This document shows positions 1 to 55,227 of a stretch of DNA of 55,227 nt, piece after piece. Below the pieces are notes generated by a model, which searched no databases, was not told the origin of the DNA, and saw only the letters and a list, made by a program, of their open reading frames with translations. The translations under genes were made by a program, and so were the position numbers. Within the stretch, counting starts at the first letter, position 1. Every line of letters starts with the position of its first letter. Origin of the DNA: a virus; IMG/VR virus record IMGVR_UViG_3300020455_000017, positions 1-55,227 of that record; one strand, written 5' to 3'.

Positions 1-3000
1 ACCATCAACATTAAGTGTAGTATCAAAATCAACTGCACCTTTAATGTTTAGATCTCCTTCACCAACTGCATTACCAGTAGAAGAAGCAACAGTAAACTTA
101 TCTGTTGTACTATTACGAACAGCAAAGTTACCATCGACATCTACAGTTCCATTAAACTCAGCATTACCATTCTGTGTTAGTGTACCTTCAGATGTGATAT
201 CTCCTGAAGCACCTAGAACACTAAACTTAACTGTATCTCCAGAGTTCTTTTTACCTACAAATAAACCTTGACTAGCACCAGTTCCACCAACGTGTAGTGT
301 TGTGTTAATACCAGCACCACCAAAAACTCTTAAGTTAGAAGTGTTATGGTTTGAATAACTTGGAGTATATGCAGCAACAGAACCTGCTCGCATCTTGTAT
401 CTGATGGATAGATAGTTCCTTAAACCGTAGTTCTCAGTTGCGTCTTCTTGCTGGTTAAAGTCACCATTCAGGAAGATGTCACCATTAAAGAGAACGTTCT
501 TATCAAAGTATCCACCACCATCTACTCGTAATGCACCGTAGTCGGCATTCTGAATTGTATGTGGAGCACCAGATAAGATATCAGGTTCATCTGTACTTTC
601 AAGATAAACAAGTCCTGCAATATTTGCACCACCTGCAGAATCTAGATTACCGTTATCTGTATCAACAACAAACTTATCTACTCCAGCAGCAGTTTGAACT
701 TTAAAGGTTTTATTGTCTGCCTTAACTATAGTCTCATCTGATACCGTTAGAGTACCAGCAATAGCAGTATTACCAGATGCTGCTGTTATATTAAACTTAT
801 TACTATTAACATCTACATTACCTGTGACGGCAAGAACACCTGCCATAGTAAGGTTACCAGTTGTAGATCCTGCTGTAAATTTTGCAGTACCACTTCCGTT
901 CTTCATTATGAAGTCTTTAGATGCACCTTGAATAACTACTTCATCATCAAACCTAGATGTACCATGAGTTCTGAAGTTAGTATCAACATCTAAAGTACCA
1001 CCAATATTAACATCATCTCCAATACCAACACCACCTGCTACTACTAAATCTCCAGTAGTATTTGAGGTTGAGTTAGTATTAGTTGTTAATTTTAAGTTAC
1101 CAGCGATGATCCCTGCATCTGTTCCAGCGAATACCTCTGCGGTATTTGTGGCATCGTAGACGAATGAGAACGCTCCTGAATGGCCTCCAAGATCAGCGGC
1201 CGAATCGTCGTAACCAAAGAATCCAACTCTTGCTTGTGTGTCGTAATATCTGAATTCAACTCCTCTATCCTTACCGTCATCTGAACCTGGAGCAGTATCA
1301 CCGCCAAGAGTGATAATAGGATCATCCAACGTAGTAACGGTTGAATTAACTGTCGTAGTCGTTCCATCAACTTGTAAATCCCCCATTATCTGAACTTTAC
1401 CACTAGTCGCTCTGTCATCACCAGGATCCAAGATCATAGTAGCAGCAGAGGAAGCGATATAATCTCCTTGAAGATATATGTCTTCTATTTGAACTTTACC
1501 AGCAGCGTCTGATGCAGTGATAGTAACTGTATTTTCTGCAGTTACTACAACACCACTAGCACCAGTGCCAGCATTAGTTGCTAAAATACTTAATGTTCTA
1601 GCGGATGTTGAGTTCTGTGTAGTCTGGAATGTTAGATTACCATCTCCAGTCTTGTCTAAAGTTTGTGCAACAGCACCATCCAAAGTAATATCTGGATCAC
1701 TAAAGTATGATCTTACATTGACATCGATCTCACCAGCACTACTATCGCCAGTGTTATTAGCACCAAACAGAAGATTACCTGAAGTATCATTGACCTTTAT
1801 ATAATTTAAATAATTAAAACCTCTATAACCAGATGTTGCTGTGAGTTCCTGATCTAATTCAAAATTCTCTACAGTATTTCCATCAGCAAAACCGATACGT
1901 CTATTTTGTAGTTGAGTATTATCAACCCCATTAGCAGAAATAGTGACATGACCTGCTGCAGATACGTCAAAATCTTCCTGTGCGAATGACGCTAATCCTT
2001 TTTGTTTAGTTGTAACTGCACCAAGATATCTCCAAGATCCAGCATCAGTAGCATCTGAATGAGTTGGAGCACCAGCACCAGCAGCAATACCTGCTATTGC
2101 TTGATAAAGTTTTGATGCATTAGTAATTTTATCATCACGAACATATGTAGTACCTGCAGCATATGCAAGTGCATCTGTTCCCTCTACAGCAGTTGCAATA
2201 GGAAGTGCTACTGATGCTGTTAGTCTACCGTAATCATCAACTGTATATGCTGTAGTATTAACAGTTTGTGATCCAGCAATAGATGTTAGAGATGCTGTGT
2301 TATAAGCAGCACCAGTAACAGCAGTTGTTATAAGATCAATTGTTGGGTTTCCAGAAAGACCACTACCATCTGTAATAGCAATTCTTGTGGCAGTACCAGC
2401 AATTGCTCTGGTTGCCATAGTACCAGTACTAGTTCTAGATATTAAACCAGTACTAGTAAGACCTGCAACAGCAACAAGGTCTAAATCATATGGTTGTGCA
2501 GATGAACCTTCTACGGTTCCATTAAGATTGTAATCAGCAAGAGTTGTTGGGTTTGTAGCATTAGTAATTCTACCCTTTGCATCTACAGTAAGTTTTGTAT
2601 ATGTACCTGTAGGTGTTGCAGTACCATCATAATGAGGTAGTGTTGATACTAAACCTAATGCTGAGTTTAATGTTAGGTTTGCAGAACCATCGAATACACC
2701 AGATGATTGTACATCCCCAGAGAGTTGAATTTGTCTAGTTGAAGCAAGACGTGTAGCAGTTGAAGCGTTACCAATTAGAGTTGACGTTATAGTACCAGCA
2801 GAAAAATTGCCGTCTGCGTCTCTCTGTACTAACGTATTTGCTGTATTAGATGTTGATTCAACTGGTCTCTCGTATCTCAAAGAGTTCCATGCTGAAACAC
2901 CATCGCCAAGTTTAAATCGGCCTGTGTCTAATTCTATCCCTAATTCACCTTGTGCCAATGTAGGGTTTGAGTTTGCCCATTCCTGAGCACCACCTCGTCT

Positions 3001-3021
3001 TAACTGTATTCTATTTGCCAT
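1..3021 (-). CDS. Tail-fibre-like virion protein, partial (C-terminus outside window)
   Basis: An open frame of 1007 codons starts with ATG at 3021 and is still open at base 1, so the C-terminus is missing. The N-terminus (MANRIQLRRGGAQEWANSN, then GELGIELDTGRFKLGDG) is the pattern found at the N-termini of many phage tail-fibre and tropism-determinant proteins. The rest is low-complexity, rich in Gly, Thr, Asn and Asp, with recurring phrases such as GNLTMAGVLAVTGNV and GDLVVAGGVGIGDDV. These look like a repetitive beta fold typical of trimeric fibres. It lies downstream of the baseplate genes and has its own late-type promoter. The fibre role is inferred from the N-terminus, composition and position; no receptor-binding tip can be seen. 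Confidence 0.75.
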   Translation of the reverse strand, partial: MANRIQLRRGGAQEWANSNPTLAQGELGIELDTGRFKLGDGVSAWNSLRYERPVESTSNTANTLVQRDADGNFSAGTITSTLIGNASTATRLASTRQIQLSGDVQSSGVFDGSANLTLNSALGLVSTLPHYDGTATPTGTYTKLTVDAKGRITNATNPTTLADYNLNGTVEGSSAQPYDLDLVAVAGLTSTGLISRTSTGTMATRAIAGTATRIAITDGSGLSGNPTIDLITTAVTGAAYNTASLTSIAGSQTVNTTAYTVDDYGRLTASVALPIATAVEGTDALAYAAGTTYVRDDKITNASKLYQAIAGIAAGAGAPTHSDATDAGSWRYLGAVTTKQKGLASFAQEDFDVSAAGHVTISANGVDNTQLQNRRIGFADGNTVENFELDQELTATSGYRGFNYLNYIKVNDTSGNLLFGANNTGDSSAGEIDVNVRSYFSDPDITLDGAVAQTLDKTGDGNLTFQTTQNSTSARTLSILATNAGTGASGVVVTAENTVTITASDAAGKVQIEDIYLQGDYIASSAATMILDPGDDRATSGKVQIMGDLQVDGTTTTVNSTVTTLDDPIITLGGDTAPGSDDGKDRGVEFRYYDTQARVGFFGYDDSAADLGGHSGAFSFVYDATNTAEVFAGTDAGIIAGNLKLTTNTNSTSNTTGDLVVAGGVGIGDDVNIGGTLDVDTNFRTHGTSRFDDEVVIQGASKDFIMKNGSGTAKFTAGSTTGNLTMAGVLAVTGNVDVNSNKFNITAASGNTAIAGTLTVSDETIVKADNKTFKVQTAAGVDKFVVDTDNGNLDSAGGANIAGLVYLESTDEPDILSGAPHTIQNADYGALRVDGGGYFDKNVLFNGDIFLNGDFNQQEDATENYGLRNYLSIRYKMRAGSVAAYTPSYSNHNTSNLRVFGGAGINTTLHVGGTGASQGLFVGKKNSGDTVKFSVLGASGDITSEGTLTQNGNAEFNGTVDVDGNFAVRNSTTDKFTVASSTGNAVGEGDLNIKGAVDFDTTLNVDG

Positions 3022-3055
3022 TTTATTGGAACAACTCTATAAAACATGCTTCTCA

Positions 3056-3065
3056 GTTATTTATG
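3056..3065 (-). promoter_or_regulatory. T4-type late promoter candidate
   Basis: The minus strand reads CATAAATAAC, close to the T4 late core TATAAATA, 35-44 nt upstream of the fibre-like gene start at 3021 and just after a terminator. The same core recurs at 12342-12350 and 44409-44417. Transcription start not shown. Confidence 0.55.
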
Positions 3066-3070
3066 TCATT

Positions 3071-3096
3071 AAAAAGGGGGAACTTAATCCCCCTTT
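3071..3096 (-). terminator. Rho-independent terminator
   Basis: On the minus strand an 8-bp stem (AAAGGGGG / CCCCCTTT, 3089-3096 and 3073-3080) with an 8-nt loop runs into a T tract (3071-3075). It starts 2 nt after the stop of the 92 aa gene. It separates the baseplate transcript from the fibre-like gene, which then has its own promoter. Confidence 0.85.
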
Positions 3097-3098
3097 AA

Positions 3099-3377
3099 TT
3101 ATTCTTCAGTTGTAACGTTATCCACCGTTTCTTCTTGTGGATTATAATAAGTTAATGCTTCTATAGCACCTTGTAATTTAAGTGCTATAATTTCATTTTC
3201 TTTAAGTTTGTCTGAAATCTGCTTATTCTCATTAAGGATATTTTTTAATCTATCTTGAAAATTCTTGAGCATCTCATCCTGAGATACCTTTTCTACAGGA
3301 GTTCCAGTTTCAGAAACTGGTGTAGTAGGTACATTAGGTGTAGCAGGGGCATCTATTGATGCAGTAGTCGTTGGCAT
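3099..3377 (-). CDS. Small coiled-coil protein, unknown function
   Basis: 92 codons. Residues 1-30 are Pro/Thr/Val-rich and probably disordered. Residues 33-75 are charged and helical with a heptad-like pattern (LKNFQDRLKNILNENKQISD), consistent with a coiled coil, followed by an acidic tail. It starts 2 nt after the stop of the upstream 75 aa coiled-coil gene and ends at a strong terminator, so it closes the late baseplate transcript. The two adjacent coiled-coil proteins may act together, for example as small virion or chaperone-like accessories of the neighbouring fibre, but no family is recognised. Confidence 0.75.
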   Translation of the reverse strand: MPTTTASIDAPATPNVPTTPVSETGTPVEKVSQDEMLKNFQDRLKNILNENKQISDKLKENEIIALKLQGAIEALTYYNPQEETVDNVTTEE

Positions 3378-3379
3378 AA

Positions 3380-3607
3380 TTAAGTCCTTTCTTTGTTAGC
3401 TAACTGGGTTAAGAGGGCTTTTATCTCACCCATATCAGATTTTAGCGTAGAAACATCATTTTGTAAAGCCTGATATTCTTCTTCTTTATTCCGATCTGCC
3501 TTATACATCTTCATATATTTTTCATATGCCTTAGTATCGGCAGATTGAATAGCACCAGTGGTGGTGTCTTTCCACCACCCATCATGATTTTCAATTGGTT
3601 GTTTCAT
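3380..3607 (-). CDS. Small coiled-coil protein, unknown function
   Basis: 75 codons. The N-terminal 20 residues contain GWWKDTTTGAIQSAD. Residues 30-72 are a charged helix with leucine spacing suitable for a coiled coil (LQNDVSTLKSDMGEIKALLT). The start codon shares one base with the stop of the 2390 aa virion gene (TAATG), so translation is probably coupled. A role with the large protein upstream or the fibre-like protein downstream is plausible from order alone. Function unknown. Confidence 0.75.
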   Translation of the reverse strand: MKQPIENHDGWWKDTTTGAIQSADTKAYEKYMKMYKADRNKEEEYQALQNDVSTLKSDMGEIKALLTQLANKERT

Positions 3608-6600
3608 TAGATAGCAAGTGCAATCGCTCTTAGGTCACTTATTCTTGGGATAGATGCTTGGTTAGCAGACACAAACAATACCTTAATTTGATATTGTGTG
3701 AAGTCTAATCCAGAAACCTCATAATCATATTCCCTATACTCTTCCAATTCTGTTGTGTTTGGAATAGTTGCATCATTAGTTGGGAAGAACTCAAATCCAT
3801 ATTTCTCAATGGAGTCAGTTGATCCAGATGGCAATACTCTATATAGAGGTTTAATAAGTGTATCTGGTGGACGGTATCCCGAAAATATTAGTTTGATAGA
3901 TGAAGATGGATTTGTTAGATCAGCAATCTTAGTTATATAAGCAGCTTCATGCTCATCACCAACTGGTAACTTAGCAGAATCTACATTACTTGGATTATTA
4001 ATCCTATTAGATGTCAAGATAATAGACATTCTATCAGTATCAATAATTGGTGAAACGTTGCTATCAGTACTTGTTAGATTTAAATCTAATCTAAATGATT
4101 TCGCACCACCCAATTCTGTTGATTCATTAATATTTGAACATATTAATTGAGGACTTATGAACTCATTACTACGATTAATCAGAACATCATAGAACTTACC
4201 ATTATTACTGAATGAATTCTGACTTAGAGTAACACCATTATTAATAGAAGTTCCACTAATTGAATTAACCCTACCTGTCATATCCGTATTAGGTAATAGA
4301 ACCTTTTGAACAGAAGGTGTTACATATTCATACTGTATATTCTGAGAAGCAAGTATCGAAGATCCACCTGACTTAATTCCTTGTATAGCAATAGAAGTCG
4401 TTACTAGATCATATGAATCTAGGGTTGGTGTCTGTAATGCTGTATGTGTCTTATTAAGTTCTGTCAATGGTATACCATCTAAGTTGTAACATTCGACAAT
4501 AGATTCGTCTGCTTGTGTTACAGCAGTTCCTGATACACCTCTTTCATAAACAGTAATTGTTTTACCGTCATTACTAATGGCACTGTAAGACATAATCTCA
4601 TCATTGATCTTAATGTATGCAACGTTAGATGCACTTATTGCAACTCCATTAATAATCTTATGGAACGCACTAGCATCATTAACCTGTAAACTGGTATCAC
4701 CTGCAGCAATTGCAGATGTTAAATATGTTGGTGTAACTTCAGATTCTATACCAGAGATAATGACGTTGTTATCTAAATCATGCATAGCATGGTTAGAATG
4801 GAATACTCTAATCTTTCTTTGAGAACTTGTATATGTTGGTGAAGTTCCTACGAAAGCATCAGCAACTGCAGAAGCAACGATAGTATCACCACTATAAGTT
4901 ATAGAACCCACAGTTGCAGTTTTTGAGGATAGAGCACCAGTAATAGTTTCAGTAGATGCAGTAAAGTCAGTAGAAACATACTTAAGTGTAAGTGTATTTG
5001 TACCAGCAGTCCAAGTAACAACTTCTGCAGTAGGAGCAGTAGCTGAGTTACCAGTGATTGTTTCTCCAACCGTGAAGTCACCTGATGCACCAGTTACTAC
5101 CATAGTAGCAAGTGCTTTGGATGAAACAACTCTATTGGAAATAACACCACCAGTATTAGAACCAGCAGCCCAAGTACCTGAAATATCATTAATAGTTAAG
5201 AGAACTGCAGATCCACTAGATCCAACTGAAGTAACTGTACCTTCAGCATTAGTAGTCTTCTGATAAAGTCTAGATCCAACTGTATATGGAAGGTTGTTAG
5301 CATTCATTACCAACTGCAATTCTGGTTGGAATGTTTGTATAGCATCTGTTTGAAGAACTACTTGTCCTCCATTACCCCTATCTAATGAAGCATTGTTTAA
5401 AACTAATTGTGAATTAACGCTAGTATTAAAGACTGCTCTGTTAACAATAAACTTCATGTCCTCATACTGATCAGCAGTCCATGTTGATGCGTTCTGTGAT
5501 TTAAACAGAACACCAGCATAAGGTTGTTCAGATATAGTTCTATCTCCAGTAATATCCAATTCACCCATCCTAGAAATCCAAACTTGATAAGAGTTAGAGT
5601 CTGATAAGAGAACGAAACAATGTTCTTGAGACTGTGGTATATAAACTGGTGCTTGGAAGGTAAACTTCGTAGCAATAGAACCTGTCTCAGAGATTTGAAT
5701 ATTATCAGGATTTAATGTAGTATCAGAAAATGGTAAAATTGATGTAGTTGGATATCCATTTTCCATAGAACGTATCTGCATGGAAATAGGAATATTAGCA
5801 TCCTTAGCATTAAAGTAAACATCAACTGAAGTTACATATGAACCACCTTCCTCGTCAATAATAAAGGACTGTGCAAGAGGGTCATACCAACCAACCTGAC
5901 GTGTTTCTGTTCTGACTGTATTTCTACTTTCAGTTTGAGTTACAGTGTCAGTAACAACATCAGCATTTCTTACAGCAAGTATATTTTCTTGAATAGTTTC
6001 AAGAGTACCTGTTGCTTGATAATCTGCTTGTGCAGATGATGAAACAGTTCCCCCTGTTCTAGAATCTGTAGCACTTGTTGTAAATCTAAGAACTCTAGTA
6101 CCAGTTGCCCAACGTGGGTTTGTATCTACATTTGCTGGTGGAATGAATAAACTTCCTCTATATTGTCCTCTTCTGTCAGTAATAAATCTACGATCTCTAA
6201 CTACTGCTCTAGCACCAGAAGTACCTAATAATACTTCACCAACTTGCATGTTACCGTAGTAAGTACCTGTTGCTTGTGCAGCAAGTGATACAGTATCAAT
6301 ATTTAAGAATGCTGTAGTAGAAGAATAAGAACTTGCTAATTCAGTATCATCATATGGATTGAATTTGTAGTAGTCATCAGGAGCTGCAACTTTCAATTTG
6401 CATCCACTAGTAAGACCTGTTACTGTTTCACCAACAACAAATGGTGTTGAGTTTGTTCTAGCATCAGTTGTACTATCCTTAATAAGTTCAATAATCTTAG
6501 GTGTGAAGTAGTCATTAACTGATTGTCCATCAAAGAATGAGAAGAATGAAGTTCTAGGCTTCATACGTACAACACTAACATCAATGTTTCTGGAACGGAT

Positions 6601-9600
6601 CCAAGGTGTAGATGTTCTAGAAACAACTGTATCTCCTTGAGAAATTCTATCAATTCTGGGTACAACTCTTGTTCTAACACCAGCTCTTGTCTGTCTAGAA
6701 GGTACGGTTATTCTTGTAGTTTCATCAACTGCAAGTCCACCACCCCAATCACTACGTCTACTTGTATTTCTTCTTCCTAATGATTCTCTCGTTCCCGATC
6801 CTGTCCATGTAGTTTCCCATGAACCCCACTGAGTTCCAGCAAATCCATTTTGATCTGTATTCAATCTTTCTGTTGTATCTCTAAAGTCACCTTCTATACT
6901 TTGAACAGCTTCAGGTAATCTATTAGTATCAACCCAGTCATCTGATGCTGGAGTTAAATCAATACGTCCGATGTATGTAAAGACGTTAAATGGGTTAACG
7001 TTTTCAGTCCTAGATGCATATGGTTGTGTTATTAATGCTTCTTCTGTATATGGAAGGGTAACAACAGGACCAGTCTTCTGATAATTTTGAGATAATGTTT
7101 CATTAATAATCAATGAAACGTTTGTTGTGAAGTGAGATGGACGTGCAACACCTTCCCTAAAGTCTAGAGATGCACCCCAATCTTCTGATTTGAGGTTTGA
7201 TTTTGAATGATCTGTAAAATCATCTACAAGGAAACCATTCTTCAAACGGTTCTTACCAGAAGCATCAGTAACTTCAATGTTGAAGGTATCTGTCTCCAAC
7301 ATATTGAGAGATGTAAAATATTCAACCTGATCAAGACGTTTTTCTAGAGCACCAATGTCTCTCATAGTAAATCTCTTATGATCAGATTTAGCTATAGATA
7401 CATCTTTATTTGGATTAAATCCATATGGTGCATGTCTTAATATTCCTAAGAGCATACCATCATTAAGGTTATCTGGTTCAGAAGGATTTTCTGAAGACTT
7501 ACCTTTAATGATTTGGAATTTACCATTAGGTAGTAAATATAGTTTATCAATTCTAGCAAGATACCAATCAAAGTCACACTTAAAGTTGCTATTGAGTTTT
7601 GGTATATCAAATAATGTAGCAGCAGGAGTACCTGAAGTTGGAAATACTCTTGACTTAAAGTCAAACGTAGAACAGTTTACATATGCTGGTGAAGCAACGG
7701 TTCCTGTTCCAGTATATAAGTTCTTGACACCTGGACGGAAGTCCAAGAAGTCAGCCATAAACCTATTCTCAAATATATTGATATTCTTATAATCAGTTTC
7801 TAAGTAAGACTGACCACCAAAGTAATCTCCAGTAGCAGAATGACTATAGTAATCTATAACGATTTTTAACTTTCTAATTGGTTGAACAAATCCTTTCTTT
7901 CTAGTTAATCTAGCACAAGTATACATGAATGGTGTTTGACCATTATCTACAATATATCGATCTGTAATTACTTTAGAACCTGCTACAACAGATCCAACAG
8001 AATCATTGATAATTCCACTAATAGCAGCACCTGCAGTATTGAAACCATTAACAGTTTCACCAGATGTGAATGCACCAGATAGATAAACGATTGTTAGTTT
8101 TAAAGTACTTGAGTTAAAATCAACTACTGTTGCCCTTGCTTTGGAAGTTCTACCAGTTACAACTGTTCCTACAGCAAAGAATGTAGGTTCAACTAAAGTA
8201 ACAGATGGTATTACTGGATCACTATCATCTAATGATTCATACACAGCATGAACTTTATAAGAATCTACTAGACCAAGAGATACATCTTTATCTTGTATTC
8301 TTGTTCCATATAAGTTTGAATATGTTAAACCGTAATTTATCTTATCTAAATTCTTAGTAGTCTTATTGACTTTTAAGATAAACATTTTCTGTAACGCCTT
8401 TGTCTTTCTCTGCGTTACGTTCTTAGAAATTGTTGCTGTTACCTTAACAGATGATATATTTGTTAGGTTATCTATCTGAATAGTAGTTCTTTCAGAAGAT
8501 GTGAAAGAAGTATATCCTAAAGCACCAGAGTTTGCTATATCAATAGGTATTTGATCACCAGCAGGATAAGTACCGTTAGTACTACCGAGTACAGTAATAG
8601 TATAATTCTGATCTGTTATTGGTTCAAACTGCTCATTTTCAGGAAGGGTTATGGAGATAGAACTTGATGCAACAGTTTGAGCATCAAAGGTTCTTCTACA
8701 AACCATAGATTCATCAGAAATACTCTTAACATATGGTTTAGTTAGAGCACTGAATAGATCTGCATTTTCAGTTTGATTTAATTTAGATCTATATCTTACC
8801 ATTACAGTATAAGTTCCTGCAGTAGGAGCAGCACCACCAGCACCAGGAGTAACATTAACAGTTTGAGCTTGATAGTTGAATATTGTAGATACGTTTGAAG
8901 ATGCTAAGTTAGTAGGATCTACAAAATCAACATCAACATACTTAGTCTCAGAGAAGTAAATTCTATCACCTGGTCTTAAATCAGATGCAAAATTAGAATT
9001 TAAACCAGTAATCTTTTCAGAACCACCAGTCGCATCATAGGTAAATGTAGCACCTTGAAGGAATAGTGCATCTTCTAAACGAACATCACAAGTAAATTCT
9101 ACAGCAGTAGTACCTTCATCTTTACCAACAATCTGTCTGGTATCTGAATATTTGTATGTGTGAACATTAGTAATCGTATCTAATTGTTCACCATCTAAAA
9201 GTAAATACTCACTAGCAGCAAATGTTCCTTCTACTTGATACAAGTTTATATGAGTTGCTGCAGTTACAGCATCAATTAAATAACCTCTTGCACCAGTTGT
9301 TGCACCAACAACTATTGATCCTTGAGCAATAGTCTTAGCAGAATTCAACTGAATTGTAGTTACCATTTGTACATCAAACAGATTTAATTTATACCTGTCA
9401 TCAGTATTACCAAATGTCGTATCTGGATTACTTACATATTCACATGAAGCAACTCTAGCATAACCAATAAGATTACCAGCAGCAGTTCCAGCACTTGCTG
9501 TTAAAGTATCACGTAATTCTAAAGTTTGATATGCATTAGTAATTGTAGATCCAGCAACATTAGGGAAACCAAATAGGTTTTCTATAGTAGACCAGTTTCC

Positions 9601-10779
9601 AAGTTCAAATGCTATGTTAGTGTTCTGTGCAGAATCCGTTTCTCTTGGTTTTATTAAGTCAATGTAGGTTGGTGCTGTAGTCTTAACTCTATAACCCCTT
9701 ACATACGCAATACCAGGTCCAATTTCAACAGAGTAATTAGATTCAGTAGCAGTTGCACCACCACTTGTAATATCTCCAATGGAATAAACACCATTATTAA
9801 ATCCATCATTGAGGTTTTCCCTCATACTGATTTGGAAATCTTTTACAACATAGTCACCATTTTCTTCAAATGTTCTTAAGGCAAGACTTTTCTCTAATTC
9901 ATCGTAAGCACTACGATCAACAATCTTCTCAACCTTATTACCATTAAGTCTTAGTAATTCTATAAAGTCCTTATCAGCATCATCTGTAAGTAATTTTTTA
10001 ATTAAGTTTGTTGTTACTCTGAACCTATGAGCACCAGGAGCAGCATAATTAGATGTTCCTGCAGCGTTATCATTGAGGCTAAGGTCATCTTCTGGGGTAA
10101 CAATTGACTCGAGGATTTCAAGTCCAATTCTATATTTTGGTGAAGTTCCATATTGATCAAGAAGGATATATTGATAGGGTACGTCTACAAAGAACCCTCT
10201 AATAAAGTATACACCAGATTGTACATAAGCAACAGATCCTGTTTGAATTGCTGAAGTAGGTAACAACTGTGCAAATGGTGAACCAACTTCAATCAAAGTA
10301 GTTCCAAAAGTAATTTCACTTTCAGTAATTAACTGTTCATTATTTGAAAATGTATCTTGATTTAATGCAGCACCACCAGATTCAATATACTTTACATATA
10401 TTGTAATGTAGCTTTTGTCAGATTCAGCAGCAGATATACTATAAAGGACTTTGGCTTTAACACCAGAAGTCAAACCTGTAATAATTTTACCTGTAAGTTG
10501 ACTACGATAATTCTCAACATCAGCACCAAGAAAACTTTCTTGAAGCATGATACAGTCAACATTTAAGTCATAACCAACCTGACCTGGTATGACCATTGCA
10601 CCATCTTTAAAGGTATGAGAACCAATGTTCTCAACCTGATTTTGCATGATGCTTTGCATCGTGGATAGTTCTCTTGCCTGTATAGGAAATCCAGGTCGGA
10701 ACAGCACTCGATAAAAGTTTTTACTTTTATCAAAGTCGTCGTAATACGGGGTGACGTTTAAGTTAGTATTTTGTGCCAT
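3607..10779 (-). CDS. 2390 aa virion structural protein (DUF4815-like N-terminus)
   Basis: The N-terminus (NVTPYYDDFDKSKNFYRVLF, then FPIQARELSTMQSIMQNQVE and GSHTFKDGAMVIPGQVGYD) matches what I recall of the DUF4815 proteins of T4-like marine phages, roughly the first 550-620 residues. The middle and C-terminal parts hold repeated beta modules of the form VxGxTSGAxAxVxD, for example near residues 100, 500, 880 and 1400. An Arg/Thr/Ser-rich stretch lies near residues 1300-1400. No enzyme motif is visible. It follows gp8 by 4 nt in the late operon. Position and size suggest a peripheral baseplate or fibre-connector component; the exact role is inferred. Confidence 0.8.
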   Translation of the reverse strand: MAQNTNLNVTPYYDDFDKSKNFYRVLFRPGFPIQARELSTMQSIMQNQVENIGSHTFKDGAMVIPGQVGYDLNVDCIMLQESFLGADVENYRSQLTGKIITGLTSGVKAKVLYSISAAESDKSYITIYVKYIESGGAALNQDTFSNNEQLITESEITFGTTLIEVGSPFAQLLPTSAIQTGSVAYVQSGVYFIRGFFVDVPYQYILLDQYGTSPKYRIGLEILESIVTPEDDLSLNDNAAGTSNYAAPGAHRFRVTTNLIKKLLTDDADKDFIELLRLNGNKVEKIVDRSAYDELEKSLALRTFEENGDYVVKDFQISMRENLNDGFNNGVYSIGDITSGGATATESNYSVEIGPGIAYVRGYRVKTTAPTYIDLIKPRETDSAQNTNIAFELGNWSTIENLFGFPNVAGSTITNAYQTLELRDTLTASAGTAAGNLIGYARVASCEYVSNPDTTFGNTDDRYKLNLFDVQMVTTIQLNSAKTIAQGSIVVGATTGARGYLIDAVTAATHINLYQVEGTFAASEYLLLDGEQLDTITNVHTYKYSDTRQIVGKDEGTTAVEFTCDVRLEDALFLQGATFTYDATGGSEKITGLNSNFASDLRPGDRIYFSETKYVDVDFVDPTNLASSNVSTIFNYQAQTVNVTPGAGGAAPTAGTYTVMVRYRSKLNQTENADLFSALTKPYVKSISDESMVCRRTFDAQTVASSSISITLPENEQFEPITDQNYTITVLGSTNGTYPAGDQIPIDIANSGALGYTSFTSSERTTIQIDNLTNISSVKVTATISKNVTQRKTKALQKMFILKVNKTTKNLDKINYGLTYSNLYGTRIQDKDVSLGLVDSYKVHAVYESLDDSDPVIPSVTLVEPTFFAVGTVVTGRTSKARATVVDFNSSTLKLTIVYLSGAFTSGETVNGFNTAGAAISGIINDSVGSVVAGSKVITDRYIVDNGQTPFMYTCARLTRKKGFVQPIRKLKIVIDYYSHSATGDYFGGQSYLETDYKNINIFENRFMADFLDFRPGVKNLYTGTGTVASPAYVNCSTFDFKSRVFPTSGTPAATLFDIPKLNSNFKCDFDWYLARIDKLYLLPNGKFQIIKGKSSENPSEPDNLNDGMLLGILRHAPYGFNPNKDVSIAKSDHKRFTMRDIGALEKRLDQVEYFTSLNMLETDTFNIEVTDASGKNRLKNGFLVDDFTDHSKSNLKSEDWGASLDFREGVARPSHFTTNVSLIINETLSQNYQKTGPVVTLPYTEEALITQPYASRTENVNPFNVFTYIGRIDLTPASDDWVDTNRLPEAVQSIEGDFRDTTERLNTDQNGFAGTQWGSWETTWTGSGTRESLGRRNTSRRSDWGGGLAVDETTRITVPSRQTRAGVRTRVVPRIDRISQGDTVVSRTSTPWIRSRNIDVSVVRMKPRTSFFSFFDGQSVNDYFTPKIIELIKDSTTDARTNSTPFVVGETVTGLTSGCKLKVAAPDDYYKFNPYDDTELASSYSSTTAFLNIDTVSLAAQATGTYYGNMQVGEVLLGTSGARAVVRDRRFITDRRGQYRGSLFIPPANVDTNPRWATGTRVLRFTTSATDSRTGGTVSSSAQADYQATGTLETIQENILAVRNADVVTDTVTQTESRNTVRTETRQVGWYDPLAQSFIIDEEGGSYVTSVDVYFNAKDANIPISMQIRSMENGYPTTSILPFSDTTLNPDNIQISETGSIATKFTFQAPVYIPQSQEHCFVLLSDSNSYQVWISRMGELDITGDRTISEQPYAGVLFKSQNASTWTADQYEDMKFIVNRAVFNTSVNSQLVLNNASLDRGNGGQVVLQTDAIQTFQPELQLVMNANNLPYTVGSRLYQKTTNAEGTVTSVGSSGSAVLLTINDISGTWAAGSNTGGVISNRVVSSKALATMVVTGASGDFTVGETITGNSATAPTAEVVTWTAGTNTLTLKYVSTDFTASTETITGALSSKTATVGSITYSGDTIVASAVADAFVGTSPTYTSSQRKIRVFHSNHAMHDLDNNVIISGIESEVTPTYLTSAIAAGDTSLQVNDASAFHKIINGVAISASNVAYIKINDEIMSYSAISNDGKTITVYERGVSGTAVTQADESIVECYNLDGIPLTELNKTHTALQTPTLDSYDLVTTSIAIQGIKSGGSSILASQNIQYEYVTPSVQKVLLPNTDMTGRVNSISGTSINNGVTLSQNSFSNNGKFYDVLINRSNEFISPQLICSNINESTELGGAKSFRLDLNLTSTDSNVSPIIDTDRMSIILTSNRINNPSNVDSAKLPVGDEHEAAYITKIADLTNPSSSIKLIFSGYRPPDTLIKPLYRVLPSGSTDSIEKYGFEFFPTNDATIPNTTELEEYREYDYEVSGLDFTQYQIKVLFVSANQASIPRISDLRAIALAI

Positions 10780-10783
10780 TCGT

Positions 10784-12316
10784 TTAGAATTCTATTACGA
10801 TTTTAATATCTTCTACTTGGTCGTTTGCACGACTGATTGATCTTCTATTATCTATGTAAACAACCTGACCGCTATTTGACTTAATCTCTGGTTTTGCGTA
10901 ACCGTTATTAAATCTCATACCGAGGTCATATTCGGTGTTATTAATAGTTCTAGAAGATGAGTTTGGAACTGCAGGGAAGTTTACATCTGGTTGCCCAGCT
11001 GCACCTGAAGTTGCACCACTTATAGGGTTGGAACCATCAAACTCGTTTTGTGTACCAGTAACTTCTGGGAAAATCCCATCAACAGCATTTTGATAGTACT
11101 TTAATAGTTTAGTAGTCGAGTTCCAGGATATAACTCTCGCACGAGCAGTGACGTTTGCACCACCAACAACTCTAGTTTGAGTGATAATTTCATCTGGGAC
11201 ATAATTACCTTGGAATGTAGGAGAGAATATAACTGCTTTAGTAGCAGAAACTGTAAGGTCTGATATCAACTCAGTTGTACCAAACTTAAGAGGATTGGTA
11301 ATTAAACCAATTCTTCTGTAGTCGTTATCAACTGGGAAATCTCCAGCACCTTCATCATATGATAGTTTGGCGTTAATCATGGTTCTGAAAGCACCAATTT
11401 CAACCACTGCATCACTTCCATGACCACCAGGAGGTGGAATGATAACATCAACCTGCCCACCAGTACCAGTACCAATACCTGTAATATTATCAACAGATAT
11501 TTTAGCAAAAGTATAACCAGTACCACCACTAGTAACAGTAGCAGAAATAATCTTACCTCCGTCTATAACAACGCTAAGACGACCACCAGTACCATCACCG
11601 TTGATAGAAACGTTATCATACGTTCCATTATTATAACCTGTACCTGCAGCAGTAATAACTACTGTATCAATTTCACCTTCAACAGCATTAGTTTTCACTG
11701 CAGCGTTAGTGAAAACTGGCATATAATCGTTCGAGAAGAACTTAAGAACAGATGCAACAGGAATAGTATACATGTACTTCCATCTATAACCATCACCAGT
11801 AGTAATGATTGAAGTAGATGTACCAGTAGGTTCAACAGTCGAGGGTTTTCCGTTAGGATCGCTAGGAGACGTTCCGTTATAGATGCACTTATATACTTGA
11901 TACTGAGAGTTTACAACGTAAAAGTCAGAATCATACAGTTTAGTAGCACCAGATGCAGCAGTTTTAGTTGGTGAATAATCATGACGATACATGTCATAGG
12001 TGAAACCTAATCCACCAGTAGTTTGTTCTGGGGAAACCCAGTCAATCCTACGAACAACCTGTACGGTATCAGCAGCAAGTACTCTTTTCAGAGAGATCAT
12101 ATCATCATATGATCCAGAGAATTCCGAAAATGAATCTACCGCTTGCGGTGGAGAGTTTTCGTTATCCCACGATTGTGGTCTTCCAATGAACAGATATACC
12201 CTATCACGATTGGCACCAGCTGCCGTATCGGATTGAGTCGCATCTGGACCTTCAAGTGCCTTAATGAATTTTTTTGCTGAAAAAATCCTAAATTGATCAG
12301 TTAATAGAGCTGCCAT
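10784..12316 (-). CDS. 8: Baseplate wedge protein gp8
   Basis: 510 codons, longer than T4 gp8 (334). The N-terminal third carries the features of cyanophage gp8: MAALLTDQFRIFSAKKFIKA, the segment RDRVYLFIGRPQSWDNENSP, then YDDMISLKRV, a VVRRIDW strand, YDMYRHDY, and SQYQVYKCIYNG with GDGYRWKYMYTIP. Two Gly/Tyr repeats (GTGYNNGTY and GTGYTFAKI) lie near residues 220-270. It would form a dimer in the wedge with gp7, gp6 and gp10-type partners. It is preceded by a late-type promoter in the 37-nt gap behind the 1461 aa gene and is followed after 4 nt by the 2390 aa gene. Confidence 0.88.
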   Translation of the reverse strand: MAALLTDQFRIFSAKKFIKALEGPDATQSDTAAGANRDRVYLFIGRPQSWDNENSPPQAVDSFSEFSGSYDDMISLKRVLAADTVQVVRRIDWVSPEQTTGGLGFTYDMYRHDYSPTKTAASGATKLYDSDFYVVNSQYQVYKCIYNGTSPSDPNGKPSTVEPTGTSTSIITTGDGYRWKYMYTIPVASVLKFFSNDYMPVFTNAAVKTNAVEGEIDTVVITAAGTGYNNGTYDNVSINGDGTGGRLSVVIDGGKIISATVTSGGTGYTFAKISVDNITGIGTGTGGQVDVIIPPPGGHGSDAVVEIGAFRTMINAKLSYDEGAGDFPVDNDYRRIGLITNPLKFGTTELISDLTVSATKAVIFSPTFQGNYVPDEIITQTRVVGGANVTARARVISWNSTTKLLKYYQNAVDGIFPEVTGTQNEFDGSNPISGATSGAAGQPDVNFPAVPNSSSRTINNTEYDLGMRFNNGYAKPEIKSNSGQVVYIDNRRSISRANDQVEDIKIVIEF

Positions 12317-12341
12317 GTCCTAGTGACTATTGTCCTCTTGT

Positions 12342-12350
12342 TTATTTATG
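12342..12350 (-). promoter_or_regulatory. T4-type late promoter candidate for gp8
   Basis: The minus strand reads CATAAATAAAC immediately behind the stop of the 1461 aa gene (12354), 26-34 nt upstream of the gp8 start. It is the same core as at 3056-3065 and 44409-44417. Confidence 0.55.
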
Positions 12351-12353
12351 TCG

Positions 12354-15300
12354 TTACGCACGAACCTGTGTTTGATACTCAATTCTTTTAATTCTATAAG
12401 AAGCACCACCAGTACCTGTGCAGAGTTCTCCACCCAATACTGCCTGTGCTATAGCACCGCTTGAAGTGCTATTAAATTTACCATCTAGTATATTATTAGA
12501 ACTATCCGTAAATAAAACATATGGATGATCATAATACTGACTATCTATAGTTTTCTTATATCCATAACCACCATTAGTTATATTGATTGATGCAACTTGG
12601 TCTCCTGCAATCGTCATTACTGCAGTACCAGTTGCCTGTATATCACCCATAGGACCACCCCAGTTTATCGTTTCCGCATTTCTGGTTTCACTTGTAGGTG
12701 ATAATAGTCCTTGTATTTCTAAAAGCGGAATTGCACTATAGTTAGTTCCTGGATTTTGAATGATAAAATCAATTATACTGGAATTGTGAGAGAACTCATA
12801 AAGTAAACCATTAACTCCAACATTTATATTACCAGTGTTAAATGGTGTTACTGCTTTAAGAACCAATATTTGATTTGTAGTATCCCAAGAAACAACTGTT
12901 CCTTGAACTCCAGATATAGAACCAGTAACAATTTCATTAACGTTATAACTACCACCATTACCAGTGGCGTTATCAAGATATAATGTAGTAAGTGCAGTAT
13001 GTTCTACACCATCACTCAATCCACCTGCAGTTGATATAGTCGCATACTTAAATGGTATATCACCATCTTTAATACTATCTCCAACTTGGAATAAAGTTGT
13101 ATTCTGACCACCCAATGTTTCTTCAATACCGTAAAGTGAACTAAAGATACCACCATCTAATTGTATCTGATTTTCATAATCTGTTGATGTATTTACTAAG
13201 TCAGGAATACCATCACCTATTGATGTAGGCAAAATATCTTGGAATGCTTTATCCTGTAAAGTCGAAATAGGTACTGTTAAAGTTGTTATTACACTATTTT
13301 GTAAATCAAGAATAGTGTGTGGTTGATATGCTGAATTAGCACTATCAGCAACACCACCATCAAACTGTACAATAGCATCTTCTGTAGATGGAATACCAGC
13401 ATCAATAAATGCTAATTCATCAACTTCAAATGTAACAAGTAACTCTCTAGTAGAAGAATCCCAATCATATACTTTAGCAATCTTGTTACCAGCATTTTCA
13501 ACTCTTCTAATAACACGGTCACCTACCTTGAATTTGTAGTTTGAACTACCATCTTCTGCGTTCTGTCCAGCATCAAGTATAACTCTCTGGTCGTAATTAA
13601 AATTAACACCTCTAGTTATACCAGAGAATTTACCAGCTGCTTTACTTGTATATGATATAGTTTCCTTATTAATAATAAGTTTTCCAGAACCAGGATATGC
13701 ATCAGTAGAATCAACAAATACTGTTGTATCCGATGCAGTCATATCCTTAACAAGACCAGTAAGATAATTTGCACCTGAGTTATATGCCTGTCTTGCTCTA
13801 GTCTTACGTTTAAGATTAACGAGTTTTGTGAATATAACAGATGGTTGAGAAGTATATCCTTTACCTTGATCAGTAACTGTTATAGAACTAATAGAACCTT
13901 GAGAAATAGTTGCAATTGCTTTTGCACCTAAACCTCCACCACCATTGATTAAAATGTAAGGAGGTTCTTGATAATATTCACCACTATCTACAACAGATAT
14001 TGAAGTAACCTTACCTAAAGTATCAATCGCAGCAGCACCTTCTGCACCAGATCCACCACCACCTTCAAAGATTAATGTTGGGGGAGATGCATATTGCCTA
14101 CCACCACTAAGTAGTGAAAGACCCGTAATTGTTTGAACTGTTGGACTTCCTGTAGCACCTGTTCCTGTACCACCTAAAATTCTTGCAGTTGCAGAACCAA
14201 AATAGTTATCACCCTTTTGGGTCATCTTAACGTAAGCAATCGTACCTGGATTATCGGTACTTAAAACAACCTCACCTTCTGCACCAGCAGGGAATACATT
14301 GTTTGCTTCAGGAGGTGTATCGCCTTCAAATAAAGGAACTCCGTAAAATCTTGGACCAATAACATAAGGAAAAACAGGAGTACCTGCACCATCCTCTGTC
14401 ATAAAGTAAGCATACGTTCCATTTGGATACTCAGGAGTTACTCCAAACTTACCATTATGCTCATCTAAAGTTCCAACAGGTTGCACATATTTCCAATTAC
14501 TAGTAGTGCCACTTGTATGTACAGGTTGTGATCCACCACTACTAATAGCAGCAGTTGCTTCATAAATTATTCCAGATGAGTTTCTTACAGTAGCATATTG
14601 AGCATAAGCAGTACCACTATCCCAAGTAGATGAATTATCCCAAATATTATCCTGAACTACATCACCAAGAATATAACCTTCCTGAACAGTTCTTACACCA
14701 ACAGATGCCGTTGTTTCAGCAAATGTATATAATGCAGTGATAGAATTTGAAGGTACTGTAAACCTTAATTCTCTTGCAGTAGCTGTATCAAATCCAGCTA
14801 AGTATTCAGTATATGTTTTTTCTACACTTTCTAAGTAATACTTAACTCCTGTAGTGTAAACGTACGATGCAGTACCTGCTACACCAGCATGCCAACCATC
14901 TTCAGTAGATGATATTAGTAGTGCTTCATTATCATTACTAGCATCATTTTGCTGGAAGACATATGTTTTCCCTCTCTTCAAATCTAAGAATGGTGGAGTA
15001 GTACCACCAAATAAGAACTTACCACTAGAAACAGTTACAACAAATGTTTCTGTAGATGCTGTAATTACCTCTGGTCTACCACCATCAAGTTCCCCAGTTG
15101 TTTTAAATCTAAATCCAGATACTTCTTTAGCAACAGTACCAGTAGAGGTATATCCATAAGGTCCGTAAATAGGATATCCATCAAATGACATACCAACAAT
15201 CTTGGAATGTCCATCAGCATGTCTTGAATAATCAGGACCAGTTGCAAAAAAGTCAGTTACGTAATAATCATTAGCTAATGGGTCGTCATCGATCTCTGCC

Positions 15301-16739
15301 TCAAACGTAATATATCCCTCATCTCCAGCATATCCAGACATATATCTGTGATGCTTACAAAAATAATAAATGCGATTAGTATTTTCATCAGCATTCATTA
15401 TCAATAATGGTTGGAACTCATTCTCATAATCCGCAGCAGGATAATCTAAAGAAGTGCTGTTGTAATAAAGAGTACCACCATTTAATGTACCATCAGCAGT
15501 TATGCTAAACTGCATAGGGTGTCCTTGAGTATGAGTACCAGTTATACCATTACTGCTATCTGATTGGTTCCAAATAATTAAATAATTTCTTTGAACCTTA
15601 ATATTTTGTGGTGCAAAGTAATATGTTCCTGAAATAAATGGACCAAATTCATCAGAATCTGTACCAAAATCGATATAAAAAATACCGTTGGGTAATAATG
15701 TAGGGACTGTATTAATTTTAAATCCAAATCCTGTTGATCCTAAAACTAAATCTTGATCATTAAAAGTTCCACTTGTTTGTCTAAGATATATTCTAGTAAT
15801 ATTATTACTACCATCTCTAACAATTTTTGCAACTTCACCTCTACCATTTCCACTAATTACATCAACAGTTCTTCCTACTTCAATAGTTCCTATAGATTCA
15901 TCAATATTAGTAACTGTTAACATGATATTATCAAATTCTACTTTGACATACCATGTAAATTGGATTAAGTTACCAAATTCAAAAGTACCATTTTTAAGTG
16001 CAAATTCATTAAGAACTCTACTTGATTGATAATAACTAATATTATTCTCAACTACAGCATCATATGTTGTATTATTCTTTACGTAACTGTTCTTTACACT
16101 ATCAAGAGCAAATCCTGGAAATGGATTACCATCTGGACCCCATTCTGGAGTATGTAATAAACCACCATTCGCTAAAATACCTGTAACCTTATCTGGTTGT
16201 GCTTCTCTAGTACCAGGATTAGGAACGTCTTTACCACCTCTATAAATGAAAGTCTGATCAAATGCCCTATCAACTAAAGGACCACCACCAGGAACCCTCT
16301 CAGCCTGTGTAGGAGTGGGTTTGGGATGGTTATCAGATTGTATCCTTAATCTATCAGTCTTTTGTGGTGGTGTAGCAGTATTTAAAGCAAATAAACCAGT
16401 AGTAGGGGAATTTGGATGTGATTGCCAAACCTTATTAATATCAAATGAATCTACTACATTGGGAGTTTCTGCTTGAGGATAAATTCCCAATCTTAAAGGA
16501 TCGTATCCCTTACCTCTATTAAGAACACGTACATGGATTATTCTACCAGAATCCTGATCTATAATAGGATATAATAATGCTTCTTGAGTCGGAGTACCAC
16601 AACCCGTCACCGTCAACCTTGGAGGGTCTGCTGATGTATATCCAGTACCTCCGTTGACTACTTTGACTGCACGAACACCAAATACTTCATCAAAAATTGG
16701 TTCGATTACAGCACCACTTCCAGAAACAGTTCTTGCCAT
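12354..16739 (-). CDS. 1461 aa virion protein with YHYH domain and Gly/Tyr repeats
   Basis: N-terminal Gly/Tyr repeats (VVNGGTGYTSADPPRLTV, RVLNRGKGYDP) are followed by a central YHYH-type domain: GMSFDGYPIYGPYGY near residues 515-535 and the matching C-terminal part (LDEHNGKFGVTPEYPNGTYAY) near 760-780. Between them (about residues 580-690) is a segment resembling a degraded cupredoxin-like domain: LKRGKTYVFQQNDASNDNEA and ELRFTVPSNSITALYTF, where the usual His and Cys ligands are absent. After residue 830 there are more GGSGYxxxPxVxIxGGGG repeats. It lies 3 nt after the 408 aa gene. It is probably a baseplate-associated decoration or adhesin; the role is inferred. Confidence 0.8.
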   Translation of the reverse strand: MARTVSGSGAVIEPIFDEVFGVRAVKVVNGGTGYTSADPPRLTVTGCGTPTQEALLYPIIDQDSGRIIHVRVLNRGKGYDPLRLGIYPQAETPNVVDSFDINKVWQSHPNSPTTGLFALNTATPPQKTDRLRIQSDNHPKPTPTQAERVPGGGPLVDRAFDQTFIYRGGKDVPNPGTREAQPDKVTGILANGGLLHTPEWGPDGNPFPGFALDSVKNSYVKNNTTYDAVVENNISYYQSSRVLNEFALKNGTFEFGNLIQFTWYVKVEFDNIMLTVTNIDESIGTIEVGRTVDVISGNGRGEVAKIVRDGSNNITRIYLRQTSGTFNDQDLVLGSTGFGFKINTVPTLLPNGIFYIDFGTDSDEFGPFISGTYYFAPQNIKVQRNYLIIWNQSDSSNGITGTHTQGHPMQFSITADGTLNGGTLYYNSTSLDYPAADYENEFQPLLIMNADENTNRIYYFCKHHRYMSGYAGDEGYITFEAEIDDDPLANDYYVTDFFATGPDYSRHADGHSKIVGMSFDGYPIYGPYGYTSTGTVAKEVSGFRFKTTGELDGGRPEVITASTETFVVTVSSGKFLFGGTTPPFLDLKRGKTYVFQQNDASNDNEALLISSTEDGWHAGVAGTASYVYTTGVKYYLESVEKTYTEYLAGFDTATARELRFTVPSNSITALYTFAETTASVGVRTVQEGYILGDVVQDNIWDNSSTWDSGTAYAQYATVRNSSGIIYEATAAISSGGSQPVHTSGTTSNWKYVQPVGTLDEHNGKFGVTPEYPNGTYAYFMTEDGAGTPVFPYVIGPRFYGVPLFEGDTPPEANNVFPAGAEGEVVLSTDNPGTIAYVKMTQKGDNYFGSATARILGGTGTGATGSPTVQTITGLSLLSGGRQYASPPTLIFEGGGGSGAEGAAAIDTLGKVTSISVVDSGEYYQEPPYILINGGGGLGAKAIATISQGSISSITVTDQGKGYTSQPSVIFTKLVNLKRKTRARQAYNSGANYLTGLVKDMTASDTTVFVDSTDAYPGSGKLIINKETISYTSKAAGKFSGITRGVNFNYDQRVILDAGQNAEDGSSNYKFKVGDRVIRRVENAGNKIAKVYDWDSSTRELLVTFEVDELAFIDAGIPSTEDAIVQFDGGVADSANSAYQPHTILDLQNSVITTLTVPISTLQDKAFQDILPTSIGDGIPDLVNTSTDYENQIQLDGGIFSSLYGIEETLGGQNTTLFQVGDSIKDGDIPFKYATISTAGGLSDGVEHTALTTLYLDNATGNGGSYNVNEIVTGSISGVQGTVVSWDTTNQILVLKAVTPFNTGNINVGVNGLLYEFSHNSSIIDFIIQNPGTNYSAIPLLEIQGLLSPTSETRNAETINWGGPMGDIQATGTAVMTIAGDQVASINITNGGYGYKKTIDSQYYDHPYVLFTDSSNNILDGKFNSTSSGAIAQAVLGGELCTGTGGASYRIKRIEYQTQVRA

Positions 16740-16742
16740 TTA

Positions 16743-17969
16743 TTAACTCACAACGTTAATTTGTCCTTGCATCGCAGCATGGATTGTACATTGATAGTAA
16801 AGTGTGCTTGGAGCATTCATAGGTACAGTCCAATAAAGAACCGCAGTTCCACTACCAGATTGACCATCTGTATATGGAGTACCACTCAATCCTTGAGTAC
16901 TTTGTATTCTAAAAGGATGTGCAGTAGATTGTATAGTATTGTCAAATGCATAAGTAAATCCTCTTTGAACATACAAAGTAGGATCACTTTGAGGAGATGC
17001 AAAACCAGGTCCATTGATAGTATAATCAGATGAACCACTTGCATTTACTTCCCACCATATAATTGGACTTCTAGTTACAATCCAACCAGTTCCATTATAG
17101 AATAATGAATCACCTTGTACTACACTAGAAGTATCAGTATCTGTTAAAGCAGCAAGTGTAGTTGTTAAAGTTCCAGAGAAGTTGATTGTACAAGTATCTC
17201 CAGAAATTGCAGTAGTTATATTTGTGCCACCTGCAATAGTTAATGTGTCTGTCTGACTATTTGCTGTTGTTGTACCAGTATCACCTACAATAGATGACCA
17301 AAGGTTAATAGAAGAAATACCAGCAGAATCATCTCCAGGTTTCCACTTACTAGCAGTAGAATCCCATTTCAAAACTTGGTTATTAGTAGGAGCAGCCGTT
17401 GTAGTATCAACGTCTGATAAAAGATCAACACTAGAATATTCTGTTGCAACCTTTGCCCTAACATCACCAGCACCGCCAGCAGTAATATTAATGTTTACAT
17501 ATGGATTGTCATCACCATCTACAGTAAAGAAATATCCCGTGTATGTCGCTGCAGCAGGAGCTGCACCAACACTAGCATACTCATTCTTATACTTTACCTT
17601 TGTTGGTAAATCTATTGTTCCATCACTACCTTCAAATGTGTTAGTAACACCACCATTAGATATTGTTACATCTCCAGTCCCATTAGGAGCAATTACTATA
17701 TTGCCATTGGTACTAGAAATAATGGAATTTCCATTAACATCTAAAGCTGATGTTAAATTGGAATAATCCGACGGGAGAAAACTAGAACCATTATAACGCA
17801 ACACCTGACCAACAGCAGGGTTAGTAACGCTGAGGGTTAATGTTGTACCGTTACCAATAGCACTGTAAATCTCATTAAAGTTATCATTTATCTTGTCACC
17901 ACCAACTCTCAGAGTATCCCCTGTATTGTCGTTTGCTGCAGTACCAAGACCTAGAGATTGTTTAGCCAT
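16743..17969 (-). CDS. 408 aa virion protein with cupredoxin-like C-terminal domain
   Basis: The N-terminus (MAKQSLGLGTAANDNTGDTL, then GGDKINDNFNEIYSAIG) is a recurring N-terminal module of marine myovirus structural proteins. The middle is Thr/Asn-rich beta sequence. The last 90 residues resemble a small blue-copper (cupredoxin) fold: RGFTYAFDN strand, H351 in AHPFRIQ, then LYYQCTIHAAMQGQINV with C394, H397 and M400. This gives a full type-1 copper ligand set, with C-X2-H-X2-M spacing as in amicyanin. A late-type promoter lies just upstream. Whether the domain binds copper in the virion is not known. It may instead be only a stable beta-sandwich module. Confidence 0.8.
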   Translation of the reverse strand: MAKQSLGLGTAANDNTGDTLRVGGDKINDNFNEIYSAIGNGTTLTLSVTNPAVGQVLRYNGSSFLPSDYSNLTSALDVNGNSIISSTNGNIVIAPNGTGDVTISNGGVTNTFEGSDGTIDLPTKVKYKNEYASVGAAPAAATYTGYFFTVDGDDNPYVNINITAGGAGDVRAKVATEYSSVDLLSDVDTTTAAPTNNQVLKWDSTASKWKPGDDSAGISSINLWSSIVGDTGTTTANSQTDTLTIAGGTNITTAISGDTCTINFSGTLTTTLAALTDTDTSSVVQGDSLFYNGTGWIVTRSPIIWWEVNASGSSDYTINGPGFASPQSDPTLYVQRGFTYAFDNTIQSTAHPFRIQSTQGLSGTPYTDGQSGSGTAVLYWTVPMNAPSTLYYQCTIHAAMQGQINVVS

Positions 17970-17987
17970 TACTCGCTACTTTTTTAG

Positions 17988-17997
17988 TTATTTATTA
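17988..17997 (-). promoter_or_regulatory. Possible T4-type late promoter
   Basis: The minus strand reads TAATAAATAA in the 36-nt gap between the giant gene and the 408 aa gene, 19-28 nt from the start at 17969. It contains the AATAAATA core but is a weaker match than the CATAAATAA sites. Confidence 0.4.
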
Positions 17998-18005
17998 GTG
18001 TTTGA

Positions 18006-21000
18006 TTATCCTATTTCAGGATCGACGAATTCTTCTCCATAAGCACTTAAGTCAGGAGCAGTCCAATCGTCAGGGACTGAGGTTTCAACTGCGATACCTG
18101 GAGTTTCATATCCAGATCCAGGATTACTTATTTCAACACCACCAACACCAACTAGTGCCTTGATAGAACCCTCAAAACCAGAGATCGAGTCAATTCTTAC
18201 TGTTGGTCTAGAAGTATATCCAGATCCACCAGCAGTAACTTGGACTGTATCTATGAACCCTTGGGTTATTGCTGCTGATCCTTGAGCATCCTTACCAAAG
18301 ACTGATCCAAGATAGTCGAAGGTGATTAAGGAGTTTGATGATTCAATAACAGCAACTTCTCTGGAGTCTGTCTCACCTTGGATGTCAATAAAGTCACCTG
18401 GTTCGACTGGAGGTACAACCTCAGCAGCATCAACGTCTGCCTCAGAACCAACGTAGGAGAAGGCAACGAATGTCGATCCCACACGAGGAATTTCAGAGAA
18501 GATAATTCTAGAACCAACAATTTCAAAACCAATTCCAGGTTCCTGAAGAACACCGTTAAGCGAAACAAGAATATTGTTTTCTGGACGTATGGTAGAAGAT
18601 TGAACACCTTCTGTTAGTGTTAGTGAGTAGAATACATCATTACGTTTAAGGTTGAATGACTGACGTAAGGAGTCGAACTCGAAGGATATATCATCCAACT
18701 GTCTCAACTTACCTACGTAGAACCCTGTAAATGATGCTCCTAGATCTGGTGCTTCTGTAAACTGTATAGTGTCTGAGAACGCTGTATATGCGTTTGCAGC
18801 ACCTGGAGGTTGCAGAATACCATTAACGAATACCAATAGGTGTCCAGCAGGATCTGGAAGGTATGAAGTACCATTCTGTTGTGTTAACTTGAATGATGTT
18901 GTAGTACCATCAAATCCTTTAAATGCTCTCTTCACACGTGCCTTGAGATCAACCTTAGTCAATATGATTGACTCGTAACTTTCAGGTCCAACAATTGCAT
19001 CCTTAAGATCAAATGTTCCAACTATGTCTGAAAGATATAATCTCTTATTAACACCACTAACTCTAATATCTTGTACTTGTGCTGCAGCAGCACCAGGTGT
19101 CACAACCCTTGTACTTACAGTTGCGTAACCAATTGGATTTGATTCAAGTCCATAATCACCAATGAAGTCACCTAGAGCAAATGATCCAGCGTATTCAGTC
19201 ACGTATATGTAATTATTATCAAGATCCAATTCAGTTATATAACCAAATGTGTTTGTATCTTGAATACCAGCATTTACCTTATAAATCTTATTTCCAACAG
19301 TAAAGTTATTCAATCCACTAACAATAGCAATTTGTAATCTAGTGTATCCAGTAGAAGCAATTCTACTACCAATACCAATATCAAGACCAGCAAATTTAGA
19401 AACTTCGATATACTGTCTAGAATTTTCAGGATAAACAACACACGTGGTTTCAAATGTTCCATTTAATGTTTCAGTATCAACTGTCAATGTACCACCAGTA
19501 TTTGTAAGTACAGCAGCATCAGTCTTAATAAATCCTGTAGGAGTTGCAGTAGCACCACTTGTATATCCTTTGAATGGGATATCATTAACGAATGAACCCT
19601 TAAGATCAATAATTTGAATTCTACTTTCTATTGCACTAATTTGAGCAGTTGTTGAGTTTGTAGCACCAACAAGTGTGTCTGTAATTGCCCAAGGACCAGC
19701 AGTTACACGTACATCTAAGTACTTGTAGTTTTCATCCTGATGGAATCCGTAAACAACACCAGTAATAGATGGAGCACCTTGTTTAGTGACTACCTCATTC
19801 ATACTGAACGGACCATCGGTAATATCACCATCAATTCTAAATCTTTGGTATGCTTGTACTACCCTACCCTCGTTCATGGTAATATCTTCTAGTTCTGCAT
19901 AAGCATCACTAGTTAAACCATATAAGAAGTCTGCAGATTGGAGTCCACCACCAACACCAGCAGGAATGGAACGTGTACCATAGGTTAATGTTGGGATACT
20001 AAGTCCATTGACTTGTGCTATTCCTGTGTAATAAGTATCTTGCTTTAATTGCTCACGTAAAAGATTTAAATTAGATCTTACAATACCACTAACAGATCTC
20101 TTATCATACTCGGCAGCTGCTGGTATACTAAAGAACTTAAGGAACGTAGAACTTGGACCAGGTGAGGTTAAAGTATCATCTAGTGCCTGAAGAGTATATT
20201 CTTCAAGACGATCTAGTGCGTAGTTCTTAATATTAAATTCTGCATCAGCAAAGAATACCTTACCATCTACAGATGTATAAGGATCTAATGCACCTTTATT
20301 GAGTTTTGCACCCCAAACATAAGCACCATTACTATTATTACCTGCATATATTTGAGCATTGTTAGTGTCGTTAATGATAATTTCTGCTTGTAAAGCTGAG
20401 AAACCAAACGAGAATGTAGCGGTGATATATGCTCTATACCAACCATCACCGTAAGGAACAACTCCATATGCGTCTCCTGTAACACCACCTTGAGGTGTGA
20501 ATAGAGATCCAATAACTCCATTAGTCAAGTTAAGATCAAAGAATACTCTTTGAACACCAGACTGACCTTCATCTAAATCTAGTTGTATACGACATCTATT
20601 AAGTTCACCCGCCTTAATGAATACTGACCATGTATATGTTTGAGTTGACTGGTTAGTAAGAGAACCTTCGTCAAACTTATTATTAGTATCGTCAAACTTA
20701 ATAACACCATCATCCCATGTATCAGAAGAACTTAAAGTATAATTTCTAATGATTGAGTGTAGATCATTATCTGCGGTAGATACAATCTTTTCGGCAGTAG
20801 GAGTTGCATCTGGTGATGTGATAGCATCTTCAGTAATAAACATCTTATTACCAGACCAATCAAGAGTGAATGCTTCTGGATTTGCAAATAAGTTAACTCC
20901 AGAAATTTGACCACTAATATTAGAAGTAATCAATCTAGCAGTTGCAAGTGTTTTAACATTTGCTGGATTGTTATAGTAATGATAATCATCACTAACTCCA

Positions 21001-24000
21001 CCAACGCTAATATCAGCAACAGCACCAGAAACTGATCCTTCAATGAGATCTACACCTTTCCACATACTGCCAGTGAAGGTTCCTACAATTAATAAGTTTG
21101 TATCAGCAACAAACTCAAGGACTATAGCAGTTCCATTATTATTAGAGCGAACCGTTTCACCCTTAACAAATACACCTATAACATTTTCAATTGTAATTGA
21201 ACGACCTAACTGATTATCTAATGTGTTGGTTACGATAGTGTCATGAACTAAATCGTCAACAACTTCATCTAAGAATGTATCATAAGTCCATGTTCCAGAA
21301 CCAAACTGAGAATTTACAAGGTTTGTAATTTCTTGCTTATAATAGTTTCTATTATAAAGAATATTCTTCGCAGCACCTCTACCAGTTTTTCTGCTAGGAG
21401 CAAGAATATTAAGAGCAAAATCTACAAGTTCGTTAAATCTTGTTGTAACATGAAGGATATTTGGTGGATTAAATGAATCTTGGAATGCAGATTGAGATGT
21501 GAACTGTGCAGCATATTGATCACCAACTGTTGTATGTCCAACGTTGAATAATCTATTTCTAATAGCATAATCACCAAGTTCTTTCAACTGCTCTATAGCA
21601 TATAGAGTTGGTAGTAATTCTTTCTCAACATAACTGATTGATAATGTAGAAGTTAGATATTTTTCAATAGCAGCAACTGTACTATTATTTCCACCTGTTT
21701 GTAAATCAGATATCATACTAACAATGATTAGTTTGAGATCTCTTCGGCAAGTTGCTTCACCAGTAGCACCAGGATAAGTGAATGCTGAATAGTTTATACC
21801 ATTTAAAGTATATGTAAATTCTGCAGTAACTCTATTTGTTATCTCTTCAGCAATGTAATCTCTGTTGAAGTAAAGTCTATCAGCAGCAACACCGAATGCT
21901 TCTTCTGTAGGAGCAATAATATCATTAATTGTATTAACTAAAGTATCAATTGCATCTTGAACATTAGCACAATCACCAGGAACTATGACAGAATTAGTTG
22001 TGGCAGATACAAATGTATGTGTATTAGCATTACTGATAGGACCTTGACCACCATTTACATTAACAGTAATTGTTGTTGCTGTTTTTGAAGTAATTGCAAG
22101 ATTGGTATTGTATGCATAGTCTGCACCAGTTGCTGTATTTGCACCTATTGATCTAGGATATGTTTTATTAACAGCACCAGATCCTGTGTTACATGAGAAT
22201 GTAAGTCCGTTCTCAGCAAGTTGGATCATTCTACCAACTGCAAGAGTATGAGATCCAATTGTTAGAACTAAATCACCAGTTGTATAATCATAAGTTGCTC
22301 CAGTAGGAGTAAATGTTCCTGTAGTAGGATCTTGAGTGATATCCCAGTCACCAACAATAATCTTATCTGTATTTGTACCACTTAAGTTACCAATGATTGC
22401 CTGTTTCATATAGAAACCTAGACGTTCATGAGCATATGCAGATTGGAATACTTGTAATCTAATATGTACGAGAACATCATTTGTTCCGAGATACTGTTTA
22501 GCAACATTAACAGAGTTGAGGTTACCACCATCTTCAATATCTTTGATTATTTCTTCAGCAATAAGTATCAAGTCTGTCTTACACCTGAGAGTACCATCAG
22601 TAGATGTACCATTAGCATTTCTAGGCATATCCAAAGCAAGATCTGGATATCTACTGAGCATATCAGCAGATGCCTTATCAATAATAGGACCGAGGTTAAC
22701 ACGTATTAAGTTTGCAGCATCACGGAACCTATACTGTGTATCAAGATCAATCTGATTAGCGTAGATCTGATCATCTGTACTATTATGATAAGAAACTGGG
22801 AATGGAACTTCATAGTATGTTCCTACTTTACCACCAAGGAATTCATAGTCTGGTTTAGACCTAGTTACAGCACCTAGATGATCTACAGGAGTTGCTAAAT
22901 TAGCAGCATTGAGTGTATCAGTTAAGATATTAATTAAGTTCTCAATGTTTGTTTGAACATCAGTGCAATCAGCAGTATTATGGTTAAGAAGTTTAATGGA
23001 ATTAGTAATACTAGAAACAAATGTATGTGTTGTTGATATCTTCTTAATAGAACCAGGATCTGCACTTACGAAAGTATGTGTTGATTGTGGTGTATAAGAA
23101 ACAGCATTTGAAGCAGCAGTTACAAATGTATGAGTATAAGCACCACCAGTACTCAATACTGCTCTAGTAATACCATTTGCAGTAGCAGATACGAATGTAT
23201 GTGCAGTTAAGTTTGTTGATGGAACTTGATCTAGAACCTGAACATCAAATGTATTAGTTTGTACATTAGAAATTGTTAACCATCTATTAGATACAGGATC
23301 AGTTGGGCGTGGATATGAATGATTAGTAGCATTACTATCTTGAGCACATGTGAATGTTAATGAATTATCAGCAATCTTGATATGCTCACCATTAATCATT
23401 CCATGACCATTAGATGTAATAGTCATTACACCTGTAGTTGGATTATAAGCAGCAGTACTTGCAGTGTAAGTATTATTAGTGCTTTGGAATGCATGAGTAG
23501 TGGTGTTAGAAGATGTACCAACGTTAAGTGTAACTGTATTAGAAGTTACAGAAACAATTGCTACAGCATCATTATATGCTGGATCATCAGCAGTTGCACC
23601 ACTTTGACCATTTGCACGAGGATAAGAGTGATCAGAAGCTTGACCATCAGCATCACAACGGAATACGAGTGAATTATTAGCAATCTTGAGAGATGTGCCA
23701 GATGTAAGACTATGCTCACCAATGGTTAGAACTAAAACACCAGTGGAAGGAGTGAATACAGCGTTAGAAACATCATATCCCTTAATTGGAGATGCACCAA
23801 CATTAACCGTAATTACACCACTTTGTTTGCGAAGACCTTTAGTTGTAGCAGATTTGAATACATGAGTGGATGTATCTGAAGATACACCGACATTAATATC
23901 AAAAGTATCAGTTGCTGCACCAGCAACAGCGAACCATCCACCACTTGCACGATCAAATCCAGTTCTAGGATATGCATGATCTGTGGTATTGCCATCTAGT

Positions 24001-27000
24001 TCACATCTAAATGTTATTGAATTATCTACAATCTGAACATAATCACCATTAGAGAAACCATGACTAGGAATGGTTATCGTTAACTTACCAATACCAGGAC
24101 TGTAAGTGGCATTAGTAATTGTATGATGTGTATGTCCTATATGTGTAACAGGGATAGACTTAAGATTACCATATGGGTCTGTTGATCTTGGATATTGCTT
24201 ATTAGAAGATCCTCCATTCATTGTGCAGTTGAATGTCAAACCAGCATTAGCAATAGTAACACTTGAACCCTTCTTCATACCATGTTGACCAATAGTCAAA
24301 GTCATGTTACCTGTCTCAGCATCATAAGTTGCTGCAGAAGGTGTGAATTGAGCGTTAGTACCAGCAGAACCAACATTAACAGTAACTGTTCCTGTTTGAC
24401 TCTTAAGTGCTCCACTAACTGCAGAAACAAATTGATGCTGAGATGTATCAGAAGAAACACCAACATTTACTCTGAATTGAGTTGTGGTTACATTTCTTAC
24501 TTCGATCCACTTATCAGCAACTGGATCTGTTGATCTTGGATAATCATGGTTAGTAGCATTACTATCCTTAGCACATGTAAATCTTATTGCATTAACATCA
24601 AACTTAACCATGTCACCTTCAGATAATCCATGATTAGCAACTGTCAATAACAATTCGCCTATTACAGGATTATAATCAGCAGCAGTTATTGTATGTGAAG
24701 TTGTACCAACAGCAGTGATAGCAACAGGTCTTCCAGAAGCACGAGTATCATGTAATGAACGAGGATATGCTTTAGGAGACTGATTATTATCCATCGTGCA
24801 AGAGAATTTCAATGATTCATCTTCAATTAAAACACTGTCACTTGTAGTCAAAGTGTGCTTACCAAGTGTAAGAACCATATTACCGTTTGAAGGATCGTAT
24901 GTTGCTGCAGTTGGTGTATAAGGTGTATTTTCTTCATTTGCAAGAGACTTACCTACGTTTACAGTAAATGTATTAGTATCATATTTTGTAATTGCTAACG
25001 CAGAATTATAAGCAGGATCAGTCTTACGAGGATAAATGTGCTTAGTTGCATTATCATCAATATTGCACTTAAGTGTTAGACCTTCTGGTTTAATTGTAAT
25101 TGCTTGTCCTTGCTTCTTAATACCATTTGCAATTGCAGACTTAAATGTATGAGTATAAGCACCACCTGTCTTAAGAGCAGATCTTACTACACCACCACTA
25201 GTAGCAGATACAAATGTATGTGTATCAGTGTTTGTAGAAGGTGCTGTTTCTAGAACTTGAACATCGAATGTATTAGTAGCTACGTTAGATATTTCTAACC
25301 ATTTACCACTAGAGAAATCAGTTGCTCTTGGATATGCTTTTTGTGCAGCAGTACCAGATGCTCCATTGAAACCACAACTGAATGTTAATGATTCGTTGGC
25401 AATTTGAATGAAATCACCATTTTCAAATCCATGACCATTAATGGTCAATTCCATAACACCTGAAGTTGGGTTATAAGATGCATCAGTTACAGAATATGCT
25501 GCTTGAGGAACGAATGTATGTGTATAAACACCACCAACAATTAATGCTCCTTTCTTCGCTTCTACGAAAGCATGAGTTGTTGTGTTGGATGAAATACCAA
25601 CGTTAATTGTAACTGTTCCATCCTGAACCTTAATTCCATTAGAAGTTGCAGATTGATATGAATGAGCAGTATTACCAAATACAGTTTTTCCTACAAATAT
25701 ATCAAATGAATTGGTTTGACTATTAGTAATTGGAACCCATTGATTAGCAATTGGATCAGTAGTACGTGGATAAGTCTTATTAACTGCACCACCACCCATA
25801 TCACAACTAAATGTGATTGAATCTGCGTCTAATTTTACTGAAGCAACTGCCCTTTCAATACCATTAGATGTTGCTGAAATGAATGTATGTGAAGATAGAT
25901 CTTGAGACTTGCCAACATTAACATCAAATGTATTAGTAGTTACGTTAACGATATGTAAGAACTTATTACTTACGGGATCAGTTGAACGAGGATATGTATG
26001 AATAGTTGCATCATAATCCTTAGAACAAGTAAATGTTATTGAATCATCTTTAATTCTTATTCTGTCACCATTTGTAAATCCATGACCAGCGATGGTCAAT
26101 GTTAAAACACCAGTTGAAGGTGTATAAGTTGAATTAGTTACAGTATGCTCAGAAGCACCAGTTAATCCATGACTACTAGAAGTAATGGTTAGAACACCAG
26201 TTTCGGGATTGTATGCTCCACCAGAAGCAGTCTTATTAGAAGTTCCAACAGCAGTGATAGAAACAGAAGTATCAAAAGTCTTGTCACGTTTTTGCTTAAT
26301 ACCAGTTGCTGTACCAGATACAAAGATATGAGGATCTAAGTTTGTAGATGGAATAACATCCAATACTTGAACATCAAATGTAGTAGATGCTACGTTAGAA
26401 ACTTGTATCCACTTACCACTAACAGGGTCAGTTGATCTTGGATAAGTTTTATTGGTTTGATAACCATCAAAGTTGCAATTGAATGTAAGTGAGTCATCAT
26501 CAAATTTAACCCAATCACCATTTCTCATTCCATGAGCAGATGTGGTAGTGATACTCATAATACCTGTAGTAGGATTATAAGATGTACCAGTAGTTGCCTG
26601 ATGTGTATCAATTGTTGTTCTTGGATATGCATGCTCAGATACATCACTATCTTGATCACAAGTAAATGTAACAGCTTCATTCAACAATTTAATATTGTCT
26701 CCTACAACCAAATCATGAGTTCCAAGTGTAAGAACCATGTTACCATCAGCAGGAGTATAAACTGCATTACTGATATCATGAACCAACTTAGGTGACTTAC
26801 CTACATCTAAAGTTACAGTATTATCAACATGGATAAGACCACCTGGATATGCAGACTTAAATGTATGTGTGGATTTATCAGGGGAGATGCCAACATTTAT
26901 TTCAAATGTCTTATCTGTCTTATTAGCAATCTTAAACTGTCTACCAGCATAAGGATCTTTTCCTACTCTTGGATATGCGTGATCGGTATCATTTCCATCT

Positions 27001-30000
27001 AACTGACAAGTAAATGTCAATGAGTTATCAAGAAGTCTTACCTTATCACCATTTTCAAATCTATGATTGTCATATGTAATTCCATTAGGAACTGCATATT
27101 GGAAGATGTGTGCATAATCACCACCTGTGACTATTGCATTTGAATTAGCAGTTACGAATACATGAGTAGAAGTATCTGATGATGTTCCTACGTTAACTGT
27201 AATTGTTGTTGAAGTTGTACCAGTAATATAGACGGAAGTCTGATATGCAGGGTCTGGAGTTCCAGTGTTGTTAGATGCTCCACCAGCAGTACCATTTTCA
27301 CCACTTGATCTTGGGTATGTCTTCTGAGTTGAGTTGCCATCACCATTATAGTTACAAGTAAATGTAAGTGAATTATCAGCAATTCTAATACCATCACCAA
27401 CAGATAGTGAGTGAGTTCCAATTGCTAGTACTAGATCACCAGTTGCAGGATTGTATGTTGTACCAGCACCAGGAGTAAAGTTAACTGCTGGAGTAGTACC
27501 AACATTAACATCAAATGTGTTTGTTGTTATGTTACTTAAACTTAATCTCTTATCACTTTGAGGATCAGTAGATCTTGGATATGAATGATCAGTAGTATGG
27601 TCATCCATTGCACAAGTAAATACAATACTGTTATTAACAATCTTAATCTGATCATTAACAGTAAGTCCATGATTAGGAACAGTCAGTGTCATAACACCAG
27701 TTGTAGGTACATATGCAGCGTCAGTAACACTAAACTGCTTACCACAAGTAAGAACCATCTTACCTGATGATGGTGTATATGTTGCAAAGGTTATTGTATG
27801 ACGAGAACCTTCATATAGAATAGGAATAGAATCATTATATACTGGATCAGTTGTTCTAGGATATTTCTTAGTTGTAAAATCATCATCCATATCACAAGTG
27901 AATGATAAAGATTCCTTCGCTAATTTAACATTAGTACCTGCTCTTAAACGATGTTCACCAATATCCATTGTTAAGAGACCACTTTCAGCATCATAAGTTG
28001 CTGCTGAAGGTTGGAAACCTACGTTAGGTGTTTTACCAACATCAAGTTGGAAAGTATTAGTTTGCTTATTCTGAACACTTAACCAACCTTGACTTGCATG
28101 ATCAGAAGATCTTGGATAAGTATGAGTGCTTCTGTTCTCATCCATTGAACAAGTGAATGTTAATGAATCATCTTCTAATTGAACCTTATCACCATTAAGT
28201 AAACCATGACTGTTACTTGTTATCTCTAAGATACCTGTTGCAGGATTATAAGTTGCTCCTGTTGCTGTAAGTGCAGAAGGACCAACAAAACCATGAGATG
28301 ATTTTGTTATCTTAAGATCTCCTGTTGCAGCACTATAAACTACATTGGTTGGAGTAATTTCTGTAAATGATGATGTAGTAGAATCGGTGATAGAAGTATC
28401 AGTCTTCTGAGTTAATCCATGATCACCTTGAACATCCCATAGAGAGTTAGTAACAATAAAGTCAAGAATTTCATCTAACTTTCCATATGCCCAAACAGTC
28501 TCTATAATTTCTTTCTCAACGTTGAGAAGTTGAACATTGTTAACATCTGCTCTATTAACATAGTAACTCGCTGCATCCCATATCTTACTATTACTACCAT
28601 TCTGAATATCAAATACAATTGCCTTACAAACATCTCTAACATCATCCTCGCAATTAACATTACCACCAATAACTGTAAAGTTAGGGAATTTCTGATTGAT
28701 TAGATATACAACTTCCTTAGCAATAAAGTCTAAGTTTGAAGTAATCAAATCTCCAGCATTAATGTATCTCTGAGTATTACCAACAAATCCTCTATTTGCT
28801 ATACCAACATTAACTGTTATTGTAGTAGCAGTTTCTGCTGAGATTGCTAATGTTGCACCATATGCAGGATCAGTTACTCTTGGATAGGTATGATTAGTAG
28901 CATTATTATCCTTAGCACAGGTAAATGTCAAAGAGTTTGGTTTAATTGTAATAGTATTAGATGTTGTATAACTGTGTGATCCAATTGTTAATACTAGGTC
29001 ACCTGTATTTGGATTGTAAGTAGCATCAGTAACATCCTTTTCTACACCACCTGTTATTCTAATAGCATTGTTAGCTGTACCACCAGCCCAAGTATGCTTA
29101 CCAGCAACTTTACGCACAGTATCAATAATAGAATCATTATTGAAGTATTCACCTGCTGTAAATGATTCTACACCAGACCAATCTTCAACATGTACTCCAC
29201 CATCTATACCTTCAAAGTGAAGTAGTAATTTTGTATTAGCATCACCTTGGTATATTCCATTAGGAGCAGTAAATGCTGTGGTATAACGAGAAGTATTTGA
29301 AATTCTTAATTCATCAACATGACCAGTAAATCCATTAGCACCTGCATAATCAGCACCGATACGAATTGGTTTTGCGATATATGATGAGTTATCAGTAGCA
29401 GTCCCTGCCTCAGTACCGTTTATATAAATTTTTGTTGTAGTGGATACTCTGACAATAGCAATATGTACCCAAGTATCAGCAGTTAAAGTGGTACTTGTAG
29501 TTACTAAATCAGAACCATTAACATGCCAACGTGGTTGACCAGTTGCCAAATACAATCTACCAGCAACTTCAGTTGCACCTGATGATCTTGTATCAAAAAT
29601 ATCAACATTACCACTTAATGAAGCAGTAGCAGGTCTTATCCATAGATCTACAGTGAACACACCAGAACCAAAAGCAATTTCTGTAGTTGAAGGAGTGCTA
29701 ATATAATCTGCTGCTGCAAGTTCTAATGAAGTTAAACCAAATTTTTTCTGTGTAGTATCTAATTTAGCATCTTCACTAAAGGTGAATTTGTAATAATCTT
29801 CACCATTTGATTGTGTTCTACCTATCTTACCAAGATAAACAATATCACGTGCCTGACTATAACCGATAACTTCTGCCTTTGTATCCCTAGTTCTTATGAT
29901 CTGACCATTATTAAAGAAACCAGTTCCTTGCTTGTCGTAGAAAGATAGTTTTCTTACTCTTCCATCTTCTGAACTAGTAAAGTCTCCAACATTATTACCA

Positions 30001-33000
30001 TAATTGATCCTATAGTTACGAACATATTCATCCTGAACTATACTTCCTACAGCATTATCATAAGGTATTACATAATTATTGATTAATTCATTTGCAGGGA
30101 ACTTACTATCAAATGCAGTAAGATTATCAGTGAAATCTACAACATTAACTTGAGATTGAGAAATGTTATCTAGAACAACATTAGGATATGATGAAGAAGT
30201 AATTCTGTTAAATAACAATCCAAAGAAAGAAGATCCAGGAGAAATATTAACCTGTCCTATAAACTCATTGGTTGTAGGATCTTGATACGCACTAGTAGAT
30301 GCAACACTAGCAACAACTCCAGATTTAGAACCAATAATAATATCATTCAACTGAATATCAAATAATCCAGGAGTTGACTTATATGTACCAGCAGTCTTAC
30401 TTAATGTTAATGCATTAGTAACAGCAATAACAGTGCTATAAACTGGTGTATTTTCTTGTTGTGCTACTGCCTGAGTTCCAACCTGTCCTCTTGATACCCC
30501 AAGAGTTGTGGAGTCTGCATTATCAGTAATACTATTGACTAGGAATATCTCAGATCCAAATTGATAATTCTGAGTTGCTACAAAGGTTCCAGCAGTGACT
30601 GGTGATAATGAAGCACCTCCATAAGGAATTACCTCAATACTTGTAGTTGAAGGTCCAACTGCATAACGCAATTGTGCTGCTGGAGTTTCTTGACCTGTTG
30701 CTAAGTTAATTTGTTCAACTTTTGCAATATCTCCAGTTAAGTTAGTTACATTCTCACCAAATGTAAATAGACCAATATTTGATACAGCAGTATTTGATGC
30801 TAAGAGAGCAGAGAACCCTGTTGCACCAACACTAACTAATTCACCTATAACAAAGGTTCCTTCTGTAATATAACCAGAAACAGTATTACCAGTAACGTTA
30901 GTTACAATTAATCTTGCATTTGTACTACTACCAACAAGAGGATTTCCAATATTAGGGAAAATACCGCTAATATTAGTAAACTCAAAAGCAACAGTTTGAA
31001 TTTGAGAAACTGTTATGTTAGCATACTTAACACTTGCAGGTGGTGAAGGTGGTTCACTGAATACAATGGAATCTGACTGAATGTTGAATGATGTCTCTGG
31101 GTTTTGTACAACACCGTTAAGAACAATCATTAACTGATTAGCATTAGCAACAACGTTGTTACCATTAACAGTTAGAGGGAATGCAATCTTTTGACCATCA
31201 AACAGGTTAGAAATATCATCAATACGTTGTACAACAGAGGTCAAAATGTTCTCTGAAGATGTCAATCTCTTCTGACGGAATAAAACCTCGGTATTATTGA
31301 ACTCTGTGTATATTGGTTCAACTAAAGCAAAGTTCTGAATATTAGGAACAATTGCTTCCTGTGCAAGTTCAACAGACTTAGTTAACTGGAAGAAGGTATC
31401 CTTATTAGGAATTTGACCATATTCATTAAGATTTAACTCACCAAATACCTTAAATGATGCAGGGTGTACGTTTCTAATAAGAATTTCTTTCCAATCACTA
31501 ATAGAAACTGCAGACTTAACAGCATAAGAGAAGTCCTGATAATAGTAAGAGTCTTGGATTTTTTGAATAATTTCGGATGGTTTACCAACATCATCGATAA
31601 ACTGACCTGTAGTTTTGGTAATAGAACCAATCTCTAGAACACCACGAGCAACTTTAAGATCACTTATAGTACCAGAAGACTTAGAAATAACACCTGTAAT
31701 CTTTTGACCATTAGCAAAGGTTCCTGTATAGTCAACAATCTTAAGAATTCTAGGTCCAATCTGCCAACCAGAGTTTGTAGAAACATATCCAGTTGCAGTA
31801 GCAACATCTAATGTATCACCCTGATAAACCAATTCACCTTCAAGGAAAGTAGAAGTAATAACATTTGCTTCAGCAGCACCACCAAATGATTCAGTTAATA
31901 CACTTTGACGACCTTCACCAGCGTTAACGAAGGAAATTGCGTCTCCAAGAGCAGCGTTTGAAGCAGTAATTGCAAGTTTTAACTGATCACCTTCTAAAGA
32001 GTTAGTAGCACCAGCAATTGCATAATAGGTAGTAGTTGCGTTAAGACGACCAATAGCACCAGCAGCAAGAGGGAAATCAGCACCATCTCCAGTATCAGTA
32101 ACTGCTACACTTACTGCAGCACCATTAACAATACCATGAGGATAAGCAAACTGTAATAAACCTAAGTCAAGGTTTACAACATAGTTAAAGGAAGATCTTA
32201 AACTAATAGTTGGTGTTGATGAATAACCAGCACCAGGATCTTTAACAACAATATTATCTAATCGACCATTTTTAATACTTGATTCTGCAGTAGCACCAGA
32301 TCCACCACCACCTGTAATTATTACAGCAGGTGCTAATGAATATCCAGAACCTGGATTAGTTACTGTAATACTAGAAAGAATACTTGTAGAAGTTAACTGA
32401 GCATTTAATGGGAATGTAATCTCAGGACGTAAAGTATAGTCATGAGGATAATCATAACCAAAGTTATTGTTCTTAAGTTTCTTAATCTTACCAACTTTAT
32501 CACCTTTAGTGAAGATAGATGCTTCAGTACCGAAAGGTGGGATAATTACATTTACTTTTGCTCCTGATCCAGTCAATCCAGATCCAAGAATTCCTGCTAC
32601 TGAATCAATGTCAATAGATGCAGTGGTATATCCTTTACCTGCTGAAGTAATTACAACAGCATTAATTTGACCTGGAATTGTTATACCATCGTCATCTAGA
32701 CCATCAGCAACAGTAATTTGTACAAGACCACCTTCACCGTCACCAGTAATAGGTACACCATTATAAGTTCCTACAGCATATTCAGTTCCTGGTTCTTCAA
32801 TGGTTGCTCGTTCAATCTTTCTGGTTGATGAAATACCAGTAACAACAGGTAATTTAGTATAGAAACCACCTGGATTAACAATTCTAATAGCGTTTATAGA
32901 ACCAACTGCTTTAACTGAACTAGTACTATAAGATGTTTGAGATATAGAAGCATTTCCTTCAGGTTCATTAGCAAGTAGGAATTTGAATGTATCTGGTCCT

Positions 33001-36000
33001 GAAGTAATTGTCTGTCCTGAAGTAGATGTAATATCAAAAGTTCCTTTATAAGGAGATTCTACAACATCTAAGTAACTACCAGCAACAACAGGGGAATTAT
33101 CTCCTGTTCTAGATGGATCAAAGTAATATGAAATATTAGTAACAATAGTATCATCAATTTTCAATTTAACAGAAGGACTTGGTTGTCCACCACCTGTAAC
33201 ACCAGGAATACCTATTCTTTCAATAGAGTTGAATGAATACTCTAGTTTGTATAAGTTATCCTTAGAGAAGGATAAGTTACCACCTACAAGAGAAGAGTGA
33301 CTTAGGTCAAACAAATACTGATGACCATAGTACATTTTAAGAGTTGGTGACTTAACAAAGATACTTACAGTACCTGCAGATGTTGCAGGGTCAGTAATTG
33401 CAATAGTTGGTAATTTATATGTAAATTCTAAAGGACTTACTATAGTATCTACAGCAAATGCACCATCATACTCATCATAAACAGTACCACCAACAGTCTG
33501 TGATGGGTTACCATCAACATATAATATTTCACCCTTATTCAAATAATGACTTGTTGCTGTGATAACATACACTTCATTAGTATTAGCAACAGCAGTTACT
33601 TGAAGTGTCTTATTTAAATTAGCAGTTAACGTAATCTTAGTAACTGCAGTTAGACCTGTAACTTGAGCAGTTGTATATGTTGCATTGAATGAAATATTAC
33701 TAGCAGCAATATTAACTACAGATCCAACAATAAATGGTGACCCACCAGCAACTTCCTCAATTTTAACTGAATAATCAGCAACTAGGAATGGTTTGAACTT
33801 AGCAAATCCATCTAGGTTCTGACCACCACCAGCATTATAACCAGTGCCATCTAAATTATAATCATCTAAATCTATGTCAAAAGTACCAGGAGTGGTATTG
33901 TTGACCATTGAGAAAACATAATTTTGTATAATATTAGTATCATTTGGAATTGGTCCTACAATACCATAAGTACTTTGCTCATTAAACTGTTCTGTAACTA
34001 ATTTTCCAGTATTTAAATCATCTGTCCAAGCATTATTATTAACAGCAAGATATACCTTATTATTAACAGTATCTGTCTTGATTATGTAACCACTATTAAC
34101 AAATGTACCAGAATCATTATTCAATCTTAATTTCGCACCAACGGTGAAGTTGAATGCCTGATTTACAGTTAATTCTTGAATATTATCAATTTTAATTGTA
34201 TTTGTAACCTTAAAGAAATAACGATCTTTAACTACAGCAGATACCTTAAGTTTTTGAGAACCTGGTGAAGGTACTGTTGCTGTTCTGGAACTCCATGTAT
34301 CCTGAGTGTAAGTTAATGTCTCAGTATCTTGAAGAAGTGTTATAGTTGCATCATCATAATCTAATGACTGCAATCCAGCAGATGCTAAAGATATTCCAGT
34401 TGTTGTAACAGTTAATACACTTCCAGTTACAGGACTTACAGCAGTTCTAGTAAATCCAATTTGAGTATTGGTTTGAGTACTTTGAGTACCAATCCTTGCA
34501 GCATCAGCATCTTTATCAACTTTTAATCCCCAACCAACATAATCGATATAATCATATCTGTTTAGATTAGTAGTGAACCATGAAGTATCATTCCAACTAT
34601 AACTTAATGCAAAAGTATCAGTTGGAGGTAAGTTCTGAATATCATTAGGAACTGTTGGTACAACTGCTCCATTTCTAAGTCTAATATTATCAATATAGAA
34701 TTGTCCTTGTCTTTCTTTCTTAAAGTCTCCAGCACCAGTACCCCAACCTACTTGGTTACCAAAGTATAGTGTTTTAGCACCTAGAGCAGTATTAGAAATA
34801 ATACCAGTAATTACCTGAATACCATTGACATATACTTTGAAATCATTACCTTCTTTCTTAACACCAATAACTTGCCAACTATTATTAGCAAACATGTTGG
34901 TTTGTGTAGATTCTACTGGTGTAGCACCACTTAATGCAGTTGAATTATTAGTTGCTGCAAATTGCAACTTACCAGAACTCATATCATATCCTAACCATAA
35001 TCCACCAGTAGCATCTTGTGCTCCACCGATACCAAATAGAGTTTGATTAGTTTGTGATAAAGTTTGAGATTCTGAACTTACTCTATGAATAAAGAACTCT
35101 AAAGTCCAATCATTTGCTAATTTTGTACCTAAAGCAGAAGAAGAAATATCAAAGTAAGAATTTACCCAAGAACTATTAAGACCAGCAGGATTATAACCAT
35201 AAATCTTAGCAAGATTACCAGCAACAGTAATTGAATTAGTTGCAGAAGTAGTATTGAGTGTATAATGTCCTGTTACATCGGTAGTTGCATTAGAAGCAAA
35301 GTCGAATATAAATTCATTTCTATTGTAATTGGTTTGACCATAAAGATGAATATCACCTGAATTATCAACATCTAATGAGTGTACAGTAAGACCTTCTACG
35401 TTATCATTAGTAAATGAATTTGTACTATGGTTCTTAAGTTTACCATCATAACCAATTTTAACTGAATCTACAGTCTTAAAAGTGTTTGTATTATTTGTTC
35501 TAGTAAATGCAATGTTTAAATCACCAAAAATGTCAATGACAGATTTCTTAGCAAGTGATATATCTCTACCTGGAGTAACATAACGATAGTTCCATAGTAA
35601 ATCTCCTGTAGAATCTACTTTACCTACCCAGAAACTATCTCTAGTAGTATCATCAGATTTAAGTCTTAAAGTTGATGTGAGATAGATTTCATTAAATTCA
35701 TCAATACATATGCTTGTATCAAGAGTAGAATAAAGAACATTTGTGTATTGCTTAATCCAATCAACTGTAAATGCATTTACCCCAAGTGTTATCTTAGCAA
35801 TGGCAGGATTAACATCTCCTTCAGTGGAAGTTGTAGCAACTTCCATACACAAGTAGATATCTGTACCATTAACAATTAGATCTGTAATTTTCTCGGATGC
35901 ATTAGTAGTTGCTAATTTTCTCTTAATAGCAAAATTACCTGTAGTGTCAATAGATGCAATCCAAGCATCGAAAGGAGCACCTGAGTTAGTATTGGTATAA

Positions 36001-39000
36001 CCAGCAATAATGAAACGAGTATCTGAATATTTCTTAAGTGAAGTTACATAATCAGCACGAGTAGAACCTGAAATACCAGCATATCCTTTCTGGAAAGTTA
36101 ATGCAGCACTTAGACCATTTTCTGCTTGTGTGTATTTTGCTAAGATTATATCAGGGTTATATGCTGATAGCATATTACCATTTGGTTTATTACCACCAAC
36201 TACCCATATACTATTACCATCAACAAAAATTTTCTGGAATTCTGTATAATTTTGACCTGTATTACTTTCTAAAGTTCTTTCCCATTGCTTAACACCAGTT
36301 GCTGAAACTTTAGCAATAAAAGCAACTTGATTTCCACTAGCATCCTTAGTCATACCACAAAGGTATGATTCTTTATTATCTGCTACATGAACATCATTAA
36401 TTTTAACATAACTGTTATTTGATATCTTAGAGATGTAGTAATCTGCTTTTTTAAAGATCTGTGGGTGAGTTAGGATAACTCTAGGGTTCTTAGTATAACC
36501 AGATCCTGAATTTATGATATTAATAGTATCAATAGATCCTACAGAACTAACAGTAGCTTCTAATTCTCCAGATGATCCATCACCATCAATAATAACTGAT
36601 GGAGGAATGTCAGTATTATATCCTGATCCTGTTTGGTCAATAACAATTTGCTCAATACCTTTAAATTGACGAACAATAAATGTCTTATTGGTATTCGCCA
36701 TTATAGGTGTATAATCTACAAATACCTGATCGCCAGCAACAATATTGTGAGGTATAGAAGTTTGTAGAACACCAAAATTGAATCCACTGATATTTTCAAA
36801 TGTGTAAGCAGAAACTGTTTCACCTTTAATTCTAGAAACACGTGCAGAAACACCAGATCCATCAGTATCTGTATTATCAAATACAAGACGATCATCTACC
36901 TGATAGTTTTTACCTGGGTTTTCAACTGTAAATCCAGTAACAGATGCATCTTCAAATTTAGTAGTAGTCTCAACTTCAATATCAACTTTAGAGTCAAATT
37001 TAACTTTAGGGAAGTAATCAAAGAGTTGTAAAGGAGATTCCTCGAACATTTGTCTTGGTACTTCATCAGATTCGATAACACCATCACGGTTATCATCCTC
37101 TGCATCAAATAAGAGAATATCACCATTCTCCATAGTTAATGCATTTGATGCTGCGTTTGGAGTTCTTTCAACATCAATATCAACATTCTCATATGGGTCT
37201 CTATATCTAACAACACCAGTAGGAATGTTCTGTTGAATAGCATTAGGAGTTAAGTTCCAAGTATCAACAACAGAGTTGTAACTAGGACCAATAACATAAG
37301 GGAATAGTGGATTACCATCCTCTGTAGCATCAATAGTTACGAAATATACATATCTACCATCTGGGAAATCGGGTGTCTTACAAAAACGTCCATTATATTG
37401 ATCTAAATCACCTAAACCAAAGACATACTCATAATCTTCAACAAAATTACCAGAAGCCTCATCTGTTATAAGAGGACCAGCAGTTCTAGAAGGAAATGGG
37501 TTGTTAGTTGCATCAAAGACTAAATTTGTCTTTAATCTGTATGATGTGTTTAATTTTGTAATAGTAGAGGTTTGATCAGTAGGATCAGTGTATCCATAAG
37601 GTCCATATATCGGATTACCATCAAATGCCCAACCAATAATAGGTGAGTGTGCTAATTGTGTCTCTTGCTCCTTAATAGCACCATCAGTATTTTGGAATAA
37701 GTTATCACCAAGAATATATCTTAATTTCTGAGGATTGGATAAGTGAGCATATTCACCACCATATTCGTTGTTATAACCTTCAAATACAGCACCTTTCGCA
37801 GCATCGAATGTTGATGTTGCTTGAAGGTTGTAAGTCCACTGGAACACAGATGGTGTGAAAGTAGCTTCAGATCCAATAGAAGTTAAGTTAATAAGTGTAG
37901 TTCCTTGAACATAGTTAATACCCTTATTAATAATCTCAATATTAGTTACTCTTCCAGCATTTTCTCCATCAGTGTCAATAGTTGCTCTAGCAATAGCACC
38001 AAATCCAACACCTTGAATAGTTACTTCAGGTGCAGTAGTATATCCAGATCCAGCAGAAATGATAGCAATAGATATAATTCTACCATCATTAACGATTGCT
38101 TGTGCAACAGCACCACTACCAGAACTTAGACTTACTGTTGGTACTGAGGTATAAGATGCACCACCACTTGTAATAGCAACAGTTTTAATAGGACCACGAA
38201 CAGATGCCGTAGCAGTTGCACCAGATCCGCCACCTCCAACAATTGTTATTTGAGGTTGTGAAGTATATCCAGAACCACCATCGTTAATTAAAATACGTGA
38301 AACAACTCCTTTGGTAATAATAGCAGTTGCAGCAGCACCAGCACCATTACCACCGACTATAGACACCAATGGTGATGATGTGTACCCAGAACCCCCTGCA
38401 GTGACTGTGATCTCAGAGATAGAACCATCAACAGTTACACTTGCAGTAGCACCACTACCTCCACCACCATCTATTGTCATAGCTGGAGGAGAAGCAGCAT
38501 CATATTCTTTACCTGCTGTAGTAATTGAAATTGCAGTTAAAGCACCAAAAGTTTTAGTTAATTTAGACTTATAAGACCATATAGAAACACCGTTTACCCA
38601 TGTACCAACAGGTACATTACTTGATATTAGGTTTTTAGTTGAAATTGTCTGTGAAGTTTTAGGGAACCTATTTAATTTACGTTGGTTACCTGGAAGAAGT
38701 GCAGATCCTGGAAAAGGTCCAATTTCATAGTTTGGAATACCTGTAGAAGCAACATACACATGGGTATCATTGAAAAATGTATTCTGGACGTTAGTTGTAT
38801 ATGGTCCAATAACATTTAAAATAGCAGTATTATCCGACTTACCTTTATTAAGGTCAACAGATACAAGAATATTACCTTGAGGTACAACTGTAGCAGGTTG
38901 AGGTAATTGATACTGGAAAACATTCGCAGTATCTCTAGATGTTACAAAGAAGGATCCGTTGTAGATAATGGGGTTAGCACCATATACAGTTACCTGATCA

Positions 39001-41930
39001 CCAACAAGAAGACCATGAGCATTAGCACATGTAACAGTTGCAGATTGATTATTAACACCACCATAAGTGATAGATGTCACAGTAACCAACTTTTTAACGT
39101 TATATAACCAAGTTTTTAAGTCTGCTCCTTCGCCAGTACCACCTAACTTAGAAACAGTTAGTTTATCACCTGGTAAGTAGTAAGATCCAGTATCTGTCAG
39201 TGTTGTTTGTTCTGCATCAACAATACCAACAATATTCATCACAACTTCTTGAGAAGTCCCTTTATTGACATACACTGTGAAGTTTGATGCTATTCCAGTA
39301 GCAGAATCCCAATCTTCAACAACACCATTTACAGAACGAGTACATTCTATAAACTGGTTAAGTGATTTTTCCTTATATTGTACAACTTCTGCTGTAGCAC
39401 CTGTACCTATGACAAATTCACCGTTTCTTTCTGGCCAACCAATTGTAGAGTCAACAGTGATGATACCAGCAGTTGCAGTTAATGGTTCAGCAAGTCTTGT
39501 CTTATAAGGTACTGTGAACTTTCCTACAATAGTTTCTTCTGATAAAACTAACTCAAATATCTCTGTTTCTGATGTTTTAATAGAAATAAAGTTTTCTATT
39601 AAAGCACTTGCTGCTAATACATTAGTATCTGCAATATCAGCATCTTGAGTTAATAGACCATCTCTAATATTATCAGGATTACCACTAACTAAAGTTGCAC
39701 GAAGAATGGTGTCAATTGACCAAGTAGCATCAGAAGGTTTGATTATTTGGTCTTTTGGATAAGAAATACTTACAGTTTCACCGTATAGTAACTTAAATAA
39801 GTAAGCAATACTATAAGAAGTACCTTTAGATGAATAGAAGTCCTTAATTGTCTTAATAGAGTTTCTAACATCAATTTTTGTATAATCTAAACTAGGAACA
39901 TCAGGTAAGAACTGTTCTGTGTACTTATCAAGTAATCTTTTAACAAATACAGCATCTAGACACTTAACAGTAGTTTCTTTAGTTGCAGCAGACGCAACAG
40001 TGTTATTAGAGAATACTGCATTACCATCTTCAGTATATTCTTTAATTGCACTCGCTGCTCTAGCACATCCTTCAAATTGTGCTTTAGTATATCCAGAACC
40101 AGCCTGATTTACTGTAAATCCAGTAACTTCATTTAAACCAATAGTAGCAGAAGCTTCTGCTGAAGGTGGTGACTGAATTATGATTTGAGGAGGTGTTACA
40201 GCACTATACCCAGTACCAAAATTGGTAATGTTGATATCAATGATCTGACCATTGAAAATCGATGCTGTAGCAGTTGCTCCAGTACCACCAATATAAACTC
40301 CTAGATCATTTACTCTATCATCTACAATATAAACAGATGGGGTATCTTCATATCCACCACCACCACTTAAAATCTCAATATTGATAACACGACCATCACC
40401 ATCAACCGATGTTTGAAGAATTTGAGCACCAACTGGGTCAATAATTGCTATTCTAGGTACAGTTTCATATCCTTGACCAGCATTTAGTATAGTAACACCA
40501 GTAACCTTACCATCTGTTAAAACTGCTCTTAAATTTGCTTTAATTGGGTTAGAACCAGTTGGTTCATCAACATAAATGGTTGGAACCGTTGTATATCCTT
40601 GACCAGCAGTAGTAATTGGTACAGTACCAGTTATTTGACCGCTAGAAATAGTTGGAGCACCTAATATAGCACCTCCAGGTTGTAAGAAAGTAAGTCTAGG
40701 AGTAAAAGTATACCCACTACCAGAATTGGTAACTTCAAGTCCAGAAACCTCACCATTAGTAACAGTTGCCTTAACAGATGCTACACTAGATCCAGTTTTA
40801 GTTGGAGTTTGAATAACAACAGTAGGTGGGTTAGTATCACTATAACCTTTACCACCATCTAGAAGAGCAACACTCTTAATACCATTAACTAAAGCAGTTG
40901 CAGAAGCACCACTACCAGTATCCGAGTTAATAGAAACTTTTGGTGGATATTCATACCTGTAACCAGTACCATTTGCATTAATTGCAATACTAGTGATATT
41001 ACCAGTATCATCAACACGAGAATATCCTACAGCATTAGAACCAAAAGAAGGAATAGGTGCCTCAATAGCGTATACTGATAATGCTCTACCATTTAGAGGA
41101 GCAGTTTTAAATATAAACTGGTCATCATCAAGGAAGAAGTCTACTTTAGGTATTAAAAGTTTATTATCATATACAGCAATAACATATTCAGTAATTTCTG
41201 GTGCATATCTTACACCATTTCTAGTTAAAGTAAATTGTTTCTTACTATCACCAAATGTATTAGAAATATTATCCGTTCCAACAATAGTATTCTCAACAAA
41301 ACCACTCAAATAAGTGATATAAGTAAAACTTTCACCATCTGATGCTAATTTTAGTCTAGGAGCAGTTGTAAATACAATATTGGTTCCACTAACAGTATAA
41401 TCAGTATTTGGAATTAAAGTTTCACCATAAACACTAACAATCAAGTGTTGTGCAGAAGGAGGAGCAACTGGATTGTTCTGTGAAGTTAATGGGAATGATG
41501 TAGTTGTGCCATCAAAAGATTTAAGTGGATTTGCAAGACCAGTCCACTTTAATTTTACCTGATCATATGAAATACCTGGACTTAATGCTATATTTGGAGC
41601 AGAAGTCGTTTTCTCGTAATATATTACCTCATCGCCTATCATTACTGATCCATTCTTCTCTAAGAATGCATCAATTGTTTCTACTACTATCGTTTCATCA
41701 GTTGCTTTTACATCTTCTACTACCTTAGTCGCACCATCAAGGATACTAATATCCAACTTATCAATATCCAGATATTGAAGAAAATTGTTAAGTAAATTCT
41801 GACCTAAACCCGTTTTTTCTTGTGATCTATAGTAATATTCAACAAATTTGTTGAATAGTTTATAGTCACTCCTGATAAACTCAGGTGTTTGGGCATTAAT
41901 TGCCTGAGAAACCTTATTGATATTTGTCAT
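18006..41930 (-). CDS. Giant 7974 aa baseplate-associated virion protein (gp7 position)
   Basis: One uninterrupted frame of 7974 codons in the place that gp7 holds in T4 (after gp25 and gp6, before gp8). Approximate residues: helical N-terminus 1-80; Gly/Tyr repeats 300-620; a conserved helical segment 686-720 (IKDFYSSKGTSYSIAYLFKL) like that of long cyanophage gp7-type proteins; more repeats 1120-1330; YHYH domain 1400-1560 (WAFDGNPIYGPYGY); beta-propeller-like repeats 1830-2200; LamG-like domains 2210-2430 and 4050-4240; 19 'YPR' repeats 4313-6604; three helical modules near 4380-4500, 6320-6510 and 6650-6910; a carbohydrate-binding-like beta-sandwich 7010-7240; NGVLQxPG modules near 7670-7830; and a final Gly/Tyr repeat. 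The gp7 role of the N-terminus is inferred; the remainder looks like host-contact decoration. Confidence 0.85.
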   Translation of the reverse strand: MTNINKVSQAINAQTPEFIRSDYKLFNKFVEYYYRSQEKTGLGQNLLNNFLQYLDIDKLDISILDGATKVVEDVKATDETIVVETIDAFLEKNGSVMIGDEVIYYEKTTSAPNIALSPGISYDQVKLKWTGLANPLKSFDGTTTSFPLTSQNNPVAPPSAQHLIVSVYGETLIPNTDYTVSGTNIVFTTAPRLKLASDGESFTYITYLSGFVENTIVGTDNISNTFGDSKKQFTLTRNGVRYAPEITEYVIAVYDNKLLIPKVDFFLDDDQFIFKTAPLNGRALSVYAIEAPIPSFGSNAVGYSRVDDTGNITSIAINANGTGYRYEYPPKVSINSDTGSGASATALVNGIKSVALLDGGKGYSDTNPPTVVIQTPTKTGSSVASVKATVTNGEVSGLEVTNSGSGYTFTPRLTFLQPGGAILGAPTISSGQITGTVPITTAGQGYTTVPTIYVDEPTGSNPIKANLRAVLTDGKVTGVTILNAGQGYETVPRIAIIDPVGAQILQTSVDGDGRVINIEILSGGGGYEDTPSVYIVDDRVNDLGVYIGGTGATATASIFNGQIIDINITNFGTGYSAVTPPQIIIQSPPSAEASATIGLNEVTGFTVNQAGSGYTKAQFEGCARAASAIKEYTEDGNAVFSNNTVASAATKETTVKCLDAVFVKRLLDKYTEQFLPDVPSLDYTKIDVRNSIKTIKDFYSSKGTSYSIAYLFKLLYGETVSISYPKDQIIKPSDATWSIDTILRATLVSGNPDNIRDGLLTQDADIADTNVLAASALIENFISIKTSETEIFELVLSEETIVGKFTVPYKTRLAEPLTATAGIITVDSTIGWPERNGEFVIGTGATAEVVQYKEKSLNQFIECTRSVNGVVEDWDSATGIASNFTVYVNKGTSQEVVMNIVGIVDAEQTTLTDTGSYYLPGDKLTVSKLGGTGEGADLKTWLYNVKKLVTVTSITYGGVNNQSATVTCANAHGLLVGDQVTVYGANPIIYNGSFFVTSRDTANVFQYQLPQPATVVPQGNILVSVDLNKGKSDNTAILNVIGPYTTNVQNTFFNDTHVYVASTGIPNYEIGPFPGSALLPGNQRKLNRFPKTSQTISTKNLISSNVPVGTWVNGVSIWSYKSKLTKTFGALTAISITTAGKEYDAASPPAMTIDGGGGSGATASVTVDGSISEITVTAGGSGYTSSPLVSIVGGNGAGAAATAIITKGVVSRILINDGGSGYTSQPQITIVGGGGSGATATASVRGPIKTVAITSGGASYTSVPTVSLSSGSGAVAQAIVNDGRIISIAIISAGSGYTTAPEVTIQGVGFGAIARATIDTDGENAGRVTNIEIINKGINYVQGTTLINLTSIGSEATFTPSVFQWTYNLQATSTFDAAKGAVFEGYNNEYGGEYAHLSNPQKLRYILGDNLFQNTDGAIKEQETQLAHSPIIGWAFDGNPIYGPYGYTDPTDQTSTITKLNTSYRLKTNLVFDATNNPFPSRTAGPLITDEASGNFVEDYEYVFGLGDLDQYNGRFCKTPDFPDGRYVYFVTIDATEDGNPLFPYVIGPSYNSVVDTWNLTPNAIQQNIPTGVVRYRDPYENVDIDVERTPNAASNALTMENGDILLFDAEDDNRDGVIESDEVPRQMFEESPLQLFDYFPKVKFDSKVDIEVETTTKFEDASVTGFTVENPGKNYQVDDRLVFDNTDTDGSGVSARVSRIKGETVSAYTFENISGFNFGVLQTSIPHNIVAGDQVFVDYTPIMANTNKTFIVRQFKGIEQIVIDQTGSGYNTDIPPSVIIDGDGSSGELEATVSSVGSIDTINIINSGSGYTKNPRVILTHPQIFKKADYYISKISNNSYVKINDVHVADNKESYLCGMTKDASGNQVAFIAKVSATGVKQWERTLESNTGQNYTEFQKIFVDGNSIWVVGGNKPNGNMLSAYNPDIILAKYTQAENGLSAALTFQKGYAGISGSTRADYVTSLKKYSDTRFIIAGYTNTNSGAPFDAWIASIDTTGNFAIKRKLATTNASEKITDLIVNGTDIYLCMEVATTSTEGDVNPAIAKITLGVNAFTVDWIKQYTNVLYSTLDTSICIDEFNEIYLTSTLRLKSDDTTRDSFWVGKVDSTGDLLWNYRYVTPGRDISLAKKSVIDIFGDLNIAFTRTNNTNTFKTVDSVKIGYDGKLKNHSTNSFTNDNVEGLTVHSLDVDNSGDIHLYGQTNYNRNEFIFDFASNATTDVTGHYTLNTTSATNSITVAGNLAKIYGYNPAGLNSSWVNSYFDISSSALGTKLANDWTLEFFIHRVSSESQTLSQTNQTLFGIGGAQDATGGLWLGYDMSSGKLQFAATNNSTALSGATPVESTQTNMFANNSWQVIGVKKEGNDFKVYVNGIQVITGIISNTALGAKTLYFGNQVGWGTGAGDFKKERQGQFYIDNIRLRNGAVVPTVPNDIQNLPPTDTFALSYSWNDTSWFTTNLNRYDYIDYVGWGLKVDKDADAARIGTQSTQTNTQIGFTRTAVSPVTGSVLTVTTTGISLASAGLQSLDYDDATITLLQDTETLTYTQDTWSSRTATVPSPGSQKLKVSAVVKDRYFFKVTNTIKIDNIQELTVNQAFNFTVGAKLRLNNDSGTFVNSGYIIKTDTVNNKVYLAVNNNAWTDDLNTGKLVTEQFNEQSTYGIVGPIPNDTNIIQNYVFSMVNNTTPGTFDIDLDDYNLDGTGYNAGGGQNLDGFAKFKPFLVADYSVKIEEVAGGSPFIVGSVVNIAASNISFNATYTTAQVTGLTAVTKITLTANLNKTLQVTAVANTNEVYVITATSHYLNKGEILYVDGNPSQTVGGTVYDEYDGAFAVDTIVSPLEFTYKLPTIAITDPATSAGTVSIFVKSPTLKMYYGHQYLFDLSHSSLVGGNLSFSKDNLYKLEYSFNSIERIGIPGVTGGGQPSPSVKLKIDDTIVTNISYYFDPSRTGDNSPVVAGSYLDVVESPYKGTFDITSTSGQTITSGPDTFKFLLANEPEGNASISQTSYSTSSVKAVGSINAIRIVNPGGFYTKLPVVTGISSTRKIERATIEEPGTEYAVGTYNGVPITGDGEGGLVQITVADGLDDDGITIPGQINAVVITSAGKGYTTASIDIDSVAGILGSGLTGSGAKVNVIIPPFGTEASIFTKGDKVGKIKKLKNNNFGYDYPHDYTLRPEITFPLNAQLTSTSILSSITVTNPGSGYSLAPAVIITGGGGSGATAESSIKNGRLDNIVVKDPGAGYSSTPTISLRSSFNYVVNLDLGLLQFAYPHGIVNGAAVSVAVTDTGDGADFPLAAGAIGRLNATTTYYAIAGATNSLEGDQLKLAITASNAALGDAISFVNAGEGRQSVLTESFGGAAEANVITSTFLEGELVYQGDTLDVATATGYVSTNSGWQIGPRILKIVDYTGTFANGQKITGVISKSSGTISDLKVARGVLEIGSITKTTGQFIDDVGKPSEIIQKIQDSYYYQDFSYAVKSAVSISDWKEILIRNVHPASFKVFGELNLNEYGQIPNKDTFFQLTKSVELAQEAIVPNIQNFALVEPIYTEFNNTEVLFRQKRLTSSENILTSVVQRIDDISNLFDGQKIAFPLTVNGNNVVANANQLMIVLNGVVQNPETSFNIQSDSIVFSEPPSPPASVKYANITVSQIQTVAFEFTNISGIFPNIGNPLVGSSTNARLIVTNVTGNTVSGYITEGTFVIGELVSVGATGFSALLASNTAVSNIGLFTFGENVTNLTGDIAKVEQINLATGQETPAAQLRYAVGPSTTSIEVIPYGGASLSPVTAGTFVATQNYQFGSEIFLVNSITDNADSTTLGVSRGQVGTQAVAQQENTPVYSTVIAVTNALTLSKTAGTYKSTPGLFDIQLNDIIIGSKSGVVASVASTSAYQDPTTNEFIGQVNISPGSSFFGLLFNRITSSSYPNVVLDNISQSQVNVVDFTDNLTAFDSKFPANELINNYVIPYDNAVGSIVQDEYVRNYRINYGNNVGDFTSSEDGRVRKLSFYDKQGTGFFNNGQIIRTRDTKAEVIGYSQARDIVYLGKIGRTQSNGEDYYKFTFSEDAKLDTTQKKFGLTSLELAAADYISTPSTTEIAFGSGVFTVDLWIRPATASLSGNVDIFDTRSSGATEVAGRLYLATGQPRWHVNGSDLVTTSTTLTADTWVHIAIVRVSTTTKIYINGTEAGTATDNSSYIAKPIRIGADYAGANGFTGHVDELRISNTSRYTTAFTAPNGIYQGDANTKLLLHFEGIDGGVHVEDWSGVESFTAGEYFNNDSIIDTVRKVAGKHTWAGGTANNAIRITGGVEKDVTDATYNPNTGDLVLTIGSHSYTTSNTITIKPNSLTFTCAKDNNATNHTYPRVTDPAYGATLAISAETATTITVNVGIANRGFVGNTQRYINAGDLITSNLDFIAKEVVYLINQKFPNFTVIGGNVNCEDDVRDVCKAIVFDIQNGSNSKIWDAASYYVNRADVNNVQLLNVEKEIIETVWAYGKLDEILDFIVTNSLWDVQGDHGLTQKTDTSITDSTTSSFTEITPTNVVYSAATGDLKITKSSHGFVGPSALTATGATYNPATGILEITSNSHGLLNGDKVQLEDDSLTFTCSMDENRSTHTYPRSSDHASQGWLSVQNKQTNTFQLDVGKTPNVGFQPSAATYDAESGLLTMDIGEHRLRAGTNVKLAKESLSFTCDMDDDFTTKKYPRTTDPVYNDSIPILYEGSRHTITFATYTPSSGKMVLTCGKQFSVTDAAYVPTTGVMTLTVPNHGLTVNDQIKIVNNSIVFTCAMDDHTTDHSYPRSTDPQSDKRLSLSNITTNTFDVNVGTTPAVNFTPGAGTTYNPATGDLVLAIGTHSLSVGDGIRIADNSLTFTCNYNGDGNSTQKTYPRSSGENGTAGGASNNTGTPDPAYQTSVYITGTTSTTITVNVGTSSDTSTHVFVTANSNAIVTGGDYAHIFQYAVPNGITYDNHRFENGDKVRLLDNSLTFTCQLDGNDTDHAYPRVGKDPYAGRQFKIANKTDKTFEINVGISPDKSTHTFKSAYPGGLIHVDNTVTLDVGKSPKLVHDISNAVYTPADGNMVLTLGTHDLVVGDNIKLLNEAVTFTCDQDSDVSEHAYPRTTIDTHQATTGTSYNPTTGIMSITTTSAHGMRNGDWVKFDDDSLTFNCNFDGYQTNKTYPRSTDPVSGKWIQVSNVASTTFDVQVLDVIPSTNLDPHIFVSGTATGIKQKRDKTFDTSVSITAVGTSNKTASGGAYNPETGVLTITSSSHGLTGASEHTVTNSTYTPSTGVLTLTIAGHGFTNGDRIRIKDDSITFTCSKDYDATIHTYPRSTDPVSNKFLHIVNVTTNTFDVNVGKSQDLSSHTFISATSNGIERAVASVKLDADSITFSCDMGGGAVNKTYPRTTDPIANQWVPITNSQTNSFDIFVGKTVFGNTAHSYQSATSNGIKVQDGTVTINVGISSNTTTHAFVEAKKGALIVGGVYTHTFVPQAAYSVTDASYNPTSGVMELTINGHGFENGDFIQIANESLTFSCGFNGASGTAAQKAYPRATDFSSGKWLEISNVATNTFDVQVLETAPSTNTDTHTFVSATSGGVVRSALKTGGAYTHTFKSAIANGIKKQGQAITIKPEGLTLKCNIDDNATKHIYPRKTDPAYNSALAITKYDTNTFTVNVGKSLANEENTPYTPTAATYDPSNGNMVLTLGKHTLTTSDSVLIEDESLKFSCTMDNNQSPKAYPRSLHDTRASGRPVAITAVGTTSHTITAADYNPVIGELLLTVANHGLSEGDMVKFDVNAIRFTCAKDSNATNHDYPRSTDPVADKWIEVRNVTTTQFRVNVGVSSDTSQHQFVSAVSGALKSQTGTVTVNVGSAGTNAQFTPSAATYDAETGNMTLTIGQHGMKKGSSVTIANAGLTFNCTMNGGSSNKQYPRSTDPYGNLKSIPVTHIGHTHHTITNATYSPGIGKLTITIPSHGFSNGDYVQIVDNSITFRCELDGNTTDHAYPRTGFDRASGGWFAVAGAATDTFDINVGVSSDTSTHVFKSATTKGLRKQSGVITVNVGASPIKGYDVSNAVFTPSTGVLVLTIGEHSLTSGTSLKIANNSLVFRCDADGQASDHSYPRANGQSGATADDPAYNDAVAIVSVTSNTVTLNVGTSSNTTTHAFQSTNNTYTASTAAYNPTTGVMTITSNGHGMINGEHIKIADNSLTFTCAQDSNATNHSYPRPTDPVSNRWLTISNVQTNTFDVQVLDQVPSTNLTAHTFVSATANGITRAVLSTGGAYTHTFVTAASNAVSYTPQSTHTFVSADPGSIKKISTTHTFVSSITNSIKLLNHNTADCTDVQTNIENLINILTDTLNAANLATPVDHLGAVTRSKPDYEFLGGKVGTYYEVPFPVSYHNSTDDQIYANQIDLDTQYRFRDAANLIRVNLGPIIDKASADMLSRYPDLALDMPRNANGTSTDGTLRCKTDLILIAEEIIKDIEDGGNLNSVNVAKQYLGTNDVLVHIRLQVFQSAYAHERLGFYMKQAIIGNLSGTNTDKIIVGDWDITQDPTTGTFTPTGATYDYTTGDLVLTIGSHTLAVGRMIQLAENGLTFSCNTGSGAVNKTYPRSIGANTATGADYAYNTNLAITSKTATTITVNVNGGQGPISNANTHTFVSATTNSVIVPGDCANVQDAIDTLVNTINDIIAPTEEAFGVAADRLYFNRDYIAEEITNRVTAEFTYTLNGINYSAFTYPGATGEATCRRDLKLIIVSMISDLQTGGNNSTVAAIEKYLTSTLSISYVEKELLPTLYAIEQLKELGDYAIRNRLFNVGHTTVGDQYAAQFTSQSAFQDSFNPPNILHVTTRFNELVDFALNILAPSRKTGRGAAKNILYNRNYYKQEITNLVNSQFGSGTWTYDTFLDEVVDDLVHDTIVTNTLDNQLGRSITIENVIGVFVKGETVRSNNNGTAIVLEFVADTNLLIVGTFTGSMWKGVDLIEGSVSGAVADISVGGVSDDYHYYNNPANVKTLATARLITSNISGQISGVNLFANPEAFTLDWSGNKMFITEDAITSPDATPTAEKIVSTADNDLHSIIRNYTLSSSDTWDDGVIKFDDTNNKFDEGSLTNQSTQTYTWSVFIKAGELNRCRIQLDLDEGQSGVQRVFFDLNLTNGVIGSLFTPQGGVTGDAYGVVPYGDGWYRAYITATFSFGFSALQAEIIINDTNNAQIYAGNNSNGAYVWGAKLNKGALDPYTSVDGKVFFADAEFNIKNYALDRLEEYTLQALDDTLTSPGPSSTFLKFFSIPAAAEYDKRSVSGIVRSNLNLLREQLKQDTYYTGIAQVNGLSIPTLTYGTRSIPAGVGGGLQSADFLYGLTSDAYAELEDITMNEGRVVQAYQRFRIDGDITDGPFSMNEVVTKQGAPSITGVVYGFHQDENYKYLDVRVTAGPWAITDTLVGATNSTTAQISAIESRIQIIDLKGSFVNDIPFKGYTSGATATPTGFIKTDAAVLTNTGGTLTVDTETLNGTFETTCVVYPENSRQYIEVSKFAGLDIGIGSRIASTGYTRLQIAIVSGLNNFTVGNKIYKVNAGIQDTNTFGYITELDLDNNYIYVTEYAGSFALGDFIGDYGLESNPIGYATVSTRVVTPGAAAAQVQDIRVSGVNKRLYLSDIVGTFDLKDAIVGPESYESIILTKVDLKARVKRAFKGFDGTTTSFKLTQQNGTSYLPDPAGHLLVFVNGILQPPGAANAYTAFSDTIQFTEAPDLGASFTGFYVGKLRQLDDISFEFDSLRQSFNLKRNDVFYSLTLTEGVQSSTIRPENNILVSLNGVLQEPGIGFEIVGSRIIFSEIPRVGSTFVAFSYVGSEADVDAAEVVPPVEPGDFIDIQGETDSREVAVIESSNSLITFDYLGSVFGKDAQGSAAITQGFIDTVQVTAGGSGYTSRPTVRIDSISGFEGSIKALVGVGGVEISNPGSGYETPGIAVETSVPDDWTAPDLSAYGEEFVDPEIG
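22120..28990 (-). repeat. 19-copy 'FxC...YPR' protein-coding repeat array
   Basis: Inside the giant gene, 19 units share a core of the form S-L-T-F-x-C-x-x-D-x(4-6)-H-x-YPRxxDP, then a strand like TNTFDVNVG and often THxFVSA. The YPR codons fall near 28880, 28115, 27857, 27575, 27312, 26970, 26621, 26438, 25990, 25757, 25329, 25029, 24760, 24537, 24189, 23965, 23622, 23310 and 22151. Spacing is variable (about 180-770 nt) because linkers such as YNPTTGVMTITSNGHG differ in length and order. Copies are diverged, so they are old duplications rather than recent slippage. Each unit keeps one Cys. Confidence 0.85.
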
Positions 41931-41935
41931 CTAAC

Positions 41936-43963
41936 TTAGAAACAACTCGAAGTGGTTAGTGAACCAGTGTTGGTTATAGCATCGACCACGATAATAGTAG
42001 GTGGTTGAGCGAAGACTGTTGGTGTCAAACTATTTAGTGGTATAGTGGAAGGTGGTGGTGTGCCAATAGCGGCTACAGTAACCTCTGGACTTACGATACT
42101 AAGAATAGTGCCAGGAGTTGATGCAGGGATTGCTGATATGTTTGATGGTATGAATAGAACTGGAATTGATAAATCAGTCGCTAAAAGACCAGTATCAATA
42201 ACAGATCCTGTTCCTGTTACACTATCAGTAAGATTTAAGTTAGTTGTGAGTGGAACATCGTCTCCAGCACCTACAGCAGTAATTGGTCCAATACAAATTT
42301 CACCAGTATCATAATTTACAGTACCAGCAGAATTATTAGTATAGACTTTCTTATTACCTGTGTTGTAGAACGTCCTGAGTTTACCAAAACCATCATCTTC
42401 AAACTGTTGATCAATTCCTGGTCTATCGGCAGTTCTAAAGGTTCCTGAGAGGATTACAGGTTCTTTCTTACATGATGTTCCGTCTGTATTACTTGGAGCA
42501 CTATTATAAAGACTAGAACCAGTAGATACACAATAAGTATTTGTCTGGTTGGTGATTGGTTTAATGTATTTTAGAATAGTCAACTGAAGAGAAACGTCAC
42601 TAATTGCCTTATTTGCTAAAGTAACTGCTTTCTGGAATTGCTGACTCTTAAATGTCGAGTTAAAGTTATTGATTTGTGTTTGAGTTGCCCAATCATTAAT
42701 TGCTGATTGAATATCGGTCTTTATTTGGGAAGTATTGTTTGTAACACCAGTATCGTATAAAACAAATAGTTTTGGATAGATGTATAGATCATCTGGGTCA
42801 ATAATTACAGGATCGATAGATGCCATCGCATATTTTCTAAGATCTGCAGCAATACTCTTTTTAGTTGCATCATTAAGTAAAGATCCAGTCTTAGTTTTTA
42901 CTGCAACGTAAACCTTACCGTAAATTGGGGGTTGTAATGCATCTCCACCATAAGCAATAACACTATCTGCATTAGAATAGATGTTTTTAGTAATAACAGC
43001 ATAATCTTGTGCTGTTACTGCTCTATACTGAGAAGAGTAATATCTTGGAGCATTATACTTGATAGATTCTATAGTTTCAGCAATTTCACCCAATTGAGAT
43101 TTTTGCTTGATACCTACTGTTATATTTCCTGTAGAATATGTAATTCCCAAATTATCAGTTATATTACCAATATAATCAAAACTATTAATTTCATTTGCTT
43201 CGGTTCCTGAAGTTACCAAATATTCTAATTCGATAACCTCACCATCTTTAAGTTTTCTACCTACACTATCATCACCAAATCTCAATTCATATCTCATATC
43301 CTCACCTTCAGCAAGGAAATACACCCTTGTAGTACCAGTTAAATTAGTAACTGTATCTACCTTATTATAAAGGTCAGATGTTGTAGAAGTTTCGTTTGCC
43401 TTGACTTTAACAACTAAAGTATTAATATCAACGTCTTCTGATGGTACTATAAAATTCTGTGTTTGGAATGTATTAACAACATACTCATAATTGATAATAG
43501 ATCCCTCTTTTACCTCAACATTGTCAAATAACGCAATACCTGTTGTAGTATTAACTTCTGCTGTCTTTGATGCAAGAATATTCCAAATAAAGTTACCCCC
43601 AGATGACACTGGACCTTTCGCTAAGGTAACAGTTGATGGATATGCTCCATTTGTCTGTTGTGTCTGTACAGAGAACGTTAAACACGCCTTAGAAGCAAGT
43701 ATTGATCTAGGAACATAATTTAAAAGTTTGGCAATATTAACAACATTGTCCCTTACTGTAGCAGACGGCAAAAATGCCTCATTCATCGCCATATTAGCGT
43801 TAAATGCGGTATAATATGTGTTATATGCTAAAGTGTCTACCAGATAAGATAAAGCAGACCCTTCAAAATCATAATCGGAGAACTCATTTCTAGTTCTAAG
43901 ATAAGATTTAATAGAAGCTTTAACATCTTCAAAATCTAATGCTGTTAAATTATTCGGTTGCAT
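41936..43963 (-). CDS. 6: Baseplate wedge protein gp6
   Basis: 675 codons, close to T4 gp6 (660). The N-terminal part holds the typical gp6/baseplate-J segment: YDFEGSALSYLVDTLAYNTY, then NANMAMNEAFLPSATVRDNV and LLNYVPRS (residues about 30-90). A middle beta region (TTRVYFLAEGEDMRYELRFG, DDSVGRKLKDGEVIELEYLV) and YRAVTAQDYAVITKNIYSNA are also characteristic. gp6 dimers form the continuous ring that links the baseplate wedges. Its start shares one base with the gp25 stop (TAATG), and it ends 5 nt before the giant gene. The C-terminal 90 residues are Pro/Thr/Val-rich and end in SSCF. Confidence 0.9.
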   Translation of the reverse strand: MQPNNLTALDFEDVKASIKSYLRTRNEFSDYDFEGSALSYLVDTLAYNTYYTAFNANMAMNEAFLPSATVRDNVVNIAKLLNYVPRSILASKACLTFSVQTQQTNGAYPSTVTLAKGPVSSGGNFIWNILASKTAEVNTTTGIALFDNVEVKEGSIINYEYVVNTFQTQNFIVPSEDVDINTLVVKVKANETSTTSDLYNKVDTVTNLTGTTRVYFLAEGEDMRYELRFGDDSVGRKLKDGEVIELEYLVTSGTEANEINSFDYIGNITDNLGITYSTGNITVGIKQKSQLGEIAETIESIKYNAPRYYSSQYRAVTAQDYAVITKNIYSNADSVIAYGGDALQPPIYGKVYVAVKTKTGSLLNDATKKSIAADLRKYAMASIDPVIIDPDDLYIYPKLFVLYDTGVTNNTSQIKTDIQSAINDWATQTQINNFNSTFKSQQFQKAVTLANKAISDVSLQLTILKYIKPITNQTNTYCVSTGSSLYNSAPSNTDGTSCKKEPVILSGTFRTADRPGIDQQFEDDGFGKLRTFYNTGNKKVYTNNSAGTVNYDTGEICIGPITAVGAGDDVPLTTNLNLTDSVTGTGSVIDTGLLATDLSIPVLFIPSNISAIPASTPGTILSIVSPEVTVAAIGTPPPSTIPLNSLTPTVFAQPPTIIVVDAITNTGSLTTSSCF

Positions 43964-44382
43964 TATTCAGGTCTCTGTAGTACGAAATCGACTGTCTCAA
44001 CTATTGGTATACCTACAATTTTATATTCGATACTGATATTCAATCTATCATTCCCAAAATTCGGGATAACTTCTACACTTTGTAATTGTATACGCTCATC
44101 ATGTTGGTTAATGGTATTTATTATCTCATCTTGAATACTTTGAGCTGTAAACATGTCTAGAGGCTCAAAGAGCATCTCTTTTACTCTACACCCCAACCAA
44201 GGTTGAAATAATTTTTCACCAGGAGAAGTCAGAACTAAATTCCGTATGGATTGTTTTATAGCATTATTATTTTTGACCACAGAAACATCCTTAGTAAAAG
44301 GATTGCTCCCCATACTAAGGTTTATGTCTTTAAAGCTACGAGATAACTTTAAATCCTTACCTGTAACCTCTTTGAATGCCAT
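43963..44382 (-). CDS. 25: Baseplate wedge protein gp25
   Basis: 139 codons, the usual size for gp25-like proteins. The family signature SIRNLVLTSPGEKLFQPWLG (residues 45-64) is followed by VKEMLFEPLD (67-76). T4 gp25 has EPR at the last site, whereas here it reads EPL. gp25 joins the wedge core bundle to the first sheath ring. Its start follows a late-type promoter that overlaps the stop codon of the 2OG oxygenase gene, so gp25 and gp6 may be expressed at a higher level than the upstream genes. It is translationally coupled to gp6 (one-base overlap). Confidence 0.92.
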   Translation of the reverse strand: MAFKEVTGKDLKLSRSFKDINLSMGSNPFTKDVSVVKNNNAIKQSIRNLVLTSPGEKLFQPWLGCRVKEMLFEPLDMFTAQSIQDEIINTINQHDERIQLQSVEVIPNFGNDRLNISIEYKIVGIPIVETVDFVLQRPE

Positions 44383-44408
44383 TTAACCATAAAAACCCCT
44401 TGCAATTA

Positions 44409-44417
44409 TTATTTATG
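44409..44417 (-). promoter_or_regulatory. T4-type late promoter candidate for gp25-gp6
   Basis: The minus strand reads CATAAATAATAA, 27-35 nt upstream of the gp25 start; the TAA within it is the stop codon of the oxygenase gene (44413-44415). Core identical to the sites at 3056-3065 and 12342-12350. Confidence 0.55.
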
Positions 44418-45024
44418 CTGGATTTTGGGGAATTACAAATATATTGGCAGACATCGTAGTTCTTCTGTTATTTGACCTGTTAGGAACTACAGAATGAGCA
44501 TAATGAGAGGGGAATATTACAACACTACCAGTCTTAATATCCTTTGGTGTTACATAAAACCCTACAGGAAGTTCAAAAAGAGCATCTAACCCAGAACCAT
44601 CGTATTCGTAGAACTCATCATTATTAAATCTGAACCCACAATCGTCTTCGGGAATATCATAAAAGTAAACAACACTAATATTAGTAGAAACACCACTATG
44701 TTTATGGTATTCTTGATAATGACCAGTATTGTAATGATTTGCCCAAGCTTGTTGAGGAATTATCTGAATATCCGTTTTAGGTTTCATTTCCTCTACAAAT
44801 TCATTCAATTGGGGTTTTAATACTTCTAACCATTGAATCCAAGGAAGTTCCTCATTTTCAGGTCTTTCCCAAGAACTTGAACAAGTACATTCCCAACTTT
44901 CGGGTTTACTGAAATATCGAGGATCTTCTAAGTATTTCTCAAATAAATCCTTAATTTGTTTTTGACCTTCAGGGTTCACATCTCCTCGGTAATACCACCG
45001 AGGATTAAACATTTCAACTGTCAT
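44413..45024 (-). CDS. 2OG-Fe(II) oxygenase-like protein
   Basis: 203 codons. The pattern fits the small phage 2-oxoglutarate/Fe(II) dioxygenase family: WANHYNTGHYQEYHKHSGVS (His107 and His109), a strand ISVVYFYDIP, CGFRF, then TGSVVIFPSHYAHSVVPN (His177) and a basic NNRRTTMSAN (Arg187/Arg188) that would bind the 2OG carboxylate. The family hydroxylates protein or small-molecule targets using Fe(II), O2 and 2OG; the substrate here is unknown. A Cys pair (ECTCSS, residues 45-50) lies near the N-terminus. It is 3 nt after the heme oxygenase stop and upstream of gp25, so it is expressed late. It could modify a virion protein, but this is inference. Confidence 0.75.
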   Translation of the reverse strand: MTVEMFNPRWYYRGDVNPEGQKQIKDLFEKYLEDPRYFSKPESWECTCSSSWERPENEELPWIQWLEVLKPQLNEFVEEMKPKTDIQIIPQQAWANHYNTGHYQEYHKHSGVSTNISVVYFYDIPEDDCGFRFNNDEFYEYDGSGLDALFELPVGFYVTPKDIKTGSVVIFPSHYAHSVVPNRSNNRRTTMSANIFVIPQNPA

Positions 45025-45027
45025 AAT

Positions 45028-45663
45028 TTACTCTTCTTCCTCCCAAGAAACGTCACCATCCGCAATTCTTTCTGAATTTACTTTATTTACTGGAGGTGGA
45101 GTTGAAGGTTTATTCAATTCTGGTGGAAGATACATCAACATCTCCGCAAACATCTTAGTAGCAAAATCATATGCGATTTTTACCTCATCTTCAAGATCAT
45201 CACTGAGTTTTTCACGGATTTTTCCTTTTAAAGTATCCGTATCATCAAAGTCATACATTCTAGCAGAACCAGGTACTCTCGCCTTTAACATTTGTCCACC
45301 ACTTAAATCACCCATGTGACGAGTGTAACAATGTGCCATAAGTGCCTTTGGATCACCAGATATCCCCTGAAGATGCTTTTTAAAGTCTAAAGTAGTCTGA
45401 AGAGTAGGTGGAGGTGTAGATCTATGCCACAGTTCCTTATAATCTTCTTTAATTTTAGGTGCTCTATACAATTCCGCTAGTTCATCTGTATTAAGAACGC
45501 CAGCTTCATGAGCAAATGTCTCTAAAGTTTCATATTGTAGATATAAATTCCACAAATATATGGCATATACCTCATCTGGCAGTTTTCCACCAAACATAAT
45601 GCCTACAAACGGTTGTTTTTCCGCATTTTTATGATTTTCAGCAGTTGCTTCACGTAAACTCAT
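45028..45663 (-). CDS. ho1: Heme oxygenase (ferredoxin-dependent type)
   Basis: 211 codons. Heme oxygenase opens heme to biliverdin, CO and Fe(II), the first step to phycobilins in cyanobacteria. The proximal histidine motif is SLREATAENHKNAE (His11), and the distal-helix motif is YTRHMGDLSGGQMLKA (GDLSGGQ at 118-124). WNLYLQYETLE is also typical. After about residue 182 there is an extra Pro-rich and then acidic tail (ending SWEEEE). The start overlaps the stop of the 47 aa gene by 4 nt (ATGA), and the 2OG oxygenase follows 3 nt later. Heme oxygenase is known from cyanophages such as P-SSM2; placement inside a late baseplate operon is notable. Confidence 0.93.
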   Translation of the reverse strand: MSLREATAENHKNAEKQPFVGIMFGGKLPDEVYAIYLWNLYLQYETLETFAHEAGVLNTDELAELYRAPKIKEDYKELWHRSTPPPTLQTTLDFKKHLQGISGDPKALMAHCYTRHMGDLSGGQMLKARVPGSARMYDFDDTDTLKGKIREKLSDDLEDEVKIAYDFATKMFAEMLMYLPPELNKPSTPPPVNKVNSERIADGDVSWEEEE

Positions 45664-45803
45664 TTTCCTTGACCTCTACTCCTCTTTTTTGCGTGATTAC
45701 GAGATGTAGCACCGTATTTTGTATGCTTACCTTGCCCTTGACGGGATTTTTTGGGTATTGCTTCAACAAATACGTTTCCGTTAACCCCAGTTCTAGTTGC
45801 CAT
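45660..45803 (-). CDS. 47 aa basic peptide, unknown function
   Basis: 47 codons from ATG at 45803 to TGA at 45660. The N-terminus reads MATRTGVNGNVFVEAIPKKS, and the C-terminal half is strongly basic (HTKYGATSRNHAKKRSRGQG), with 12 Lys/Arg against one Glu. It starts 2 nt after the PAAR stop and its stop overlaps the heme oxygenase start (ATGA). The tight coupling on both sides supports a real gene. I recall similar short basic proteins in T4-like cyanophages but no function. Nucleic-acid or acidic-protein binding is possible from charge alone; the acidic tail of the neighbouring heme oxygenase is one conceivable partner. Confidence 0.8.
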   Translation of the reverse strand: MATRTGVNGNVFVEAIPKKSRQGQGKHTKYGATSRNHAKKRSRGQGK

Positions 45804-45805
45804 AA

Positions 45806-46342
45806 TTAAATTCCAACGAATACATTAATACTCCCTTTTGCTACAACGGATGTACAAGGGAATGCGGGAGTAGCATCTCCTAGTAAATCACCTACCTTAC
45901 CTGCCCTCATACCATTGATCCAAACAGTCTTAGTTGTTGCATACAACTTCCTTGAATGTCCAGTAGCAAGTTCTCTTCCAGCAGCAACACCGATTGTACA
46001 ATGCCAAGCAGGGGTTGTTGTGGTAAAGAAACACTTAAATCCTACAGATGATGTACTATGTACACTAGGAGTAGGATGAGGAGTGATAATATCTTGATCC
46101 CGTATAGGTATACTACCATTAATTACCACATTTGAAAAGGCCATAACTGGACCTAATACTAAAGGTGGCCAAAGTGTAGTAGCATTCATCGCTGCTACGG
46201 GTTTTGGCACTATCTGTGGTGCAGTAGGAGCGTGAGGACACCCACCAAGAACACCACCACCTAAACCTGGATGATGTGAAGAACACATTCCAGCACCATG
46301 TCCACTACACATACCGCCATAAATTGCTGCTGGAGATGACAT
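45806..46342 (-). CDS. PAAR-type spike-tip protein
   Basis: 178 codons. The N-terminal part is rich in Cys, His and Gly (MCSGHGAGMCSSHHPGLGGG, with C12, H15, C20, H23, H24, C35, H37). The rest contains PAAR-like short turns: VINGSIPIRDQD, WHCTIGVAAGRELATGHSRK, VWINGMRAGKVGDLLGDATP and SINVFVGI. PAAR proteins sharpen the tip of the central spike (T4 gp5.4) and bind a metal ion. It lies 2 nt after the 803 aa gene and 2 nt before the 47 aa gene, in the hub part of the baseplate operon. The extended Cys/His N-terminus is not part of the minimal PAAR fold and could hold further metal. Confidence 0.82.
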   Translation of the reverse strand: MSSPAAIYGGMCSGHGAGMCSSHHPGLGGGVLGGCPHAPTAPQIVPKPVAAMNATTLWPPLVLGPVMAFSNVVINGSIPIRDQDIITPHPTPSVHSTSSVGFKCFFTTTTPAWHCTIGVAAGRELATGHSRKLYATTKTVWINGMRAGKVGDLLGDATPAFPCTSVVAKGSINVFVGI

Positions 46343-46344
46343 TT

Positions 46345-48756
46345 TTAAGGATTATAGGGATTTCCGTTTTCGTTAACTGCACTTTTCCAAGTATTCCGTT
46401 GATTGGTATACTCATTCCACATTTTCATGGTACCAGTTGCAGTCCATGACTTACAACCATCACCCATTAGACCCGACATTGCATAAGATGTGGTAGTTGA
46501 AGTACCATTTCCGTTATCAGTCGTGCCACCAGTAGAACCTGCAGGGGCACTACAAGCAAAATGTGAACAACCTGCGTTAACAGGAGTGCAAGATAGCGTT
46601 ACATTTATATCTATAACACTTCTCGTATCGGGTCTGTACTGCCTCATTAGGTATTTGGTGTATTGTGAGGAGTAAGGAAGATTAGACATGGTTCCTTGTA
46701 CGGTCTCTACGAAACTTTCACGGTGAACTGTGACATCAGGTACGGTTTCCTGCGTAATATCGGAAATATCCTTCCTTCGATACGCTCTATTATCATCAAT
46801 TTGGTTCTTTTGCATCAAATCAAGGTAAGAATTAGGTAATTCTTCAATGTCTTTAATGCTATCTAAGGTATGTTTGACATCAGTCTTCTCATATAAGTGC
46901 TGAGTCCTGTTTTTTGCGTATTTTCGTTGCGGTAATTTGTCAATTCTGTTCCTATTAGTGTCTAATTTCACTTTATAGGACGGATCAAAGTCATTTACAA
47001 TGGTTTTTTCGGGTTGAGACATGTGTGTGGTCTCTAATTTCGCTAAATCATCCGCTTGAAAGTCTAATCCAGGTATATTATCGTAAATATCCTTCTTAAA
47101 TTTCTCAAATTCATCGGGAATATACGCATCATTCTCTAAAACAGTAGTCGTTTCCTTATGAACGTTAGTTATATAAACCTGTGGAAGGTTTGTAGATGAA
47201 TATCCACTACCAGGTATGTCTACTTTTATAGCAGTTAGCACTCCACCAGTAAATTCTGCCTTACAAGTTGCTTGAGTACCTGTGGAGACCGACGGGGGTG
47301 ATATCATAACTTTGGGAGTACGGTTATAACTAGCCCATCCAGATCCTCCACTGACTATAGTAAGATTAGTAACTATTCCATTTGTAAGTGTTACTGTTAC
47401 TTCTGGTTGTTGTAACAGATTAAAGATGTCTGGTGCGTTCTTATCTACGTCTACAGTAACATATTGCGTTGATTTTTCTAGAAATTCATACATTCCAACC
47501 AACGCTGCTCTATCTGCTATACCTTTTCCTGCTTTTGCAGTAATTACATTACCTCTATTAGATGTATATTGTGTATCCTTAGTAAAATTACTACCACTTC
47601 CATTGACGTATATTATATGATACGGAAAATTATCCAGATCACTATGCCAAACATATGTTATAGTATGCCCATTAATGGTATCACCTATTAATAGAACGTC
47701 GAAATTGGTTTGACCTGTTACAGTTGGTTGTGGGGCAACGGCAGTTATCTTTAAATTAACGGTCAATGTAGCAGTTGAGTTATCAGGAAGGGTATGTACA
47801 TATGATAAAGGAAATACAGTACCAACTGTATAATTGGCACCAGGTGATAATATCTCTAATATTTCCCATGAAGTACCTGTGAATACTGTGGATGAACCGC
47901 TATCGTCAAATACTGCCTTAACTCTTGCCTTAACTCTAAACCCAGTTTGAGTACCACTGTTTAAATCAAAGATCTGAAAGTCATCGAACGTCTCGTCGCC
48001 ACTCTGGTATGGAGGGTTTTGAGTAGTTGTATAAGGTGTGGATACCGCTTGGTCTTCTTGCCACACATCAGTATAGGTTACACCATCATAAGATAGACTA
48101 AAATCAGATACCCCATCAGGTTGAGTAGTCGATAAACTATCGTACGAGAACATCAATTTATTACTTGAGGTACCAATTCCCCATACATTCGGATGAGGGC
48201 ACTCTGGATCGTCTCCTAGAGCAGGTTCCAGTCCATTCTTCCCAGTACTGTAAGTTAATGTGGTGCTTGCGGGGGCACACGTAAATCCACTACAAGGAGA
48301 ACACTCACTAGAATATGCCACACCTCCACCTGGAGAACCATCATTGTTGCTCGTAGTAGACGTTTCATCCTCAATATGATAACAAGGAGTACCTATTATG
48401 CCCTGATCATCGGAAGTGTCATACAAATAGCAAAAATAAGCATCTGATACACCCATGTCATAAGATAACCCAGTAGGGTAGTTATCATATACAAATACAT
48501 AATCACTATCATACTGTGCAGGTCGAGTTGGTTTTCCACAATTAGCACTAGTAGGAAAGTATGTTCCTGAAGTATATGCCTCTATAGAAGGATACATTAC
48601 TGCAATACCTTCTCTGTTTAAAATATTATAATTCCCTGTTCGTGATACATGTGTTGGGTACTCAGTAAACTCTGTAGTAACACCTCCTGATCCAGATGGT
48701 GCTTGATACCTAATACAACTATCTGTATCACTATCGTTATTAAGATTGCATCCCAT
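46345..48756 (-). CDS. 803 aa virion protein, possibly baseplate hub
   Basis: 803 codons. It is Thr/Ser/Asn/Asp-rich, with an N-terminal Cys-containing region (residues 3-180, including two Cys pairs), two Gly/Tyr repeats at about 450-530 (SGGSGWASYNRTPKVMI and PGSGYSSTNLPQVYI), a charged helical segment at about 540-680 (DEFEKFKKDIYDNIPGLDFQ; many Lys, Asp and Arg), and a Cys-rich C-terminus. It is directly upstream of the PAAR gene, the position that gp5 (hub and lysozyme) occupies relative to gp5.4 in T4, but no lysozyme motif is visible. It overlaps the upstream coiled-coil gene by 17 nt. The hub role is only positional inference. Confidence 0.7.
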   Translation of the reverse strand: MGCNLNNDSDTDSCIRYQAPSGSGGVTTEFTEYPTHVSRTGNYNILNREGIAVMYPSIEAYTSGTYFPTSANCGKPTRPAQYDSDYVFVYDNYPTGLSYDMGVSDAYFCYLYDTSDDQGIIGTPCYHIEDETSTTSNNDGSPGGGVAYSSECSPCSGFTCAPASTTLTYSTGKNGLEPALGDDPECPHPNVWGIGTSSNKLMFSYDSLSTTQPDGVSDFSLSYDGVTYTDVWQEDQAVSTPYTTTQNPPYQSGDETFDDFQIFDLNSGTQTGFRVKARVKAVFDDSGSSTVFTGTSWEILEILSPGANYTVGTVFPLSYVHTLPDNSTATLTVNLKITAVAPQPTVTGQTNFDVLLIGDTINGHTITYVWHSDLDNFPYHIIYVNGSGSNFTKDTQYTSNRGNVITAKAGKGIADRAALVGMYEFLEKSTQYVTVDVDKNAPDIFNLLQQPEVTVTLTNGIVTNLTIVSGGSGWASYNRTPKVMISPPSVSTGTQATCKAEFTGGVLTAIKVDIPGSGYSSTNLPQVYITNVHKETTTVLENDAYIPDEFEKFKKDIYDNIPGLDFQADDLAKLETTHMSQPEKTIVNDFDPSYKVKLDTNRNRIDKLPQRKYAKNRTQHLYEKTDVKHTLDSIKDIEELPNSYLDLMQKNQIDDNRAYRRKDISDITQETVPDVTVHRESFVETVQGTMSNLPYSSQYTKYLMRQYRPDTRSVIDINVTLSCTPVNAGCSHFACSAPAGSTGGTTDNGNGTSTTTSYAMSGLMGDGCKSWTATGTMKMWNEYTNQRNTWKSAVNENGNPYNP

Positions 48757-49003
48757 CTATCTTTTCCTCTGTAGAGACTTCTAATTCGGTTATTCTACGA
48801 TATATCTCATCATAGTTCCCCTTAATATTTAAGTAATCTTTATACCCTTTTGGTTGATAGTATGTTTTATCAGGAGTAGGCATCTCAGAAACATACTTCT
48901 CTAATGCTTCAATACGTTTACCAAGTGCCATTAACACATCATTTATTGATAATAATGCTTTAGAGATATCATTCTCCATTACTTTCTCTTTTAATTTACC
49001 CAT
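48740..49003 (-). CDS. 87 aa coiled-coil protein
   Basis: 87 codons. Residues 5-45 and 65-82 are amphipathic helices (ISKALLSINDVLMALGKRIE; YDEIYRRITELEVSTEEKID), separated by a Tyr/Pro-rich linker (TYYQPKGYKDYLN). This is consistent with a coiled coil. It overlaps the 803 aa gene by 17 nt and the AbrB-like gene by 8 nt. It resembles, in size and build, the two small coiled-coil genes at 3099-3607. No family is recognised; an assembly partner of the 803 aa protein is plausible. Confidence 0.72.
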   Translation of the reverse strand: MGKLKEKVMENDISKALLSINDVLMALGKRIEALEKYVSEMPTPDKTYYQPKGYKDYLNIKGNYDEIYRRITELEVSTEEKIDGMQS

Positions 49004-49154
49004 CTTGTTTTAGATTAAAAGCGTTATTGTCTGTATTATACTCTAAAGTATCTCCTGTTGTCCAGTCTAATTCTTCTATTACCTCATGAGGTAAGTAAAT
49101 AAGAGGGTCGCCATACTCGTCTTCTTGGATCTGTAATGTAAATCTTTTTGACAT
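48996..49154 (-). CDS. 52 aa AbrB/MazE-like small protein
   Basis: 52 codons from ATG at 49154 to TAA at 48996. The sequence pattern (SKRFTLQIQEDEYGDPLIYL, then PHEVIEELDWTTGDTLEYN) matches the swapped-hairpin AbrB/SpoVT/MazE fold: two strands, a short helix with a conserved Leu-x-Trp, and the GDTLE turn. Such proteins bind DNA or act as antitoxins. No toxin gene is adjacent, so a regulatory role in the phage is more likely than a toxin-antitoxin pair. It overlaps the 87 aa gene by 8 nt and follows the 71 aa gene by 9 nt. Confidence 0.7.
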   Translation of the reverse strand: MSKRFTLQIQEDEYGDPLIYLPHEVIEELDWTTGDTLEYNTDNNAFNLKQDG

Positions 49155-49163
49155 ATTCAGTTT

Positions 49164-49379
49164 TCATAAGCGATTGCTAATCGGGATGGTAGAAGGATAC
49201 TGAGTTTTGTGATCTTCCCAAGTCTTAATAACATCCTTAACATCATTTATAATATTCCAACTTACACAATTAGTAGCACACTCATACATTCGGTTATCAA
49301 GACCTCCTTCATACTTAATTAACTGCTCTAATACCCATGTGCGATTATCTTGGGTGTCTTGGCGAAAGGTTGGGGTCAT
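49164..49379 (-). CDS. 71 aa hypothetical protein
   Basis: 71 codons. A mostly helical, polar protein (TWVLEQLIKYEGGLDNRMYE; NIINDVKDVIKTWEDHKTQ) with two Cys at residues 34 and 38. No family recognised. It is the first gene after the noncoding junction at 49380-49574 and probably opens the transcript that leads into the virion genes. An AGGA sequence lies 11-14 nt before the start, with an A-rich run between. Confidence 0.65.
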   Translation of the reverse strand: MTPTFRQDTQDNRTWVLEQLIKYEGGLDNRMYECATNCVSWNIINDVKDVIKTWEDHKTQYPSTIPISNRL

Positions 49380-49574
49380 GGTTTTTTTCCTGAGATTTTT
49401 TTTTAAAAATTATTATATATCACTTGCGTTTGGGAACCTTTGTAGGTTAGGGTAGTTTGCTTTTTAATATAAGGGCCCCATCATGAACCGAGAACCCCCG
49501 ATATGACTGCGATTTGGGCGGAGTTCTTTACATTTAGTACATTGATTAACTGTCTTATGTATCACATAGGCATT
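49380..49574 (-). promoter_or_regulatory. Noncoding junction between small-gene and virion modules, with possible promoter
   Basis: A stretch of about 195 nt without a supportable gene. The minus strand has TATATAATAATT at about 49409-49420 (TATAAT at 49412-49417), 33-38 nt before the 71 aa gene, a plausible -10 or late-type element with no good -35. Further upstream, 49470-49535 is unusually GC-rich for this genome and can fold (GAACTCC / GGGGTTC arms). T and A runs flank the 71 aa start. This is the likely start of the virion-gene transcript. Confidence 0.4.
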
Positions 49575-49602
49575 AAAAAGGGAGTGCTTGGTTAACACTC
49601 CC
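49575..49602 (-). terminator. Rho-independent terminator
   Basis: On the minus strand a 7-bp stem (GGGAGTG 49596-49602 with CACTCCC 49580-49586) and a 9-nt loop are followed by five T (49575-49579). It lies 9 nt after the stop of the 76 aa gene and closes the small-gene module. Confidence 0.88.
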
Positions 49603-49611
49603 ATTCTAACA

Positions 49612-49842
49612 TTATGCTGCTAGATTGTCAAGAACTGATTGGTCAATTTCAGTTACATTTGTAATACTTCCTAACCACTTATTGATGTGCCTAGATGTAG
49701 TTACTGACCAGAATTTAGATGTTCTGATATAACCTTTGTCTGGGCAATATGCTGCAACTGGTGTTCTATAACTGAAGAAGATTTGAGTTCCGTCGTTGAT
49801 AGTTAGTTCAGTCTGATTAGCAGCAATTGGAGTTAGTTTCAT
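49612..49842 (-). CDS. 76 aa conserved-type phage protein, unknown function
   Basis: 76 codons. The order of segments (MKLTPIAANQTELTINDGTQ, IFFSYRTPVAAY, YIRTSKFWSVTTSRHINKWL) is one I recognise from many tailed-phage genomes as a small conserved protein without assigned function. It begins as a beta-rich fold and ends with a short acidic tail. It has its own -10 element (TATAAT at 49874-49879) in the gap upstream and a clear terminator 9 nt downstream, so it may be a single-gene transcript expressed strongly. An AAAGGAT sequence precedes the start. Confidence 0.78.
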   Translation of the reverse strand: MKLTPIAANQTELTINDGTQIFFSYRTPVAAYCPDKGYIRTSKFWSVTTSRHINKWLGSITNVTEIDQSVLDNLAA

Positions 49843-49873
49843 TTAGTAATGATCCTTTGTTTGGTATACACTT

Positions 49874-49902
49874 ATTATAGTACATACACCCCCTATTGAA
49901 TA
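49874..49902 (-). promoter_or_regulatory. Sigma70-like promoter for the 76 aa gene
   Basis: The minus strand has a perfect -10 TATAAT (49874-49879) in the context CTATAATAAG; at 17 nt the -35 position reads TATTCA (49897-49902), a weak match. It is about 31 nt before the start at 49842. Confidence 0.55.
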
Positions 49903-49921
49903 CATTGCCTGTGCCAGTTTG

Positions 49922-50107
49922 TCAACTGTCCTTGATTGTCATATGCCATCCAATTGACTTGATATAATCAAAGCATGAAAATCTAGGTAATTCTTTATAC
50001 CTATCTCCCCTAGAGTTTCTAACACCGTCCATGTACAATTCAAGGTCAGTTACTGACTCAAATGTCCCATGCAATTTGTTCTGTTCATCTTCAATTAGAT
50101 ACTGCAT
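49922..50107 (-). CDS. 61 aa hypothetical protein
   Basis: 61 codons, acidic N-terminal half (MQYLIEDEQNKLHGTFESVT; DLELYMDGVRNSRGD) and a Trp/His-containing C-terminus (YIKSIGWHMTIKDS). No family recognised. It stands alone between two noncoding stretches and is driven by a perfect sigma70 consensus promoter at 50142-50170, so early, strong expression is likely. The DnaA-box cluster lies just upstream of that promoter. Confidence 0.65.
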   Translation of the reverse strand: MQYLIEDEQNKLHGTFESVTDLELYMDGVRNSRGDRYKELPRFSCFDYIKSIGWHMTIKDS

Positions 50108-50141
50108 TTGTCATACGATTGTTTAACCTCTCACAAGGTTA

Positions 50142-50170
50142 ATTATAAGCGATTTATGATAATTTGTCAA
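50142..50170 (-). promoter_or_regulatory. Consensus sigma70 promoter
   Basis: The minus strand has TTGACA (50165-50170), a 17-nt spacer and TATAAT (50142-50147): a perfect match to the bacterial housekeeping promoter. It reads into the 61 aa gene starting at 50107. The DnaA boxes at 50229-50323 begin about 60 nt upstream of the -35. Confidence 0.85.
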
Positions 50171-50228
50171 GAATATTGCGATTTTCTCATATACATTGAC
50201 AGTCGGTAGATTACGTGCTAAGAGTACA

Positions 50229-50323
50229 TTTTCCACAGGGATTTCCACAAGGTAAGTAACACTCAACTAGATTTATTTAACCATTTAAATGTTTTCCACA
50301 AAATACAGATTAACTGTGGAAAA
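50229..50323 (+). promoter_or_regulatory. Cluster of four cyanobacterial-type DnaA boxes, possible origin
   Basis: TTTTCCACA occurs at 50229-50237 and 50292-50300 on the plus strand and at 50315-50323 on the minus strand. ATTTCCACA (one mismatch) is at 50241-50249. This nine-base form is the DnaA box described for cyanobacterial origins (E. coli uses TTATCCACA). Between the pairs is an AT-rich stretch (50269-50291, including TTTATTTAA and ATTTAAAT). The cluster sits in the longest gene-free stretch inside the small-gene region (50108-50326). It may be a replication origin, a DnaA-titration site, or a DnaA-controlled operator for the promoter at 50142-50170. Function not shown. Confidence 0.65.
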
Positions 50324-50326
50324 GTA

Positions 50327-50467
50327 TCATTTAGTGACCCATAATCTATGTTTTCTGATATACTCCCACTTAAGAATGATTAACTCCTTAAGTGTTAAGA
50401 ATACCCTATCTAATTGTTCTCCGTGAGTAACATTTAAGTCATACTCTTTGTTCTCGTTATTTATCAT
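50327..50467 (-). CDS. 46 aa hypothetical protein
   Basis: 46 codons from ATG at 50467 to TGA at 50327. The start overlaps the stop of the 92 aa gene by 4 nt (ATGA), which supports it being real. The N-terminus is acidic and polar (MINNENKEYDLNVTHGEQLD). The C-terminus is a basic, hydrophobic helix (LKELIILKWEYIRKHRLW) that might contact membrane or nucleic acid. It ends 3 nt from the last DnaA box. No family recognised. Confidence 0.65.
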   Translation of the reverse strand: MINNENKEYDLNVTHGEQLDRVFLTLKELIILKWEYIRKHRLWVTK

Positions 50468-50742
50468 TGAACATCTCCATATCTTCCCTCTTGTGATTTA
50501 TACATAGAGACTACATTTGTCTCCTCTTCCGCAACATTTAACAACTCTAATTCATTCCAGTAAATGTTATTAACTAAGAGGTTAACTTCATTATATGGAT
50601 AACAACTATGTTTTGCAATATCAGGATGTTTATTCCATCTACGTAATGTCATAGTTATATACAATTTGTCGATGAAATTCACCTCTCCGATGTTATCTTT
50701 CCATCTGATCTTTTGCCCCTTGATAAACTCTCTGTACTTCAT
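50464..50742 (-). CDS. 92 aa hypothetical protein
   Basis: 92 codons. The N-terminus is basic with an SH3-like look (MKYREFIKGQKIRWKDNIGE; VNFIDKLYITMTLRRWNKHP) and the C-terminus is acidic. The motif GQKIRWKDNIGEVNFID resembles small beta-barrel phage proteins, but no family can be named. It is coupled by ATGA overlap to the 46 aa gene downstream. No clear ribosome binding site is seen before the start. Confidence 0.68.
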   Translation of the reverse strand: MKYREFIKGQKIRWKDNIGEVNFIDKLYITMTLRRWNKHPDIAKHSCYPYNEVNLLVNNIYWNELELLNVAEEETNVVSMYKSQEGRYGDVQ

Positions 50743-50763
50743 ATTAACAGGGTAAAATGATAT

Positions 50764-50997
50764 TTAGATGATTAGATTTGTAGTACCATTCTTGTTAATT
50801 ATTCGCCTAACATTTGAATAGTCGTTAACATCTTCATCATAAACTTGCACGTTCTTAAGTAACTCTTCTTCAGGAAGATTTTCAAGTTCTGTTAACAAAT
50901 CAAGGTAAGTCATAGTGTCGTTGTTGTTAAATTGGTGGGCATAACTATCAAATCCAGTTGTTAATATGTTCCAAGGGATTAGGATAGGGTGAGACAT
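50764..50997 (-). CDS. 77 aa hypothetical protein
   Basis: 77 codons. A short hydrophobic N-terminus (MSHPILIPWNILTTGFDSYA) is followed by an acidic helix (LDLLTELENLPEEELLKNVQ) and a strand at the end (NKNGTTNLII). The middle pattern 'LLxxLxxLPExxLxxxVxVYDED' occurs in several small cyanophage proteins, in my recollection, without known function. The start shares one base with the stop of the 105 aa gene (TAATG), so the pair is translationally coupled. Confidence 0.7.
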   Translation of the reverse strand: MSHPILIPWNILTTGFDSYAHQFNNNDTMTYLDLLTELENLPEEELLKNVQVYDEDVNDYSNVRRIINKNGTTNLII

Positions 50998-51314
50998 TAA
51001 TTGTAGTGCAAATCTGTCGAGTAATTAACATTATTCACTGGCAGATCTGCACCACTCTTTTTAACATATTCAGAGATAATCTCCTTTGCTTGATTAAAAA
51101 TAGGGGTGAAATCTAGTGATCCTCGTAGATCATGGGAAAGTTCATCTATCTGCTCTGATGTTAAACAATGGTCAGGATGTCTAACATCACATAGTGGGAT
51201 AGTATGCTCTACTAATTCATTCAAATTAATAGTGATTTTGTAATCTCGATATACTGGCATAGGTGAAATTTGCTCTGTTGTATGTATATCAGGGGTGATA
51301 ATTACCTCTGGCAT
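50997..51314 (-). CDS. 105 aa hypothetical protein
   Basis: 105 codons. The sequence is polar with a histidine/cysteine patch (HTIPLCDVRHPDHCLTSEQI) that could bind metal, then helices (DELSHDLRGSLD; FNQAKEIISEYVKKSGADLP). No family recognised. It begins 53 nt after the stop of the upstream gene, beyond a possible terminator, so it may start a new transcript, but no clear promoter is seen. It is coupled to the 77 aa gene by a one-base overlap. Confidence 0.7.
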   Translation of the reverse strand: MPEVIITPDIHTTEQISPMPVYRDYKITINLNELVEHTIPLCDVRHPDHCLTSEQIDELSHDLRGSLDFTPIFNQAKEIISEYVKKSGADLPVNNVNYSTDLHYN

Positions 51315-51328
51315 AGTGTTAATGAGTG

Positions 51329-51375
51329 AAAAAAATCGGGGCGACTATCCACATTTAGGTGAAATATTACACCCC
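51329..51375 (-). terminator. Possible rho-independent terminator
   Basis: On the minus strand GGGG (51372-51375) can pair with CCCC (51338-51341), with an inner GGTG/CACC option, followed by GATTTTTTT (seven T, 51329-51335). It begins within the last codons of the 75 aa gene. The outer and inner stems compete, so it is weaker than the other terminators. Confidence 0.4.
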
Positions 51376-51594
51376 ATTGATAGTTAATGAACCAGCGTAA
51401 TTGTTCTTGTTAAGTACACATGACTGATGAATATTAAAGAGTAATTCATAATTAACTCCCTCCCAATCTTGCCACTCTGATACATAATCTTCAACGTCAA
51501 AATCGCCTGTTCCGTCTATATTTTGTGGGCATGATTTGAAATCGTTGTTATCATCAACCCAGAAAAGTCTTCCGAAAGTTTCACTACTATACAT
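51367..51594 (-). CDS. 75 aa hypothetical protein
   Basis: 75 codons using the ATG at 51594. A longer frame is open from 51621, but AAGGAGG placed 6 nt before the ATG at 51594 decides this start. The protein is acidic and rich in Asp and Trp (LFWVDDNNDFKSCPQNIDGT; VEDYVSEWQDWEGVNYELLF). It overlaps the upstream 86 aa gene by 8 nt, so the Shine-Dalgarno lies inside that gene's last codons. No family recognised. Confidence 0.68.
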   Translation of the reverse strand: MYSSETFGRLFWVDDNNDFKSCPQNIDGTGDFDVEDYVSEWQDWEGVNYELLFNIHQSCVLNKNNYAGSLTINGV

Positions 51595-51847
51595 TGTAAT
51601 CCTCCTTGTAGTTTGATACAAATTGTGGGACGTTTGTGTGATCTACGTTATTATCAACGTAGTTAAATTCGTGAATACGAGTATAAACATCATTTACATA
51701 TTCTTGCATGGATATAACTCTTTTAATCATAGTTGCTCCCTTAAATGTTAACACCTTTAAAACTTTGTCAGGGTTAGTAACATTGTAGGCGTTCTTAGTT
51801 GGATAGTAATCTAATACCATTGAACCGCCTTTTGATTGGATTTGCAT
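51587..51847 (-). CDS. 86 aa hypothetical protein
   Basis: 86 codons. The start follows TCGGAG by 8 nt, a reasonable ribosome binding site. The sequence mixes strands and a helix (MQIQSKGGSMVLDYYPTKNA; VLTFKGATMIKRVISMQEYV; YTRIHEFNYVDNNVDHTNVP). No family recognised. It follows the 101 aa gene after 36 nt and overlaps the 75 aa gene, so the three form one operon from the promoter at 52252-52280. Confidence 0.68.
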   Translation of the reverse strand: MQIQSKGGSMVLDYYPTKNAYNVTNPDKVLKVLTFKGATMIKRVISMQEYVNDVYTRIHEFNYVDNNVDHTNVPQFVSNYKEDYNV

Positions 51848-51883
51848 AATAAAACTCCGAGAATGTGTGTTAGTTAAATGTTA

Positions 51884-52189
51884 TTAAACTTGGGACATTG
51901 CCAAGTCTTTAAGATAAGTCTCAGCACAGTCTTCTGCATCTTCGATATTATCAAAAGAACCGAGATTGATTGAGGTACCTATAAGGCAACCTTTTGAACT
52001 ATCATAGTCCATGCTTTCAACCTTGAAAACATCGCCACCGTAGTGATAGATTGAAAGATTTGGATCTAGAGTATTCTCACGTCTGTAACTGTCGAAAGAA
52101 TTGGTTCTCACTCCCTGAGACCACTCGAAACCTAGATAGTCATCACATAAATTGATGCACTGTTGAAAAAGAGTTTTTGAATTTGACAT
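51884..52189 (-). CDS. 101 aa hypothetical protein
   Basis: 101 codons. The N-terminal helix has two Cys (MSNSKTLFQQCINLCDDYLG), a central beta region contains YHYGGDVFKVESMDYDSSKG, and an acidic C-terminal helix (IEDAEDCAETYLKDLAMSQV) closes it. No family recognised. It is the first gene behind a good sigma70-like promoter (52252-52280). No Shine-Dalgarno is obvious before the start. Confidence 0.7.
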   Translation of the reverse strand: MSNSKTLFQQCINLCDDYLGFEWSQGVRTNSFDSYRRENTLDPNLSIYHYGGDVFKVESMDYDSSKGCLIGTSINLGSFDNIEDAEDCAETYLKDLAMSQV

Positions 52190-52251
52190 AATTTTGAAAT
52201 TGAATGTTTGTACTGAATGGAAGAAATTTGATCTTCCTTGATTATGTACTT

Positions 52252-52280
52252 AATATAACACAGATCGGGGCAAAAATCAA
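52252..52280 (-). promoter_or_regulatory. Sigma70-like promoter
   Basis: The minus strand has TTGATT (52275-52280), a 17-nt spacer and TATATT (52252-52257) in the gap before the 101 aa gene. One and two bases differ from consensus -10 and -35 respectively. Confidence 0.65.
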
Positions 52281-52300
52281 GCGACCTTGTACCTGTTTGT

Positions 52301-52483
52301 CTACTGGCACATGTTCTCAAATCTTCGCTGTGCTTCATCTGATATAATAGGCAAGTAACCTAGTTCAGAATTTTGATCTAATGCATTTAATTGATCATCA
52401 GTTAATGAGTTTTTAACTCTATATTCTTCCCATACTTCATCATATAGTGTCTCTAATATGCTTTCATTGTTTATACATGACAT
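52301..52483 (-). CDS. 60 aa hypothetical acidic protein
   Basis: 60 codons, strongly acidic and helical (LETLYDEVWEEYRVKNSLTD; QLNALDQNSELGYLPIISDE). AGGAGG lies 11-12 nt upstream of the start, within the end of the previous gene. It follows the 80 aa gene after 2 nt. Acidic small early phage proteins can mimic DNA or block host enzymes, but there is no direct evidence for that here. Confidence 0.7.
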   Translation of the reverse strand: MSCINNESILETLYDEVWEEYRVKNSLTDDQLNALDQNSELGYLPIISDEAQRRFENMCQ

Positions 52484-52485
52484 GA

Positions 52486-52728
52486 TTAATTAACCTCCTG
52501 AAGTGAAAATTGTGGTGCATTAAGTATAATATCTCTTACTCTTTCTCTGTCTAAACTATCACCATCACCCCATGAATATTCGGGTTGTGATGGATAAGCA
52601 CACATCTGTAAGTATAACCAACTTGCTTCTAATATGATTTCTTTTGTAATACCTTTGATGGGATATAACCCATCTTCAGTATTATAAAATGACCAAACAT
52701 AGTCTATGAATTCATGTAAGTTATTCAT
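52486..52728 (-). CDS. 80 aa hypothetical protein
   Basis: 80 codons. Aromatic-rich (LHEFIDYVWSFYNTEDGLYP; ILEASWLYLQMCAYPSQPEY; SWGDGDSLDRERVRDIILNA). A sequence of this kind with 'WxFYxxxGLYP' and a C-terminal 'DRExVRDIIL' helix is recalled from cyanophages as a short conserved protein without function. The start overlaps the stop of the 86 aa gene (ATGA), with GAGGTATT as ribosome binding site. Confidence 0.72.
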   Translation of the reverse strand: MNNLHEFIDYVWSFYNTEDGLYPIKGITKEIILEASWLYLQMCAYPSQPEYSWGDGDSLDRERVRDIILNAPQFSLQEVN

Positions 52729-52985
52729 GCTAATACCTCACCTGAATTGTAGATAAGGTTCCAATCGTCACCAGTTCTGATATATCCATTTTCAGAACTG
52801 ATGAACTTATCTAATACTGAAACGTCAAGATCTTCATCATCAAAATCTATTTTAGCACACCCATATACACCCCACTCGCTTAATTCTTGCATGAATTCTG
52901 ACCAGTCAGCACATACACAGGCAACGTTCTGAAAATTCTCAACCTGTAGTATTCTCTGCATGATCTTTGAAGTTTTGTCGTTCAT
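52725..52985 (-). CDS. 86 aa hypothetical protein
   Basis: 86 codons. A basic N-terminal helix (MNDKTSKIMQRILQVENFQN), a Cys pair (VACVCADWSEFMQELSEWGV), an acidic stretch (KIDFDDEDLDVSVLDKFISS) and a Trp/Tyr end. No family recognised. It is the first gene after the gap at 52986-53067 with a -10 element, and is coupled to the 80 aa gene by ATGA overlap. Confidence 0.68.
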   Translation of the reverse strand: MNDKTSKIMQRILQVENFQNVACVCADWSEFMQELSEWGVYGCAKIDFDDEDLDVSVLDKFISSENGYIRTGDDWNLIYNSGEVLA

Positions 52986-53013
52986 AAGTTTAAACTCATT
53001 TGTTTACCTTCTT

Positions 53014-53044
53014 ATTATAACCACTAAAGCACCCCAATAGGTGC
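53014..53044 (-). promoter_or_regulatory. Promoter -10 with an upstream hairpin
   Basis: The minus strand has TATAAT (53014-53019) in the context GGTTATAATAAG, about 29 nt before the 86 aa gene. Where a -35 would lie there is instead a 5-bp hairpin, GCACC / GGTGC (53029-53044), just after the end of the 49 aa gene. The hairpin may be a weak terminator or an operator palindrome over the promoter. Confidence 0.45.
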
Positions 53045-53067
53045 ATGAGTGGACACTTTGAGGACTG

Positions 53068-53217
53068 TCACACTATTTCCCTACATAATGCTTCGATCAT
53101 GTTATTCTCAGTTACTGATATTTCTTCATTGAAATCAGGTAACTCTCGTAGTAAGATAACTGAACTATCTTGCTCACTATTTGTTGCATTTGGATTTGCA
53201 GTTTGCTTGTAATTCAT
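53068..53217 (-). CDS. 49 aa hypothetical protein
   Basis: 49 codons from ATG at 53217 to TGA at 53068. The start overlaps the stop of the zinc-ribbon gene by 4 nt (ATGA). The first 18 residues are Asn/Gln/Ser-rich; residues 19-49 are acidic (VILLRELPDFNEEISVTENN, MIEALCREIV). No family recognised. Coupled start and codon use like its neighbours support it. Confidence 0.65.
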   Translation of the reverse strand: MNYKQTANPNATNSEQDSSVILLRELPDFNEEISVTENNMIEALCREIV

Positions 53218-53375
53218 GTTAATCTCCAGTCGTATTTGTCAATGGATTCTTTACAATCAGGACATGTTAATCCTGAGAAGTTAAAGTGATAAACTGTGCG
53301 TACTGATTGACATTTAGGACATGCAATTTGCTTTCCATTCTTACCAGCACGAGTGTATCTTGTGACTTGTTTCAT
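53214..53375 (-). CDS. 53 aa zinc-ribbon protein
   Basis: 53 codons using ATG at 53375, which overlaps the stop of the gene before it (ATGA) and follows GAGG by 4 nt; an upstream in-frame start at 53423 would lack this. The protein has a basic N-terminus (MKQVTRYTRAGKNGKQ) and a four-cysteine zinc ribbon: CPKC (19-22) and CPDC (38-41), with VYHFNFSGLT between. Small zinc ribbons of this type bind nucleic acid or polymerase subunits. The exact target is unknown. It is followed by the 49 aa gene, also by ATGA overlap. Confidence 0.78.
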   Translation of the reverse strand: MKQVTRYTRAGKNGKQIACPKCQSVRTVYHFNFSGLTCPDCKESIDKYDWRLT

Positions 53376-53548
53376 ACTACCTCTTGCGTATAATCCCAGA
53401 GTTCGATATAACTTAGTAACCAATTTCTCTGGTGATTAGTAACATCTTGACAGTATAATATGTCATCTGCTGATTGTAACTCAAGGTCTTGTGAATTACA
53501 GAATTTGACTAATAGTTCGGATAGTAAATCAAGTGCGTTCATGTTCAT
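53372..53548 (-). CDS. 58 aa hypothetical protein
   Basis: 58 codons using ATG at 53548, whose overlap with the upstream stop (ATGA) favours it over the GTG at 53557 and the ATG at 53542. The N-terminal helix is hydrophobic (NALDLLSELLVKFCNSQDLE) and the rest is polar with paired Trp (HQRNWLLSYIELWDYTQEVV). No family recognised. Its last codons contain the ribosome binding site of the zinc-ribbon gene. Confidence 0.66.
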   Translation of the reverse strand: MNMNALDLLSELLVKFCNSQDLELQSADDILYCQDVTNHQRNWLLSYIELWDYTQEVV

Positions 53549-53754
53549 GTTAACCACTTTTCATCAGTTGTTTCTAACATTTTACCGACCTTATATTCAT
53601 ATCCATCACAATACTCAACCTCTTCATAATGTTTGCAATGTTCAAAATCAGATGCAATTCTTCTCGCTTCAGTCTTATTTTCTGCACCAACTGTTACTGA
53701 ATAATATACAACTTTCTTTGCTGAAAATGTGTAACTGTTTAATAGTTCAGTCAT
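53545..53754 (-). CDS. 69 aa hypothetical protein
   Basis: 69 codons. The layout (TFSAKKVVYYSVTVGAENKT, EARRIASDFEHCKHYEEVEY) looks like one small alpha/beta domain: a strand, a helix beginning 'NKTEARRIA', then a strand. This pattern recurs in small phage proteins of unknown role. The start shares one base with the stop of the 84 aa gene (TAATG), and the stop overlaps the next start (ATGA). Confidence 0.7.
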   Translation of the reverse strand: MTELLNSYTFSAKKVVYYSVTVGAENKTEARRIASDFEHCKHYEEVEYCDGYEYKVGKMLETTDEKWLT

Positions 53755-54008
53755 TAGAATTTGCCTCCATTGTTGTTAGTGTCAAGTACAGTTTCGTTAG
53801 TTACGTTATCAACTAACTCATCATATAATTCCTCATCAAAAGTATCAATATCCTCTTTTAAACATTCCAATGAATCTTCATTATGATATGCAATTAGTTG
53901 CTCTTTTGCATATTGTACCAAAGAATCCATGTCCATACTATCAACAACTAACTCAACATATTGTGAAGTTAGTTCATCTCTTTGTGAGGATGTTAGGTCT
54001 TTAGTCAT
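53754..54008 (-). CDS. 84 aa hypothetical acidic protein
   Basis: 84 codons, highly acidic (about 20 Asp/Glu) and helical: LTSSQRDELTSQYVELVVDS, MDMDSLVQYAKEQLIAYHNE, DTFDEELYDELVDNVTNETV. A good GGAGGG ribosome binding site lies in the end of the upstream gene. The pattern 'yv..lvd.Md...L..ya.e.l' is recalled from small cyanophage proteins with no assigned role. Coupled to the 69 aa gene by a one-base overlap. Confidence 0.72.
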   Translation of the reverse strand: MTKDLTSSQRDELTSQYVELVVDSMDMDSLVQYAKEQLIAYHNEDSLECLKEDIDTFDEELYDELVDNVTNETVLDTNNNGGKF

Positions 54009-54011
54009 TAC

Positions 54012-54254
54012 TTAACCCTCCCAATAAAGTGAATTGAACTCTGCAATATTAAGATGCTCATTATCATGTACTCTATGTAATTGGTCAAGGTCGTTATCAC
54101 AATCAAAGATGAATTCCTCACAGAAGTATTCAACTGAGCAACCTAATTTCTCTGATGCTCTTAACAACTCACCTATCTGTTCGTTGCTTAATTGTAACTC
54201 ATCAATGCAAAATGCAATGTCACGTTCTAACTGAGATTTTGAAGATTTGCTCAT
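54012..54254 (-). CDS. 80 aa hypothetical acidic protein
   Basis: 80 codons, helical and acidic (SQLERDIAFCIDELQLSNEQ; IGELLRASEKLGCSVEYFCE; FDCDNDLDQLHRVHDNEHLN), with four Cys that are not arranged as a metal site. AAAGGAGGT lies 7-8 nt before the start, one of the best ribosome binding sites in the region. The start shares one base with the stop of the 37 aa gene (TAATG). No family recognised. Confidence 0.7.
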   Translation of the reverse strand: MSKSSKSQLERDIAFCIDELQLSNEQIGELLRASEKLGCSVEYFCEEFIFDCDNDLDQLHRVHDNEHLNIAEFNSLYWEG

Positions 54255-54367
54255 TACTTGTTACCTCCTTTAGATGATTTTGTTGGGAATGTTGATAAGA
54301 AGTAATACTTAATTACTGGTGTGGGATCACACAGTTGTTCATAGACTTCTTTGGTTAGTTTTGACAT
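54254..54367 (-). CDS. 37 aa hypothetical peptide
   Basis: 37 codons from ATG at 54367 to TAA at 54254. The sequence begins MSKLTKEVYEQLCDPTPVIK and ends basic (FPTKSSKGGNK). It lies directly behind a sigma70-like promoter (54396-54425) and is coupled to the 80 aa gene. Size is near the limit of what can be called, but promoter, spacing and overlap support it. Confidence 0.6.
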   Translation of the reverse strand: MSKLTKEVYEQLCDPTPVIKYYFLSTFPTKSSKGGNK

Positions 54368-54395
54368 AGGTTAGAAATCTTTTGTTTACTCTTAC

Positions 54396-54425
54396 ATTAT
54401 AACTGCTGTGCGTTATAACTGTCTA
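54396..54425 (-). promoter_or_regulatory. Sigma70-like promoter
   Basis: The minus strand has TAGACA (54420-54425), an 18-nt spacer and TATAAT (54396-54401), inside the last codons of the 78 aa gene and about 29 nt before the 37 aa gene. One mismatch to the -35 consensus. Confidence 0.6.
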
Positions 54426-54633
54426 GTGTGTATGGTACAGTTCCTTTACTGTCACAGTCTTTCGGTTCTCTCAACTCTTTTAGTTTAATATCAACTTGAT
54501 ACTTAATACTATTTAAGTCATCATAATATGATCTCATAATATCATTCAAATTGATATTACCAAGATCAAAGTTATTCAAATCATCCTCAACTAGGGTGCT
54601 AAGTATCAAATACTGTGAGTATGTTAAATTCAC
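54397..54633 (-). CDS. 78 aa hypothetical protein
   Basis: 78 codons, GTG start at 54633 that overlaps the stop of the 44 aa gene (GTGA), with GGAGGT 6 nt upstream. Helical and acidic (MNLTYSQYLILSTLVEDDLN; IMRSYYDDLNSIKYQVDIKL), then a Gly/Pro-containing tail. No family recognised. The coupled GTG start is unusual among its neighbours, which use ATG. Confidence 0.68.
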   Translation of the reverse strand: MNLTYSQYLILSTLVEDDLNNFDLGNINLNDIMRSYYDDLNSIKYQVDIKLKELREPKDCDSKGTVPYTLDSYNAQQL

Positions 54634-54764
54634 ACAACTACCTCCGATTTAACTTTAATTTGTTTAAATGTTTCAATACAATTCAATGCTTGTTGATATG
54701 TTCTAAATGAAATTCGTCTTGCAAATTGTTCATCTGGAAACCAATAACGTAGGGTTGTGTGCAT
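54630..54764 (-). CDS. 44 aa hypothetical peptide
   Basis: 44 codons from ATG at 54764 to TGA at 54630, the first gene after a strong terminator. The sequence (MHTTLRYWFPDEQFARRISF; YQQALNCIETFKQIKVKSEV) looks like a small strand-helix-strand unit with a basic middle. It overlaps the GTG-start gene downstream. No promoter is obvious between the terminator and its start, so it may depend on read-through. Confidence 0.6.
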   Translation of the reverse strand: MHTTLRYWFPDEQFARRISFRTYQQALNCIETFKQIKVKSEVVV

Positions 54765-54767
54765 AAT

Positions 54768-54788
54768 AAAAAAGGGGATATTATCCCC
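54768..54788 (-). terminator. Rho-independent terminator
   Basis: On the minus strand a 6-bp stem GGGGAT / ATCCCC (54783-54788, 54774-54779) with a 3-nt loop is followed by six T (54768-54773). It lies 20 nt after the stop of the 33 aa gene. Confidence 0.88.
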
Positions 54789-54808
54789 TATAAGTTTACA
54801 TTTAATAA

Positions 54809-54910
54809 TTAACTGTTAGCAATAAAATCCTCAATAACTTGTAGAACTTCTGCTGATGTTTGTGCATCTTCCAATAGATTGAATAGAGCAACTTCAGGAT
54901 TAAATGCCAT
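54809..54910 (-). CDS. 33 aa hypothetical peptide
   Basis: 33 codons from ATG at 54910 to TAA at 54809. One amphipathic acidic helix (MAFNPEVALFNLLEDAQTSA, then EVLQVIEDFIANS). It forms a self-contained unit: promoter at 55177-55207, a leader of about 260 nt with base pairing, this frame, and a strong terminator. That layout suggests a small regulated transcript, either a peptide under leader control or a structural RNA that also contains this frame. No Shine-Dalgarno is obvious. Confidence 0.55.
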   Translation of the reverse strand: MAFNPEVALFNLLEDAQTSAEVLQVIEDFIANS

Positions 54911-55170
54911 GATGTAGTAAATTAAGGAAACAATAGCAGTTTTAAGTCATACTTAGGACTAAAATCTATAGGGATGTTAGTTCTTTCTTCGGTTGCGATC
55001 CGAGAGGCACATCCATCTCCTCGTGAATAGGGTGAGGGAAAACAAAACTGAGGGGTCAATGCATTACCTTAACGTCATGTCTCTGCTTCTTATCATCTAT
55101 CCTAACGATCATTTGATCAGTCTAATTAAGATGAATGTCAGAGTAGTTAGGAACCTCGTTTGTTTTCCAC
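54911..55170 (-). ncRNA. Structured 5' leader or small RNA candidate
   Basis: No ordinary gene fits in this 260-nt stretch. On the minus strand, GGAAAACAAA plus GAGG (55154-55168) can pair with CCTC plus TTTGTTTTCC (55037-55053), enclosing about 100 nt that hold CUCUG/CAGAG, UCAUCU/AGAUGA and a GAUC/GAUC hairpin near 55105-55116. A second domain (54972-55015) pairs GGAUGU with ACAUCC around UCGG/CCGA. An 11-codon frame (54977-55012, MCLSDRNRRKN) with GAGG 6 nt upstream lies in the second domain and might be a leader peptide. It does not match a riboswitch class I can recall. Confidence 0.45.
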
Positions 55171-55176
55171 TCTTAT

Positions 55177-55207
55177 AATATAACATGGATTTGATCGTTT
55201 GGGTCAA
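55177..55207 (-). promoter_or_regulatory. Sigma70-like promoter for the leader and 33 aa gene
   Basis: The minus strand has TTGACC (55202-55207) and TATATT (55177-55182), spaced 19 nt; shifting the -10 to TTATAT gives 17 nt. Predicted start near 55170. Confidence 0.55.
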
Positions 55208-55227
55208 CCCTTGTTACACTTTGTAAG

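Follow-up and report, generated by a model that had tools for sequence, protein, structure and literature searches.

A cyanophage homologue of the T4 baseplate wedge protein gp7 with a split core and a variable array of predicted barrel units

In bacteriophage T4, gp7 is present in six copies in the baseplate wedges, where it contacts gp6, gp10 and gp53. Among cyanophages, the records of S-RIM8, P-HM2, ACG-2014f and P-SSM2 already name a gene gp7 or baseplate wedge initiator, and passages of a genome comparison place gp7 under the non-cyanophage core (PMC3037559). Passages of the same study report T4-GC969 in S-SM1 virions, among 41 proteins detected with multiple peptides by mass spectrometry (Sullivan et al. 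2010, PMC3037559), and part of another paper states that cyanophage tail-fibre genes can be recognised by homology only with difficulty, if at all (PMC2993671). Here we consider a 55,227-base linear viral record, analysed over its whole length and called the window below. In it, a very large virion protein of ocean phages can be linked to the wedge initiator, and its most variable part located. We found no earlier description of the split core or of the array classes in the open-access literature.

A giant frame in a baseplate operon

On the minus strand of the window, a single uninterrupted frame of 7974 codons (18006..41930) runs from ATG to stop with no internal stop and takes up 43% of the record. 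The sequence-only reading had reported one frame without stop or frameshift, and this was borne out by the ORF check and by a second IMG/VR contig (3300030104_002385; 92,749 bases), in which the same 23,925-base gene differs by 6 mismatches and 2 amino acids, without any indel, so that the gene is not an assembly join peculiar to one record. Two relatives with 70% and 66% protein identity are open over their full length (7938 and 8114 codons), and the two overlapping pieces of the protein that were searched (residues 1-4000 and 3801-7974) each match PHROG_701, a profile of length 6136 named virion structural protein, with an E-value of 0. By our own estimate (about 105 Da per residue), six copies would amount to about 5 MDa.

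NG86 dN/dS ratios against these two relatives were computed in 20 of 21 segments for G011 (one having too few codons) and in 21 of 21 for G027, and all lie below 1 (0.04-0.57), which fits a translated protein; they are approximate, synonymous distances being 0.6-1.9 and some aligned array units maybe not orthologous. The minimum is found at residues 3425-3560 (0.07 and 0.04), the dense array block at residues 4555-6260 gives 0.32-0.57 (perhaps inflated against G027 by the pairing of non-orthologous units), and residues 6650-7000, outside this block, are also high (0.33 and 0.46). At the start of the frame, a perfect 22-base palindrome (41836-41857) holds the codons for LFNKFVEY; it is perfect in 8 of 14 relatives, two of which have the same sequence as the window, and imperfect in the other 6, some of the perfect ones having Ile for Val together with a matching synonymous Asn change.

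The gene lies directly after gp6 in the baseplate cluster, as the T4 order has it. According to Pfam and PHROG, its upstream neighbours encode a PAAR protein, a heme oxygenase, a 2OG-Fe(II) oxygenase and the baseplate wedge proteins gp25 (43963..44382, minus strand) and, directly upstream, gp6 (41936..43963, minus strand). Its downstream neighbours encode the wedge/fibre connector gp9, directly downstream (16743..17969, minus strand), a 1461-aa YHYH baseplate wedge protein (12354..16739, minus strand), the baseplate wedge protein gp8 (10784..12316, minus strand) and a 2390-aa DUF4815 protein. The order PAAR-(...)-gp25-gp6-giant gp7-gp9 resembles T4 5.4-6-7-8-9. By BLASTP (E down to 1e-12), gp8 has one module in common with the giant gp7 and the 1461-aa protein has several, hinting at module exchange inside the operon. 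In place of the heme oxygenase (45028-45663) and 2OG-Fe(II) oxygenase (44413-45024) genes, which separate the PAAR gene from gp25 in the window, S-SSM5 and S-SM1 carry just one small hypothetical gene. Elsewhere, a 1007-aa frame cut by the window end (1-3021) starts with an Mtd_N (major tropism determinant N-terminal) domain.

Proteins of this length had been called very rare in phages, which does not hold for the T4-like cyanophages, where giant gp7-core frames are normal. A tblastn search with residues 1-780 found 478 phage records. The match covers at least 80% of the query in 290, and 455 bear the name Synechococcus, Prochlorococcus or Cyanophage. We searched 26 named records, a non-random choice (15 from the top and spread of the hit lists, 11 by accession; P-RSM1, the record of which starts inside the gene, was excluded): all 25 cyanophages have a gp7-core frame, of 3,007-8,573 codons and of at least 6000 in 16 of them, and the remaining record, Sinorhizobium phage phiM12, has an ordinary gp7 (1007 aa). 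Of these 25, only P-RSM6, with the host Prochlorococcus NATL2A, exceeds 7974 codons (8573). Among 29 IMG/VR contigs, the open frame has 7894-8458 codons in 8 and 6158-6636 in 17, and the positions of the other four frames (6295, 5048, 4431 and 4010 codons) fit contigs that end before the 5' part. The giant gp7 is real and, for cyanophages, ordinary in kind: large, without being the largest.

Three proposed segments of the gp7 core

Using profiles built from 14 sequences, we compared the putative core segments with T4 gp7. Residues 612-790 (39561..40097, minus strand) match T4 gp7 729-760 (hhalign E 1.1e-7), and in the PDB their profile finds T4-type gp7 at E 1.1e-5 and 1.2e-5 (T4 731-759), the next unrelated chain appearing only at E 0.38. 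Residues 3425-3560 (31251..31658, minus strand), where dN/dS is lowest, match T4 gp7 865-889 at E 6.9e-5, an E-value for a single comparison; in the PDB scan gp7 comes second and third (E 0.09 and 0.2), behind a ribosomal protein (0.07). The helical N-terminus, residues 1-120 (41571..41930, minus strand), aligns weakly with T4 gp7 651-675, at the expected place (hhalign E 0.32), and gp7 was not among the PDB matches of its profile. The three segments run in T4 order, and segments 2 and 3 consecutively match positions 173-221 and 235-280 of Pfam PF23786 Baseplate_wedge, segment 3 alone being below the curated cut-off and segment 2 being above it in the 4000-residue piece and 0.7 bit below in the 790-residue piece.

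The PDB profile searches returned no other baseplate protein. By single-sequence BLASTP, T4 gp7 1-645 has no significant match in the giant gp7 or in its 1461-aa neighbour, and the neighbour has no PF23786 match. In an AlphaFold model of residues 1-790, residues 1-66 and 663-790 have a pLDDT under 50; with the core segments at this low confidence, a Foldseek comparison with the PDB yielded nothing down to the E 0.001 threshold, and T4 gp7 is absent from the best 50 matches listed by VIA-align.

From these profile matches, the C-terminal core of T4 gp7 is, in our reading, split into three along the giant chain (about residues 1-120, 612-790 and 3425-3560), the matched parts of segments 2 and 3 being separated by about 2,700 residues as against about 105 in T4 gp7. 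The sequence-only reading had placed a wedge-protein N-terminus at residues 1-720 of a gene in the gp7 position. The position and the kinship with gp7 stand, with two segments matching T4 gp7 and with PF23786, and within the N-terminal part the profile of residues 612-790 does match T4 gp7; the gp7 part is not one block of residues 1-720, and its pieces correspond to the C-terminal part of T4 gp7 instead of its N-terminus. The identification of the frame as a cyanophage gp7 thus appears largely right, and we argue, at the level of sequence, that cyanophages do have gp7, contrary to its listing in the passages of PMC3037559.

Inserted modules and the variable array

The first insertion, residues 121-611 (40098..41570, minus strand), is mostly beta and has no counterpart in P-HM2, P-SSM2, ACG-2014f and S-SCSM2R, in which segment 2 starts at residue 109-138. 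Its residues 215-290 are predicted to resemble phage fibre or spike attachment domains, best that of CBA120 TSP4 (Z 8.1) and, at Z about 7, those of T5 and T7-like tail proteins. An intein or inserted domain near the N-terminus was considered for four relatives (L130, L137, L143 and L164) in which tblastn matches span 3.5 kb for 790 aa, and was rejected: their translated proteins are colinear over residues 1-788 and the spans came from joined internal repeat matches. Syn30 (H87) has a similar split match.

The second insertion, placed by alignments inside the core at residues 791-3424 (31659..39560, minus strand; about 2600 residues), includes a YHYH domain at residues 1362-1535 (37326..37847, minus strand; Pfam PF14240, E 8e-33). 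Searched by sequence against the PDB, residues 791-4059 had no match at E 0.01, and NCBIfam found nothing in residues 1-4000. After the core come a LamG/concanavalin-like domain at residues 4074-4214 (29289..29711, minus strand; Pfam PF13385, E 1e-21), the array, and a spike-fibre domain at residues 7091-7214 (20289..20660, minus strand), which passes the NCBIfam cut-off and is related to the GTA head spike Rcc01080 (E 1.9e-8). The conserved C-terminal region, residues 7420-7973 (18012..19673, minus strand), is 76-80% identical to two relatives, to which the dense array block is 41-67% identical. That modules had been added to gp7 was already proposed from the sequence, and is supported by Pfam for YHYH and LamG and by the profile for the repeats.

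The variable array (residues 4301-6649; 21984..29030, minus strand), with its FxC...YPR motif, comprises 20 matches to an iterated profile, one a 32-aa fragment and the other 19 measuring 60-113 aa, with a dense block at residues 4557-6255. By pattern there are 18 motifs and by the first profile 19 units; this first profile was made from the giant gp7's own units and is therefore biased toward it, and the iterated round shifted the counts in the other 14 phages by at most one. Against S-SSM5, the alignment is one to one over residues 3-4072 (73.5%) and resumes over residues 6645-7973 (59%), and the 1803 extra residues lie between the two stretches, so that the extra length over the closest isolates corresponds to an array of about 20 predicted beta-barrel units. 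No tandem repeat was found in the gene at the DNA level at score 50, hence the array is diverged and not the product of recent slippage. Units are found in further large proteins too, since S-SSM7 (L209, NC_015287) has units in non-core frames of 3001 and 1482 codons and Syn1 (L208, NC_015288) in a 3381-codon frame other than the gp7-core frame.

Among 80 loci, 40 IMG/VR relatives have about 7 kb or more upstream (L036, too short, was dropped), and of these 28 have 0-8 units, 12 have 20-26 and none has 9-19; some matches are fragments of split units, and a long array may have more units than counted if the 10-kb flank stops within it. The division is equally sharp in residues covered by units (0-578 vs 1,620-1,906). 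The 12 long loci include the same virus as the window (L035) and an identical pair (L075, L078), and among named isolates P-RSM6 has about 20 units and P-SSM7 has 13, the latter falling within the gap between short and long arrays, which is thus not complete. On the tree built from 49 rows of the C-terminal region, not settled by bootstrap, explaining the long class takes 4 changes (4-6 in bootstrap replicates), but no more than 1 if well-supported branches alone are counted, and a single origin of long arrays is therefore possible. We matched units of more than 46 residues reciprocally between the window and the 9 long loci that remain after removal of the near-copies L035, L061 and L078. One group (the window, L039, L065, L066 and L110) has 5-19 colinear units per pair and another (L049, L075, L079, L093 and L111) has 5-22, whereas pairs across the groups have 2-5 in common despite alike C-terminal identities (72-81%). 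The grouping is not clean, since the ranges touch at 5 (L039-L110 and L049-L075, both within groups), and P-SSM7 has 1-4 colinear units in common with any of them. This comparison suggests two types for most long arrays, with little colinearity between them; array variation is not described in the open-access literature that we found.

Counted over each whole genome, genes other than gp7 included (E up to 0.001; phiM12 with 0 excluded), units number 6-20 in 10 phages with Prochlorococcus hosts and 0-15 in 15 with Synechococcus hosts (Mann-Whitney p 0.0014, kinship ignored). Hosts follow the host field, so that Syn1 and Syn33, named Prochlorococcus phages, count as Synechococcus phages, and the blank ACG fields were taken as Synechococcus from the names. 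The 10 Prochlorococcus phages include close kin (P-SSM3/P-SSM4; P-HM1/P-HM2/MED4-213), and the Synechococcus phages S-SSM7 (15 units) and ACG-2014f (14) run counter to the trend. In the 40 loci, arrays have fewer units at higher GC (rho -0.69, kinship ignored). Array size is associated with host, and we take this association as a lead.

A two-unit model of the array (47 aligned rows) has a mean pLDDT of 91.5 and a pTM of 0.82. Foldseek found no PDB match for it at E 0.001 (best E 0.0056), the top rows including phi92 endosialidase and ubiquitin E1, and gave 34 matches at E 0.001 among viral predicted structures, those with names being Synechococcus phage proteins except for one uncultured phage. 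With VIA-align, the array unit resembles phi92 endosialidase 255-340 (Z 8.7, 2.5 A, 82 residues), E1 enzymes (Z 8.5) in the region named FCCH in Pfam, and EndoNF 424-508 (Z 8.0, 2.1 A), although according to the program's warning a Z near 8 is common among models without a clear match. Pfam E1_FCCH was found in the giant gp7 at E 0.0027, below its cut-off. The predicted resemblance of the unit to endosialidase barrels and E1 FCCH domains is thus borderline.

Candidate role and comparison with known systems

We consider it probable that this cyanophage gp7 is a wedge protein with its core split in three, the inserted and appended modules of which would form a fringe. By analogy with T4, six copies would nucleate six wedges through the gp7 core, and the beta-rich modules (about 7,500 residues a copy) would project from the baseplate rim. 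With less certainty, the modules may contact host surface polysaccharide reversibly and provide docking for other fibres; the barrel array, which can expand, may set the reach, number or specificity of host contacts. Such an anchor-plus-contact design fits selection that is tightest in the core and loosest, though still purifying, in and around the array. The LamG and Rcc01080-related domains, recognised by sequence, would be modules of surface-binding type, as LamG and GTA-spike domains usually are. A variable fringe that makes host contact is plausible and, in our reading, probable. Endosialidase barrels bind sialic acid; a barrel fold in common does not show sugar binding, and the function is not transferable. 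If the array does bind host sugars, it would offer a testable place for host-range determinants of Prochlorococcus and Synechococcus phages in metagenomes. In S-PM2d evolving with its host, the mutated genes include gp8, a short tail fibre and very large hypothetical proteins, and the passages on S-PM2d in that paper do not mention gp7, which is neutral for the adhesion idea (PMC9910659).

The same gp7 could instead carry its array and modules passively, as a rigid spacer or collar that would steady the rim or keep other fibres in place, with receptor binding left to other proteins, and we give this a substantial chance, somewhat short of even. The attachment-like prediction for residues 215-290 (Z about 7-8) may indicate a dock, the modules in common with gp8 and the 1461-aa wedge protein suit a structural role, and the conserved C-terminus (76-80%) suggests a structural end; against this, few stretches of the protein evolve faster than the array, a fixed structural spacer would not usually range from 0 to 26 units, and LamG and GTA-spike domains usually bind surfaces. 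That the chain is a polyprotein cut after translation, the gp7 core and some fragments staying in the virion, we hold to be improbable: its great length and its separated conserved blocks would suit processing, but the largest insertion splits the core, so that cutting within residues 791-3424 would part core pieces 2 and 3, and T4-GC969, the S-SM1 orthologue (72% identical to the giant gp7), was detected in virions with multiple peptides, the passages of PMC3037559 not telling their location along the chain.

Very unlikely, in our view, is that the frame is not gp7 at all but an unrelated giant tail fibre sharing a short helical motif, the real gp7 lying elsewhere, for instance in the 1461-aa protein. 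Many records do name the gene virion structural protein, structural protein or hypothetical, the match of the first core segment is insignificant (E 0.32), and the passages of PMC3037559 put gp7 under the non-cyanophage core; yet two colinear matches to T4 gp7 and the position after gp6 speak for gp7, and the 1461-aa protein matches neither T4 gp7 1-645 nor PF23786. To an assembly artefact, whether a fusion of adjacent genes or an expanded repeat, we assign next to no probability: repeats commonly cause misassembly, but contig 3300030104_002385, differing by 6 mismatches and no indel, contradicts it, the lack of DNA tandem repeats at the score used leaves little to collapse or expand, and the relatives are colinear. 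Going beyond the preferred reading of an anchored host-contact fringe, there could be a conserved gp7 chassis with interchangeable alleles of a host-contacting barrel array (0-8 units; two poorly colinear classes of 20-26) that are swapped or rebuilt between lineages, the long ones linked to Prochlorococcus-type hosts. We put this forward tentatively, as possible but rather doubtful; if true, an adhesion-length or specificity switch would be built into the wedge initiator and not into a tail fibre.

Compared with T4 gp7 (PDB 5hx2, 5iv5), the giant gp7 has two segments in the same order (T4 729-760 and 865-889) and likewise adjoins gp6, but it has 7974 residues against 1032, no counterpart of T4 1-645 detected by BLASTP, and a core that is interrupted by about 2600 residues and followed by about 4400 more. 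The rhizobial phiM12 gp7 (1007 aa) carries both gp7 segments, at residues 65-137 and 943-1004, about 800 residues apart. The closest isolates are the T4-GC969/PHROG_701 proteins of the Kyanoviridae in S-SM1 (6180 aa) and S-SSM5 (6171 aa), which align colinearly with the giant gp7 at 72-74% identity from residue 3 to about residue 4075, and once more at 59-66% over the last 1330 residues, and are flanked by the same gp6 and gp9 neighbours, the giant gp7 being about 1800 residues longer in the array region (20 units vs 2). The annotated gp7 or wedge initiator proteins of P-SSM2 (5195 aa), P-HM2 (4454 aa), ACG-2014f (4225 aa) and S-RIM8 (6395 aa) have all three core segments in the same order and differ in an array of 0-10 units, the first three also in having no first insertion, so that segment 2 starts at about residue 113-138. 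The endosialidase beta-barrels of phi92 and EndoNF and the E1 FCCH domain show a borderline resemblance to the predicted fold of one array unit; the giant gp7 differs from them in the lack of a significant sequence family match and in the tandem arrangement of its units.
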